Below, piece by piece: positions 1 to 64,000 of a DNA stretch of 64,000 bases; the stretch's first letter is position 1; each line of letters begins with the position of its first letter. The notes under the pieces were generated by a model. That model saw nothing but the letters and a program-made list of their open reading frames with translations. It was not told the origin of the DNA and did no database searches. The DNA is taken from NCBI GenBank assembly GCA_038501625.1, contig JAZAYU010000128.1, positions 1 to 64,000 on the forward strand, read 5' to 3'. The position numbers and the translations under genes are program-made. The DNA comes from Corbicula japonica. Taxonomy: Eukaryota; Mollusca; Bivalvia; Venerida; Cyrenidae.

Positions 1-2079
1 GCCGTAGTCTTCCAATATAAAGGTCAAGCTATCCGCGAGAATATCTTCTCAAGAAAACCTCAAACGGCACGAAACAAGAACAACAAAACTTGCAGGCTCC
101 AAACAGCCAGAAGATGAACTGCACTATATAGAAGTTGCCAACTTAGAAGAAGACTTATTAATAAATCTAGAGAGGCAAACTTCTCCCAACCAGCTGGAAA
201 TGCGGACACAACGCAGTTAACAAGATTCCCTTAAATCATTGGTTTATTAACAAACAAAACTTGCTAAATTAGAGTTTTTAAACGTCAGTGATAAAAGATA
301 AGAAGAACGTGAAGAAATATCAGAGTTCTAAATCTATTGATAAGAACCCTAAGTAAAGACGAGTATGTATTTATATACAATGTACTCATGGACAAAAGTC
401 TTGTCAGGTATGGTTTTCCATATTATTTGTAAAAGAGATGAAGTTTTTATCGCACACTCATAAATTTGGTATCGCTGGAAAAAGGATATCAATATGCATT
501 CAATAAAGTCAATTAGCATATATTTTAGGTAAGTGCTTATCTTTAATCCAAAGTGATCAAGACGAGTTAGTTGTGCAGAAAACATTTCGATCTTGCCGAA
601 GACAGACTAAAGCGTACAAAGTTTATCCACGATAACTCTGAAGTGGAGGATATGAATGTTGAATTAAAATCAATACCGGATTTTGAAGACAATACATTTT
701 AATAAGTAATTCTCAACATTAACAGCAAAGAGTGGCAGGGGATCAATAATTTTGGTATGTAAATGTTAAATTCTTTGTCGTTTAACAAGGGAATTTACAA
801 ACATTTACAAACAGTAAGATGTGTTTATGACATTAGTTTATAACTTTATGTACTTCCTGACCAAAATCATATTTGTTATATTTTAGCCAAAATTTTTCCA
901 AAACTTATTAACTGTCTACGCTTGTGGTTCAAAGATTGACCATATTTATAAATACATCAATTTTATAGTACCCAAAAATCTGTCTTCGTCTGACAGCAAT
1001 ACATTGTACTAATGACTCTTTATGAGCTGACACAGTGTAATATTAGTTCTAAAAAGGATTTTATTACAGTAACTCTAGATGTGACATTAATTTATACACT
1101 GGTATACCTTTTGAAGAAGTACTTGGAAATTAATATTCGCATATAAATTTCAATTCCCATTTAAGCTTTGGACCCAAGCTTTTTCGTCAAAATCGAGAGT
1201 GAAGTGAACTTCATTACTGCATCAAATATCAATCATTTTGTAGCAATCTGTACTCATTTTGAATCGCTTTTGTTGACGAAAACGGAGCTGCTATCGCAGG
1301 CGACACCGTACAGGTATTTGTTTCGATTGTAATTGGAAATAACTTAAAATGATATAATACGACCCGGTCAACATTGTCGGAATCGGTGGTGAGAAAAAAC
1401 TGGTTTTACACAAAAATATATTGTTGCGCTCCGAATAGACATTTAAGTAATATAACTATTTTCTAGTTATATTTGTTAAAGTACAGGGTTATGTTTTGAT
1501 TTGAGCCTGTACATATAAATTGTAGAATTCGACGCTTGTGTTTGTTATTTTAAAAAATAGTCTTTGTAGTTTCTGAAAATGTAAAACATTTAAAAATGAA
1601 GAAAATCTAATGCAAGGCTCAGTGATAATTATAGTGTGTTTTTACAGCAGATATTCCTACTGTCCGCGTTGAATTTGTTTCACTAAAAAATCAATCACAA
1701 TTGTCAAAATACTAGTTTATATTTGTTTTGTCTTTTTAGATAAGTTAATATTCATAAACGCTGAAAATTTTATCAAAAAATATTGAGTGGAATCTGATGG
1801 GAGAATTTTCTTTAATAGCGTGTATTGGGCTGGGAAAACATCAATTATGACATTGATTACAGAAAATTGCAATTTTGTGCAATTTATGTCACATGCCAAA
1901 TACAGTATTATTGCGCCTATCTTCAATGCACGTTTGTAAAAATATGTCTGTTCTGTTGATAAAAAGCAAAGGGGAACCTCTATATACAATTTTGAAACAG
2001 TAAATTGGACAGAAAGATTTAGCTCAGACAACTATTTTTGCAGATTTAAATTTTTACATACTAATATTGAACATGCGAT
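1..2079. other. gene-free stretch, no recognised element
   Basis: AT-rich DNA with stop codons in all frames. The longest open stretch is about 104 codons on the minus strand near 1.72-2.03 kb; it has low-complexity composition, no motif I recognise and no splice context, so I do not call it a gene. The first 240 bases are less AT-rich and could be decayed coding or retroelement sequence, but no family could be assigned. Confidence 0.5.
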
Positions 2080-2440
2080 AATTTGGGAATGTGCACATGA
2101 TTTCAAAACTTTACTGAATGCATTCAAAATAAGTCAGTTACGGATCAATAAATCGTATCTCCACAAAACTACCTTCTTATGTGAACGTTGTGGAATACTA
2201 ACAGATGATGGTGTAAAACACTGTACCTTGGAATGCTCTGAAACTGGATCAATAAGGAAATGTTATTTTTTTAAGATCAGTTATTAAACGAATTTGGACA
2301 ATGTATTGTTTGCGAACTTAGAAATGATGATAACGAATCAAAGTTTCAAAAAACGAATAGACAGGCATATATTATTCTATTAGTAGTAAAGCAGTGAACA
2401 CGCACTTCTAAGGAATTGCTATATCGTTCCTAGTAAAAGC
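2080..2440 (+). mobile_element. non-LTR retrotransposon ORF2 C-terminal remnant
   Basis: One frame reads a Cys-rich segment near 2174-2245 with the spacing C-x2-C, then D-D-G-V-K-H-C and T-L-E-C. This is the layout of the zinc-knuckle-like C terminus of many LINE ORF2 proteins (compare F-C-S-K-C ... F-Q-C-P in the element at 39.5 kb). Stops and frame breaks show that it is dead. The 3' end is not clear; a short AT-rich stretch around 2.44-2.47 kb may be its tail. The 5' part of the element is absent. Confidence 0.45.
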
Positions 2441-2920
2441 TATGTAAATAAATAATGTTATATATATTACTTGTATTTATAGATTTCTACAATAACCATG
2501 CAAAACAAAAACCAAATCCGTGTATGCAAAAAAGTAAGGTGAACTTCATACCATAATAATAAATCTTACATAATTAAAAAAAACTCCTGTTAAAAACATG
2601 CATGGGGTCTGGTTTTGCGTTGCTGTTGTTTCTTTCTTTTGTTGAGCCCGCGTTCTCATGATTGCCTGCTAAAAATGTAACAAAACTTATTTTGTAGAAT
2701 TATTGCTCATTCGTTAATCATGTTTCTAAGGATTTTGTATTATGCTTGTATGCCCATATTAATTCATCATGAAAGACGGTAAAATTCTCTGAAACATGCT
2801 TATAGTAACACAAATATAAGATTGATCTGTACATATGTGTTAGTCGAAGATCATTTTTGGAGACCTGTCTCGGGTCTCAACCGTCTGACTGTTTGGGCCG
2901 GAGTCGTGGGGCTCGGTCGG

Positions 2921-2992
2921 GTCTCGGGAGTCTGATTGGCTGAAATGGCGAAGGGGCGCAATTTTGGCCAATCAGACGCTTGGGACTTGGGA
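2921..2992. repeat. hairpin repeat, diverged relative of the 6.02-kb hairpin
   Basis: An imperfect inverted repeat: GTCTGATTGGCTGAAA on the left is answered by TTTTGGCCAATCAGAC on the right around a G-rich centre. The same CTGATTGGCTGAAA core forms the arms of the hairpin at 6020-6157, so both are probably members of one non-autonomous hairpin family. The surrounding 2870-3020 is unusually GC-rich for this window. Confidence 0.45.
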
Positions 2993-3123
2993 CTGTTCTC
3001 TCGGTGTTATGGTACCGGGCCCTGGTCACCATTTCGATAGGTAGCACGCTTGAGATGGTGACTTTCTTCATGTGTTTGCTTTCTGTGTTTTTGTGATCTT
3101 ATGTTTATGTTAAATGTCTTTGT

Positions 3124-3980
3124 AGTACGCAACCTGGCCCAGGAAAATTTCACTTTCGTTGCACCCCAGGTGGGGGGGGGGGGGGGGGCAAAGATTGTGT
3201 GGTACTGTTGTAAAGCTTAGGATGTCTACAATCAGAATTTACTTGTTAGACCTTCATAAAGTGGTGCATGAAGAAGTCTAACAAGGATAACGGTGATGAT
3301 GATTATGATGATGGTGATAATAATAATAATAATAATAATGGTTTGTTATTTAGATCTATATTTTCATAATAAAAGGTGTAAATTTATCACTACACGTAAT
3401 CATGTGTTCAAAGAGTATGGTTCTACAAAACCATGATGGCATTAATTGCATTTATTCTATATCTCATGAGCAGCTAAATATAACATATTTGGTCCAGAAA
3501 TAACTAGCAAATTGGTTGTATATCATTTTAACTTACCATTTTGAATTTGAAAAATGTTAAAAGGACATTAATAACTTTACTGTTAGGAAAAGAAGACAAA
3601 CAGCAATGGCATAACTACAAATAAGGGAAATAACTGATAAACAATACAAAACAAGGGAAGTAACTGCTGCTGAAATCACTCAAACATGTTTTCTTTTCAT
3701 TATAATACAATTGCAACAAATAAAAACAACATTTGTTTGTGTTATGTAAATGATATAGGCAAGTTGCTATGTGGTGTGTAAAACAGTTTTTTCTATGGGT
3801 GTGGTCATGTAAACCTGGTTGCCATGGTTATGCACAACTTTATATATGTCTAACAAGTGAATTCTTACTGCAGACATCCTAAGCTTTCCAACGGTACCAG
3901 TCAACCTTTGCCCCCCCCCCCCCCCTGGGGTGCAACGAAATCACATTTCTAGGCCCTTTCTGAATATTAGGTTGCGTACT
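3124..3980. mobile_element. non-autonomous DNA transposon with about 150-bp terminal inverted repeats
   Basis: The ends match in inverted orientation, starting AGTACGCAACCT. Each arm contains CGTTGCACCCCAGG, a poly-G (or poly-C) run, CAAAG, a TGGTAC stretch and AAAGCTTAGGATGTCT. Left arm is roughly 3124-3272 and right arm 3832-3980. The centre holds ATG/AAT trinucleotide repeats and no coding sequence. Flanks (TTTGT left, ATTGT right) give no clear target duplication, so the superfamily is open. Confidence 0.75.
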
Positions 3981-4013
3981 ATTGTATATTTTGAAGTTCT
4001 TGACTTTGACATG

Positions 4014-4069
<56 letters not shown>
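4014..4069. repeat. (TA)n microsatellite
   Basis: An uninterrupted run of about 26-28 TA dinucleotides at one end of the tRNA-derived composite element. The apparent Tyr-Ile reading frame across it is an artefact of the repeat. Confidence 0.95.
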
Positions 4070-4071
<2 letters not shown>

Positions 4072-4713
4072 CTGACAGGTGCAGATAACTATAGAGACAG
4101 CTTTAAGATACAGATACAGGGAATCCGGGTGCGCTGCCATAGCTCTTTTCGAAGAAACCCTCTGGTTCTTTGACGTTCCCGGTGTAGCACCGATACACGC
4201 ACTGAAAGTTTACTTCCTGGAAGTGAACCAGAACTAAGTTGGGTGGGAAACACTAGAGGTATAATACAGAAATTTCAAGTGCCTTGTTCGGGATTCGAAC
4301 TCACGACCTCCGGATTGGTAGACCAACGCGTTACCACTGGACCACCCGTCCACCCATACTATGTGACAGTCTAAAACCATAATCACGAAGAGGCAGCAAC
4401 GGCGTGTCATATATTTGCATTCATTTTACATAAAATGGGGTAGGCAAGTACTTAAAGGTCATTTGTTTATAAACCATATATCTGATTTTGTAGCTCGATA
4501 TCATATTACCTAAATTTTACTTTGCCCAGTGTGGGAGAAATACGGTTAAAGCACTGTTAACAAATTTCATTAGAAATCGCGATTGATTTTGGATTTGTTT
4601 ACCATACAAAAGCGCCACCTGTCGGTCAGACTTTTTATATTGCGATGTCTCTAGACGTTCGTCAAAGCAGTGTGACACTGATCAATGACAGAACGTCTAG
4701 ATGATCTAGACTA
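4060..4713 (-). mobile_element. tRNA-derived composite repeat, inverted copy of 13972-14625
   Basis: On the minus strand this matches 13972-14625 almost end to end: a 5' hairpin with TCTAGACGTTC arms (4650-4697), the stretch around CGCCACCTGTCGG, a tRNA-like block (4279-4352) with box B GAGTTCGAATCCC, and a 3' part ending near the (TA)n tract. Unlike the 13.97-kb copy it lacks the right terminal repeat. Sequence related to 14850-14960 lies at about 4740-4870, on the other side of the hairpin, so the modules are in a different order. Confidence 0.7.
4279..4352 (-). repeat. tRNA-like SINE head
   Basis: On the minus strand, box A resembles GTGGTCCAGTGGTAACGCG and box B is GAGTTCGAATCCC, spaced as in tRNA genes. 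It is embedded in a dispersed repeat whose flanks are also shared with the 14.33-kb copy, and the anticodon arm does not fold convincingly. It is therefore called a tRNA-derived repeat and not a functional tRNA. Confidence 0.7.
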
Positions 4714-4869
4714 GGTTTTTCGGGGTCTTACTTTTTTCTTTACTGTTCTAACTTTTCTTAGCGTATGTAAATTAAACATATAAAAATAACATCGGTTTGA
4801 GCAAAGTTTGATGGAACTGCATTGTGCCGTTTGAGAGACTTTTGTATTTTTCTCTTTTTGTTTGTCTAT

Positions 4870-6019
4870 GGCAACTCAATGGCGAAAGGCGCAATACCTT
4901 AATATGATTTAAATTTGTTCTAGCCATGACAATAGGGCCAACCAATTCACAGCAAAGCATTCTAACATTAATATCATCTAAAGTTTTTTCAGTCATGGCA
5001 ATAGGGTCAACCGTTCCCAAGCAATATGAATATGGAAATGACGTTTACATTACTTTTTGAACATCCCTCGTACAAACGTTATCATATTATGTTCCGTACT
5101 GATGGAAGCATGAAGTTGTAACATACAAGCTATAGAACATTTTCAAATAGATCCTTATGATGGTGGTCAGCAAACAAGTTTACATTTTTCTCGTTTATGA
5201 ACAGGTTTTAAATCAAATACGTAAACATTATTATCGATGTATGGAAATCAACTGTTCGAGTTTCAGAATGTAACTTTTATAAGTAAAACCATTCTCATTT
5301 ATTTTGAGTTCAAACAATCTACCAGTAACAATTTTCGAATAATGGTTCAATGTATAAATTCGGTATATGAATAAGCAAGGCTACATATTCTTTGTTCAAG
5401 TTAACACCGCTGAAAAAATCTTTCTTCTAATCAGCCAGGCCTCGCTAACATCGCTTGAAAAAAGATTATGTCAAACGTATGTAACTTCAATCAATCAACA
5501 ATCAATCAACAACAATCAACAGTAAGCCATCCAACTTCTTAGATTTCTTGAAATTAAACTACAATTCTGAGTAATTTTAAGAGGTTTTTAATTATTATAT
5601 GTATGGCTGGCTACTAGATATTTGTTGTTATAAAGAAACATCATACAATACTACTTAATTCTCCCCAACGCAGTAACTGAGATTGGCTTTAACAATCACT
5701 TTATTCAAAGTTACCAAATATTAACACGTGTGATGAAACAGTATGACGCGGAAATTATTTGTTGAAGTGTTGGATAATTTAACACCGATTTTAAACAATA
5801 GCAATTCCATGAACAATTGGCTTAGGTTTTTACCAACCCCTTATCCTTAAAAGCAACATCAACACAACAATATGTGCACACGAGATAAATATCTTGCATA
5901 TGGTTAAGTTGTCAGATGTGCTCTTTAGATCTTATTGTTTTGTTTTCATAACAGACGAACAAGGAGCATTGCAAATTATTTTTTCGCGATAAAACAAAAG
6001 CACTCATCAAACAGCGCCC
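4870..6019. other. gene-free stretch
   Basis: AT-rich sequence without a convincing reading frame. It contains a short CAATCAATCAACAA-type simple repeat near 5493-5522 and nothing else I can name. Confidence 0.5.
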
Positions 6020-6157
6020 AAGGTTATAAAACTTAGCATGGAAACCAGTCTCAAATCTCAAGCATCTGATTGGCTGAAAAGGCGACCAGTCGCCATTTCA
6101 GCCAATCAGATGCTTGAAATTTGAGACTGGTTTCCAATCTCAGCTTTATAACTTCAA
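6020..6157. repeat. hairpin MITE-like palindrome
   Basis: Arms of about 60 bp pair with few mismatches: GAAACCAGTCTCAAA at 6041 mirrors TTTGAGACTGGTTTC near 6120-6134, and the centre is GGCGACCAGTCGCC. AAGGTTATAAA and TTTATAACTT lie at the outer ends. No coding capacity. Probably a small non-autonomous DNA transposon. Confidence 0.75.
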
Positions 6158-6860
6158 CTCTGGTTAAAACCTACAATGAAAACTTATTGACTTAAAATAT
6201 CAACACAGATGTCTTTCAAAAGTCGCTTCATATTCAAGTTTTATGTTATTATTGCGAAAATATGTACGCCTCATAGCTTATAAATAACAGCAAGTCCAAT
6301 ATTGACATCTCTAATAACGACCAGATGAGCTGGACTTGCTCCGTACCTCATCGTCAGACACCCACGACTCCGTTAATCTCCATTCCACGACTTGAGTAAA
6401 ATTTTTGGTGTGATTACAGACAAAACTACCTTTCTTGGCGAAAAACATACAAAATGACAAATTTCCCTGCACTTTACTCTGAAAATTCTTGGATATTTCT
6501 CGCCGATTCAGTTTCCGTGTCGAAGGTAACTTGTGTTCCACTAAGAGTTCATACTCCATCTAGGTACTAAAGGAGTTGGAAAAATGTGTAGCAGGTTCAT
6601 AGCTATATCTCAATTTTAAGAGATATTTATAAAATGAGTCGAAGTTAAAAAATTTACAAATATTCTTCCAAGATGGCGGACTTTTGTTTACAAAATGCAT
6701 GGTAAGGTGCAGTTTGATTACCCACCCTGAAAACGGAATCGTCGAACGAGGATATCGATTCCGACGATGCCCGTACCTACATGTATAATAAAACTCTATA
6801 TTTCATCGTAAGTGAGAATTTAAATAAGTCTTAGATAACCGATTAATTCTGAAGGTGTTT
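6158..6860. other. gene-free stretch
   Basis: No gene recognised. One minus-strand frame of 82 codons (6311-6559) is open, but it shows no domain and no splice partners. The phrase CAAGATGGCGGAC at 6668 resembles a translation start context, but the frame after it closes quickly. Confidence 0.45.
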
Positions 6861-8551
6861 CACGGTATGTATCCCAATAATCAACTCTCGGAAGACAATG
6901 TCAGGCTCAGAGGATAAGAACGGCTAAAGATTTGGATGAGAGTGAGAAAAGCGTAAATATGTTTACTTTTATCTTTTACTAATGCCGATTTAAATCACGT
7001 TAGTGATTGCAATCGTTCTGGGCTAATATAAGCTATACAAAACTGCAATAGGTCGAGTGCGGATGCAGACGTAGCTCAGGTGATGACATAGGCTCATTAA
7101 AAACAAAAAGAAGAGCTTATAAACCACAGAACTCTACTGAATTGAGAAAAAAAGAAGAGAAAAAACAATGATATAACTTCCAGAAGAACTACTTGAATGG
7201 CGCCCCATTTAGATCAACATTCAAAGAAATAATTCTAAGAAGATAAAGCGTTATTTTGTAATTTCCCATTGTTTGCTTTCTCTAGAATTTAAATATTTTG
7301 TTCAAAACTATGTACACTAACTACTAAAAGCAATATAATTTCTGTTGAACTTTTTTGTAGGTCAATGTGTACACTGACTGGACTATAGGTCCTTTTGGAA
7401 ACATACCATAATATCACTTAAATCGCTAAAGGGACATCAAAATAATGACCAATCGTTTATACATCGCTAAAATCTTTTTTATTAATTCTTACGACATTTT
7501 GTCCATTATTATCACGCATCGACACGTGGTAGTGATTGCCACTGCTGGCCCGTCATCAGGTAAACACAGCTTTAGAAGTAAGGGGCGAAACGGTTCTGAG
7601 GGTCCTTGTCTAAGGATGTCGATGTGTTTTTGTTACCTGTACATAGTGGTGTGGACCACGAATTGCTATAAATTCTAACAAAAATTTTCTAATATACGTT
7701 TTTCTGGCAAAAGACAATTGAAACGTCACTAAAGGTAACTTATTTTATTTATTTTAATTTTTATTTTATCCATCTAGCAGAATGATGCCGACGGCTCTTC
7801 ATTATATTTTTCTAATAAACATTTTATTTCATTTCTCATTTTGAATCTGTTATTTCTATTGGTTGCAAAAGAAACCACAATTTGTCAAGAAAAGAACTTT
7901 TGCAAATGTTAATCCCTTCATCACAAAACATTTTGTTAGATGAGTTGTCGCTTGAAGACATTGTTAACACACACGCACGGACAAAGGCGAACATAGAACG
8001 TCATTTCACAGTTGAGAAATGATAAAAAAGTATTGATACATTTTCCTGAAGATAAAATTAAAAGCCTGGCGATTATTCAGTTTGAGCCAACTATTATCTT
8101 CAACAAATTTTACTGAAGCCATTGATGATCAATCTCGCTTTGACATCTTCAGAAAAAGTAAGATTTAGATTAATTTTTACCGAACTGTGTTACCATTTTG
8201 TGATTGTTTATTAACAGAGGGACAGTAAAGGATCAAATAGTTATGTTTTCTTCACTCGAATACCTAAATACGGATGGAAACTTGTTTAAGTTTGAGCGAT
8301 GGGTCAAATTTTCCTTCTTCTTCGGTGATTTTCACCACAATATAGGGACTGTCTGCAAAACCATTGCAGTTTTATATAGCTTATGTTGGCTTAGAACGAT
8401 TGCAATCAGTAACGTCATTTAAATCGGCATTAGTAAAAGATAAAAGTAAATATACTTACGCTTTTCGCACTCTCATCCAAATCTCTAGCCGTTCTTATCC
8501 TTCGAGCCTGGCATTGTCTTCCGAGTGTTGATTATTGGGATACATACCGTG
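6861..8551. mobile_element. foldback-type DNA transposon with about 190-bp inverted termini
   Basis: The left arm (6861 to about 7052) and right arm (about 8360 to 8551) are inverted copies beginning CACGGTATGTATCCCAATAA and continuing through TTTGGATGAGAGTG and ACTAATGCCGATTTAAAT. The sequence TGTTT directly precedes the left end and follows the right end, consistent with a 5-bp target duplication. The 1.3-kb interior shows only short frames; one near 7900-8023 reads about 45 sense codons but carries no motif I recognise. No transposase could be identified. Confidence 0.8.
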
Positions 8552-8624
8552 TGTTTGAGCAAATCGATTGATTGGAAGTGGTCTCCTCAGTTTTATATAT
8601 TTGCAACATGAGTTTTAATTATAA

Positions 8625-9607
8625 TGTCTCCCCCCCCCCTCTGGGGGAGACATATTGTTTTTGCCCTGTCTGTCTGTCCGTCACTCCGTCTGTTCGTCTG
8701 TCACACTTCGTTTCCGCTCAATAACTTGAGTACCCTTTGACCCAGAGCCTTCAAACGTCATAGGATGATAGCCCTTATTGAGTAAAAGAACCCTATTGAT
8801 TTGGGGTCAGTAGGTCAAAGGTCAAGGTCACAGTGACCCGAAGAGTGAAAACAGTTTCCGCTCAATAACTCGAGTACACTTTGACCCAGAGCCTTCAAAC
8901 TTTATAGGGTGATAGCCCTTATTAAGTAAAAAAACTCTATTGATATTAAAGTCAGTAGGTCAAAGGTCAAGGTCACAGTGACCCGAAGAGTGAAAACCGT
9001 TTCCGCTCAATAACTCAAGTACCCTTTGTCCCAGAGCCTTTAAGCTTCACAGGGTGATAGCTCTTATTGAGTAAAAGAACCCTATTGATTTTGGGGTCAG
9101 TAGGTTAAAGGTCGAGGTCACAGTGACCCGAAGAGGGAAAACCGTTTCCGCTTAAAAACTCGAGTACCCTTTGACCCAGAGCCTTCAATCTTCATATGGT
9201 AATAGTCCTTATTGAGTAGAAAAATCATATTGATTTTTGGGGTTAGTAGGTCAAAGGTCAAGGTCACAGTTACCCGAAGAGTGAAAACCCGTTTCCGCTC
9301 AATAACTCGAATACCCTTTGACCCAGAGTCTTCAACCTTCATAGGGTGATAGCCCTTATTGAGTAGAAGAATTTTATGGATTTTGGGGTAAGTAGGTCAA
9401 AGGTCAAGGTCACAAGGGCCCGAAGAGTGAAAACCGTTTCCACTCAATAACAGGAGTTCTATTTTACACAGAGCCTTCATACTTCATACGATGTATGTCC
9501 TTATTGAATAGAGGACTTCTATTGATTTTGGGGTCAGTAAGTCAAAGGTCAAGGTCACAGGGGTCATGGTGCAGGGGTCATGGCGCAGGGGGGGGGGGGG
9601 AGACATG
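8625..9607. repeat. minisatellite-bearing dispersed element, about 6 units
   Basis: Bounded by a C-run followed by TCTGGGGGAGACAT on the left and by a G-run followed by GAGACATGCG on the right. Between them a unit of roughly 115-150 bp repeats about six times: GTTTCCGCTCAATAACT, then TTTGACCCAGAGCCTTCAA, then TAGGGTGATAGCCCTTATT, then GGTCAGTAGGTCAAAGGTC. The later units are more diverged. The short open frames inside are products of the periodicity. Confidence 0.85.
8812..9568. promoter_or_regulatory. cluster of AGGTCA half-sites (nuclear-receptor-like elements)
   Basis: Each minisatellite unit carries AGGTCAAAGGTCAAGGTCA followed in several units by CAGTGACC. Seen at 8812, 8957, 9112 (two changes), 9248, 9394 and about 9540 (degenerate). 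AGGTCA-A-AGGTCA is a DR1 and AGGTCA-CAG-TGACC is close to an inverted repeat with 3-bp spacing, which are the layouts bound by RXR/HNF4-type and oestrogen-receptor-type factors. That these are used in vivo is inference only. Confidence 0.4.
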
Positions 9608-9769
9608 CGTTTTTTCTAAAAAAAACATCTCGTTAATTTTGAATCTTTCTTGAACAGCAAATATTCTCAATAAAACAAATTTCGCATAAACAAATGTTTA
9701 GCCAATAAATTGTATGTTTCTCAACCCTGCAACAAACACAACAGACTACCAACTTCGCTATTCGGAAAG

Positions 9770-9900
9770 ATCACAAACACAAAACAAAAATGAGAATCCG
9801 AGAGACTGCCGTCTTCCAGAAGTCGGCGCAAAGCAATTTGCCTCTTAAACCAGGTTTTTAGGGTAACCAATCTCACACATTCCCTTACAGGTTCACATAT
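9770..9900 (+). repeat. SINE-like repeat family S2, partial diverged copy
   Basis: Shares AAAATGAGAATCCGAG, a CGCC/GTCTTCC stretch, GCAAAGCAATTTGCC and AAACCAGGTTTTT with the other members of the family (best copy at 61045-61285). The A/G-rich body is missing. Confidence 0.5.
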
Positions 9901-10004
9901 AAATAAAAAAATTACAATTTCCATTTGTGTATTTAGTCTAGTCCACCAAATGAGCTGGACATTCGAAAATTTAGCAAAGTTCAGTTTTTTTTAAATTGAT
10001 GACA

Positions 10005-10080
10005 TTGTAAACTCATGCTCTGTGTGGAGAGGTTGTGTTTTCTGAATGTGGGTTCTCCTGATAAGTATATTTCACCTTTT
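10005..10080 (-). repeat. SINE-like repeat family S2, body fragment
   Basis: On the minus strand it reads the start of the S2 body: a degenerate ATGCATATCAGGAATT-like stretch, CACATTC, and the A/C-rich segment ending near the AGAGAGCAT motif. Only about 75 bp remain. Confidence 0.45.
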
Positions 10081-10084
10081 TTAA

Positions 10085-10340
10085 AGTGTGGAGGTATTAC
10101 CGAGAGATAATGCTGACTGGAAAACCGCCCACGCCGCCTAGCTCCCGGTTGAGCGCAACTAAATATTTACACAGGTAAGCAGTACAATTAAGATTCATCA
10201 TAAAAAAGAAATGCATATGACGTTGAACATGGAACCTTCAATGCGGTATTTTCAGATTTAAAACTTTTCGTGTACAGCGGCGTATTGTTCACATATAAAA
10301 GAATGAGTTTGCCCTTAACGAAAAACAGTGGGCGGAACTG
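10085..10340 (-). repeat. dispersed repeat family S3 copy
   Basis: On the minus strand it reads GTTCCGCCCACTGTTTT, then AAGGGCAAACTCATTCTTTTAT, then ATACGCCGC and the GAGTTGCGCTCAACC stretch, matching the copies at 32.3, 59.6 and 61.6 kb. The family contains no coding sequence that I can see. Confidence 0.65.
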
Positions 10341-10384
10341 GTCACAATTATAGAAATTTGACAGTGGATCTAAGAATATAAATC

Positions 10385-10446
10385 CGGCATTTCACAGAGA
10401 ACCATGAAATCGCCAAAACAAACAACAACAACAACAACAACAAAAA
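10385..10446. repeat. (AAC)n simple repeat
   Basis: Short AACAACAAC tract, 10420-10446, next to an A-rich stretch. Confidence 0.8.
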
Positions 10447-10779
10447 CAGCAAGTATATCATAAAATATCCAAATTCATTTTGGATGTGATATTGAATCCA
10501 GCCATCTTAAAACTGGCCGAAAGAATAAAACAGAAGAAATTTTAATAGTACTATTGACATACATAAGTACCCTGCTCGACGACCTTGCAATTACGTTTCT
10601 GAATACAGCACTGATTGAATGCACGGGGAGACTTTTACATCCGCCTAAAGACACAAAGAACACCACGGTGATATTGAAATATATGAAAAGTGAAATTTGA
10701 AATTCACCGTACAGGACTTGCATGAAACTATTGTAGACTCGATTTTATTTAGTCTGCTTATGAGAAGTACTCTTATAAA

Positions 10780-10990
10780 CTATAACTGACCGCCAAGCAT
10801 AGTGTTTGAGCGCAATGCGATATTTACGCAGGTAACCAGTACGATCTCGATCGATTCCAAGCAATGGTTATATATGGCGGTGAAAATGAAACTTTTGATG
10901 CGGTATATTTAGAATTATGCCATTCCGTGATCAGCGAGGTATTGTCCCTAAATTAAAGAATATCCAATTTTTACGGTTGTTAAAAGCTAA
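10780..10990 (-). repeat. dispersed repeat family S3, diverged copy
   Basis: Shares with 10085-10340 the order GAGCGCAA..., ATTTACRCAGGTAA, CAGTACGAT, TGGCGGTGAA and GATGCGGTATWTT. It is more diverged and lacks the distal end. Confidence 0.5.
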
Positions 10991-12082
10991 GTCAAGCAAC
11001 TTGTAATGGAAAGTAATGAAAACTATTTTATCAAGAGTTAGTGTTGTCGAGTTGATAATTGTTGCAAATATATGAGTGCTGCATCATTTCGTGCACTTCA
11101 ACTCGTTTTGTGCAATCTGCTTAAAATTAGTTAAGGTTTCGTAGTATTGGCTGCTTTTGAAATTCAAGTGTGTAGCTTTTCCTTTTAAATTAACATCGCA
11201 TTAAATAACACTGGATATTTAGACGACTTAAAAGGCGAAAAGATTAAACGTAAAAACTTAAGATGTTCTTTCTTATTTAAATTAAATTTGAAGGATAACG
11301 TTTACAAATTTTGGTAATTCAGTTAATTTAATTTTGTTAACAGTTCTGCGACGATACATATTTGTCTATAAGGAATACTGATTTAATTGAAAACAAAATA
11401 AGGCAGTCTGGATTTCCATGAACTAACGTTATATAATGACAAAGTTAAATTAGACCTACAGATTTTTTTTGAATATTGGTTTTAACTAAACTTGTAAGTT
11501 CATTGCGTTCGCAGAGAAAAATGTGACTTCGGGAAATCGACGTCACTTCTTGAATTAAATATTCAAGGATAAAATATAATAATGTAGCCATAAATTGTAA
11601 CACAAACGTGTTTAAAGTTTCATTGAAAAAAAACTAACCTTTGTTCTTTCAAAAACAACAAACACTGAAAATGCTAAAAATATCGACAAAAATATAAGTC
11701 ACTTTTCCTTACATCGAGGCTTAATTTTACTTTCTCGTATTATGTGACTGTGACTAAAAACTAGAGCCAAACTTACAGCAGTTTCTAAATCTGACTAAAT
11801 CACGCCAGTATTAATGGTTTTACTTTACAATCGTCATTTTAAACGACGGCAAGGGTTGTTACCTTATAAAATTCATTATAGTCGGTAGTTTTGCTTGACA
11901 TTTTCACTTTTTTAACAATTATATTAATCAATTCAGAAAAAACTTTAACAGATTTTAGATATTTTTATTTATTATCATTTTGCCCTATTTTTCTCTGTCA
12001 TAGTCAAAATAGCCTATATTAATTTAGTAACGTATGTCACCAAGATGAAGATTTCTAAATAAGAAATTAAGGAATTTTTCAG
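10991..12082. other. upstream region of the receptor gene
   Basis: AT-rich, no repeat recognised. No TATA box, initiator or CpG-rich block can be singled out. The sequence immediately before the first coding ATG ends in TTTTTCAG, so a non-coding first exon further upstream is plausible and the true promoter may lie in or beyond this stretch. Confidence 0.4.
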
Positions 12083-12455
12083 ATGGCTGACGTAGATAAA
12101 GGTGTCGGGAGAGGTCTCAGTTTTATAGAGCTGAAAGAAAATGCAGAGCGGATCGGTAAATGTTTGGATGAAGAAGAACACACTTCTGCACAAACTACAC
12201 AATTTATGCACATGGCTGACTCTGCTGAAGCTGCCCGAGGAGATCCGAGTTCTACAATGGTGGATGTAAGCATGGAGAAACTCGATCAAGATATAAGTTC
12301 ATATGATGTGAATGCACTAATAACGAATGAAGGAAACGCGAACAAGTGTAAGAAAAATGCGTGCAAAATTATAGCGATAACAACAGTTGCTATAATTCTT
12401 ACCGCTATGGCGGCGGCGGCATCTGTTGGCGTGATTCTCATCTTGAAATCTCAAG
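12083..12455 (+). CDS. exon: cytoplasmic tail and transmembrane anchor
   Basis: Encodes residues 1-124. The tail is acidic and polar, with F-I-E-L-K-E-N (14-20), D-E-E-E-H (29-33) and S-S-Y-D-V (72-76), and no recognised kinase or adaptor motif. Residues 94-121 are a hydrophobic run rich in Ile, Ala and Val, preceded by a basic cluster at 88-95. No signal peptide precedes it, so this is a signal anchor. The exon ends TCTCAAG before a GTTAGT donor, phase 1; reading on would hit a stop at once. The ATG directly follows TTTTTCAG, so it may be the first codon of an internal exon after a 5'-UTR exon; a further upstream coding exon cannot be excluded. Confidence 0.8.
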
Positions 12456-12639
12456 GTTAGTTGCAGTTTTGTAAGTAAAAACAGAACATTAAATTTAATG
12501 TGTTATTCATTGTGTTAAAATGTTTCAAATATAAAAAATGGTTTTATTTCTTATACGTTTTGTATTAATTTCGTTAAGAGACATACAATTATATTTAGAA
12601 GACAAAAATAAGTTATATATTGCAAAAATCGTGAAATAA

Positions 12640-12840
12640 GCATGAGGCATGAAACATCAGGAATGGCCCCATCCACCAGCCACAGCCTCCCCACACAGCC
12701 AAAAAAGTAGAGAGGAGAAGAGAGAAGAGACCATGGTTATACAATGATCAGTTTCAAAATAGACGCCACAAACTATTTACGAAAGTAAGATGGTACGGTC
12801 AGTGGCAAAACAATTCGCCAATTATTTGTGGGCGTTTCAA
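12640..12840 (+). repeat. SINE-like repeat family S2 copy
   Basis: Body from ATCAGGAATGGCC through CACAGCCTCCCCACACAG, an AGAGAGG-type purine stretch, AATAGACGCCACAAAC and GGTACGGTCAGTGGCAAAAC. It sits between the membrane exon and the first CCP exon and runs in the gene's direction. Confidence 0.65.
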
Positions 12841-12940
12841 CCAGATGTTTTAGAAGTAGTATGGATAACTTGAAAAAGGTTGGTGTATTATTAACTTGTT
12901 ACTGAAATAATTCATTTAATAAGTCCATGAATGCTTGTAG

Positions 12941-13031
12941 CGGAAAAGTGTGAGCCTGTAGCGTTACGTGGAGGAACAGTGACCTATTCTGGAAAAAAGC
13001 CAAGATACGAGGGATCATATGCACACTATAG
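12941..13031 (+). CDS. exon: first half of CCP/sushi domain
   Basis: Residues 125-154 begin A-E-K-C-E-P, giving CCP cysteine 1, and end at a G-S-Y-A-H-Y-R segment that fits the G-x-x-Y/F strand before cysteine 2. Acceptor GCTTGTAG, donor GTATGT. Enters in phase 1 and leaves in phase 2, so the exon pairs only with one starting in phase 2; the exon at 20280 does. CCP domains are often split by a phase-2 intron at this place. Confidence 0.85.
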
Positions 13032-13599
13032 GTATGTACAACTCTTAAATAAATATATTATTTTAATGTATTCATTTGAATAGTGTTAATCATAAATGTC
13101 AGTGAGAGTAATACTACCATATCGATTAGCGCAATACTACCATATCGCTGAGCGCAATACTAACTTACTTCTTTTCAGTTTGTGAATGGTAATAAAAATC
13201 ATTTTTCATGGTATTATTCAATTAACTTTAAAGGAAAAAAAGAAGCCCAGAAAACTGACTGCGTCGATCACACTCGTTTAAATATTAAAAACAATCGAAC
13301 CAGAATAAACGAATGGGAAATTAAAGATATACTCAACAAAATCTTTATTTGATATAGAACGGAAATGGTTATTACCGAAACTTAAGAATTATTAATTGTT
13401 TTAAATGCAGTACTTAAGCAAAGCATTTCTTCATTACACTGAATTGAATGTACCGTATAATATCAAATGATTAACTAGGTGTAGCCGGAATATTTAAACC
13501 ACCAAACTTGCCAGATTATAGAGTCCTTTAAAATTGTATTTGCTCTAAACGAGAAGGTAACACTACAAAAAACACAAGGTATATATTCCAGAAAGATAA

Positions 13600-13690
13600 A
13601 TATGCATATTAAGAATCGCCACACTCGGAAAACACAGCCTCCCCACGCAGCGAAAAAGTAGAGAGGAAAAGAGAGCATGTGTTTGGTATT
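13600..13690 (+). repeat. SINE-like repeat family S2, 5'-body fragment
   Basis: Carries AATATGCATATTAAGAATCG, CACAGCCTCCCCACGCAGCG and GTAGAGAGGAAAAGAGAGCAT, then departs from the family. Confidence 0.6.
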
Positions 13691-13971
13691 TAATATAACC
13701 AATTGCTAAACTAGCTGGAATGTTGCAACTACGTAAATTAATAGCTTAAACGTACGGAAACAAATATTTGAGTGCTCTTCAAACACAAATATTTACACTT
13801 CAACTTAACTCTACGATAAAGTCTTATTCATCAAACGGATCATAATTTCTATTGGTAAACAGTGGGACGTATTATTTTATAAGGCGTGGCTAGAGTAGAG
13901 CCGTTCATAATGTATTGGATGTTGCACAATGTTTTGACGTGTGAAGTCACTGAGCAAACACGCTTTGCCAC

Positions 13972-15303
13972 TAGTCTAGATCATCTAGACGTTCTGTCAT
14001 TGATCAGTGTCACACTGCTCTGACGAACGTCTAGAGACATCGCTATATAAAAAGTCTGACCGACAGGTGGCGCTTTTGTATGGTAAACAAATCCAAAATC
14101 AATCGCGATTTCTAATGAAATTTGTTAACAGTGCTTCAACCGTATTTCTCCCACACTGGGCAAAGTGAAATTAAGGTAATAAGATATCGAGCTACAAAAT
14201 CAGGTATATGGTTTATAAACAAATGACGTTTAAGTACTTGCCTACCCGATTTTACATAAATGAATACAAATATATGACTCGCCGTTGCTGCCTCTTCGTG
14301 ATTATGGTATTAGACTGTCACGTTGTATAGGTGGACGGGTGGTCCAGTGGTAACGCGTTGGTCTACAAATCCGGAGGTCGTGAGTTCGAATCCCGAACAC
14401 GGCGCTTGAAATTTATGTAATATACGTCTAGTGTTTCCCATCCAACTTAGTACTGGATCACTTCCAGGAAGAAGAATTTCAGTGCGTGTATCGGTATTAT
14501 AAACCGGGCACGTTAAAGAATCAGAGGGTCTCTTCGAAAAGAGCTGTGGTTGCCTACCCGGATTCCCTGTATCTGTATCTAAAAGCTATCTCTCTATAGT
14601 TATCTGCACCTGTCAGATTTATATCTATATATAGATATATGTGTGTAAATACTCAGTGGTGGTGTTGATATATACTTGTTGATGTCATGAATATGATGGT
14701 AAGGGTAACATACGCTGAATACAGCGATCTCCTATAATGCAGGTAAAAGAAAGTGTACATATACAAAAATCCTTATCCTCTGGTGAAGAGGTGTGCTCCT
14801 ATGAATAATGGTATGGCAGTTGTCATTGTACGGTTATTGATAAAAAGTGAAGAATACCAAAATCTCTCTAACGGAAAAATGCAGTTCAGTCAAACTTTGC
14901 ATAAATAAATCTAATTATGTATGTTTATTATTTATACGTTTAGAAAAGTTAGAACAGTAAAAAAATAGTTTGACCTGAAAATTATTCCAACATTCTACAG
15001 CCAAACACAAAAACAAAGCAACACTTAACATCAAATTGAATGCCTTCCTCAGTTTACTTGAACGCGCCTTTGGGCGCAATAATGCAGTTAAAAATGCGTG
15101 CCCCCGTAGGATAATAATGTTTTATCGATTTCCAGCTGACAGGGCGACAGTCTAAAAAATAATTTTCACAAGACAACAACGCCGATCCATACTAATGCCC
15201 TAATTACAAGCCTCGATTTGGAGTGTCTGACTTTTTAACGAACAATGTCTTCAGACGTACTGATCGCCATTGCGAAATCAGAGCGTCTGAATGATTGAGA
15301 CTA
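13972..15303 (+). mobile_element. TIR element with 10-14-bp target duplication carrying a tRNA-derived SINE
   Basis: The left end TAGTCTAGATCATCTAGACG and the reverse complement of the right end, TAGTCTCAATCATTCAGACG, match with few differences. GCTTTGCCAC occurs immediately outside both ends (13962-13971 and 15304-15313); the direct repeat is 14 bp if TAGT is counted as flank. Ten-base target duplications with inverted ends fit a Mutator-like non-autonomous element. The interior carries the tRNA-like block at 14332-14404 and no transposase. It lies in the intron that splits the CCP domain. A partial inverted relative is at 4060-4713. Confidence 0.7.
14332..14404 (+). repeat. tRNA-like SINE head
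   Basis: Box A GTGGTCCAGTGGTAACGCG and box B GTGAGTTCGAATCCC are both clear. Nearly identical to the minus-strand block at 4279-4352, including flanks, so it is a repeat and not a single-copy tRNA gene. A diverged CTACAAA replaces the CTACCAA of the other copy. Confidence 0.7.
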
Positions 15304-15532
15304 GCTTTGCCACTAGTAGCTACGAAAATGCCAACCTCCGCGCAGTGATTTGCTTCATTTCGCTATTGAAACTGTAAGGGGAAGTAACCACTGCGGGGAG
15401 TTTGCGAAAATGCGTTCCGTCATTCACTGTGTCGTCAACGTTGCTGTTCCAACAGCCATTTGAAAAACCCGTCATATCACGATTTCTTCTAATAATTTCT
15501 GTACTAATGAGAGTATTCATGGGTGTAAATAT

Positions 15533-15687
15533 AAGGATTAAATCGATATTTAATGTTTTTCATTTGGGTATGAAAAACTGTAGAATTGTTTAAATTACGC
15601 GAGAAGCCTTTCGGGCTTCACACACTTTAAACAAACCAACTGTTTTCCATACCCAAATGAAAACCATCAAATATCGATTCAATCCTT
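15533..15687. repeat. palindromic MITE family P1, copy 1
   Basis: Arms AAGGATTAAATCGATATTTA and the reverse complement of its partner at 15660-15687 pair over about 45 bp, continuing through TTTTCATTTGGGTATG. The centre contains a small GAAGCC-TTTC-GGGCTTC stem. The same family is present at 28880-29005 in another intron of the gene. Confidence 0.8.
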
Positions 15688-15904
15688 AAATTATATCATT
15701 TGCATGGATGTCCAAATGTCAAAAAATGAAAATGGAGCTGATTTAATTCAATAAAATACTTTTTACGGCCAGTACTTTGAAATAACAACGTTGAGTTGAT
15801 ACGCAATTAGCATGGTTCATTAAGTTTTTCATAATTCTTCATAATATGGTTGCAGTTACCCGCTCCCAGGTAGAGGCAATAAAATTTGAAATTCACAGTA
15901 GCGC

Positions 15905-16258
15905 TAAAAAGTACATTCTAACGCACTAAATAAATTTCGAGCAATCTGATTGGTCAGATGGCGAAAATTTGCGACCGTAAAATTCCTTGTTTACTGTCGT
16001 TTGACGTTGACGTCATTTCCTGTTATGACAAACAATCCTGAAAAAGGCATTATGGCCGAAACGTCGATGTAATAAAAATGTTGAAGTTTGACCTCTATTT
16101 GGGATTTATTAAACTTGTTTACTGTCGGTAATCTCACTGACGTATGGGTTCCCTTGGGTAATACCGTACCGTTGTTTACTATACGGATAAATAGAACATG
16201 GTACCCGTTTAACATATGGAATGAGGCCCGATTGAGAATAGTATGGAAGCGCGTTAGA
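15905..16258. other. diverged element with short internal direct and inverted repeats; possible Penelope-like 3' end
   Basis: CATTCTAACGCAC (15913) is answered by GCGCGTTAGAAT (16249), and CTTGTTTACTGTCG occurs twice (15988 and 16118). At 16039-16070 the sequence CCTGAAAAAGGC, a short stem and GGCCGAAACGTCGATG resemble the hammerhead-like signature found at the ends of Penelope-like retroelements, but the core base expected at one position is changed. Open frames on both strands here show no domain. Confidence 0.35.
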
Positions 16259-16414
16259 ATAGGAATAACCATGTCGTAATTTTGAAGTTTGCGACGGTAT
16301 ACACAGATTTTAATGGTCTTAAATCATTTTAACGGCGCCGTTAAAAATATTTGCGACCATTAAAATCTGTGTATACCGTGGCAAACTTCAAAATTACGGC
16401 ATGGTTATTCCTAT
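16259..16414. repeat. large near-perfect palindrome
   Basis: AATAGGAATAACCATG at 16259 mirrors CATGGTTATTCCTAT ending at 16414. The arms of about 60 bp run on through TTTGAAGTTTGCGACGGTAT and CACAGATTTTAATGGTC, and the centre includes AACGGCGCCGTT. Likely a MITE, or two facing terminal repeats of a collapsed element. Confidence 0.8.
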
Positions 16415-19400
16415 CTTTAGTCAGTAAAATAACCTGTTACCGATGTCGTGCAGTGATGAACACGTATATCAGGGCTGTCCGATCAACCTTTTTTGGGGTG
16501 TCCCGGTTAGCTCGATTGGTTACGTCGTCGGAATTGCAGGACTGTACGCGTTGTCGCCGTGACGATGCGCCTTCGCTCCAAGCTAGAGGCAAATTATTTG
16601 TTACAATAACAATTTCAGTTTAACATTTTCGTTTCGTACAGAGCGAGAAGTAAATATTTCTAAACTGATGCTAGTTTACTCCCAGTGGCCGACCTCAAGA
16701 TACAGTCTTAACAGCGTTTTGTAGCACGACGAAGTAATAATATTTATCATGCACCCTAATGCTAAGGCTCCTATACCCGCCGGGGTGATATTTGTTTCGC
16801 ATATCGGTCACCGACCCGATATTGCTTGCTCCGTGTTAAGTTTACCATAAAAGCCGAGGACATCTGTAGTCCAATCCGGCGAGACCTCTCATACGTAACT
16901 CCGCCCACTTAGTGACGAACTACTTTCCGGAAGCCATTGTAACTAATGTAAACAAATATCGATAACGAAACATTTTTCCGTATTTCACTTTATTTCATAA
17001 AATTTGAAAACAAATAATATTGTTTTTTGTCTTTTTTTTTGAGAAAAACGTTTATTAAACACTGCCTATTGGACTTTCTCCGGTAATTCGTCTGTTTTCG
17101 TCAGTTTTCAAATGCGTTATTCCTGTAAATTCGTGGCCCGTACGATTGTTGTTGATGGCGAGATGTGGATTCATTTTTTTCATGGGAAACTCTGTAAAAG
17201 AAGAGAAAAAAACACTTCGTTTAAAAAAAACTTTGGCTGACTCCAAAAAACACTTACATTTTGAAACATGTCTGCAAAAGCAATAATAATTATGACAGAC
17301 TGAAGAGTGCAACAGATTGCTTAAAAACAAGGTTTTGTGAAATAAAATTACTGGTTTACAATTATTTTGTGACAGAATAAAAGCGGAAGAAGAATTAAAC
17401 CTCTTGTTGTAAACTGTCAATAGAGAATAACAGTTTTTTAAAGTTTATTTAACAGTGTTTTTCTGCACCTTTTTGAGAAGGGATTGGTGAAATACTAAAA
17501 CATTTTCACTGAAAATGAGAATTTCAATTGAATTAATCAAATGTTGAAAAAAATTATTATTTTTAAAGAGTCTACAGATTGATCACCAATCCCCCAAATT
17601 AAATTACAGACTACTTTATTTTTCATCATAAGCAAGTAACAGATATTTTGGCTAGAATGAAGTTTACCGGTATGATTTACATAGAGCTCGGGCAATAATA
17701 TATGTATTTTATGCAAGCGGGGTGTGGGGGCGGCAGCACCCATTAACCACTATATTCTGGACTAACTGTTCAATGAATAAATGAATTAAAATGGCAGCGG
17801 GGTTATGGGAGGTCAACATCAAATTTTACGGTAAACTGCAGGTGTCCCGATATTTTTTTCTTGCTAATGTTTTGGGAAAAACCATGGTTTGCAATTAGGA
17901 ATGGGACTGATGGCTCTGAATGTTCTTCATGCAGGCCGAAATTGTTAATGCATAGTCTGTTGCCTTTTTTTAACAATGAAATCTTTCCAAAAATCTTGAG
18001 TAATGATTTATCTTATAAACGTTGAAGTTTAAAAGATGACAATTTGGAGCAAGTGTTTATTAAGTTTCTTCACAATATTTTATAAAATTTATGCACACGG
18101 TCCATTTACTAATTATTTAGCCTACTATTTTTAAACCTAAAGTAGGAAGTGTTTTTCAATAATTTAAAATTTCTGTCGTAGTATATAAACATGCATAATT
18201 ATGATGTTGTAAAATAAAACTCTGATTTAAAATTTTTACCTTTTTTGTCTCACAACTCCAGTACGGTCAGTACCCCTAGTAAATTCGGCATGACAGAGAC
18301 TTCCATTCATAGGGTTAGAAAATCCTGGTGGGACCAACCTAAAAATGATATAAACCATGTTACTGTTTTATGATATGCATTAAAACACATCGCAGGTATA
18401 GGGTTTTGAGGCAAAACTCATAAAAAATATACAAAGTTATGGTTAATAGTCAATTTTTAATTAACCTTTAACTCCAAATATACACTTTTAATGCATGGTC
18501 CTCCAGTGTAGAACCAGATCAACTGGCATTATCCTTGATTTGTGATCTCGATTCGCATTAGTTGCATCTTGGTCAGAAATAACATAACGAATATAAAAGC
18601 GAACAGTTTAGATGGAACAAATGAGGCAGCTGATCTGGATCTACAATATTCACTCAGTGGATGCAATAAAGGTTTTTACATAATCAAATACTGGACAAGC
18701 TCTTTTCTGCCTTTTTTGAGAAAAAAGACCCTTTCAAAAATTTGGAAATTCATGTCAAGAATCATTCAAAATAAGTAAAAAATGTAAAACAACTGTAATT
18801 GTAAAGCGATTGATAAATCCTGTCTCGTACTGTCCTAAAACATGTGTTTTTGACTCGCACTAAGCATCCAGATTGCGTGAACATGTTCGGCATCAAAAAT
18901 TTTATCTTTCAATAGGATTTATTTTTAATTGGGAGAAAAATCAAAATTTGCAAATGGGAATGCATCTGACCCATGGTTTGCACAGCAAAAGGGCTGTGGA
19001 ATGGAATCACTCATATTACCGGACTAAAATTGAAGATTTTTCTTTGTAACTTTTGTAGATCTATTTGCACTTCTGATTTCAAAATGTGTTTATTCAACTG
19101 ATAAAATTGTCCTGTCAATGGATTGTTGGGTAAACAGGTGAAAAAGTAACCTGAAAATGAACAATTTTAAACACTGTCAAATAAACATTTTAAATTAAAA
19201 ATTACCTTAATAATACATTTGAGATATCATCCTTCATCACTGAACAGGTCAAGCGTTGACTGATCTCATTCTCAGTTACTGTAGTGGGTCTGCTGTAGAC
19301 CCTGTTCTTTTGAAGACCAGCATAGATCTATCTGATGAAACAAGTGATGTTTGCTATCATGGCCCCTCTTTAGTCTAATGGATATTCAAATTCGGTGCTG

Positions 19401-20022
19401 CGTTGATGCCTCATGTTATTAAATATGTCTCAGTGGCATTTCCTTGTCCAATGTCAAAAATGATAACGATGACACAAGTCACTGAACTGGATTCCAGAAA
19501 CATAGCGATACTTCACTTTTCCGTTGCCACTTTATTTTGTTATAAATCCGATTTCTGATTAAAACAGTTGTTTCTCGATATAGTTTTCCACGAACAATTG
19601 TTAATTTATCAAATCACACCGAAATAAACACAAGTTTTTGTCAGAAAAAAATGGCGTCCACTACCTCGCTAAATAAATTTGACTGATCATATTCCTGAAC
19701 AATAAACGTTCGTTTGAGCTTATTTTACTTCGTTTATTTTAAATTTGGATAAGAAATGAGTAGTTTATCGCTTGAAAATGTACTAATTTCTCAAAATTTT
19801 ATGTAAAACATAATAAAAGGGGCCGCGATAAATTAGAACTATTTATCGGCGCGTAGGAAATACCGCGTACGTTGTTAACGGTTGTTTTTGAAAAAATCAC
19901 GGTGATAAAACCTTTCATAATGAATTTAGCATACACAAAATCACAGCGGTAAACCTATTCCATGTGAATTTAGCATACAGTAGAAAAACATCGCTATTTT
20001 AGTGGTAAGTGCATGATAAATA
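16415..20022. other. intronic stretch without recognised gene or element
   Basis: Part of the intron between the two CCP exons. A 121-codon minus-strand frame at 17055-17420 is rich in Ser, Phe, Cys and Asn with no domain I recognise. A short block near 18560-18675, beginning CATCTTGGTCAGAAATAAC, recurs diverged near 63450-63580, so some of this is dispersed repeat. Confidence 0.4.
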
Positions 20023-20168
20023 GAATAACAGGTTACTGTCTTGCGATATAAGTGTTATCAGGCTCGGCCGATATGGGGGCGGAGGAGCTCGGCAGAGCCT
20101 CGCCCCTCCGCTCCCCATATCGGCCTCGCCTGATAACACTTATATCGCAAGACAGTAACCTGTTATTC
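20023..20168. repeat. 146-bp near-perfect palindrome beside the second CCP exon
   Basis: Left arm starts GAATAACAGGTTACTGTCTT and the right arm ends with its exact reverse complement. Pairing continues through TGCGATATAAGTGTTATCAG with almost no mismatches; the GC-rich centre (GGCCGATATGGGG ... CCCCATATCGGCC) has only small differences. It lies 111 bp upstream of the exon at 20280. The high arm identity suggests recent insertion or active maintenance. Confidence 0.9.
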
Positions 20169-20279
20169 TCTATATATATACTTATATATATTGTTGTAAA
20201 AATACACGACTTCCATATTAAACAAATATAAGAATACATGCACACAAAAACGTTTTAATTGCATTTCTTCCTTTTTTAG

Positions 20280-20377
20280 TTGCGACGAGGGGTACAGCCT
20301 GTTTCCAGCCACAAACGATTCATATTCGGAATGTTTGAAAAATCTTTCATGGAGTCCGGAACTTCCTAGCTGCTACA
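20280..20377 (+). CDS. exon: second half of CCP/sushi domain
   Basis: Completes the CCP domain (residues about 155-187): S-C-D-E-G-Y-S-L holds cysteine 2, S-E-C-L-K-N-L-S-W holds cysteine 3 and the conserved Trp, and P-E-L-P-S-C-Y holds cysteine 4. All four cysteines of the fold are therefore present with the first-half exon. N-D-S and N-L-S are potential N-glycosylation sites. Acceptor CTTTTTTAG; donor GTAAGT, a strong match; leaves in phase 1, so it can join any EGF exon. Confidence 0.88.
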
Positions 20378-20529
20378 GTAAGTAATGCGCACAATATTTC
20401 ATCTATATAGGCACGCATATGTGTAAACAACCATTATGGACTTTGGGTGTATTGCTAGAAACAGTTAAATTATTATTTAAAACAGCCGTCAAATTGAACT
20501 TTAAAACCATATCGAATATGACTTATATG

Positions 20530-20720
20530 AACATAAGGCAGGCTCGGTTTGACTAAGCATGTTCATGGGCAGTAATAGAAATGCATGGGACTGTCCGCTC
20601 CACCTTGCCATTCCATTCAGCGGCGTAAGGTTCCCAGAAAGAATAGGTCTTCACAAAATGAGACAAAAATATCTGCGGAACTGAATAGTCTAAGAATAGT
20701 ACTTTGGCAGGGTATCTAAG
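20530..20720 (-). repeat. dispersed repeat family S3 copy
   Basis: On the minus strand it reads CATTTCTATTACTGCCCATG, AACCGAGCCTGCCT and the GCCGCTGAATGGAATGGCAA segment of the family. It starts about 150 bp after the CCP exon's donor. Confidence 0.55.
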
Positions 20721-21280
20721 AATATATATACTCAACAAAAATGTTTTGCAACTTTTGCATTTTTTAACAATTAAAAACAACGAAGTAAACAAGTGGTACA
20801 AAACTATATCTAATATGAAAGAACTATTGTCCCAGCATAATATCCTTTATGCAAATTGAAGCTTTTATCAATAATGATTGAAAACGAATGACGAAGATTA
20901 TTGGATATAGGCTGTCACTTTTTCACAAATCAGCAGATTTTATCCCAAATGAGTGAGAAGTAGAAATTTCGTGAAACTCCACTGACAGTGTAAGAACATT
21001 CTAAGTTGTCAAAAGCACATAAGAAATCTGTCTTACTACATAATTTTATGTTTACATTGTGTCTCTGTTATGGATTTAATAAAACATTATGATTTTGTAC
21101 CATTTGTCTTTTTTATTTCCCTTCCATGCAAAACAAAGAGAAAGTTGCAATACATTTTAGTTGAGTATATTATTGCATGTTACCGAGAATTCAAACGGCA
21201 AACATTAAATAAGGAACGTACAATATGATATGGGTTATTGAACACTATCCAAAATGATTAAAATGTCATACTCGTTTCAG

Positions 21281-21394
21281 ATGTTGATGACTGTATGTCC
21301 AGCCCCTGTGGGAACAATGCGACATGCAATGACATGGTCGGTCGATACAACTGTACATGTGCTGATGGCTTCATGGGAGAATTATGTGAAATCA
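21281..21394 (+). CDS. exon: EGF1
   Basis: The most diverged unit and probably the founder-side domain (residues 188-225): begins D-D-C-M-S-S-P-C, then C-G-N-N-A-T-C, Y-N-C-T-C and G-E-L-C-E. All six cysteines present. C-M-S-S-P-C fits the O-glucose motif and C-G-N-N-A-T-C the O-fucose motif. Donor GTAAAA. Phase 1 on both sides, 114 nt, like the rest of the array. Confidence 0.9.
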
Positions 21395-21635
21395 GTAAAA
21401 CTCATTCTTTCAAATTTCGATTTTCTCTAAAATTCATATTTATTCAATAAATAATGTTAACTTACCATTCATAATGGTCGATTTTTATGAAAGTAAATCA
21501 TTTGGAAAAAGTAAGTTACTAGATTGTTTTGTTTATTGGTCACATAAAGAGTGTCTTTGTTTGAAAATAAATCATTTGCGAAAGTTGAGTTAGATCGTTT
21601 TTTTTATTAGTCATATTAAGAGTGTTTCATTTCAG

Positions 21636-21749
21636 ACATAAATGAGTGCGATTCAGGACCTTGCAAAAATGGTGGATCTTGTTCAGATAGTATAAACGGG
21701 TATACTTGCACTTGTCAACAAGGGTTCGAAGGAATCAATTGTGAAACTG
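21636..21749 (+). CDS. exon: EGF2
   Basis: [11 protein letters not shown] core, then N-G-Y-T-C-T-C and G-F-E-G-I-N-C. Six cysteines. First of the closely related I-N-E-C units. Joined to EGF1 the first codon becomes Asn; after other exons it would be Asp, which is one of the calcium-ligand positions. Confidence 0.9.
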
Positions 21750-21868
21750 GTAATAATTACATCTGATTTTGAGTACCTTTTACATAACTTTTGATCATAA
21801 TAAATATTAATTCTAAACGAATTAAACATGTTCAATGTATAATTTTTTTGAGTGATGTTTCATTTCAG

Positions 21869-21973
21869 ACATTAATGAATGCGCTACTGAACCATGCAAA
21901 AATGGCGGACTATGTGCAGAAAATGTGACTGGGTATACTTGCACGTGTCAACAAGGAATCAACTGTGAAACTG
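21869..21973 (+). CDS. exon: EGF3, shortened by three residues
   Basis: 105 nt, 9 nt shorter than its siblings, so the frame is kept. The missing codons are Gly-Tyr-Glu of the usual Q-G-Y-E-G-I-N-C, leaving C-Q-Q-G-I-N-C. The loop between cysteines 5 and 6 is therefore cut from eight to five residues. C-A-T-E-P-C has Thr instead of Ser, so the O-glucose motif is weakened, and G-G-L-C lacks the O-fucose acceptor. The intron before it is only 119 bp. Confidence 0.85.
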
Positions 21974-22100
21974 GTATCAAATGAATCTTGTTAAAAACGT
22001 TTCCGTATTTTGTATCACTAATTGGAATATTATACACAAAACGAATAAGGTTTGTGACAGTCGGCGTTAATATTTGGTAAAAAAGACAACATTCATAACC

Positions 22101-22160
<60 letters not shown>
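22101..22160. repeat. (AAT)n microsatellite
   Basis: About 19 TAA/AAT units in the intron after EGF3. The poly-leucine frame on the minus strand is a product of the repeat. Confidence 0.95.
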
Positions 22161-22163
<3 letters not shown>

Positions 22164-22507
22164 GATTCAAACTATCATTTCTATTCCTAATCACAACTAA
22201 GTCAACGGAATTTGCTTTTTTCTCTGAAGTTTGTAAAAAAACAACAGCACAAATTGACAATAAATGAGCGTCATTTAACAAACTGCCCGCCAATAAATTC
22301 ATAACCATGAAAAAATCCAAATCAACGGGTCAACTTGCAGATTGGTGTCCTAGTAAATACAAATATACATTTTGCCTTGAACAATAACAGCATTATAATT
22401 TTCAATACGATCGATGGTGTACGGCATTAGATAAGATGTTTTAAAAACCTTATACTCGTAAATGTATGACATGTCATAGTTTGAACAGAAAAAATGTATC
22501 ATTTCAG

Positions 22508-22621
22508 ATATAAACGAATGCGCTTCTACCCCATGCAAAAATGGGGGATTATGTGCAGATAATGTAAATGGGTATACATGCACTTGTCAACAAGGATACG
22601 AAGGAATCAACTGTGAAACTG
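22508..22621 (+). CDS. exon: EGF4
   Basis: [33 protein letters not shown]. Six cysteines, calcium-binding layout intact, O-glucose motif present, O-fucose acceptor replaced by Leu. Acceptor ATTTCAG, donor GTAAAA. Confidence 0.9.
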
Positions 22622-23078
22622 GTAAAACTCACACCTGCTTGAAAAAATACCTTTCCACACTTAATTACTTTTCTGAGTATTTATAAAAATATACTTCAGT
22701 AAGCATTTAATTCTTAGAGAATTTCAGTAATAATTGCAGAAATAAATAAAACATTAAGGAATAGACAAAATAGCATGTCTTGTGTTGTTAGTTTAGGTTT
22801 TAATACAACTGCAATCTTTTGTTCCTCTGATTATTGCCTCGAAGATTAAATGGACTCCAATGTTTTTAAGTTATTCCACAAGTTTCCAGTCTAAATATGT
22901 ACAGACATGTAAAATCAAACCAACTGGCAAACTACAGTTAAAATGCTTATTTTGTATAGTTGCATTGAACGAAAAAGTATTTTGTATATGTGTACCATAT
23001 TGTTCACCACTGATGTTTTCAATATCAAGCTGTATGTACGTCATGCTATAATTTGGCCAGTCGAATGTTTCATTTCAG

Positions 23079-23192
23079 ACATTAACGAATGCGATTCAGG
23101 ACCTTGCAAAAATGGTGCATCATGTGTAGATAATGTAAATGGGTACACATGCACTTGTCAACAAGGATACGAAGGAATCAATTGTGAAACTG
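23079..23192 (+). CDS. exon: EGF5
   Basis: [25 protein letters not shown]-glucose and O-fucose motifs present. Donor GTACCA departs from the usual GTAAC of the array at position +4 and may be weaker. Confidence 0.9.
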
Positions 23193-23742
23193 GTACCAAA
23201 CATCTGATTAAAAACTGTTTTCGTTTTTTTTTTCCTCTGCATTATTTTCATTTAAGTTTAAAATCAACTTCTACTTTTTTAATTAAAAAGTTGAAATTAT
23301 ACAAATAAGCCACTGACCTACATTTTATTTTTCTTTGCGCACATGCATATAGTCCTCATATAGTCGTCAATTGCTTTAAATGAATGAATAAATTAAAAGC
23401 TTAGTCAAAATATCATCTCTTGTATTTATCAATTTAACGAAGTTGCTTGTTCCTCTGCTGTTATAAAAGACAAAACATACATCTAAGTGAGACTGATTTG
23501 AAAAATTGACATTTCAGATGATAAGTACACATTTGTACAGTTTGTAATCAAAGGGCAAAATTAGAGATTAAGGATCATAATATAAAGAATAACGCATTCC
23601 ACCGAGATTTTTGAACAAAAATAGCATCCTCCTACATTTATATATGTCGATTCAATGTGTACGTTACTCAAAAAAGAAGTCTTCTTAAACCAGAGAAATG
23701 TATAACAATGCTTAATTTTGAACAGAAGAATGTATCTTTCAG

Positions 23743-23856
23743 AAATAAACGAATGCTCTTCAAGACCTTGCGAAAACGGTGGATCATGTGCGGATAATGT
23801 GAACGGGTATAACTGCTCTTGTCAACAAGGCTATACAGGAATCAACTGTGAAACTG
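23743..23856 (+). CDS. exon: EGF6
   Basis: [31 protein letters not shown]. It carries all three Notch-type motifs: C-x-S-x-P-C, C-x4-S-C and C-x2-G-Y-T-G-x2-C. N-C-S is also a potential N-glycosylation site. Starts with Glu because the first intronic-side base triplet is GAA. Confidence 0.9.
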
Positions 23857-24499
23857 GTAACATAAAAATAGATAAAAAAGTGTTCTCGTATTTTGCAATA
23901 CTCTAAAGTAACCTTACTTGACGGATGATTATGTTAATTTTAGTTTTTATTTTACAGTGCTGATATACTTTTCCAAGAATGTCATAAGTTACTTTAATGA
24001 ATAAAAAATATAAGGCAGGTCAAAAATCATGTCTTGTTTTTACCACATTAACCTAAACGGAAAATGTTTGCTCCGCTGATGTTTGTGTAAAAAATGAATT
24101 TAAAAAATGTAATTCACTTTTTTGAATTTGTATTAACACTTAAATCAACAGGCTAAATTGCTTTCTCTGAATTTCTTCGAACAAAAACATCATTACATCA
24201 TCTTAGTCATGGTTTACATCAATGCAAAAGACGTTATTCTCCTAGAATGACATCATTTGCTGTAATAAATAAAAAATAATTATAAAGACAAGTCAAAAAA
24301 GCATGTCTTGTTTTAAGCATATTAAATTGAACGGAAAATATTTGACTGCTCATCTTTAATTAAAAGAACGGCTCTATTGCAGAGTCGGGATCATAACGGT
24401 TTCCATAACGAAATTTTTCAAACATCAACATCACAACATTTTTATAAAATGTGATTCCTGAGTACGTCACTGAAAAATATTGTTTTGAATAAAGGTTAA

Positions 24500-24690
24500 A
24501 TATGCATAACAGGAATTGCCACATTCAAAAGACACAGCAACCCACACAGTGAAGAAGAAAAGAGAAAGAGAGAGCATTTTTATAAAATGACCAATTTCAA
24601 AACAGACATAACAAAAATTAACGAAAATGAGAACCCGAGGGGTTACCGCCTTGGGACGGTCAGTGGTACAAATAGCAAGCAAAATGTATA
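24500..24690 (+). repeat. SINE-like repeat family S2 copy
   Basis: Full body from ATATGCATAACAGGAATTGC to GGACGGTCAGTGGTA. It lies just upstream of EGF7 and is followed by a TTTCTTTATT tract that also follows the copies at 27.75 and 34.68 kb, so the three share a position by duplication. Confidence 0.65.
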
Positions 24691-24720
24691 GCTTTATATT
24701 TTCTTTATTAATACACATAA

Positions 24721-24867
<147 letters not shown>

Positions 24868-25363
24868 TGAAAAGTGGTTTCGTAATTTCTCCCTCTAATA
24901 ATTATTCCAAATATAAAGGGTTTGTTTGACAGGCGGAGTAGTGTAAATCTACTGAGATATCAACACTGAAGGTCAGACTGGATGGAAATATATTTTATCA
25001 AATCATTCACATACATTTCCCAGCGCACGCATTTAATCCTCTGAGAATTTCAACAAGATCTATTGGTAAAATGAATCTCAACAAATTAGTACGAATAAAA
25101 TATCTCATATTTATCTATCTTATTATTATTTAATTTTACGCAGGGGGCATTTTGTCACTCTTGCAATTGTGTTAAAGGGAAATAGAGCTGACCTTCGAAA
25201 TAACTAGCGGGATATAAACCCGGGATGAAATCACTGAGCTTATAAGCAGATCGGTTTTCATAATGAAAATAATTATAATTATATTGATTCGAACAATGAG
25301 ATGGTATTTTCATGTGTATAATGGTGTACGTCATTGGATAACATGTTTTTCCAACCTACCTAA

Positions 25364-25537
<174 letters not shown>

Positions 25538-26026
25538 TGAAACTGTTCTCGTTATTTGCAATCCTCTAATAGAAAGCGTTTGTGACGCATATTAATTATG
25601 TTAATATTATTTTGTTTTCAACGCTTACGATCTAAATTGATTGAAGAGATCAATGACAGACGTCTTCCAGCATGTCCAGTGCTGGTACACTTCTCACAAA
25701 ATGTCATCAGTTGCTGTTATTAATAAAATATTAAGGCAAATCAAAATATGATGTCTTTTTTTAAAGCGCATTAACATTAAGGCAAAATGTTTGTTTCTCC
25801 GATATTTGTATAAAAAATATGAATAGCCCTTTTGAATTTGAATTAACATGCTTAATTGCTTATTTGAATCATTGTGGTTTCAATTCCATTTTTCTTCGAA
25901 CAAAACCATGATAACCTTCTGTTAATTTTGTGAATCATGGTTTTTATATCAATGCAAAAGATGTTACACGAAATCAGAGAAATGAATAATGTGCCATATT
26001 TAGGACAGACGAATGTTTCATTTCAG

Positions 26027-26140
26027 ACATAAATGAATGCGCTTCAGCACCGTGCAAAAATGGTGGATCATGTGCAGATAAAGTGAATGGGTATACATGC
26101 ACTTGTCAAAAAGGATACGAAGGAATCAATTGTGAATCTG
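26027..26140 (+). CDS. exon: EGF9
   Basis: [36 protein letters not shown]. The flanking introns are paralogous to those around the dead exon at 34104, including an S2 copy about 200 bp downstream in both, so the two exons descend from one block. Confidence 0.9.
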
Positions 26141-26339
26141 GTAACATAAAATACGATTGAAAAGTTTATTTCTTACATTTTTTAAATAATAAGGATTGTG
26201 TTACTGGCGAAGTAGTCTTTGTCATTTTACTTTAATATCGACCATTACGATTTAAAAAAAGACTGAATACAATTTGAGGAATTAAATTATTCACATACAA
26301 AAACAAAGGCTTTTCTTTTATTGTCTGAGAGTTTTAACA

Positions 26340-26500
26340 ATCAGCAGACACAGCCCCCCCCCCCCCACACACACAGACAAAAAGTAGAGGGGTGGAAGAG
26401 AGCTAGGTATTACAGTTTCAAAATAGACGCCACAAACAATTAACGAAAGTGAGAATCCGAGGGTTTATCGCCTTGGAACTGTCAGTTGCGAAACAATTTA
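26340..26500 (+). repeat. SINE-like repeat family S2 copy
   Basis: Begins at CAGACACAGCC followed by a C-run, then GTAGAGGGGTGGAAGAGAGC, AATAGACGCCACAAAC and GGAACTGTCAGTTGCG. The same insertion, at the same place relative to the exon, is present at 34.46 kb. Confidence 0.65.
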
Positions 26501-26855
26501 TATAATAAATAATTAATAAAGTAATTAATTATTATAGCAATTAATGCCGTATAACATAATTATATTGTTTTAATTAGATTTAACGCATGGTGATATTTTG
26601 TATCTCTGATGTTTGTAGTAAAAAAGACAAAATGCCTCTTAAGTAAGATATTTGTCATTCCAAGTAACTAGGTGAAGGAAAATAAAAAATCCTTTATCTC
26701 ATTGAAAGATAAATGTTCAAAATGAAAAATGTTTTTTTGCTTTGAAAAGAATGATGTCATTTTATGTGTGTATCTTATAGTATGTCACTGGATGTTATCC
26801 ATATCCACCTAAATGTCAAACACTGAACATTTTAAAGTAATAAATTTCATTTCAG

Positions 26856-26969
26856 ACATAAACGAATGCTCTTCGGCGCCGTGCAAAAATGGTGGATCTT
26901 GTGCAGATAATGTGAATGGGTATAACTGCACGTGTCAACAAGGCTACGAAGGAATCAATTGTGAAAATG
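26856..26969 (+). CDS. exon: EGF10, with weak splice donor
   Basis: [32 protein letters not shown]-glucose and O-fucose motifs present. The donor is GTTAAA where siblings have GTAACA; if it is not used, translation stops at a TAA four bases on (GAA-AAT-GGT-TAA). The product would be a membrane protein with ten EGF units and no lectin domain. Whether this donor works is not known. Confidence 0.85.
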
Positions 26970-27159
26970 GTTAAATAAAATTAGATTAAAAATTCTTTTC
27001 GGTTTTTGCATTCTCTAAAATAATTTTGGCTTTGCAATGCTATTAGCTTCTAATGTTTTATATGTTTGTCTGCTTTAGCATACACCATTGTTGAGCTGAT
27101 GGGTGAGTTGGAATCATTTCACGAAGACAACTTGTACTTGTTTGTTAATATCAGAACAT

Positions 27160-27319
27160 GTTTGGGCGAGTGTGAGGTTGGTGCACCCTAGAACCTGGTT
27201 TAAACCCCAGTGGCAATTTGTTTTGCCACTGACCGTTCCAAGGCGGTATCTCTAAAGGTTCTCTTTTTCGTAAATTGTTTGTTGCGTCTAATTTGAATTG
27301 ACGTACTTATATCAAACAT

Positions 27320-27360
<41 letters not shown>

Positions 27361-27440
27361 CTCTCTTCTTTTTTCCCTGCGTGGGTAGGCTATGTTTTGT
27401 GAGTGTGGGGATTCCTGATATGCACATTTTACCTTTTATG
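27160..27440 (-). repeat. SINE-like repeat family S2, longest copy, with (CT)n tract
   Basis: On the minus strand the body starts near the ATGCATATC-like TGCATATCAGGAATCC stretch, expands its purine segment into a (GA)n microsatellite (27320-27358 as CT on the + strand) and ends at CAGTGGCAAAACAAATTGCC followed by GGGGTTTAAACCAGG. Read from the + strand, CTGGTTTAAACCCC resembles a degraded tRNA box B preceded by a box-A-like GGGCGAGTGTGAGG, so a tRNA origin is possible. Confidence 0.65.
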
Positions 27441-27749
27441 ACGGATGATTATTTTCAATTTTGTTTGTTATCAACACTTATGAACTAAATTAACAGAAAT
27501 TATAAAATCATCGATGACGGACGTCTTCCAGCGCTGATATTATTCTCCTAGAATGTCATCAGTTGCTGTAATAAATAAATAATAATAATTATAAAGACAA
27601 GTCAAAAATAACTTGTCTTGTTTTAAGCACATTGACCTGCACGGACAATATTTGAATGTTCCTTTTAAAACAAGGGCCTAATGGCAGAATCGGGATTGTT
27701 ACGGTTTCCATTTCGTATTTCTTCAAACATAAATTGACTCAAAACATTT

Positions 27750-27930
27750 TTAAATATGCATATCAGGAATTGCCACATTCAAAAGACACAGCAACCCTCA
27801 CAACGAAGAAGAAGAAGAAGAGAGAAAGACAGAGCATGGTGTATAAAATAGACACCACAAAAAATTAACAAAAATGAGAACCCAAGGGGTATCCGCCTTG
27901 GAACGGTCAGTGGTAAAACAATTTGTAAAG
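27750..27930 (+). repeat. SINE-like repeat family S2 copy
   Basis: AATATGCATATCAGGAATTG through CATTCAAAAGACACAGCAAC to GGAACGGTCAGTGGTAAAAC. Closest to the 24.50-kb copy, and in the same location relative to the following EGF exon (here a decayed one). Confidence 0.7.
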
Positions 27931-28026
27931 CCAATTTGTAACCTTATATTTTCTTTATTTTTATACAAAAAAAATTTGTAAAGCCAATTTGTAACCTTAT
28001 ATTGTCTTTATTTTTATACAAAAAAT
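27921..28026 (+). repeat. 53-bp tandem duplication at an exon's splice acceptor
   Basis: ATTTGTAAAGCCAATTTGTA recurs 53 bp later, so the T-rich tract before the decayed EGF exon at 28039 is doubled. Confidence 0.8.
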
Positions 28027-28038
28027 GTTTAATTTCAG

Positions 28039-28115
28039 ACATAAATGAATGTGCATCTGTGAATTTCAACAATTTCTACAATGAATACAACAATATTTAT
28101 TATAAATTTGTGTAA
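28039..28115 (+). pseudogene. truncated EGF exon
   Basis: A good acceptor (ATTTCAG) and the first codons I-N-E-C-A-S-V are kept, then the sequence passes directly into GAATTTCAACAA, which in other blocks lies in the intron after the exon (compare 25048). The rest of the domain is gone and a TAA closes the frame. This is a deletion joining exon to downstream intron. If the acceptor were used, the transcript would be truncated. Confidence 0.8.
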
Positions 28116-28428
28116 TTAAATATTTGTCAAAATATGTCATACATTGTTATTATTAGATTCAACGAATGGTGATATTTTGTTTCTCTGATGTTTGTGTTCA
28201 AAACAGAAAGTGCCTCTTAAGTAAGAGTCAACAAGTCGCCCTTTCAAGTAACTAGGGAAAAGAATACACAAATAAATTATCTTATTATGGGTAAGTGTTA
28301 AAGCATTGCTTCAAACAGAAAGATGGCATTTTTCATGTGTGTATCATAGTGTACGTCACTGTATGTTTTCACAAGCCACCTAAATGTCAAACACTTCATA
28401 TTTAAAACAGTCAATTTTTTTATTTCAG

Positions 28429-28542
28429 ACATAAATGAATGCTCTTCAGCACAAAGCGCAAATGGCGGATCTTGTGCAGATAAAGTGAACGGGTACACAT
28501 GCACTTGTCAACAAGGATACGAAGGAATCAATTGTGAAAATG
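28429..28542 (+). CDS. exon: EGF11, lacking cysteine 2
   Basis: I-N-E-C-S-S-A-Q-S-A-N-G-G-S-C: the P-C-K of other units is replaced by Q-S-A, so cysteine 2 is absent while splice sites, length and frame are intact. In the EGF fold cysteine 2 bonds cysteine 4, so cysteine 4 is left unpaired. The O-glucose motif is lost with it. It may be an exon on the way to decay, or a unit with a free thiol. Donor GTAACA. Confidence 0.8.
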
Positions 28543-28879
28543 GTAACATTACATCTGCTTGACAATTGTTTTAAACTTTTTTCTCTCCATTGATGATTAT
28601 TTTCATGACATTAACATCAACGACCTAACTGACATGACCTTATACTAAACGAACAATTGCCATACATTTTCGTCTCATGTATACAGACTAGTCAATATAT
28701 CCTGTCTTGGTATTATCAGATTAAATGCTACAGAAATTATATGTTCCTCTGATATTCAGTAAAATAATAAAACAACTGTCAACATCTTGCCATGCAAATC
28801 TATATATTAAGCATGTTTTAAAGGGCTAATTTGCAGATAAATTTATCAACTTAAAGGATAATATACCAAATTCACACTT

Positions 28880-29005
28880 AAGGATTGAATCGATATTTAA
28901 TGGTTTTCATTTAGTTATGGTAACAGAAGGGCTTCACCCGTACTTAAAACAATCCAACTGTGTTCCATAACCAAATGAAAACTATCAACTATCGATACAA
29001 TCCTT
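28880..29005. repeat. palindromic MITE family P1, copy 2
   Basis: AAGGATTGAATCGATATTTA pairs with its partner ending at 29005 through TTTTCATTTAGTTATGG. Shorter centre than the copy at 15533 but the same arms. Confidence 0.8.
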
Positions 29006-29277
29006 ATACTTACACACGATATCCTGCAGCTACGTCTTTTAAAATGATAGCCACACTTTTTACCAACAGAAATTAGGATTCTTAAACTAAATAAGACTTC
29101 ATTGAAGAGGACGAAGATGAAATGATATCATATAGGTCATACTGAGAGAATTTTTTTAAAGAAAAGTACGAAATCTCATATGACTGTGTGCATCAATTAT
29201 GTATGTCACTTGTTAAGATATTTTCCAAAACCGACTTAATATATAACATTTTTAAACAGACAATTGTTTGTTTTCAG

Positions 29278-29391
29278 ACATTTATGAATGCGCGTCAGGA
29301 CCGTGCAGAAATGGTGGAGTATGTGCAGATAGAGTGAACGGGTACAACTGCACTTGTCATAAAGGCTATACAGGAATCAATTGTGAAACTG
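29278..29391 (+). CDS. exon: EGF12
   Basis: First unit of the second subfamily: [31 protein letters not shown]. Six cysteines. O-glucose and O-GlcNAc (G-Y-T-G) motifs; no O-fucose acceptor. Tyr replaces the usual Asn before E-C, which may weaken calcium binding. Confidence 0.88.
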
Positions 29392-29604
29392 GTAACGAAT
29401 ACATCTGATAAAAACATTGATTCGGATTTCCAAGAAATAATAATTTTCTGTGACTGACGGTTAGTGTAATAATTATAGTTTGATGTTAACACCAACGCTA
29501 TGTATCAAAACAAATCTATGACAGATATATGTCAAGTGCGTATATAATCCCCATTTCCTTGTTGCTCCAATAAACAGAGAAATATAAAGACTAGTCCAAT
29601 ATAT

Positions 29605-31018
29605 TATTGTCGGTCATCCTGATGACCGACATATTATAATCGACCGAACTTGAGCTTTCCACCCAAACATCGGCTAACAGTGATGTAAAGTAAAGATCAC
29701 GTTCCAGACGGAACAGATAATTTAGATAAATTGACACTTACTCAGTCGTTATTTATGGATAGACCCTTACTCGGCCGTTATCTATAAAAAACTACAGGCC
29801 ACTTATTGACAAGTAGAGGCTGTTGAAGGACGTCACATTTGGAGTCTGTATCTATTCTTAAATCCCCTCTCCAGCTTCTTATTGGCTAGGCTTATTACTC
29901 ATAAAGATATTTCCGACAACGAACAAAACATATACATGAACATGGGTTTTGTCTAGTAAATTTACACTGTGTATGATAATCAAAAGATGTACAGCTTATC
30001 AATTTATTAAACCAAAGCAAATATAATGTATAGAGAACACTGAACAGAGATTAGCTACTTATTTTACGAATCTACGAACTTGTGCAGCATTTTGTGAAAC
30101 TCGGGGATCAGAGGTATCCCAGTGAATGTTTTTCTTGGTTTAGCTATCTCGATATGGATACATCCGTCGGTACTTTCTAGATAGTTTTGCTTAACTGTTA
30201 TCTTGCGTTTTGCCATTAATCAACTGGTTGCTGCAGTTTTAGAAGGTTTTGAATGTAAAAATTGTCGTTGGAACACCAGAACACAGAGTTTTGCAGAAAT
30301 CTTAAATCGGGTAATGAATCTGAAAATAATAGACACTACAAGTTTAAGCTTTACTTAGTTGTAATTTGGTTTTGAATCAACAAAATAATCTGTGGAACAT
30401 GCGAACACACCTACTTTTGCAGAAGTATCAAATCGGGTCATGAAACTGTCAATAATAGACAATACAAAATTTTGCTTTCCAAAAAGCTAGTCGGTCATTA
30501 GCATAACCTTTTAACAAACAAAGCCGAGACTGTAGTGCAAACTTTTTGCGAATTTGAAATCAATGCGTAAGGTTGTCATTCGAAGTCATGAGATATACTA
30601 AGTAAATACCAACATTCTAACGATAATGTTCTAGATCAAAAAGAACAATTTTATCATACCTGTGAGACCCGACAGACTGTTCATGTTTTTCACTCCCACC
30701 CCATGACTGTGAAAAAGCTTTGTAGCTTTAGATATATATTTACAGCTTGATAATCGTTGCTTTCTAAGACTTTCTGACACAAAAATATTGTTTGACAAAC
30801 TTTTCCATTTTGGTTTACTTCCAAGTAAATTATTAACTTGTTCGCAAACAGGGTTACATTTATCACCAGCTTAAAAATATCTCATTCGAAAGAGGAAATA
30901 CCTTTAAGTAAACTTACATTTTTGTATGGCATCCAATGAAAGTGGCTTAAAATTCAAACTTTTCTGCCGTCTTGATAAAAGGTTGAGCTTAAGGCTGACT
31001 AGCTTTTTGGAAAGCTAA
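29605..31018. mobile_element. insertion of about 1.4 kb in an EGF intron, family unknown
   Basis: Paralogous intron sequence at 28690-28730 runs without interruption where this block is present, so it is an insertion. It begins near the hairpin GTCGGTCATCCTGATGACCGAC. GCTTTCCAAAAAGCTAGTC at about 30475 has an inverted partner, GACTAGCTTTTTGGAAAGC, at about 30997. A diverged direct repeat with AATAATAGACAMTACAA occurs at about 30321 and 30451. No reading frame of note. Confidence 0.5.
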
Positions 31019-31062
31019 AACTTGTATGTTAGATTATCACATTAAACGCAACAGACATTATA

Positions 31063-32065
31063 CGAGGGTTGATCCAGAAGTTCGTACAATTGGCCTATAA
31101 CTTTTTATAAAATTAGTCCGTTAATTGAATACTTCGCCAAAATTGAAGATCAGAACAAAGGAAATGCATGGTAGTTATTAGTATTACCAGATTATACCTA
31201 TCAGCCGTAAATGACGTTACCATAACAACACATTACCAATAAAGCGGGGGAGCATTTATTTATTGTAACTATCTTTTAAATAAATCTAGTTTTCTACAAT
31301 TTTTAATTAGGATAATTTAGTCCAATTTTGTATGACATTGGTATGACGTTGTGAAATCATTTTGCATACGTTGTTTTGAAATTCATTTCAAAGCTAAAGC
31401 GTTTTTTTGTACGATTGAAAATTGAAGCACTAGTGATATGACGTCAACATCAAACTTGGACGTTAGATCAGTAATCAAATTGTGTCAAGATCTCGGACAC
31501 ACACCTACAAAGACATTTCAGATGACTGGAAAAAAGAGGGCTAGTATGCAGTAATGAACTTGTTAAAAGTGACACAAGAGATTAAGGGAAGGTCTGAGCT
31601 CAAAAGAGGACGACAATCACAAAGGTCGGCGGGTAATGCACAACTTCTTGATAGACGACGTCAAATCTGATGTTAACAGTGATAGATGCATGACAGTGGG
31701 AGAAATCGCAGATGAAGCAGGGACTTGTGAGACAGTTCGATTCCAAGTGGTATCAGGACACATTTAAGATGTTGATAAGTTTAGCTGAAAAGTGTTTGGG
31801 TACATCAGGACTACGTAGATAATTAGTAGTCATGACATCAATTACAATTTTCTTGACGTCGCTGTTGACGTTCTTGCTCCCCCACCCGGTGTAAGGTCTA
31901 TGTATTAAATGTTTTATTGTACACTGACTGTTTTATGTAGTCGTTTAATATTTTGCATTTATGTGGCACAGATATTATATTAAATGACTGCATAACTTTT
32001 GTTTTGATATTTAACACCCTTAAGGTTTTTCAAAGCCATTGTATGAACTTCTGGATCAACCCTCG
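31063..32065 (+). mobile_element. mariner-like element, decayed
   Basis: Terminal inverted repeats CGAGGGTTGATCCAGAAGTT at both ends, differing by one base further in, flanked by TA on each side as expected for Tc1/mariner. A frame from about 31438 reads I-K-L-C-Q-D-L-G-H-T-P-T-K-T-F, typical of the N-terminal DNA-binding region of mariner transposases, then a stop; a later frame shows D-R-C-M-T-V-G-E-I-A-D-E-A-G. The catalytic region is missing, so it cannot move itself. Confidence 0.88.
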
Positions 32066-32327
32066 TATGCTCCTCTGAGGTTGACTTAAATAATAAAATG
32101 ACATTCAACATCGCATCTACATCTTTCTATTGCAAATTTGTATATTAACCATTTTACGGGCCAAATTGCAGATTGGTTTATAAATGGTAACGTGTATGCA
32201 TTTTGAGGAACAAAACATCATACTTCATGTGTGGATCATGCTGTACGCGACTGGATAAGATGGTTCCGAAACCACCCTAATGTGTAACCTGCCATACTTT
32301 GAAAAGACGAATTTTTTTCAGCCAGTT

Positions 32328-32808
32328 TAAACATAGGTGGTTTCAATATCCCAGCTAATAAGGTTTTGGATATTGTCCAATCACCCCAAGAATATACTTC
32401 CTGCTTTTTAAATTTTGCCTTTGGCGTTGTCTGTGATACGCAGGATTTATATTCTATAATCCCTTATCAAAAATCTATTCTGTTTAGTTCCGCCCATTGT
32501 TTTCTCGTTTAGGGCAAACCCATTCTTTTATCTGGGGACCATACGCCGCTGAACATGGAATGGTATTTACCTGAAAATACCTCATTGAAGGTTTCATGTT
32601 CACCGCCATATGCATACCATCGTTTGGGATGAATCAAAATTGTACTGTTTATTGGTGTAAATATTGAGTTGCGCTCAACCCGTGGCTAGGCGGCGTGGGC
32701 ATTATATGCAATCCAATTACTGCCCATGAACAGGCTCAATCAAACCGAGCCTGCAGTATTTTCATATTTGTCGTGTTCGGAGGCTTTCAAAGTTCCCTTT
32801 TCATCTAT
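32328..32808 (+). repeat. dispersed repeat family S3, inserted at a splice acceptor
   Basis: Contains TTCCGCCCATTGTTTTCTCG, TTAGGGCAAACCCATTCTTT, ATACGCCGCTGAACATGGAA and GAGTTGCGCTCAACCCGTGG, and ends CTTTTCATCTAT. TTTCAG stands on both sides (32322-32327 and 32808-32813). The paralogous intron at about 35.13 kb has no insertion between its T-tract and the exon. The repeat therefore sits between an original acceptor and the EGF13 exon. Confidence 0.7.
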
Positions 32809-32813
32809 TTCAG

Positions 32814-32927
32814 ACATAAAGGAATGTGCATCAGGTCCTTGCAGAAACTGTGGACAATGTGTAGATAAAGTGAATGGGTATTCTTGCACTTGTCAAAAAG
32901 GCTATAAAGGAATCAATTGCGAAACCG
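32814..32927 (+). CDS. exon: EGF13, with a seventh cysteine
   Basis: [34 protein letters not shown]. The first Gly of the usual N-G-G is Cys, giving seven cysteines. The O-glucose motif is kept; O-fucose and O-GlcNAc acceptors are absent. The acceptor TTTCAG is supplied next to an inserted repeat. Confidence 0.85.
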
Positions 32928-33277
32928 GTAACAATAACATCTGGTTGAAAATTGTTTTCGTGCTTTGTATTTCTCTATTGAATATTCTAAACGTAGAATG
33001 ATGTTGTGACGGTCTGTTACATAAATTCTAGTTTGATGTCCACACGTATGATAAAAGTGAGTGAGAATTTCACTGGACAATAATTGGCAGACATTTAGCA
33101 ATGTACTTACAATCATGATTGGAGAATGCCAACGATTTCTGGTATGAATAAAGAAATGTAATCTAGTCAAAGAAACATGTGTTGTTTCTATCACGATTTA
33201 ACTAAATCAGAAATTCCTTGTTATCAGATATTTTTTTTTTAAACAATCATTCAACAAGTGGTTTGTGTTCTTTTTAG

Positions 33278-33391
33278 ATATAAATGAATGCGCATCAGGT
33301 CCTTGCAGAAATGGTGGAGTATGTGCAGATAAAGTGAACGGGTACAACTGCACTTGTCAAAAAGGCTATACAGGAATCAATTGTGAAACTG
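33278..33391 (+). CDS. exon: EGF14
   Basis: [36 protein letters not shown]-glucose and O-GlcNAc motifs. The intron before it (33.05-33.27 kb) is paralogous to the one before EGF15 (35.34-35.59 kb). Confidence 0.9.
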
Positions 33392-33475
33392 GTAACGAAT
33401 ATATCTGATTAAACATTAATTCGTTTTTCCAATAAATAATAATTTTTTGTGACGGACGGTTAGTAATTTTATGGG

Positions 33476-33545
33476 TTTATAGTCTGTAATTACTGAACGT
33501 ATTCAACCGGCTTGCACATTTACCCCCCCCCCCCCCCCCCCGATT
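33476..33545 (+). repeat. short dispersed repeat with C-run
   Basis: GGGTTTATAGTCTGTAATTA, then TATTCAACCG and a C-run of about 18. A related copy with a short C-run is at 43555-43612. Confidence 0.6.
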
Positions 33546-34103
33546 ATTACATTAAATTCCATTACCGGATAATTTCAGGTAATAATTTTGAAGAAAACAT
33601 ACAATATTTTATGATGTTTTATGATATTTTTGGAAAATATTTGTATAGTTCGTATAATGACAAATACACATTTTTATCATTCTGGTATCAATCCGGCATA
33701 TAATCGAAAGTATGTGGTTGGTTTTAGATACTAACGATATTGATTATTAAGACGTTCAGCAAAAACATTCTTATTCTAGCGTTATATTTTTCACTTAATA
33801 TTTAGTTTTCTGTCACATTATTGAGATAAATCTATGAACGTGGTCAAGAAGCAGGTATAGCATTAATTACAACATTCTCAGAATTGAACTTGTATTACAT
33901 GTAACACTTAAATCAACATGCTCAATATTGCTTATTCGGATCAGTGTTGTTTCCATTGCTTTATTTTCGAACAAAATCATCATAACATCATAACATCATC
34001 TTTATTTTGTGAACCATGGTTTACTTCAATGCAAGAGATGTTATCCAAAACCACCTAACTGAATAACGTGCAACATTAAGAACTGAAGAATGATTCATTT
34101 CCG

Positions 34104-34216
34104 ACATAAATGAATGCGCTTTAGCACCATGCACAAATGGTGGATCATGTTCAGATAAAGAAAATGGGTATACATGCACTTGTCAACAAGGATACGAAGA
34201 TACAATTGTGAATCCG
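34104..34216 (+). pseudogene. dead EGF exon with lost acceptor and frameshift
   Basis: The acceptor reads TTTCCG instead of TTTCAG, and the exon is 113 nt instead of 114 because a base is lost in G-Y-E-G-I-N (reads GGATACGAAGATACAATTG). Six cysteine codons remain visible allowing for the shift. It belongs to the first subfamily and is the duplicate of EGF9. Confidence 0.88.
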
Positions 34217-34459
34217 GTAACATAAAATCCGATTGAAAAGTGGTTTTGTACATTTTTTAATAATACGGTTTTGTATGGCAGGCGAAGTAGTGTTTGTTTG
34301 TTTTTTACTGTAATATCGACCATTAAGATTTAAGATCAGACTGAATAAAATTTTACGAATCAAATTATTCACATACAAAAGAACAACGGCTAACCTTTTA
34401 TCGTCTGAGAATTTCATAAATACACAAATTATTATTAGTATTTTGAAAATCGATAAATA

Positions 34460-34640
34460 TGCAAATCATGAATGGCCACAACAAGCAGACACAGCCTCCA
34501 CTCACAGACAAAAAAGAGGGGATGGAAGAGCGCACGATATTACAGTTTTCAAAATAGACACCACAAACAATTAACGAAAATGGGAACCCGAGTGGTGATC
34601 GCCTTGGAACGGTCAGTGGCAAAACTATTTAACGGTTTCC
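34460..34640 (+). repeat. SINE-like repeat family S2 copy
   Basis: CAGACACAGCCTCCACTCAC, GAGGGGATGGAAGAGCGCAC, AATAGACACCACAAAC and GGAACGGTCAGTGGCAAAAC. Duplicate, by position, of the copy at 26340. Confidence 0.65.
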
Positions 34641-34679
34641 ATTACGTTTTTTTTTTCAAACATAACATTCACAACACTT

Positions 34680-34830
34680 TAAAATATGCATATCAGGAAT
34701 TGTCACGGAGAGCATAGTTTATAAGATGACCAATTTCAAACAGAAACCACAAAAAATTACCAAAAAATGAGAACCCGAGAGGTTGTCGCCTTAAAACGGT
34801 CAGTGGTAAAACAATTTGTAAAGACAGCGA
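34680..34830 (+). repeat. SINE-like repeat family S2 copy with internal deletion
   Basis: ATGCATATCAGGAATTGTCA passes straight to CGGAGAGCATAG, skipping the A/C-rich body, then runs to AAAACGGTCAGTGGTAAAAC. Confidence 0.6.
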
Positions 34831-35139
34831 AATGTATAACTTGATCCTTTTCTTTATAAATAAACATTAATTATATGTTCCTCTGAGGTTGACTAAAATA
34901 ACAAAATGACGTTCAATATCGCAAATACATCTTGCTATTGCAAATTTGTATATTCGTCATTTTTACGAGCCAAATTGCAGATTGGTTTATCAAGAGTAAT
35001 ATTTATGTATTGTTAGGAACAAAACATCATACTTCGTTTGTGGATGATGGTGTACGCGACTGGAAGAGATGTTTTTCAAAAGCAACCTAAGGCTTATATA
35101 TAACATGCTAAACTTTGAACAGAAAAATGCTTTTTTTGG

Positions 35140-35253
35140 ACATAAACGAATGCGCATCAGTCCCTTGCAAAAATGGCGGATTATGAGCAGATAAAATAAA
35201 TGGGTATACATGCACTTTTCAAAAAGGCTATACAGGAATCAATTGTGAAACCG
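35140..35253 (+). pseudogene. dead EGF exon with lost splice sites, stop and lost cysteine
   Basis: The acceptor reads TTTTTTTGG, the cysteine-3 codon has become TGA (GGA-TTA-TGA-GCA), the cysteine-5 codon has become TTT (T-C-T-F-Q), and the donor GGTAAC has become GTTAAC. Several independent hits show it has been non-functional for some time. It is the duplicate of EGF13. Confidence 0.9.
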
Positions 35254-35594
35254 TTAACAATTATGCTTTGCTGAAAAAGCTTTTCGTGCTTTGTCTTTCT
35301 CTGCTGAATATTCTAAATGTAGGATGATTTTGTGACGGTCTGTTACATAAATTCCAGTTTGATGTCCACACGTATGATTAAAGTGAGTGACAATTACACT
35401 AAACAAATGATTAGCAGACATTTCCCATTGAACATTCAATCATTGGAGAACGCCAACGATTTCTGAAATGAATTAAGAAATGTAATCTAGTCAAAATAAC
35501 ATGTGTTCTTTCTATCCCGATTTAACTAAAACGAAAATTGTTTGTCCCTCGATGATTTTGTAAACATTCAACAAGTTGTTTGTGTTCATTTTAG

Positions 35595-35708
35595 ATATAA
35601 ATGAATGCGCATCGGGTCCTTGCAGAAATGGTGGATCATGTGCAAATAAAGTGAACGGGTACAACTGCACTTGTCAAGAAGGCTATACAGGAATCAATTG
35701 TGAAACTG
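35595..35708 (+). CDS. exon: EGF15
   Basis: [35 protein letters not shown]. All three Notch-type motifs are present, as in EGF6. Asn takes the hydroxylatable position after cysteine 3. Confidence 0.9.
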
Positions 35709-35719
35709 GTAACAAATAC

Positions 35720-35803
35720 ATCATTTATGTTACATGTATTACTTTGTGGCTATAAATTTGCTGTATGCTATTTAACGCCAATAAAGTTTATGTTATGTTA
35801 TGT
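35720..35803 (+). mobile_element. very short LINE 3' tail
   Basis: An insertion of about 80 bp ending AATAAAGTTTATGTTATGTT, flanked on both sides by ACATC. The paralogous introns after EGF12 and EGF14 continue from ACATC into TGAT without it. A microsatellite-like tail after AATAAAG is typical of the 3' ends of some non-LTR elements. Confidence 0.6.
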
Positions 35804-35925
35804 TACATCTGATTAAAAATTGATTCGTATTTCCAATAAATAATAATTTTCTGTGACGGACTGTTAGTGCAATTATTAATATCTGATATCAACGCCAAAG
35901 CTAGCGTACCGAATTAAAACGCAGC

Positions 35926-35976
35926 CTTGTCAACAAGGCTATAAATACATCACTTGTGAATACTGAAATAGGTAAA
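35926..35976 (+). pseudogene. fragment of an EGF exon 3' end
   Basis: TTGTCAACAAGGCTATAAAT and ACTTGTGAATACTG followed by GGTAA recall the last third of an EGF exon and its donor; the rest is missing. Confidence 0.55.
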
Positions 35977-36136
35977 AATTACATCTGGTTGAAAATTAAT
36001 TCGTATTTCGTATCCCACAAACAATTATTAAATTTAAAAATTTTCTATGACGTAGATCTGCGGCTAGTCTAATTATTCCAAAACCATCTTCCTGTATACC
36101 ATGTCCTAGTTTGAACAGAAGAATGTTTCATTTCAG

Positions 36137-36250
36137 ACATTATTGAATGCGCATCAGGACTTTGTAGAAATGGTAGAGTATGTTCAGAGATTGGGAATGG
36201 GTACAAATGCACGTGTCAAAAAGGCTATACAGGAATCAATTGTGAACATG
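36137..36250 (+). CDS. exon: EGF16
   Basis: [33 protein letters not shown]. Six cysteines with good splice sites. It departs from its relatives at several normally constant places: Ile for Asn before E-C, Leu for Pro before cysteine 2, Arg for Gly. The O-GlcNAc motif is kept. Last domain before the lectin. Confidence 0.85.
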
Positions 36251-37167
36251 GTAACAATTACGTCTGTTTAAAATAGTTTTCTTACTTTGTTTCTCTTTGT
36301 TTAGTATTATTACAATACCATAAAACATGCTTTTGCCTTTCAATGATTTTACTTGGAGTCACTGGGGTAACAGTCAGCGTTACTTAAATAGAGATTTGTT
36401 GTCGGGACAATAACTTAATACTAGTTTAAGCTCTCCTGTGAAGGTAGCCTTTCAAGATTGTACTAAGGATTGTTTGAGTGACATTGGAAGTGTAACTGAA
36501 ATAGAAATTCGTTGTCCGTTGTCCGCCAAAAACTTGATTCAAATTTGAGTTATCGTCATCAAACCCCGTGTGTTGATAGATAGTGTTGTGATCTTCTTTA
36601 TGATTGTATATGAGATCATTGGAGTCGATTTCACAGCTTTGTTTAAACAATCCATCCGAAACTGTATTTTAGACTAGAAAAACGGTTTTCAGCCCGCTTT
36701 GAGTTCAAGGAGCCTGTGTTAAATGCTTGTTTTGGATTGTAATTGGGGTCATTGCAGTCAATGACACTAAAGTTAATAGTAATAATAGAAAATATTAACC
36801 AACCAGACGATAATTAATTATTATGTGAGCTTATTTCACCAAGCTCGGTAAATGAGTAACAAGTGTAAATATCTGGCTTGGGAGATAATCTGGAGTTGAG
36901 TCTGTGTTCGCAGTTTCTTAAGTGTCATAAAATTAAAAAAAAACATTATAATAATAATAATTATATTATGACCTTAATTTCAAACGCATAGTCATGATCA
37001 AAGAAATGAAATTACACGAATTGTTGCCAGAATTTTTGGAAGCATGCTGGAGAATCTGCTTTATTTGTTATTTTTTGACAATTATTGAAAGGGGATAATC
37101 CAACATTCGTTTGTGATTATTAAAAGCCATACAATGTAGATACTTGGTTATTTACATTATATTGCAG

Positions 37168-37235
37168 ATCACATCTGTCGTGGTTCGTCTTGCTACTTCA
37201 TCAGTAACATCACTGGAGATATAAATTATGCTCTA
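37168..37235 (+). CDS. exon: lectin domain, first strand
   Basis: Residues 793-815: H-I-C-R-G-S-S-C-Y-F-I-S fits the extra N-terminal cysteine pair (796, 801) of long-form CTLDs, though with closer spacing than usual, then N-I-T (a potential N-glycosylation site) and I-N-Y-A-L at the start of helix 1. Acceptor ATTGCAG, donor GTAAGT, phase 1 in and phase 0 out. Confidence 0.8.
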
Positions 37236-38012
37236 GTAAGTAATAAGAGAGCTTTTCTCAGTAATTTGAATTTCCGTCATCATTTTAAGACTTCATTTAA
37301 TATAATCTACAGATGACACAAAGGAAATAGTTCATGCTAAAATATAATCTAATTGAAAAAGAACCAAACTGGTACATAATTGTGTAATAGAGTCTGTAAA
37401 AATTCTTCTGAATTTTGATGTAGGATAGAACTTGTAATAAACTAATTAGGTAATTGACAGTTGCTAACACACTGTCACGATTGCTAGGAATAAGACAGCC
37501 GGGAAAAAACAATACACAAGTAATTCTCCTCTGTTTAGACATATTTTAACAACAAAATGTCACTGACTAGAAACTTACATAAACTAGTTCGTTTACAATT
37601 AATGGTGTCAGATGGTATTTGCTTATGAAAATTTTATTACTGTTACCTTGCCTTACAATAATGACAAAATTTACTCAACCGGAGCGATATAGTTGTACAA
37701 TTACATGTATTAGCAAATATATGTAGATGTATGTGTGTTGTCATTGGCAAATCAACTGGATATATACAAAACAATTAAAAGCGAAGATAGTTTTGTAAGT
37801 TTAAGTAGATAACCTTTTCATGTGGTTATGATAAGATCTTAAATGAACATATAAAATCGACACTGAGGTCACTGATACATATTTATGTAAAACTGTTCAA
37901 TATTGTTTTCGAAAGCGGTATCGTACCCGAATCCTGGACTATAGGCGTCATAAACCCAATATATAAAAATAAAGGCGATATTACAAAACCTGAAAATTAT
38001 AGACCGATCACA

Positions 38013-38657
38013 TTGTTAAGCTGCCTTGGTAAACTTTTTACTTCAATAATTAATAATCGCTTAACAAAGTTTATGGAAGCAAACAATCTTTTAAACAATT
38101 GTCAGGCTGGATTTAGAAAAAATCAGTCTACAAGTGATCACATTTTTGTACTTCATAGTATCATAAATATTTTAAATAACTCTAAAAAGAAGCTATTCTG
38201 CGCTTTTGTGGATCTTAAGCAAGCGTTTGATACGGTCTGGAGGGAGGGACTCTGGGAAAAGCTCATTCAAAATAATATAAATGGCAAATGCTTAAATGTT
38301 ATTATGAACATGTACAAAAATATCAAATCTTGTGTTAAATTGAACTCTACATATTCTAATTTTTTCATTAGCAATATCGGTGTTCGTCAAGGGGAAAATT
38401 TATCTCCCCTTTTATTTTCTATCTTTCTAAATGACTTGCATACCTATTTTGCTGAAATCGACAATATACAAGGGGTTAAGATTTACGATGACTTACAAAA
38501 TTTTCTTAAAATGTACATATTACTTTATGCGGATGATACGGTTATATTATCTGAACACGAACAAGATTTTCAAACTGCATTAAATGCTTACGAGCAGTAT
38601 TGCGACAGCTGGAAACTAACTGTATTATCTCAAAAACAAAAATGTTATTTTCAGTAA
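38013..38657 (+). pseudogene. LINE reverse transcriptase fragment
   Basis: Longest open piece of the retrotransposon, about 214 codons, open further upstream in the same frame. It covers the polymerase region from the fingers motif to just past Y-A-D-D-T-V-I-L. The catalytic aspartates are intact (D in F-V-D-L-K-Q-A-F-D, D-D in Y-A-D-D). It ends at a frameshift; the continuation is in another frame from about 38.66 kb. Confidence 0.9.
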
Positions 38658-39440
38658 AGGTAGACAATCTACTAATTACAGATTCTTTTTTAAAAATGAT
38701 CAAATAGAAATAGTAAATGAATTTAAGTATCTTGGTGTTATATTTACAAGAAACGGTTCCTTCTTAACTACAAAGAAGCACTTAGCAACACAAGCAACAA
38801 GGGCCATGTACAGTTTAATAAGAAATATTAATAGACTCGAATTACCAATCGATTTACAAATTGACCTGTTCAAGAAAACAATTAAACCTATTCTCCTTTT
38901 TGGTGCCGAAATATGGGGATTAGGTAAAATCGATATTCTCGAAAGAGTACAATTACGATTCTTAAAATATATTCTCAAAATGAAACGTTCAACTCAAAAT
39001 AGTATGGTTTACGGAGAAACTGGTTGCTACCCGTTGAGTATCGATGTCGAAGAAAGAATTATTTCTTTTTGGTCTAGAATATGTATTTGTGATAATTTGC
39101 AATCAAGTAAACTATCAACTGTTATTGACCTGTTATCAATACGTGTACAATTTAGCTCGAGAATTACATGGAAACAATTTAAAATTACGCTTTCCTTGAA
39201 TACATACTGTAAAATCAATTTTTATAAAAACAGGCTTAATCAATATTTGGGAGTCTCACTCTTTTCCTAACCATAAGTGGCTGAAATTAGCAGTGAGACA
39301 AAAACTTAAAGATCTTTTTTATAAATGACTGGGCATCTTTAATCGATCAAACCAATAAATGCTTAACTTATAAAATTCTTAAACATAACTTTGGAATAGA
39401 AAAATACTTAAGTGATACACCGAAATCATATCTTTTTTAC

Positions 39441-39728
39441 ATGATAAGATTCAGGACCAGAAATCATAGACTTCCAGTCGAAACGGGCAGCTGGTCAAGA
39501 ATAGACTATAACCTTAGATTCTGTAGCAAATGCCTAAATAAGTTGGGTGACGAATTCCATTATCTATTCCAGTGTCCTTTTTTCGAAAATAAGCGTAAAA
39601 TGTACATTAAGAGATACTTTTATCAAAGACCAAATACATTTAAAATGAATCAGTTATTTAACACACAAAATAGAATAGAATATTTAAATCTCTGCAAGTT
39701 TGTCAAAATAATTTTGCATGAAATATAA
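39441..39728 (+). pseudogene. LINE ORF2 C-terminal fragment
   Basis: About 95 codons with R-F-C-S-K-C, G-D-E-F-H-Y-L-F-Q-C-P and a basic tail, followed by the 3' untranslated part of the element. Its Cys-His spacing matches the remnants at 2.1 and 57.6 kb. Confidence 0.8.
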
Positions 39729-40704
39729 CGATGAAATATCATACACATATATATGTAGACGTATATTGTGCACGAATTGTGTATTCTGTTAAGATAATAT
39801 GTTACGGTTTATTTAAAATGCAAAACCAAATCTGTTGGTATCATTTTGACTCTCCGATGTATTTTGAAATCTACATTGTCTATTCCATGTTGTAACTACT
39901 ATATACCAGATTTTATATCACTTTTTTCAGCGTGTACTGCATGCTTGTTCATCCTTTATTAATCGTTAAATTTCTTACAAAATATTATATGTCAGATTGT
40001 ATATCACTTATTCCAGTATGCTTTGTACGCTTGTACCACCTTTGTAACTGTTAATTTCTTGTAATCCTCATTTTGTCATTTAAATGACATGAGTGAATAA
40101 ACGTGTTTTGACTTGACTTGACTTGTACGTTTTAGGTTACCAAACTTCACAAGCCTTGTTTTACTTTAAGCTTTCTATGCAAATCTGCACTTTTTTTAAC
40201 AAACTGTTACTGTTGTTAACAGAGCAAGTATTAAAATAATCGGTTTAATTATACAACAAGGTAGGCCTGTGGACCATTTTTGAGTATTTTGTTCGTAGAA
40301 CACAAAAATATCTTAAAGTTTAAAATACATCAGTGCAACCTGGGCAAGGTATCACATATAAAAGTTATATTGTTGTTATGTTAACAATCATTATTAGAAA
40401 TACAAAATACACTTAACTTTTGTGGTAAAACTTCAATCGCCTTAAAATAGGCGATAAACATATGTAGAAACCGTTTGTTCTTGATGTGACAAAATAGTAA
40501 CTTGTACACGATTAACCGATTTGCAAAATATTCGACTTATTGAATAAAGGAACAACGAAAAATCAAAAAATGGAAAATAGCTGAATTATTTTGAATTTCA
40601 AATTGAACAGAGTGCAAAAGTGACACGTTTTAAATATACTAAATATATTTTGAATTTCACATTTCTTGCTTGTAGATCAGAATAATAAAGATGAGTTATA
40701 AATT

Positions 40705-40785
40705 CTCACAGGCCCAATCAAACCGAGCCTGCAATTTTGTCATATTTGTCGTGTTCGATGTTCTCTTTTCATCTATTTAAACAGT
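40705..40785 (+). repeat. dispersed repeat family S3, 3' fragment
   Basis: CAATCAAACCGAGCCTGCA, then CATATTTGTCGTGTTCG and CTCTTTTCATCTATTT. Shows where the family's 3' end lies. Confidence 0.6.
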
Positions 40786-40797
40786 TTGAATTTGAAA

Positions 40798-40908
40798 TTT
40801 AAAAATATACTTAAAGAAATTAGATACTCAACTTCTTTAAACACGAATTATTTTTCGTGTTTAAAGAGGTTGCTAAACTATTTTCTAAGTATAAATTTTT
40901 CTGAAAAA
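40798..40908. repeat. hairpin repeat
   Basis: TTCTTTAAACACGAA at about 40834 pairs with TTCGTGTTTAAAGA at about 40855, with weaker outer pairing to TATACTTA-type ends. It lies about 90 bp before the second lectin exon. Confidence 0.6.
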
Positions 40909-40993
40909 ATAAGATAAAGCTTTTAGATCAGATACGCATGAAATGTTTAGGAATTAAAGTTTATTTTTGAACGGTTATTGATTTCCTTTGCAG

Positions 40994-41084
40994 ACGCAAT
41001 GCAATAGGTCGGGTGGCTATCTTGTTGAAATTGAAGATGATGCGGAAAACAAATTTCTTTACGAAAAAGTAAAAAGTTTACAAT
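40994..41084 (+). CDS. exon: lectin domain, helix region
   Basis: Residues 816-845: T-Q-C-N-R-S-G-G-Y-L-V-E-I-E-D-D-A-E-N. The C-x5-G-x-L-x-x-I pattern is the start of the canonical CTLD, with cysteine 818 expected to bond 914. N-R-S is a potential N-glycosylation site. Enters phase 0, leaves phase 1 at a GTAAGC donor. Confidence 0.88.
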
Positions 41085-41660
41085 GTAAGCCTTTTTCTTT
41101 CTGGTAATTTCCGTACTTTAAGTGTTGCAAAGATCATGATAATTTCGAATGACTTCTAGTTTACTTCCATGTAAAATACTATGTTGAAGACCATTTAAAC
41201 GCCCACCATACATCAATTCTTTTTAATTCTGATTAAACGTGGTTTTTACACAATTTAAGTTCTTTTTAAAGAATGCATGTTTTATGAAATGTTTAGGAGA
41301 TTCGTAAGTAATGTGTTGTGTCTAGTCTCATGGTGTTTATGTTCTCATCTTCTTATAACCAATTTGTAATTATATATATATAATTGAAGTATTCCATTCA
41401 AAGTTTGCTTAGCAACCGGTTAAACTCACATCATTATAAAGTCTACATTATATATTCAAATTCTAAATAAATCATGAAAAATCATTTCAAAACCATTGAA
41501 ACATTTGTCTATATTATCTTATAAATCACTAAATAGGTACTAAGAAACTAATAACTGGCATAAAGCAAAATATTTGAACAGAAACATTGTTGTTGCCTAG
41601 CAAATTTTGAGTAGTATAATAGGTCTTTATATTTTGACAATATTACTTAAAATTTCACAG

Positions 41661-41881
41661 ACTACGAATTCTATATTGGTTTGAACGATATCAAACAAGA
41701 AGGTAACTATTCTTGGTTTGGAACCAATCGTCTGTTGTCTCAAACCGGCTATTCAGGATGGGATAGGTGGCAACCTAGCGACACCAATCATGAAGATTGT
41801 GTAGTATTAAGACAACACGGAAAATGGAATGATATAAGATGTTGGGGTCCATTTCCATACATTTGCGAATTTAAATCTTAG
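41661..41881 (+). CDS. exon: lectin domain, ligand-binding half and stop
   Basis: Residues 846-918 followed by TAG. F-Y-I-G-L-N-D (849-855) is the core strand usually written W-I-G-L. The long-loop region reads D-R-W-Q-P-S-D-T (880-887) where sugar-binding lectins have E-P-N or Q-P-D. Then H-E-D-C (889-892) and K-W-N-D-I-R-C (900-906) with an intact W-N-D calcium motif, and Y-I-C-E-F at the end. Cysteines 892/906 and 914 complete the fold. This is a near-complete calcium site with an unusual Q-P-S, closest to galactose-type. Confidence 0.9.
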
Positions 41882-42190
41882 CAGGTAATTAAAGTGATTT
41901 TATAAATGGATTCATCGCCTTGTAGTCATGTCAGTCAGGGGGTACGCGTATACTACAACGACATAGCAGTTTTGAGTAAAATTGAACATATTTTTAAACG
42001 TTTATTGAAATCAACAACATTTCCAGTAGACAGTTATTTCTTATGTTATAGTGCAATTATATTAACCTGCCCATTATGCATACATTACACAGTGGTTGAA
42101 CGTGCTATTTTGAGACGGGGATATCCTTTGCTATTTTGTACTGGTCTTTTGCAATTGTATGTATATGTTTAAAACTGCGTTCATTTCCAT

Positions 42191-42285
42191 GTGCGTCTAT
42201 AGCGCAGTTGGTAGGTAGGCAGAAAATACCAAACAACATTTTTTTGTTTGCCGCTTGGCGCGGGTTCGAGTCGTACTTGGACCTA
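42191..42285 (+). repeat. tRNA-like SINE head
   Basis: Box A TATAGCGCAGTTGGTAGG and box B GCGGGTTCGAGTC are clear, but the distance between them is too long for an intron-less tRNA and the stems do not pair well. T-rich sequence follows. Could be a tRNA pseudogene. Confidence 0.5.
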
Positions 42286-42560
42286 TAATATTTTTCGTGG
42301 CGTTTTATATTGTAGATGTTTATTGTTTATTTGTGTATTTTTTTAAATATTATCGTTTTTTTGGGCTTTATTGATTTTTTTATGGACTTTTTATTGTTCC
42401 GCCATTTTAAAACGTATACACGTTGTGTAAACTACATAGTTCTTAATGATCATCTGCCATACATGTAGAAATTAACAACGATTTCCACGTGGAAAATAAC
42501 AAAAACGAGAAACTTTATGTAAATAAACGCTTTAACTTAAAAAAAGTATAAAACAAATTT

Positions 42561-42637
42561 GCCTCTAGCAGGACTCGAACCACATACCTTTAGCGTGTGA
42601 ATGCTGCACTTTACCACTGAGCCATTCCGCCTATATA
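42561..42637 (-). repeat. tRNA-like SINE head
   Basis: On the minus strand GCGGAATGGCTCAGTGGTAA serves as box A and GTGGTTCGAGTCCTGC as box B, at tRNA-like spacing. The T-stem has mismatches, so a functional tRNA is unlikely. It faces the block at 42191. Confidence 0.55.
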
Positions 42638-43554
42638 CATGCCTAGCGGAAAGAAGACACCTATATACTTTATTAGTAATGGATTTCCCGTTGAGGTAAT
42701 GACGACTTTCACGCTTTGGTGATAAAGTTAAAAATATCACAACCATCCACCGAATAATGTATGCAAAATGGGCAGGTTAATATAATCGCACTATAAAATA
42801 TACTGAGTGCTACAAAAATAATTTCGTTTTATTTTACTTTATCAGTTTTCTCAGTTGAAAATTGTAATAGCAGCAGTTGTTTCGTTCGAGAATGTCGATG
42901 AAGAATAAGACCATTTTTAATTTAAGAGCCAGCATTCGACAGCTATTATGACAAGTTACAATTTATTGCTAAATCAAATTAAATGTTTCAAAAAGTTTTC
43001 GCTAATTTTAACGTTTATTCTAGGCTTATAAAACATAGTTTCCTCAGTACGCTCTATACAGCGGACTTTAATATAGCCTATGATTCCAGTGACATTTTAC
43101 TATTTCTTTTACTCACCATTTTAATACAGTGTACATGTATATGTATACACCGGAATACAATCTAAATTGCAAAGGATCTGATTTTTAATAAAAAAGAAAA
43201 GTAGCTAGATCTAAAAGTTCCCTGAAGTTCTTTTTACATAAATCCACAAAACTAAACAGAACAAAACATCATTTTTAATGTGATATTAAATGACTTCTGC
43301 TCTCGGCATATTCTTGTTTTTTTTGTCGAGTGACAGTCGAGTATTTCTAGTGTAATTCTTACTACCAAAGAAAGCAGTAATCCTGTATGACTACTAATAA
43401 AATAAAAATAAAACATATTTAAACTTTGGTGTGAACAATTGGAACACTAGTTTACGAATTGTATTATTTCTTTCAGAATAAAGTGTTTCCATCTACTCTG
43501 AACCGGGCCTTTGATGATCTATCAGACTACAGAATTAAAAAAAAGGTAAAGGTG

Positions 43555-43612
43555 GGTTTATAGTCTGTAATTAATGTATTCAACCGACTTTCACATTTTA
43601 CCCCCCGATCAC
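43555..43612 (+). repeat. short dispersed repeat with C-run
   Basis: Second copy of the 33.48-kb repeat, GGGTTTATAGTCTGTAATTA, with only six Cs. Confidence 0.55.
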
Positions 43613-46110
43613 TGGATATATAAGTCGTCCGTTAACAGTCGAGTGACAGTGAAACACAACATTAACTCTGCAAACTAAATCATCGACGGATTTTTTCAAA
43701 CGCGACTCACACAGGATTACAATAATTACAAATAACAAAAGTACTTAATAACAAACTGGTGTGTTATATAACATGTTTACAAAGTCTATTTTTATAACAA
43801 AACTACCCAACATTAACAACACACAGTCATGAAATTGTGACAATAGTTCTGCTCTAATCGTTTTTCTCCGTTGACTGTATTCCATCAGTGTTTCGTCTGT
43901 TGATCTTTACAGCACGTTCTGTCTGTCAAAGTATGATTTGTTACATTTATCAAGTATAAAGAGCTATGTATGTCTGTCATTAATATGTAAAACATATTTG
44001 GAACAGAGAGACTATATAAAGCGTTGTACTATCTCTCAATTCTGTTTACGAAATTCAATGTGATTAATTATATTGTATAAGTATTATATGTCATACTCTC
44101 GAACACAAATAATATGTTAAATCCAAATACAATTAATTACAGAAACATTTTGTTTTTGTCCCCGAAAAGACATGTTTGATAGTTAAAATTCTACTATCTT
44201 TCTTTCTTATCAGTTTTGAACTTTCTGCATTAAATAATAAAAACTAATGATATTTAAAGTTTATGTCGGGGCAACAGGATTTAAGCGAGTCTCTGCTGTG
44301 ATTTCCCACATGTGGACCATATCTATCTACTCCTTTTATTTCATGTATACAGGAGATTGTAATAGAGTACTTTTGTAAATTTACTTTCTTATTCATGTTT
44401 TCCCATCATCTCATCCTGCATGGTGTGTATAAGATGTCCCTTTTATCGCTTGTTTCATACAATATTACACACTTTTGTGACATTGCTAAGCATTCTTTTT
44501 TATTACAAATACCATATGCAGAAAATCGCTCATAACGACATAGATTAAATTTGATAGTTATACTAAAATAATTCACCCTGTTGATCAAACAAAATAGTTT
44601 TTACGATGCACTAATAAAAACTGTTACAGTAATGTATTTCGTAGCAAACATGAGCAATAGATATATTTTTATTTTATGCTTTCCGGTGAATTATAGAAAT
44701 TTCCAGGTGAAATAAAAGTGTTTTCGAAATGTGGAATATTATTTTTATTTTCACTGTTTTTTTCATTTTTGTACATAACGTTCCGGATAAAAACGTTAAC
44801 AGAACGGATTTAAGTTTGGGTATATGAAGTCATGACGTGCTTAGCAAACGTTTTTTTCGCGCCATTTCATGTTTTTTTTTATATCAAATTCACATAAATT
44901 GTGCACTAAAAGCACATAAAAAAGCTGAAAGATAGTGAACTCCGGATTATTTGCCACTCGTAAAAAAGCTGAAAGATAGTGAAGATAGATTATTTGGCAC
45001 TCGTAAAAATACGTATTCCGGAGCTCACTTGACGAAATATGTATCTATCTTAACTGGTAAAATCAAATATCCTGTATATCGTGTATGCTAGGAAAGTAAT
45101 GTACATTCGTCGAACATGTCAAAACGTACCTTAAAGTTTTCTTGTTTCAAAAATTCTGATAGTGTAATTTGTCTTCTTTTATTGCAGTCGTTCTTGCTAA
45201 ATAGCCGCATTCAGAAAAAAAGACAGCTTACCATAGCTAAAACGGAAAGAGGAATATATTACATGTGACTATATTAAAAAATTTTGAATGCAAAGATACA
45301 GCATAAAAACTTGTTTTAATAGAAGAAAGCATTTCATGTCCGGTCCCAACAGTTTGTTATTCACTCAGAGATCAATATTTCACCGAAACAAACATATATC
45401 CCTTTGTTTAAACTCAGTTAACATTTTTTACGGTTTTCAAATATTCACTATAAATATCGTATGGCTTTGACAAAATGATTATAAATTATTTTAAAACCGG
45501 TTTTATGACCATCTTTGAATATAACCATTGTGCATCTAACTCTGAATGTTACGCAAAGCGTGAAAAAGGTTCAAAAGTGTAAATTATGTCACTATTTGAA
45601 ATGAAATTCTTAAACACTGTACAACGGAATGCATTTAACTGGAAAAGGAAATGCAATTGTATAAATACTTTAAAATTGAACAAAAGCTTGGCACCAGCGT
45701 TATTTATGAATCAAACTCAGAATCCAGCGAAACTAAATTTCAAACAAAAATTGGTAGACGATTAAAATGCACACTTGATAAGAACATCAACAAACACTTT
45801 CTTAGAATAGCCATTAAGTTTCTTTGACAATGCATTCGATTTGCAGTTGACTGAACACTAATAATTTAAGTCAAACCTGTCTATAAAGACCTTTCTCGGA
45901 CAAAAATTAAAGAGGTCATTGAAAGCACGTTATCGTTGTATACAGGTAAAATTGTTCAAGCCCTAATTTTAAGTATTTGTTCAAGTGGTCAGTGGCAAAA
46001 ACTGGTCTTCTTTCAGAGGTAGTTTTTATATGTAAGTGGTATATTTATATTGCACAGATTGACCTGTATATTGATTTATATATCAAAGTGTGTGTTTGTT
46101 TATTATAGTG
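43613..46110. other. gene-free stretch
   Basis: AT-rich, no gene recognised. A tandem duplication of about 46-48 bp lies at 44920-45006 (AAAAAAGCTGAAAGATAGTG, then a GATTATTTG...CACTCG stretch, twice). Confidence 0.5.
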
Positions 46111-46114
46111 TCAC

Positions 46115-46352
46115 CCCTATTGAAAGGGCCAGCCATTTCTGACTTTATGAGACACCTTTTTCTATTGCACTTTTACCTCCCGCATCCTATCCTTTTAATG
46201 CCAGGCACCAGGCAGGTAGGCATACGGTAACCATTCTTTAACTAGCTGGCGGCTCACCAACCGGCCATATCAGAACGAACCCCAGTGGGATTCGAACCTT
46301 CGACCTTCCGCTCCCAAGGCGGATGCCTTAACTACTAGGCCAGGGAGACGGT
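46115..46352 (-). repeat. tRNA-derived SINE
   Basis: The minus-strand head (46271-46352) has box A TGGCCTAGTAGTTAAGGCA, an anticodon-loop-like CTTGGGA between CCGC and GCGG, and box B AGGTTCGAATCCC. The loop would read TGG (proline) if it were a tRNA, but acceptor and T stems pair poorly. The body continues to about 46115. Confidence 0.6.
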
Positions 46353-47529
46353 GTATATTTATATCTGTATATCTTTAATAATGTCGAACATTCCTTTAAT
46401 AAGTATAACAAAAGTCATCTGTCATGTATATTGTAATATATGTCCAGCTGCTTGTATATATTTTTATTGTTAAGTCCTATCTACCATGTTGTAGCTCACC
46501 CTCATTTCTCATGTTTCAATTACTTATATCAAATAGCATATGTCATATTCATATTGCATCTGCGCATTATATAGGTCAATTGTTTATTGTTATAATCACA
46601 GAAATGTGGAAATATATATAACCAGTGTGCTTATAAAACCACTCTGAATGTTACCCAAAACATTGTTTTAAGAGTTACATTTTTGTATGAATATGATTAT
46701 GTATACTATTGTTAACACCACTGATAAATTTATGTAAAAGTCTAGAGTACTGAAATAAATATCTTAAGTACCTCCAATATGTTGCTTAGTAGGAAAAAAA
46801 TATGCTATAGTAAACGAAAATAGAAATCTGGCAGTGCATGTTTTACTATTTTCCCAGTATTTGATAAAGATAGTAATAATATATGTAAATAGTGGTTTGA
46901 ACTGAATATTAAACGTGTTTTAGAACTGTATGCATTTTTTCTTAAGTGCTTGTCCCTTACTTTCAATGTGTGTGAGGGGGGGGGGGGGGGGGGGGGGCAG
47001 AAATTAATTTTGTATGTGTACAAATATCTCGAAGTTATGCATATTATAAAGTGTCAGGTTTCTTCTTTCGCTGAGTATAATAAATGAATAAAATATGTTA
47101 ATAATTTAATGATATAAGCCATTTTCATTAATGTTTGGCCAACTTGAAACTGAGCCTATAACAATGCCACCACATCTTTAACCAAGCTATCTTATTTTGA
47201 TTTTTTATAAAAATGTTTGTGGAAACAAGTTTAAGAAAAAAACTGTTTTGTTTAAATTTGACGTATGTATTTGACTGTTGTTCTTCACAATTCATGCTGC
47301 ACATATTATATATTATTCGATGTGTTTTAGTTTTGTTTTATCACCTTTGTGTTTTCCTTTTCTTATTTCCAAAGTATATGTTTTTGCTGTTATTTAGCTC
47401 TAATAAAAGTGATCTACTCTTTGTTTTAGCATTATTCTTTTTACGTTATATTTTTTGAAAAAAAAAACGAGAACGTATGAAAGCATAAACTTTATAATAA
47501 CAACTTTTTAAAACCATTTATAAATCAAA
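46353..47529. other. gene-free stretch with a G-run
   Basis: AT-rich. A run of about 22 G lies at 46976-46997. An 81-codon frame at 47213-47458 consists mostly of Phe, Leu and Val, without further support as a gene. Confidence 0.5.
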
Positions 47530-50500
47530 TTGAGTGACCTGTGTAGACTTATAACAACCTGCGAGATTTGATCAGGGTCAAAGTTAGTGAGCAGTGTAGA
47601 CTTATCAAACCTGCGCGATATGATCAGGGTTAAATATAGTGAGAAGTGTAGACTTATCAAACCTGCGCGATATGATCAGGGTCAAAGTTAGTGAGCAGTG
47701 TAGACTAATCAAACCTGCGCGATATGATCAGGGTCAAAGTTAGTGAGCAGTGTAGACTTATAACAACCTGCGCGATATGATCAGGGTCAAAGTTAGTGAC
47801 CAGTGTAGACTTATATCAAACCTGCGCGATATGATCAGGGTCAAAGTTAGTGAGCAGTGTAGACTTATCAAACCTGCGCGATATGATCATGGTCAAAGTT
47901 AGTGAGCAGTGTAGACTTATCAAACCTGCGCGATATGATCAGGGTTAAATATAGTGAGCAGTGTAGACTTATCGAACCTGCGCGATATGATCAGGGTCAA
48001 AGTGGGTGACCAGTGCAGACTTATCAAACCTGCGTGATATGATCATGGTCGAAATAAGTGACCAGTGCAGACTTATATCGAACCTTGGCGATATGATCAG
48101 GGTCAAAATGAGTGACCAGTGTAGACTTATATCAAACCTGCGCGATATGATCAGGGTCAAAGTTTGTGAGCAGAGTAGACTTATCAAACCTGCGCGATAT
48201 GATCATGGTCAAAATGAGTGAGCAGTGTAGACATATATCAAACTGGCGTGATATGATCAGGGTCAAAATAAGTGACCAGTGTAGACTTATCAAACCTGCG
48301 CGATATGATCATGGTCAAAATGAGTGAGCAGTGTAGACTTATCAAACCTGCGCGATATGATCATGGTCAAAATGAGTGAGCAGTGTAGACTTATATCAAA
48401 CCTGAGCGATATGATCAGGGTCACAGTTAGTGAGCTGTGTAGACTTATATCAAACCTGCGCGATATGATCAGGGTCAAAATAAGTGATCAGTGTAGACTT
48501 ATATCAAACATGCGCGATATGATCATGGCCAAAGTAAGTGAGCAGTGTAGAATTATCAAACCTGAGCGATATGATCAGGGTCAAATTGAGTGACCAGTGT
48601 AGACTAATATCAAACATGCGCGATATGATCATGGCCAAAGTAAGTGAGCAGTGTAGAATTATCAAACCTGCGCGATATTATCATGGTCAAAATAAGTGAC
48701 CAGTGTAGACTCATATCAAACATGCGCGATATGATCATGGCCAAAGTAAGTGAGCAGTGAAGAATTATCAAACCTGAGTGATATGATCAGGGTCAAAGTG
48801 GGTGAGCAGTGTAGACTTATCAAACATGCGCGATATGTTCATGGTCAAAATGAGTGACCAGTGTAGACTTATCAAACCTGCGCGATATGATCAGGGTCAA
48901 ATTGAGTGAGCAGTGTAGACTTATCAAACCTGCGTGATATGATCATGGTCAAAATGAGTGAGCAGTGTAGACTTATCAAACCGGCGCGATATGATCAGGG
49001 TCAAAGTTAGTGAGCAGTGTAGACTTATCAAACCTGAGCGATATGATCAGGGTCAAAGTAAGTGAGCAGTGTAGACTTATCAAACCTGCGCGGTTTGATC
49101 AGGGTCAAATATAGTGAGCAGTGTAGACTTATATCAAACCTGCGCGATATGATCAGGGTCAAAGTAAGTGAGCAGTGTAGACTTATCAAACCTGCGCGGT
49201 ATGATCAGGGTCAAAGTTAGTGAGCAGTGTAGACTTATATCAAACCTGCGCGGTATGATCAGGGTCAAAGTTAGTGAGCAGTGTAGACTTATCAAAACGG
49301 CGCGATATGATCAGGGTCAAAGTTAGTGAGCAGTGTAGACTTATCAAACCGGCGCGATATGATCAGGGTCAAAATGAGTGACCAGTGTAGACTTATATCA
49401 AACTGCGCGATATGATCAGGGTCAAAGTTAGTGAGCAGTGTAGACTTATCAAACCGGCGCGATATGATCAGGGTCAAAGTTAGTGAGCAGTGTAGACTTA
49501 TCAAACCTGCGCACTATATTCCGGGTCAAAGTTAGTGAGCAGTGTAGACTTATCAAACCTGATCTATATTATCAGGGTCAAAGTTAGTGAGCAGTGTAGA
49601 CTTATATCAAACCTGCGCGATATGATCAGGGTCAAAGTTAGTGAGCAGTGTAGACTTATCAAACCTGAGCGATATGATCATGGTCAAAGTTAATGAGCAG
49701 TGTAGACTTATCAAACCTGCGCGATATGATCAGGGTCAAAGTTAGTGAGCAGTGTAGACTTATCAAACCTGCGCGATATGATCAGGGTCAAAGTTAGTGA
49801 GCAGTGTAGACTTATCAAACCGGCGCGATATGATCAGAGTCAAAGTTTGTGAGCAGAGTAGACTTATCAAACCTGAGCGATATGATCAGGGTCAAAATGA
49901 GTGAGTAGTGTAGACTTATATCGAACCGGCGCGATTTGATCAGGGTCAAAACGGGGGATCAGTGTAGACTTATATCAAACTGCGCGATATGATCAGGGTC
50001 AAAGTTAGTGAGCAGTGTAGACTTATCAAACCTGCGCAATATAATCAGGGTCAAAGTTAGTGAGCAGTGTAGACTTATCAAACCGGCGCGATATGATCAG
50101 GGTCAAAGTTAGTGAGCAGTGTAGACTTATCAAACCTGATCTATATGATCAGGGTCAAAATGAGTGACCAGTGTAGACTTATCAAACCTGATCTATATGA
50201 TCAGGGTCAAAATGAGTGACCAGTGTAGACTTATATCAAACCTGCGCGATATGATCAGGGTCAAAGTTAGTGAGCAGTGTAGACTTATCAAACCTGCGCA
50301 AAATGATCAGGGTTAAAGTTAGTGAGCAGTGTAGACTAAGCAAACCTGCGCGATATGATCATGGTCAAAATGAGTGAGCAGTGTAGACTAATAACAAACC
50401 TGCGCGATATGATCAGGGTCAAAGTTAGTGAGCAGTGTAGACTTATCAAACCTGCGCGATATGATCAGGGTCAAAATGAGTGAGCAGTGTAGACTTATCA

Positions 50501-53500
50501 AACCGGCGCGATATAGTCAGGGTCAAAGTTAGTGAGAAGTGTAGACTTATCAAACCGCCGCGATATGATCAGGGTCAAAGTTAGTGAGCAGTGTAGACTT
50601 ATCAAACCTGCGCGATATGATCAGGGTCAAAGTTAGTGAGCAGTGTAGACTTATCAAACCTGCGCGATATGATCAGGGTCAAAGTAAGTGAACAGTGTAG
50701 ACTTATATCAAACCTGCGCGGTATGATCAGGGTCAAAGTTAGTGAGCAGTGTAGACTTATAAAAACGGCGCGATATGATCAGGGTCAAAGTTAGTGAGCA
50801 GTGTAGACTTATCAAACCGGCGCGATATGATCAGGGTCAAAATGAGTGACCAGTGTAGACTTATATCAAACTGCGCGATATGATCAGGGTCAAAGTTAGT
50901 GAGCAGTGTAGACTTATCAAACCGGCGCGATATGATCAGGGTCAAAGTTAGTGAGCAGTGTAGACTTATCAAACCTGCGCAATATGATCCGGGTCAAGGT
51001 GGGTGACCAGTGTAGACTTATCAAACCTGATCTATATTATCAGGGTCAAAGTTAGTGAGCAGTGTAGACTTATATCAAACCTGCGCGATATGATCAGGGT
51101 CAAAGTTAGTGAGCAGTGTAGACTTATCAAACCTGAGCGATATGATCATGGTCAAAGTTAATGAGCAGTGTAGACTTATCAAACCTGCGCGATATGATCA
51201 GGGTCAAAGTTAGTGAGCAGTGTAGACTTATCAAACCTGCGCGATATGATCAGGGTCAAAGTTAGTGAGCAGTGTAGACTTATCAAACCTGCGCGATATG
51301 ATCAGGGTCAAAGTTTGTGAGCAGAGTAGACTTATCAAACCTGCGCGATATGATCAGGGTCAAAGTTAGTGAGCAGTGTAGACTTATCAAACCTGCGCGA
51401 TATGATCAGGGTCAAAGTTAGTGAGCAGTGTAGACTTATCAAACCTGCGCGATATGATCAGGGTCAAAGTTAGTGAGCAGTGTAGACTTATCAAACCTGC
51501 GCGATATGATCAGGGTCAAAGTTAGTGAGCAGTGTAGATTTATCAAACCTGCGCGATATGATCAGGGTCAAAGTTAGTGAGCAGTGTAGACTTATCAAAC
51601 CTGAGCGATATGATCAGGGTCAAAATGAGTGACCAGTGTAGACTTATATCAAACCGGCGCGATATGATCAGGGTCAAAATGAGTGACCAGTGTAGACTTA
51701 TATCAAACTGCGCGATATGATCAGGGTCAAAGTTAGTGAGCAGTGTAGACTTATCAAACCTGCGCAATATGATCAGGGTCAAAGTTAGTGAGCAGTGTAG
51801 ACTTATCAAACCGGCGCTATATGATCAGGGTCAAAGTTAGTGAGCAGTGTAGACTTATCAAACCTGATCTATATGATCAGGGTCAAAATGAGTGACCAGT
51901 GTAGACTTATCAAACCTGATCTATATGATCAGGTTCAAAATGAGTGACCAGTGTAGACTTATATCAAACCTGCGCGATATGATCAGGGTCAAAGTTAGTG
52001 AGCAGTGTAGACTTATCAAACCTGCGCAAAATGATCAGGGTTAAATTTAGTGAGCAGTGTAGACTAATCAAACTTGCGCGATATGATCATGGTCAAAATG
52101 AGTGAGCAGTGTAGACTTATAACAAACCTGCGCAATATGATCAGGGTCAAAGTTAGTGAGCAGTGTAGACTTATCAAACCTGCGCGATATGATCATGGTC
52201 AAAATGAGTGAGCAGTGTAGACTTATCAAACCGGCGCGATATAATCAGGGTCAAAGTTAGTGAGAAGTGTAGACTTATCAAACCGGCGCGATATGATCAG
52301 GGTCAAAGTTAGTGAGCAGTGTAGACTTATCAAACCTGCGCGATATGATCAGGGTCAAAGTTAGTGAGACGTGTAGACTTATCAAACCTGCGCGATATGA
52401 TCAGGGTCAAAGTTAGTGAACAGTGTAGACTTATATCAAACCTGCGCGATATGATCAAGGTCAAAATGAGTGACCAGTGACGACTTATCAGACCTGCGCG
52501 ATATGATCAGAGTCAAAGCTTGTGAGCAGTGTAGACTTATCAAACCTGCGCAATATGATCAGGGTCAAAGTTAGTGAGCAGTGTAGACTTATCAAAGCTG
52601 CGCAATATGATCAGGGTCAAAGTTAGTGAGCAGTGTAGACTTATCAAACCTGCGCAATATGATCAGGGTCAAAGTTAGTGAGCAGTGTAGACTTATCAAA
52701 CCTGAGCAATATGATCAGGGTCAAAGTTAGTGAGCAGTGTAGACTTATCAAACCTGATCTATATGATCAGGGTCAAAATGAATGACCAGTGTAGACTTAT
52801 CAAACCTGAGCGATATGATCAGGGTCAAAATGAGTGACCAGTGTAGACTTATATCAAACCTGCGCGATATGATCAGGGTCAAAGTTAGTGAGCAGTGTAG
52901 ACTTATATCAAACCTGCGCGATATGATCAGGGTCAAAATAAGTGACCAGTGTAGACTTATATCAAACCTGCGCGATATGATCAGGGTCAAAGTTATTGAC
53001 CAGTGTAGACTTATATCAAACCTGCGCGATATGATCAGGGTCAAAGTTAGTGAGCAGTGTAGACTTATAAAAATTGCGCAATATGATCAGGGTCAAAGTT
53101 AGTGAGCAGTGTAAACTTATCAAACCTGCGCGATATGATCAGGGTTAAAGTTAGTGAGCAGTGAAGACTTATCAAACCTGAGCGATATGATCAAGGTCAA
53201 AATGAATGACCAGTGTAGACTTATATCAAACCTGAGTGATATGATCAGGGTCAAAATGAGTGACCAGTGTAGACTTATATCAAACCTGCGCGATATGATC
53301 AGGGTCAAAGTTAGTGAGCGTTGTAGACTTATCAAACCTGCGCGATATGATCAGGGTCAAAATGAGTGACCAGTGTAGACTTATATCAAACCTGAGCGAT
53401 ATGATCATGGTCAAATTTAGTGAGCAGTGTAGACTTATATCAAACCTAAGCGATATGATCATGGTCAAAGTAAGTGAGCAGTGTAGACTTTTCAAACCTG

Positions 53501-55936
53501 CGCGATATGATCAGGGTCAAAGTGGTTGACCAGTGTAGACCTATCAAACCTGCGCGATATAATCATGGTCAAATTGAGTGACCCGTGTAGACTTAACAAA
53601 CCTTCGTGATATGATCAGGGTCAAAATGAGTGACCAGTGAAGACCTATCAAGCTTGTGCGATATGATCATGGTCGAAATGAGTGAACAGTGCAGACTTAT
53701 ATCGAACCTTGGCGATATGATCAGGGTCAAATTGAGTGAACAGTGTAGACTTATCAAACCTGCGCGATATGATCAGGGTCAAAGTTAGTGAGCAGTGTAG
53801 ACTTATCAAACCTGCGCGATATGATCAGGGTCAAAGTAAGTGAGCAGGTAGACTTATCAAACAAGCGTGATATGATCAGGGTCAAAGTGGGTGAGCAGTG
53901 TAGACTTATCAAACCTGCGCAATATGATCAGGGTCAAAGTTAGTGACCAGTGTAGACTTATATAAAACCAGAGCGATATTATCAGGGTCAAAGTTAGTGA
54001 GCAGTGTAGAATTATCAAACCTGCGCGATATGATCAGGGTCAAAGTTAGTGAGCAGTGTAGACTTATCAAACCTGCGCGATATGGTCAGGGTCAAAGTTA
54101 GTGAGCAGAGTAGACTTATCAAACCTGCGCGATATGATCAGGGTCAAAGTTAGTGAGCAGTGTAGACTTATCAAACCTGAGCGATATGATCAGGGTCAAA
54201 GTTAGTGACAAGTGTAGACTTATCAAACCTGCGCGATATGATCAGGGTCAAAGTTAGTGAGCAGTGTTGACTTATAACAACCTGCGCGATATGATCAGGG
54301 TCAAAGTTAGTGAGCAGTGTAGACTTATAAAACCTGCGCGATATGATCAGGGTCAATGTTTGTAAACAGTTTGGACTTATCAAACCAGCGCGATATGATC
54401 AGGGTCACAGTGGGTGACGAGTGTATACTTATATCAAACCTGCGCGATATGACCAGGGTCAAAGTTAGTGAGCAGTGTAGACTTATCAAACCTGCGCGAT
54501 ATGATCAGGGTCAGAGTTAGTGAGCAGTGTAGACTTATATCAAACCTGCGCGATATGATCAGGGTCAAAGTTAGTGAGCAGTGTAGACTTATAACAACCT
54601 GCGCGATATGATCAGGGTGAAAGTTAGTGAGCAGTGTAGACTTATCAAACCTGCGCGATATGATCAGGGTCAAAGTTTGTGAGCAGTGTAGACTTATCAA
54701 ACCTGCGCAATATGATCAGGGTCAAAATGAGTGACCAGTGTAGACTTATTTTAAACCGGCGCGATATGGTCAGAGTCAACGTTAGTGAGCAGTGTAGACT
54801 TATCAAACCTGCGCGATATGATCAGGGTCAAAGTTAGTGAGCAGTGTAGACTTATAATAACCTGCGCGATATGATCAGGGTCAAAGTTAGTGACCAGTGT
54901 AGACTTATATCAAACCGGCGCGATATGATCAGGGTCAAAGTTAGTGAGCAGTGTAGACTTATAACAACCTGCGCGATATGATTAGGGTCAAAGTTAGTGA
55001 GCAGTGTAGACTTATCAAACCTGCGCGATATGATCAGGGTCAAAGTTTGTGAGCAGTGTAGACTTATCAAACCTGCGCAATATGATCAGGGTCAAAATGA
55101 GTGACCAGTGTAGACTTATCAAACCTGCGCGATATGATCAGGGTCAAAGTTAGTGAGCAGTGTAGACTTATCAAACCTGCACGATATGATCAGGGTCAAA
55201 GTTAGTGAGCAGTGTAGACTAATCAAACCTGCGCGATATGATCAGGGTCAAAGTAAGTGAGCAGTGTAGACTTATAACAACCTGCGCGATATGATCAGGG
55301 TCAAAGTTAGTGACCAGTGTTGACTTATATCAAACCTGCGCGATATGATCAGGGTCAAAGTTAGTGAGCAGTGTAGACTTATAACAACCTGCGCGATATG
55401 ATCAGGGTCAAAGTTAGTGAGCAGTGTAGACTTATAACAACCTGCGCGATATGATCATGGTCAAAGTTAGTGACCAGTGTAGACTTATCAAACCTGTGCG
55501 ATATGATTAGGGTCAAAGTAAGTGAGCAGTGTAGACTTATCAAACCTGCGCGGTATGATCAGGGTCAAAGTTAGTGAGCAGTGTAGACTTATCAAACCTG
55601 CGCGATATGATCAGGGTGAAAGTTAGTGACCAGTGTAGACTTATATCAAACCTGCGCGATATGATCAGGGTCAAAGTTAGTGACCAATGTAGACTTATCA
55701 AACCTGCGCGATATGATTAGGGTCAAAGTTAGTGAGCAGTGTAGACTTATCAAACCTGCGCGGTATGATCAGGATCAAAAGGAGTGACCAGTTTGGACTT
55801 ATCAAACCAGCGCGATATGACCAGGGTCAAAGTGGGTGACCAGTGTAGACTTATATCAAACCTGCGCGATATGATCAGGATCAAAGTGAGAGACCAGTGT
55901 AGACTGATATCAAACGTGCGCGATATGATCAGTGTC
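47530..55936. repeat. 52-54 bp satellite array, about 160 copies
   Basis: Basic unit: AGTGAGCAGTGTAGACTTAT, CAAACCTGCGCGATATGATC, AGGGTCAAAGTT (52 bp). Variants have ATATCAAACC (54 bp) or ATAACAACC (53 bp), and the boundary segment is either GTTAGTGAGCAG or ATGAGTGACCAG. Copies of the 54-bp type keep frame, which explains the open frames of 70-106 codons on both strands; none is a gene. Long blocks are duplicated at offsets of 1468 and 1728 bp. The array edges show ordinary AT-rich sequence with no element boundary. Confidence 0.97.
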
Positions 55937-56405
55937 TTCGTTGTGTGCTAGTCAGCAAAACTATTAATCTATGAACATTTAATGAAAAGACTTCAATTAA
56001 AAACAAAACCATGATTTTTTAAAATTAAATTAGCTGGATAAGCGTTAAACTATTACAGTTCTAAATGCACATCTAAGGAATTGTTTTCATGACTTTAATA
56101 TAAATTGTCTCTTCACTGGACATAACCTATAAATCACTTCTTTGAGATGAAAAAAACAAAAAACAACTGATTCCTATGATCATTTTATATACCATTTAGC
56201 GGGTTATTTCTGCGGGTGCAATATTTCTGCGTTGATGCGGTCTTTGGATTAAATCGCAGAAATATATCCAGCAGAACAAAAATCCAACAACAATTTAAAT
56301 CGCAAAATATTATCTCGATTTCAAACTCAAATCACCGGAATCACCATGTCCGAGGTTATCTGTTTCACAATACAGACAGGATAACATAATTACGAGCATT
56401 TACCG

Positions 56406-57333
56406 TTAAAGCTGAGTTCCCACTGCCGATCCGATCAACTCGATCAAGCCCGATCAAGCGATCGGGTACTGGTCTGGCTCGGTCGGAATGAGTGATCGGG
56501 AGAGGTCGAAAAGGTATAGCTTGGTCGGCATCGATCGGGCTTCCTACCCGAATTTTTTTGACATGTCAAAAATATTCGAGTAGCGATCGAGTAGCAAAGT
56601 GGTCGAGAAGTCCTCGGGAAGCAATCGTGTATTGGTCGAGTAGAAGATCGAGTTGTTCGAGAAGGAATCGTGTAGAGATCTAGTTTGGTCGAGTTGACAT
56701 CTTTTACCCGATCTGTACCCGATCATCTCGACTTCTACTCGAGTATTATCCGATCGCAACCCGATATACTCGACCTCTTTTCAAACTTGTGTCCAGATTA
56801 ACTAGACTGCTACTCGACTGCTACCCGACAACACCGATCATTTCCCGATTGCTGTTCGACCATACACGAGCTAGACACTATTTATATGTAAAAATCTGAA
56901 AAAAAAAACATTGAAAAAACGGAACAGTGTTAGGAATGAAATTAAACTTAGAAAATGCAAACGAATCTATTGAGAACAAAAGAAAAAAAAGAAAAAAAGA
57001 CAAAAGCCAAAACTCCCCAGACTTTTAAAAGTTTCGGTACACGACCTTCTACGACCCAAGTACGACAATGTCGATGGCAGCGATCGAGCACAGGTCCAGT
57101 TGGTCAAGCTGAAGCCTTGTAAAGGTCGGGATGATCGAGCGGAAATCGGTAAGATGGTCGGGTTGACGTCATGAAGGTGTCGTGAATAATCGTGTGCAGG
57201 TCGTGTGTGATCGACTAGGGGTCGAGAAGAAGTCGTGTATACGGCATTAGTCGAGCTTGGTCGGGCTCAGTCGGGAAATTTAGGGGATCGGGATGATCGA
57301 GTTGATCGGATCGGCAGTGGGAACTCAGCTTAA
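56406..57333. mobile_element. TIR transposon with TTAA flanks and GATCG/TCGAG-rich interior
   Basis: The termini GCTGAGTTCCCACTGCCGAT and CGATCCGATCAACTCGATCA are present in inverted form at the other end (57275-57330). TTAA stands at both edges, as with piggyBac-type target duplication, though the left end has one extra A. The interior is a cryptic repeat of GATCG, GTCGAG and ACCCGATC words: G-rich to about 56690, C-rich to about 56880, then G-rich again after an A-rich gap. No coding sequence. Confidence 0.75.
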
Positions 57334-57377
57334 GGTTGATCAGAAGTTTACATGTCATAATCTTCTACAAAAGTTAA

Positions 57378-58192
57378 ATGAACAATATGTATGTTGAAAA
57401 TTGGAGAAATGAAGTACATAGGATTAACTCCAATCGAGGAAATGGGAGAAATAAACTTAGATTTTATAAATGTTTTAAACAAACCTTCGAAGTCGAACCC
57501 TATTGTAAAACAGTATTAAATAGAACACATAGAGGTGCAATAGCCAAATTCAGAAGCGGTACAGCTCCAATCAATGTTGAGATATAATAATGTGTACCAT
57601 ATGACCAGAGACATTGTATTTACTGCAATAACATAGGTATTGTTAATGTTGTAGAAGATGAGAAGCACGTCCTACTTGAATGTCCATTATATAGTGAAGT
57701 GTGAAATGAATTGTTGCGAAAAGCAGAAAACATATTTGAGGCATTCGATAGTTTAAATGATATTGAAAAGCTGAAATTACTACTTCACGAGGAAACAATT
57801 GTTAATTTAACTGCAAAGACCTGCCATATAATACTCAACAAAAGGCGCCAGTTTGTATCACACACTACTTCTAAATGTTTTTACAAATGTACATGTATAT
57901 AGTCATTGTAGAATTTTAACTGTATTTTACTGCAAACTTGTACTATTTTACTGTGATATAATGACTATTGCTAATCAATAATGTTGGGCTATAAGATTAG
58001 CAATGGTTAAAGCTACTGTAACTTTGTAGATAGCTTGGTGAATTTTAATATATTATAATGTTTTAATAGTCTCTAATAACTCTTCAGAGTGGTTACATAC
58101 TGGATCACCATTGTATATTACTGTATATTTGTTTTTATGCCATGTATGTAATGGAGACTGAAATAAATAAATAAATAAATAAATAAATAAAT
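57378..58192 (+). mobile_element. LINE 3' end, ORF2 C terminus and AAAT tail
   Basis: Open pieces at 57378-57587 and 57711-57902 with one frame break between them. R-G-A-I-A-K-F-R-S-G, then C-I-Y-C, E-D-E-K-H-V-L-L-E-C-P-L-Y in the broken part, is the zinc-binding C terminus of LINE ORF2. After it come about 260 bp of untranslated sequence and an (AAAT)n tail at 58160-58192. Reverse transcriptase and upstream parts are absent. Confidence 0.8.
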
Positions 58193-58234
58193 ACACCAAA
58201 GTGTGCAGAAGGTGATGAGGTGTGAAAATTAATT

Positions 58235-58890
58235 TATTATTTTTTTACAATTTTTAAAAATATGTTATTATATTGTTATAAACAGATAAATATTGATATG
58301 TACAGAAGACATTTGTTGAAAAAAAATGAATTCTGTTAGAATAGTAATAAAATATGGTACCTGCTATGTTGTCTAATCCGGGTATCAAAATAAAGCACTT
58401 TCCACTAAACTTAACTAAAAATAATTAATTACAATATCCAAACACATCGTCCATAGTCCCATGAGGTCACTTACCCATGCAAAAAAATGCAAATTATGCC
58501 CACGTGCTTGCATGTATCTATAGGACAATTTAATCTCTACATGTATAACAATGTAAATTTTTTTTAAATCTTGTGTGATGTTATTTGTGCAGTGTTTTGA
58601 AATTCATTATAGTCAATGTTTAAATAGTTATTTTGAAACAAAGATTACACCGGAGGAAACATTGAACTGGATATTGTAATCAATTATTATTATTTTTTTG
58701 AGTGGAAAATGCTTTATTTTGACACCCAGATAAGACAGCATAGCAGGTACCATATTTTATTAATTTTCTAACAAAATTCTTTTTTTTTTAAACTTTTGTC
58801 TCCTGTTATTATCAATATCCATCTGTTTATAACAATATAATAACAGTTCTTTGGAAATTGTTTAAAAAATAATTTTATTTTTACAGCTCA
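58235..58890. repeat. large inverted repeat (foldback), arms about 170 bp
   Basis: GTTATTATATTGTTATAAACAGAT in the left arm is matched by its complement near 58815-58845, and ATGGTACCTGCTATG at about 58354 by CATAGCAGGTACCAT at about 58739. AAAATAAAGCACTTTCC and GGAAAATGCTTTATTTT bound the roughly 300-bp centre. Confidence 0.75.
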
Positions 58891-59569
58891 TCATCAGTAA
58901 AACTTTATTATGAACAAATATGAATTACCTTAATCGTTATCCTACACTAATAGTATAAACGCGACATTTAGAACTCAAACATTTCTCAAACATTAAATTC
59001 AATTAAAAAGTTGTTTGAGAGTTGCTATTTAACTAAAATATGTTTGTAAATTTTAATATAAAAAAATTAACAGTACTTATTGACCCATGAACAAAAATAT
59101 TGAATTATCTACAGTATGTACATGTACTAGGTTTTTTTTATTTCACCAGTAACACATAGAGTAAATACCGGTATATTGCACACGGATGACAGTCTCCCTT
59201 AGGATGTTTGTATCACAGTCGCGTTATTCTCACGACACTTTATCCAATATGAACCGCAGAAATTTATCATTCAAGGGATCCAAAAAACGCAGTAATAATA
59301 AAAAACGCAGACATTTTTGAATCCCTTTTTTTGTGGGCAAAACGCAGAAATTTATAACCGAAGAAATAACCCGCTGTACGGTACCACAGAATAAAAAGTC
59401 AAGCAAAATTGATAGAAAATTGATGACCCGTGCTAGAGCAGAGCGTCTAGACAATCAAACAGCAAGCTGCCATGACAGAAATAAAAAAGAAACCGATCGA
59501 ACAAGTTAGCTTCTGATATTAATTCCATAGAACCATTGTAAAGCCAAAATTATTCTTTGTCAAAATTAT

Positions 59570-59830
59570 ATTTGGTTCAGTCCCGCCTATGATTTTCTCG
59601 TTAAGTGAAAATCCAATTTTAAATTTCTCATTGAAGGCTCCGTGTTCATCGCCATATACACATCGTCTTTTGGAAATGATCAAAATTGTACTGCCTACTG
59701 TTGCACAAATGAGATGCGCTCTACCTTAGTCAAGGCTACGCATACCGTCGTTTGGGATGGATCAAGATTGTACTGTTTAATGGTGTAAATTATGAATGCT
59801 CTCAACCCATTTCATCACCACCTTTGAATG
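59570..59830 (+). repeat. dispersed repeat family S3, diverged copy
   Basis: GTTCAGTCCCGCC, TTTTCTCGTTAAG, CATTGAAGGCTCCGTGTTCA and two copies of the CGTTTGGGATGGATCA-type segment, showing an internal duplication relative to 32.3 kb. Confidence 0.6.
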
Positions 59831-60065
59831 GTTAGTGTCAAAGCAATTTGCAACAGGTTTTAGGATTCACAAACATCACAATTGTCCCAAACGGTTCTTA
59901 TATGAACGAACAACTACAAGTTGTATTGGTAAATTATCTACAAAACCACCCATCAACCCGACAATGGTGCATGTCAAAGCATAAAAACATATACAGCAAA
60001 AAAGATAACTGCATTGTCGAGCAAAACAAAAAAAGTACTAGATGACCATACTTCACTTGGTGTTT

Positions 60066-60767
60066 AAGAGGTCGCAAACATTGCAAATGGCGAAGACAGG
60101 CTAAAATTTCAAAAATGAATTTTGGTGGAAATACTTATTGCCACCTAGATTTTAGTAAAGACATGTATTTAGCTATGTATGTTGTAAATGTTTGCAAGCT
60201 CAATTTAGTCTAATTCATTTTCTAATTACCAAGCACATACTAAAACAAAAGAAAAACGGTTTGCATGAGAACTCTGAAATTCATTAACAATATACCAAAG
60301 CAACTCATACCTGAAATAAGTATATGCTGGTCTACAATGTTTAGTGCAAATTCGTCAAAATAATGTTTTCAAGAAATTCAAGGAAATCTTACTTCCTGGT
60401 TCAAAGTAAAAGTGAAATTGAAAGTAGGAAGTAAGATTTCCATGAATTTCTTGAAAACCCTAACATTATTTTGACGAATTGGCGCTAAACATTGTAGACC
60501 AGCATATACTTATTTTAGGTATGAGTTGCATTGGTATATCGTTCATGAATTTCAGAGTTCTCATGCAAATGGGGTTTCTTTTGTTTTAGTATGTGCTGGG
60601 TAATTAGAATATAAATTAGACTAAACTGAGCTTGCAAACATTTACTACATCCATAGCTAAATCCATTTATTTACTAAAATCTAGGTGGCAATAAGTATTT
60701 CCCCCAAAATTCAATTTTGAAAATTTAGCTGCTTTTCGCCATTTGCAATATTTGCGGAACCTTAATC
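60066..60767. repeat. 700-bp inverted repeat with 28-bp loop
   Basis: Arms of about 330 bp (60066-60397 and 60426-60767) pair with modest mismatch. Paired landmarks: CAAATGGCGAA with TTCGCCATTTG, TGCCACCTAGATTTTAGTAA with its complement near 60675, AAGTATATGCTGGTCTACAA with its complement near 60497, and GAAATCTTACTTCCT with AGGAAGTAAGATTTC at the loop. No coding capacity. A large snapback transposon relic or inverted duplication. Confidence 0.88.
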
Positions 60768-61044
60768 AGCAAGAACACCATGCCATCAATAAAACAAACA
60801 GTTCGAGTTCATAAGTTTTTATACAAGATTATCTCCTCCGTAAAACTTCATAAACTCTGAAATCCTTGCAACCATACTGCAAATGAAGACGTTAGCCAAA
60901 CGATCAACTGCAGACGATATAATCATTAAGTTTGCCGAGAAATTTACAGTATCATTTTGGAAGCCTTTCTGTTTGAATTTACAAAGTGAATATACATGTA
61001 CAATAATTTCGAGAAATTAATATATTGCTTTTAAATTTAAAAAA

Positions 61045-61285
61045 GTGAAATATGCATATCAGGAATCGTCACACTCACAAACTCAGCAACCCAACGCAGT
61101 GAAAATGTAGAGAGGAAAAGAGAGCATGTGTTTTTAAGTATGTCAAACCACATACATTTAACGAAAATGAGAACCATTTGAGGTTACCGCCTTTGGCCAA
61201 TCAGTGGCAAAATAATTTGCCACTGGGGTTCAAACCAGGTTCAATGGTCCACCAACCTCACACTTTCCCCAATAAGTTATCATAT
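61045..61285 (+). repeat. SINE-like repeat family S2, reference-quality copy
   Basis: AATATGCATATCAGGAATCG, CAACCCAACGCAGTG, GTAGAGAGGAAAAGAGAGCA, ACGAAAATGAGAACC, GGCCAATCAGTGGCAAAATA, then GGGGTTCAAACCAGGTTC and CCACCAACCTCACACTTTCC. The last segment on the minus strand reads GAACCTGGTTTGAACCCC, a plausible degraded box B. Confidence 0.7.
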
Positions 61286-61619
61286 ATCATCATACAAGTA
61301 CAAGTTGTCTTGGTTAAAAATCACTCCAACACACTCCAGCTCACACATCTGCTTAACAATGCTGCATGCAAAAGTGGTGCACACACAATAAAACAAAAGA
61401 AGCTGATAGAATTGTAAAGCAAAATGGAAATGTAGTCAATGACCTTACAGAGACCAGAGCTCCTGAAGTCAAATCAGCAAAAATACGATGACAGATAAAA
61501 TCAAATATCCATAAAACACTAGATAAAACGTTTTTGCAGTAAAGATTATACATTCTATTGGTTTTAATTAAATTTATGTATCGACGTTAAAATTTGCAAA
61601 CTCCCTTTCTTAATTAGTG
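61286..61619. other. gene-free stretch
   Basis: AT-rich sequence with short frames on both strands and no motif recognised. Confidence 0.5.
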
Positions 61620-61990
61620 GTAACGATACTTCTTTATTTCCTGCTTTTTAAAGTTTGCCTTTAAGTGTTTTGTTTATGATATTCATGATTGGTTTTCTCT
61701 GACCCCCTGACAAAAATTCTATTTCGTTAGTTCCGCACATTGTTTTCTCGTTTAGGGCATACCCATTCTTTTATCTAGGGAACATACGCCGCTTAAGATG
61801 GGAAGGTAATAATCTGAAAATACCGCATTGAAGGTTACCCGTTCACCACCATACTGTCGTCTGGGATGGATCAACATAGTGCTGTTTATTTTCTAAAATA
61901 TTGAGGTGCGATCAAACCCGGACAAACCTGTCATATTTTCATATTTGTCGTGTTAGGTGGCTTTCAAAGTTCCTTTTTCATCTATTCTAT
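61620..61990 (+). repeat. dispersed repeat family S3 copy
   Basis: TATTTCCTGCTTTTTAAAGT, GTTCCGCACATTGTTTTCTC, TTAGGGCATACCCATTCTTT, ATACGCCGC, CCGCATTGAAGGTT and TTCATATTTGTCGTGTTAGG ending in TTTTTCATCTATT. Confidence 0.65.
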
Positions 61991-64000
61991 TTTAATTTGA
62001 ATTTGGCTATTAGCCAGGGGAAACACTACTCTGGCATGTAAGTTGTATTGGCGGGAAATGTATCCAGTTTTAGTATTTTAAATAAAAAATTATTCCGCTA
62101 AATTGTCCCTCGAAATACAGACAAAATGTGTACGTCGAACTTTATATTGACTTTGGTTACCACATATAAAATCATTTTGTCCTTGATATGCTCGCTATGT
62201 AATTTGCGTTCTTTGTAGCCCAGATACATGTACTAGTTTTAATGATATAAAAAAGACACATAAACGACACTGTGTTGCTGATACAATGTAGCAATAGCAA
62301 GAAGTGAATGCGGTACGCATTAGCTTGACATGCCACTGGAAATGCCAATTAGCTTTGGAGCAGTGTATGCTTATCTCCAATGTGACAAAAATGCCCAAAG
62401 TTGTAAATGCCTTTTCGTCAAATTTGCATGATAGCGATTTATCTGTACTAGTTTTAATAAAAGAATTTGAAAAAAAAGTTTTTTTCTCAGATAAATAAGT
62501 TCAAAAAGCGAACCAAGTACACACGGACAATTTAACTTGAAATCAGTATAAAACTAATTCCTTTTAACAGAAACGTTACAAATAAACTATACTATAGGTG
62601 TAAACGCTAAAGTTCTCGCTTTTCAACATTTTAACTATAGATTTAGGTCGGCGACCAACAAACAATCCGACGTCGTTCTGGCATCGGGTGTTAAGATCAG
62701 TGTATACTAAATAAAAGCTGCGTCCGGGTTAGGGAAAAAAGTTAGGGGAAACCCGTAAGACTCTATAGAAAAATTAGCTGATTGGCCAATATAGCTAAAG
62801 AACAAAAGGAATTTATTATTAGAATAGAATGAAACATTCAAATTGGTCCATGAAAAGCAAATGCTGAAGGAGTCTATTCCTATTTTATATGGTTCCATTT
62901 AACAGCAAATTATATTCATAACAAAATTATACTGATCGTGTTGTTCACTTACTGTTCTTCGATGAGGTCTACATTTAAACGTTTTTGTATTATTTGATAT
63001 CACAATCACACAGTATAATTGTATAGACAATTCTTGTTCTTGTCAATTGACATAAACTTCCAAAGCAGCACCTTCTATTGCAGGAATTAGTAGTGGAAGT
63101 ATATGTAAACTGTATGCTCCCTCTACTGTTTGGAACAGTTAACCTGGTCTCCCCACAGCATTTCATGTGAAGTTGTTTTCCTGAAATTCAACAGCAAACT
63201 AATTTATCTTCAAAAATAATTTTATAGCTTATTGCTTTTATAAATTTATTTGTCGACAGTTAAAATTGATTAAGAATATTTAGACACAAAAATAAAATTT
63301 GGCAAATAAATTAATTTTGTATGCTCTGATAATTACTTCAGGTATCCTGCCTCTTGACTTACTCTATGGAGACTCTTTAAATCACATGGACAACAATATA
63401 GTTCCACATCAGCCGAACATTTTTGGTGTCTTATCTGGAACTAAACTGGTTGCTTCTTGGTCAGAAATAACCTCATGAATCTAAACTAAAACAGTGTAGA
63501 TCCTAATCAGACTGCACAGATAAGCCTGCTGAACTGGATGAACTGGATATACATTGGTCACTAATGTGATAAAGGGTGTATTCATGAAGTACAATGTAAA
63601 AAAACCTAACATAGTAACTTATATTCATGCACCGGTAGATTCAGTGTAATGTCTAGAAAATTTATGCAAACCTTGTATCTGTTTACTATGGGTATGTTCA
63701 TATTCTGTGTCATAGCTGTCTACCAATTCTGCATAAGTATCGGTGGTGATGTACATCTCTGAAAATAAATGTTTTATTTTAAATCTTCTCTGATAACTAG
63801 CAAGTCAGTTATACAGTACCTTTTGTGGCTTATGAAGATGTACATGTACATAAATTGCAGTTGCAGTTAACAGTGAATAATTCATACTGTTGCCATAATT
63901 TATTTATTACATGTAGGTTCTTTTTTTAAAATCACATAAAGGGATGATGGTACATGTAATGATGAAAATTTCATGCCATCTTTAATTCCTACACAAGATT
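61991..64000. other. gene-free stretch
   Basis: No gene, RNA or clear element. A block near 63440-63590 (TTCTTGGTCAGAAATAACCT) is a diverged relative of 18560-18675, so a low-copy dispersed repeat is likely there. Confidence 0.45.

Follow-up and report, generated by a model that had tools for sequence, protein, structure and literature searches.

The window analysed here, a stretch of 64,000 nucleotides from Corbicula japonica (contig JAZAYU010000128.1), contains on its + strand (12083-41881) what looks like a single animal gene, still intact, whose product sits at the cell surface. We consider it likely that this one gene encodes a type II lectin receptor, in which a calcium-stiffened, Notch-like EGF rod carries a glycan-binding C-type lectin domain (CTLD) at its tip.

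An independent rebuild of the gene from 22 exons, each with AG/GT borders, gave an open reading frame 2757 nt long that encodes 918 aa, with the ATG at 12083, a stop codon ending at 41881 and no other stop in the joined frame. Because an AG lies immediately 5' of the ATG, the 5' UTR may have an exon of its own. From the N-terminus to the C-terminus, the protein comprised a tail, a transmembrane (TM) helix, a CCP (Sushi) domain in two exons, EGF units from sixteen exons and a CTLD in three. This order and the type II reading, both proposed in the first-pass annotation, hold on the sequence, as judged from the joined frame, Pfam scans of the separate pieces and the helix, and the joined length is, as claimed there, an exact multiple of three with the frame open throughout. 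The agreement of exon phases that it had reported was also borne out by the open joined frame, but in animal genes phase 1-1 is the usual state of EGF and CCP modules, and such agreement is therefore weak evidence for a single gene. The 22 exons are predicted to be spliced into one transcript from an expressed gene. Donor scores were 2-4 of 7 for the EGF exons (E1, 2), compared with 5-6 for the other exons.

The stalk is encoded by E1 (21281..21394; divergent, with 46-54% identity to the other 114-nt units), E2 (21636..21749), E3 (21869..21973; 105 nt, three residues shorter), E4 (22508..22621), E5 (23079..23192), E6 (23743..23856), E7 (24737..24850), E8 (25407..25520), E9 (26027..26140), E10 (26856..26969; donor GTTAAA), E11 (28429..28542; Cys2 lost, frame and splice sites intact), E12 (29278..29391), E13 (32814..32927), E14 (33278..33391), E15 (35595..35708; DNA 96% identical to E14) and E16 (36137..36250; without an Asx site), all on the + strand. 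The earlier count of sixteen EGF units was right, but E11 has 5 Cys and E13 has 7, which leaves 14 of the 16 with six cysteines, and two further EGF exons on the same strand are dead. One of these, R1 (34104..34216), is most like E9, has CG as its acceptor dinucleotide and is one base shorter than the other EGF exons, which shifts its frame; the other, R2 (35140..35253), has a GG acceptor, a TT donor, an in-frame stop and a further Cys changed. A picture based on regular expressions, with 15 good EGF units and a frameshifted one at 34.1 kb, was superseded when a repeat search and nhmmer added E11 and R2. The odd cysteine numbers of E11 and E13 count against the lectin-receptor reading.

Pfam detected EGF in 16 stretches of the 918-aa protein (3.4e-90) and EGF_CA likewise in 16 stretches (4.7e-49), so that the stalk qualifies as calcium-binding EGF of the Notch type (EGF_CA), with the exception that E11 alone (hEGF, 8.8e-8) reached 24.5 bits for EGF_CA, below the 27-bit cut-off. 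Outside E11, the Asx-hydroxylation pattern C-x-[DN]-x4-[FY]-x-C was present in 13/15 units, the calcium-type start [DN]-x-[DN]-[EQ]-C, with E and D also allowed, in 12/15 and the O-glucose pattern in 13/15. Across E2-E16 (15 exons, 105 pairs), mean identity was 82%, compared with 45-48% in aligned flanking intron. Differences per codon position were 0.119/0.133/0.275 among fourteen 114-nt units (E1 left out), and pooled pN was 0.123 against a pS of 0.385 (78 pairs, 13 units). This similarity is not due to chance: coding constraint acts on the EGF exons, and the third-position excess among them reflects past as well as present selection.

Since each of the sixteen EGF exons begins and ends in phase 1, any subset of them keeps the frame. 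Together with the mediocre EGF donors, and with the finding that reading through the donor of the second CCP half reaches a stop after two codons, this would fit a gene with several products, namely a short membrane-CCP form arising through retained introns or alternative polyadenylation and forms with variable EGF exons. Such products would add to the lectin-receptor reading; we regard them as possible, although on balance doubtful. We also propose, tentatively and at somewhat short of an even chance, a lineage-specific type II lectin receptor whose reach from the cell is tuned as single EGF exons arise and are lost, with individuals and species differing in stalk length.

At the N-terminal end, exon 1 (12083..12455, +; ending in phase 1) carries the start codon, a 95-residue tail and the membrane helix at residues 96-121, where the highest 19-residue hydropathy was 2.58, compared with a best value of 0.45 elsewhere. 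No signal peptide was present at the N-terminus of the 918-aa gene model, and the tail-TM exon had no match among NCBIfam and Pfam profiles. A single-sequence structure model of exon 1 placed a helix, one of five, at 86-115 with very low confidence (mean pLDDT 41.6). A single helix near the N-terminus with a CTLD at the C-terminus is the arrangement of a type II protein, and we infer that the N-terminus is cytoplasmic and the C-terminus outside. The helix is flanked by 4 K+R in the 15 residues before it vs 3 in the 15 after, a mild charge bias that counts against this orientation. The tail carries a dileucine-like motif, DVNALI, at residue 75, a single match that may be due to chance. The clear membrane helix and the 95-residue tail also argue against a matrix or shell protein whose type II ectodomain is shed and acts in adhesion or biomineralisation; we consider this unlikely, although mollusc shell-proteome papers come up in connection with EGF, lectin or CCP terms.

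The CCP is divided between a first half (12941..13031, +; phase 1 to 2), which alone had no Pfam match, and a second half (20280..20377, +; phase 2 to 1), which alone scored 25.9 bits for Sushi; joining the halves, 64 residues in all, across the 7248-nt intron raised the score to 35.4 bits, a gain that speaks for one gene. The introns at the three module junctions measured 485, 903 and 917 nt, and because all three are <1 kb they favour one gene. PolyA-like hexamers within them (1, 4 and 2, the four lying in the 903-nt intron) count against one gene. The four in the 903-nt intron would suit two or more genes, in which a membrane-CCP gene (12083 to ~20.4 kb) is followed by a secreted EGF-CTLD protein starting at 20.4-21.3 kb. 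This arrangement would also draw on 21070-21178 (+), an ORF with a weak likeness to a signal peptide and a donor score of 3 of 7; this candidate from a looser scan lies directly before E1 and for that reason keeps a separate EGF-CTLD gene conceivable. However, the 903 nt would have to hold a terminator, a promoter and a first exon, and the phase-1 donor of the second CCP half, GTAAGT, is compatible with E1. On the + strand, the strict scan of 12456-37167 detected no first exon that resembles a signal peptide and ends in a phase-1 donor, and the middle setting detected none in 12456-40993. Across the looser settings of these home-made scans, which had no positive control, the + strand gave 0, 1 and 4 candidates, not above the 3, 5 and 6 of the minus strand. 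We therefore regard separate genes as quite improbable and retain the single lectin-receptor gene as the preferred reading.

At the C-terminal end, the CTLD (residues 793-918) is encoded on the + strand by exon a (37168..37235; DHICRGSSCYF..., phase 1 to 0; no Pfam match alone), exon b (40994..41084; phase 0 to 1; Lectin_C 16.6 bits alone, below the cut-off of 22.6) and exon c (41661..41881; QPS, EDC, WND and the stop codon; Lectin_C 52.2 bits alone). Exons b and c joined reached 75.6 bits and all three 77.8 bits, against the curated cut-off of 22.6, which places the C-terminal piece in the CTLD superfamily. Adding exon a across the 3758-nt intron hardly shifted the Lectin_C score but raised the phmmer scores for Mincle (43.6 to 56.6 bits) and DC-SIGN (40.8 to 52.4 bits). 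Exon a encodes a short N-terminal hairpin lacking the usual Trp; it was missed by Trp-based patterns and caught by a Cys-Tyr pattern, which occurred only once in its stretch and in 0/100 Markov controls, the pattern having been written after the exon was seen. The view that only half a lectin domain was present was dropped, as exons a (found with the Cys-Tyr pattern) and b (found by eye) fit in phase and spacing. A reverse-transcriptase element lies inside a lectin intron.

Members of the CTLD superfamily do not all require the EPN or QPD motif together with WND. Here WND is present and QPS replaces QPD; the Ser stands where the canonical EPN/QPD has Asn/Asp, and this, like the missing N-terminal Trp hairpin, counts against the lectin reading. 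A crayfish lectin that carries QPS still bound sugar, with more binding to galactose than to mannose (PMC9638144). The CTLD (QPS...WND) probably binds glycans. Very improbable is a gene in decay, a pseudogene in progress, because, set against the two dead EGF exons, the two units with odd cysteine numbers and the reverse-transcriptase element, frame and splice sites are kept in all 22 used exons, no stop interrupts the tail, CCP or CTLD exons, and third-position changes are in excess among the EGF units, a signal of past as well as present selection.

With the whole protein as query, Pfam listed neither Sushi nor Lectin_C at E-value limits of 1 and 10. Scanning the ends apart recovered both, with Sushi at 1.6e-7 in the N-terminal and Lectin_C at 1.3e-21 in the C-terminal piece. 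We presume that the EGF array causes a filter to suppress the two domains, and the whole-protein scan is not fully sensitive for absent domains. A search with the CTLD of a large protein collection, one that seems poor in animal proteins, gave 4 matches among 36 candidates, none of them with Sushi or EGF in the precomputed Pfam lists; the query came from an 880-aa version and is identical to the piece in the 918-aa protein. The order TM-CCP-EGF16-CTLD did not appear in searches of the published literature on such architectures.

If the lectin-receptor reading is correct, the 95-residue N-terminal part would lie in the cytoplasm and the single helix would serve as the anchor. One CCP would adjoin the membrane, followed by sixteen Notch-type EGF units that form a long, calcium-stiffened rod. 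The CTLD at its far tip could bind glycans on cells or microbes. Adhesion or uptake might follow once a ligand is captured, perhaps via DVNALI in the tail, and the length of the stalk would change as individual phase 1-1 EGF exons are duplicated or decay.

Lectin repertoires are expanded in invertebrate immunity and have been little studied. Should a single transcript contain all the exons, the known designs of lectin receptors would gain an EGF rod of type II with a lectin at its tip, and the gene would be a clear case of stalk length change through exon duplication and decay; selection on receptor reach would then become testable in invertebrate immunity. If the stalk-length proposal also holds, the locus would be a genomic 'fishing rod' for glycans, with dead, damaged and intact units side by side.

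Among known systems, the type II receptors in CTLD group II (ASGR, DC-SIGN, Mincle) have a cytoplasmic N-terminus, a single helix and a C-terminal CTLD, and their ectodomain consists of a neck, either a coiled coil or a plain stalk, and the CTLD, with no CCP and no EGF. The gene described here shares the single N-terminal helix and the C-terminal CTLD and differs in having a CCP and sixteen EGF units. The best-scoring single-CTLD PDB chain was Mincle (56.6 bits), itself a type II lectin receptor. Members of the mannose receptor family (group VI) are type I, with many CTLDs and ricin-type and FN2 domains; MRC1 topped the whole-chain list (8e-22), with a best single domain of 45.3 bits (MRC2, 46.1). 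A closest relationship to the mannose receptor was nevertheless dropped, as the whole-chain score adds several CTLDs and Mincle was the best single-CTLD chain. When exon a was left out, an MRC2 chain led the single-CTLD chains (49.2 bits), and because the top chain switches with this exon, any subgroup assignment of the CTLD is provisional.

The best solved relatives of E9-E12, over repeated stretches, were Delta-like 1 (1.1e-63) and Notch1 (2.6e-51), and the stalk units resemble Notch/Delta in their Asx, O-glucose and O-fucose patterns. Unlike Notch/Delta, the protein is predicted to be type II and has a lectin head, and Pfam gave no match to DSL, LNR or intracellular Notch (ankyrin) parts in the 918-aa protein, in a scan that also missed Sushi and Lectin_C. 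Teneurins are type II proteins with EGF units; the matches to them were at the EGF level only (EGF_TEN), with no NHL/YD-repeat ectodomain and a chain ending in a CTLD. Selectins (vertebrate group IV) are type I proteins with a signal peptide and the order CTLD-EGF-CCP from the N-terminal tip. The contrast with selectins drawn in the first-pass annotation was right, given the TM-CCP-EGF16-CTLD order and the lack of an N-terminal signal peptide here. The CTLD, EGF and CCP modules are shared with selectins and with bivalve 'P-selectins'. Type-A 'P-selectin' genes of Venerida (Sinonovacula, Mercenaria) have CCP with CLECT or EGF domains, and the bivalve proteins are mostly CCP (PMC9484242); compared by domain content, they contrast with the single CCP, sixteen EGF units and terminal CTLD of the predicted type II protein here. 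SEEC (group XVI, SCP-EGF-EGF-CTLD) and lecticans (EGF-CTLD-CCP) place EGF directly N-terminal to the CTLD (PMC514892), as does the gene here, but have few EGF units and other partner domains, with the lectican CCP after the CTLD. Bivalves have many lineage-specific combinations of lectin domains, and the likeness to their category C CTLD-containing proteins, some with sushi domains, lies in such combinations rather than in a comparison of single architectures (PMC10140915). The novelty of the gene would lie in a new arrangement of well-known parts and not in a new kind of machine.

We joined 22 plus-strand exons (12083–41881) across GT-AG introns, rebuilding the product from raw translations. 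The result was one open frame of 2757 nt encoding 918 residues, with a single, terminal stop codon, in line with the multiple-of-three joined length given by the first-pass annotation. Exon 1 encodes a tail with no recognised domain and a membrane helix (residues 96–121). It is followed by one CCP (two exons, from residue 125), the EGF units (16 exons, from residue 188) and a CTLD (three exons, from residue 793), and the ectodomain carries 15 N-glycosylation sequons.

The gene model is beyond chance. In Pfam scans, EGF matched 16 stretches of the 918-aa protein (3.4e-90). Neither Sushi (CCP) nor Lectin_C was listed when the whole protein was scanned, probably because the EGF array affected the scan's filtering; with each end scanned alone, Sushi was found at the N-terminal end (1.6e-7) and Lectin_C at the C-terminal end (1.3e-21). 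The Sushi score rose from 25.9 to 35.4 bits once its two exons were joined across 7248 nt, and lectin exons b (40994–41084; 16.6 bits) and c (41661–41881; 52.2 bits) reached 75.6 bits together. Across 105 pairs of 15 EGF exons (E2–E16), mean DNA identity was 0.822 in exons, compared with 0.477 and 0.446 for flanking sequence. Codon positions 1, 2 and 3 differed by 0.119, 0.133 and 0.275 per site (fourteen 114-nt units, E1 excluded), and pooled pN and pS were 0.123 and 0.385 (78 pairs of 13 units; E1, E3 and E11 left out), a pattern typical of translated, selected sequence.

The absence of the usual tryptophan made lectin exon a (37168–37235) the hardest exon to establish. Within 36251–40993 it was the sole candidate (Markov controls, 0/100) for a search pattern composed only after the exon was already known. 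We consider phmmer the better test of this exon: adding it raised the single-CTLD matches to Mincle from 43.6 to 56.6 bits and to DC-SIGN from 40.8 to 52.4 bits. The Pfam score gained only 2.2 bits, since the Pfam match starts close to the end of exon a. The intron between exons a and b also holds a plus-strand reverse-transcriptase element (37809–39728) split into three ORFs, the first matching RVT_1 (2.3e-35) and the other two giving no convincing Pfam match.

A nhmmer profile found 18 full-length EGF units across the window, 14 of which match by construction, having been used to build it. The sixteen units previously counted were borne out, as 16 of the 18 can be spliced in frame. Two of these, within one stalk, have odd cysteine counts: E11 (28429–28542) has lost Cys2, leaving five, and E13 (32814–32927) has gained one, giving seven. 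The remaining two are dead exons: R1 (34104–34216; acceptor CG, one-base frameshift), most similar to E9, and R2 (35140–35253; acceptor GG, donor TT, in-frame stop). Both lie between E14 and E15, which are 96% identical. Weak short fragments were found at 28024–28060 and 35926–35962. The EGF-exon tree had low supports, so no duplication order was drawn from it.

Outside the model, the window contains a tandem repeat (8709–9560; about six copies of a 145 bp unit), a minus-strand tRNA-Pro (TGG; 46277–46349; ARAGORN and Rfam) and an 8.4 kb minisatellite (47525–55936; 160 copies of a 52 bp unit, 89% matches) enclosing several long ORFs.

One real opening exists for two genes, the second beginning just before E1, where the best-placed signal-peptide candidate (21070–21178) lies directly upstream. 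Our home-made strict scan found no alternative signal-peptide start on either strand; one of 20 Markov controls yielded a single candidate. With other settings, the plus strand had 0, 1 and 4 candidates versus 3, 5 and 6 on the minus strand, and one candidate besides 21070–21178 overlaps E5 (23079–23192). The introns at the membrane exon/CCP, CCP/E1 and E16/lectin exon a junctions measure 485, 903 and 917 nt and contain 1, 4 and 2 PolyA-like hexamers, as expected in AT-rich DNA. Modules such as EGF and CCP are usually phase 1-1, so agreeing exon phases add little to the one-gene case. A single gene is likely. The best explanation as a whole is, for its architecture, probably correct, and each functional step is rated lower.

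Stalk patterns were counted in 15 units (E11 not counted): Asx 13, calcium-type starts 12, O-glucose 13, O-fucose 8 and EOGT 5. The nearest solved relatives of E9–E12 were Delta-like 1 and Notch1. If the stalk forms a Notch-like calcium rod of sixteen units, the lectin would sit tens of nanometres off the membrane. In the CTLD, the EDC glutamate and WND are conserved, with QPS replacing QPD; galactose-type binding is our guess because a QPS-bearing crayfish lectin bound galactose more strongly than mannose (PMC9638144). A motif search of the first 94 tail residues gave one [DE]xxxL[LI] match, DVNALI at position 75, and none for YxxPhi, NPxY or ITIM, so uptake is a guess.

Venerida clams have 'P-selectins' combining CCP with lectin or EGF domains (PMC9484242), and bivalves have CTLD combinations of their own (PMC10140915). 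On these accounts a new mollusc combination of CCP, EGF and CTLD would therefore not be a new kind; its newness would lie in the arrangement of known parts, and we do not claim that it is unpublished. Its stalk is Notch-like, but the protein has none of the remaining parts of Notch. The protein would work like the group II type II lectin receptors, of which Mincle is its best single-CTLD match, but it does not share their simple ectodomain. The contrast with selectins drawn at first pass stands: the same parts are present here, in a different order and topology.
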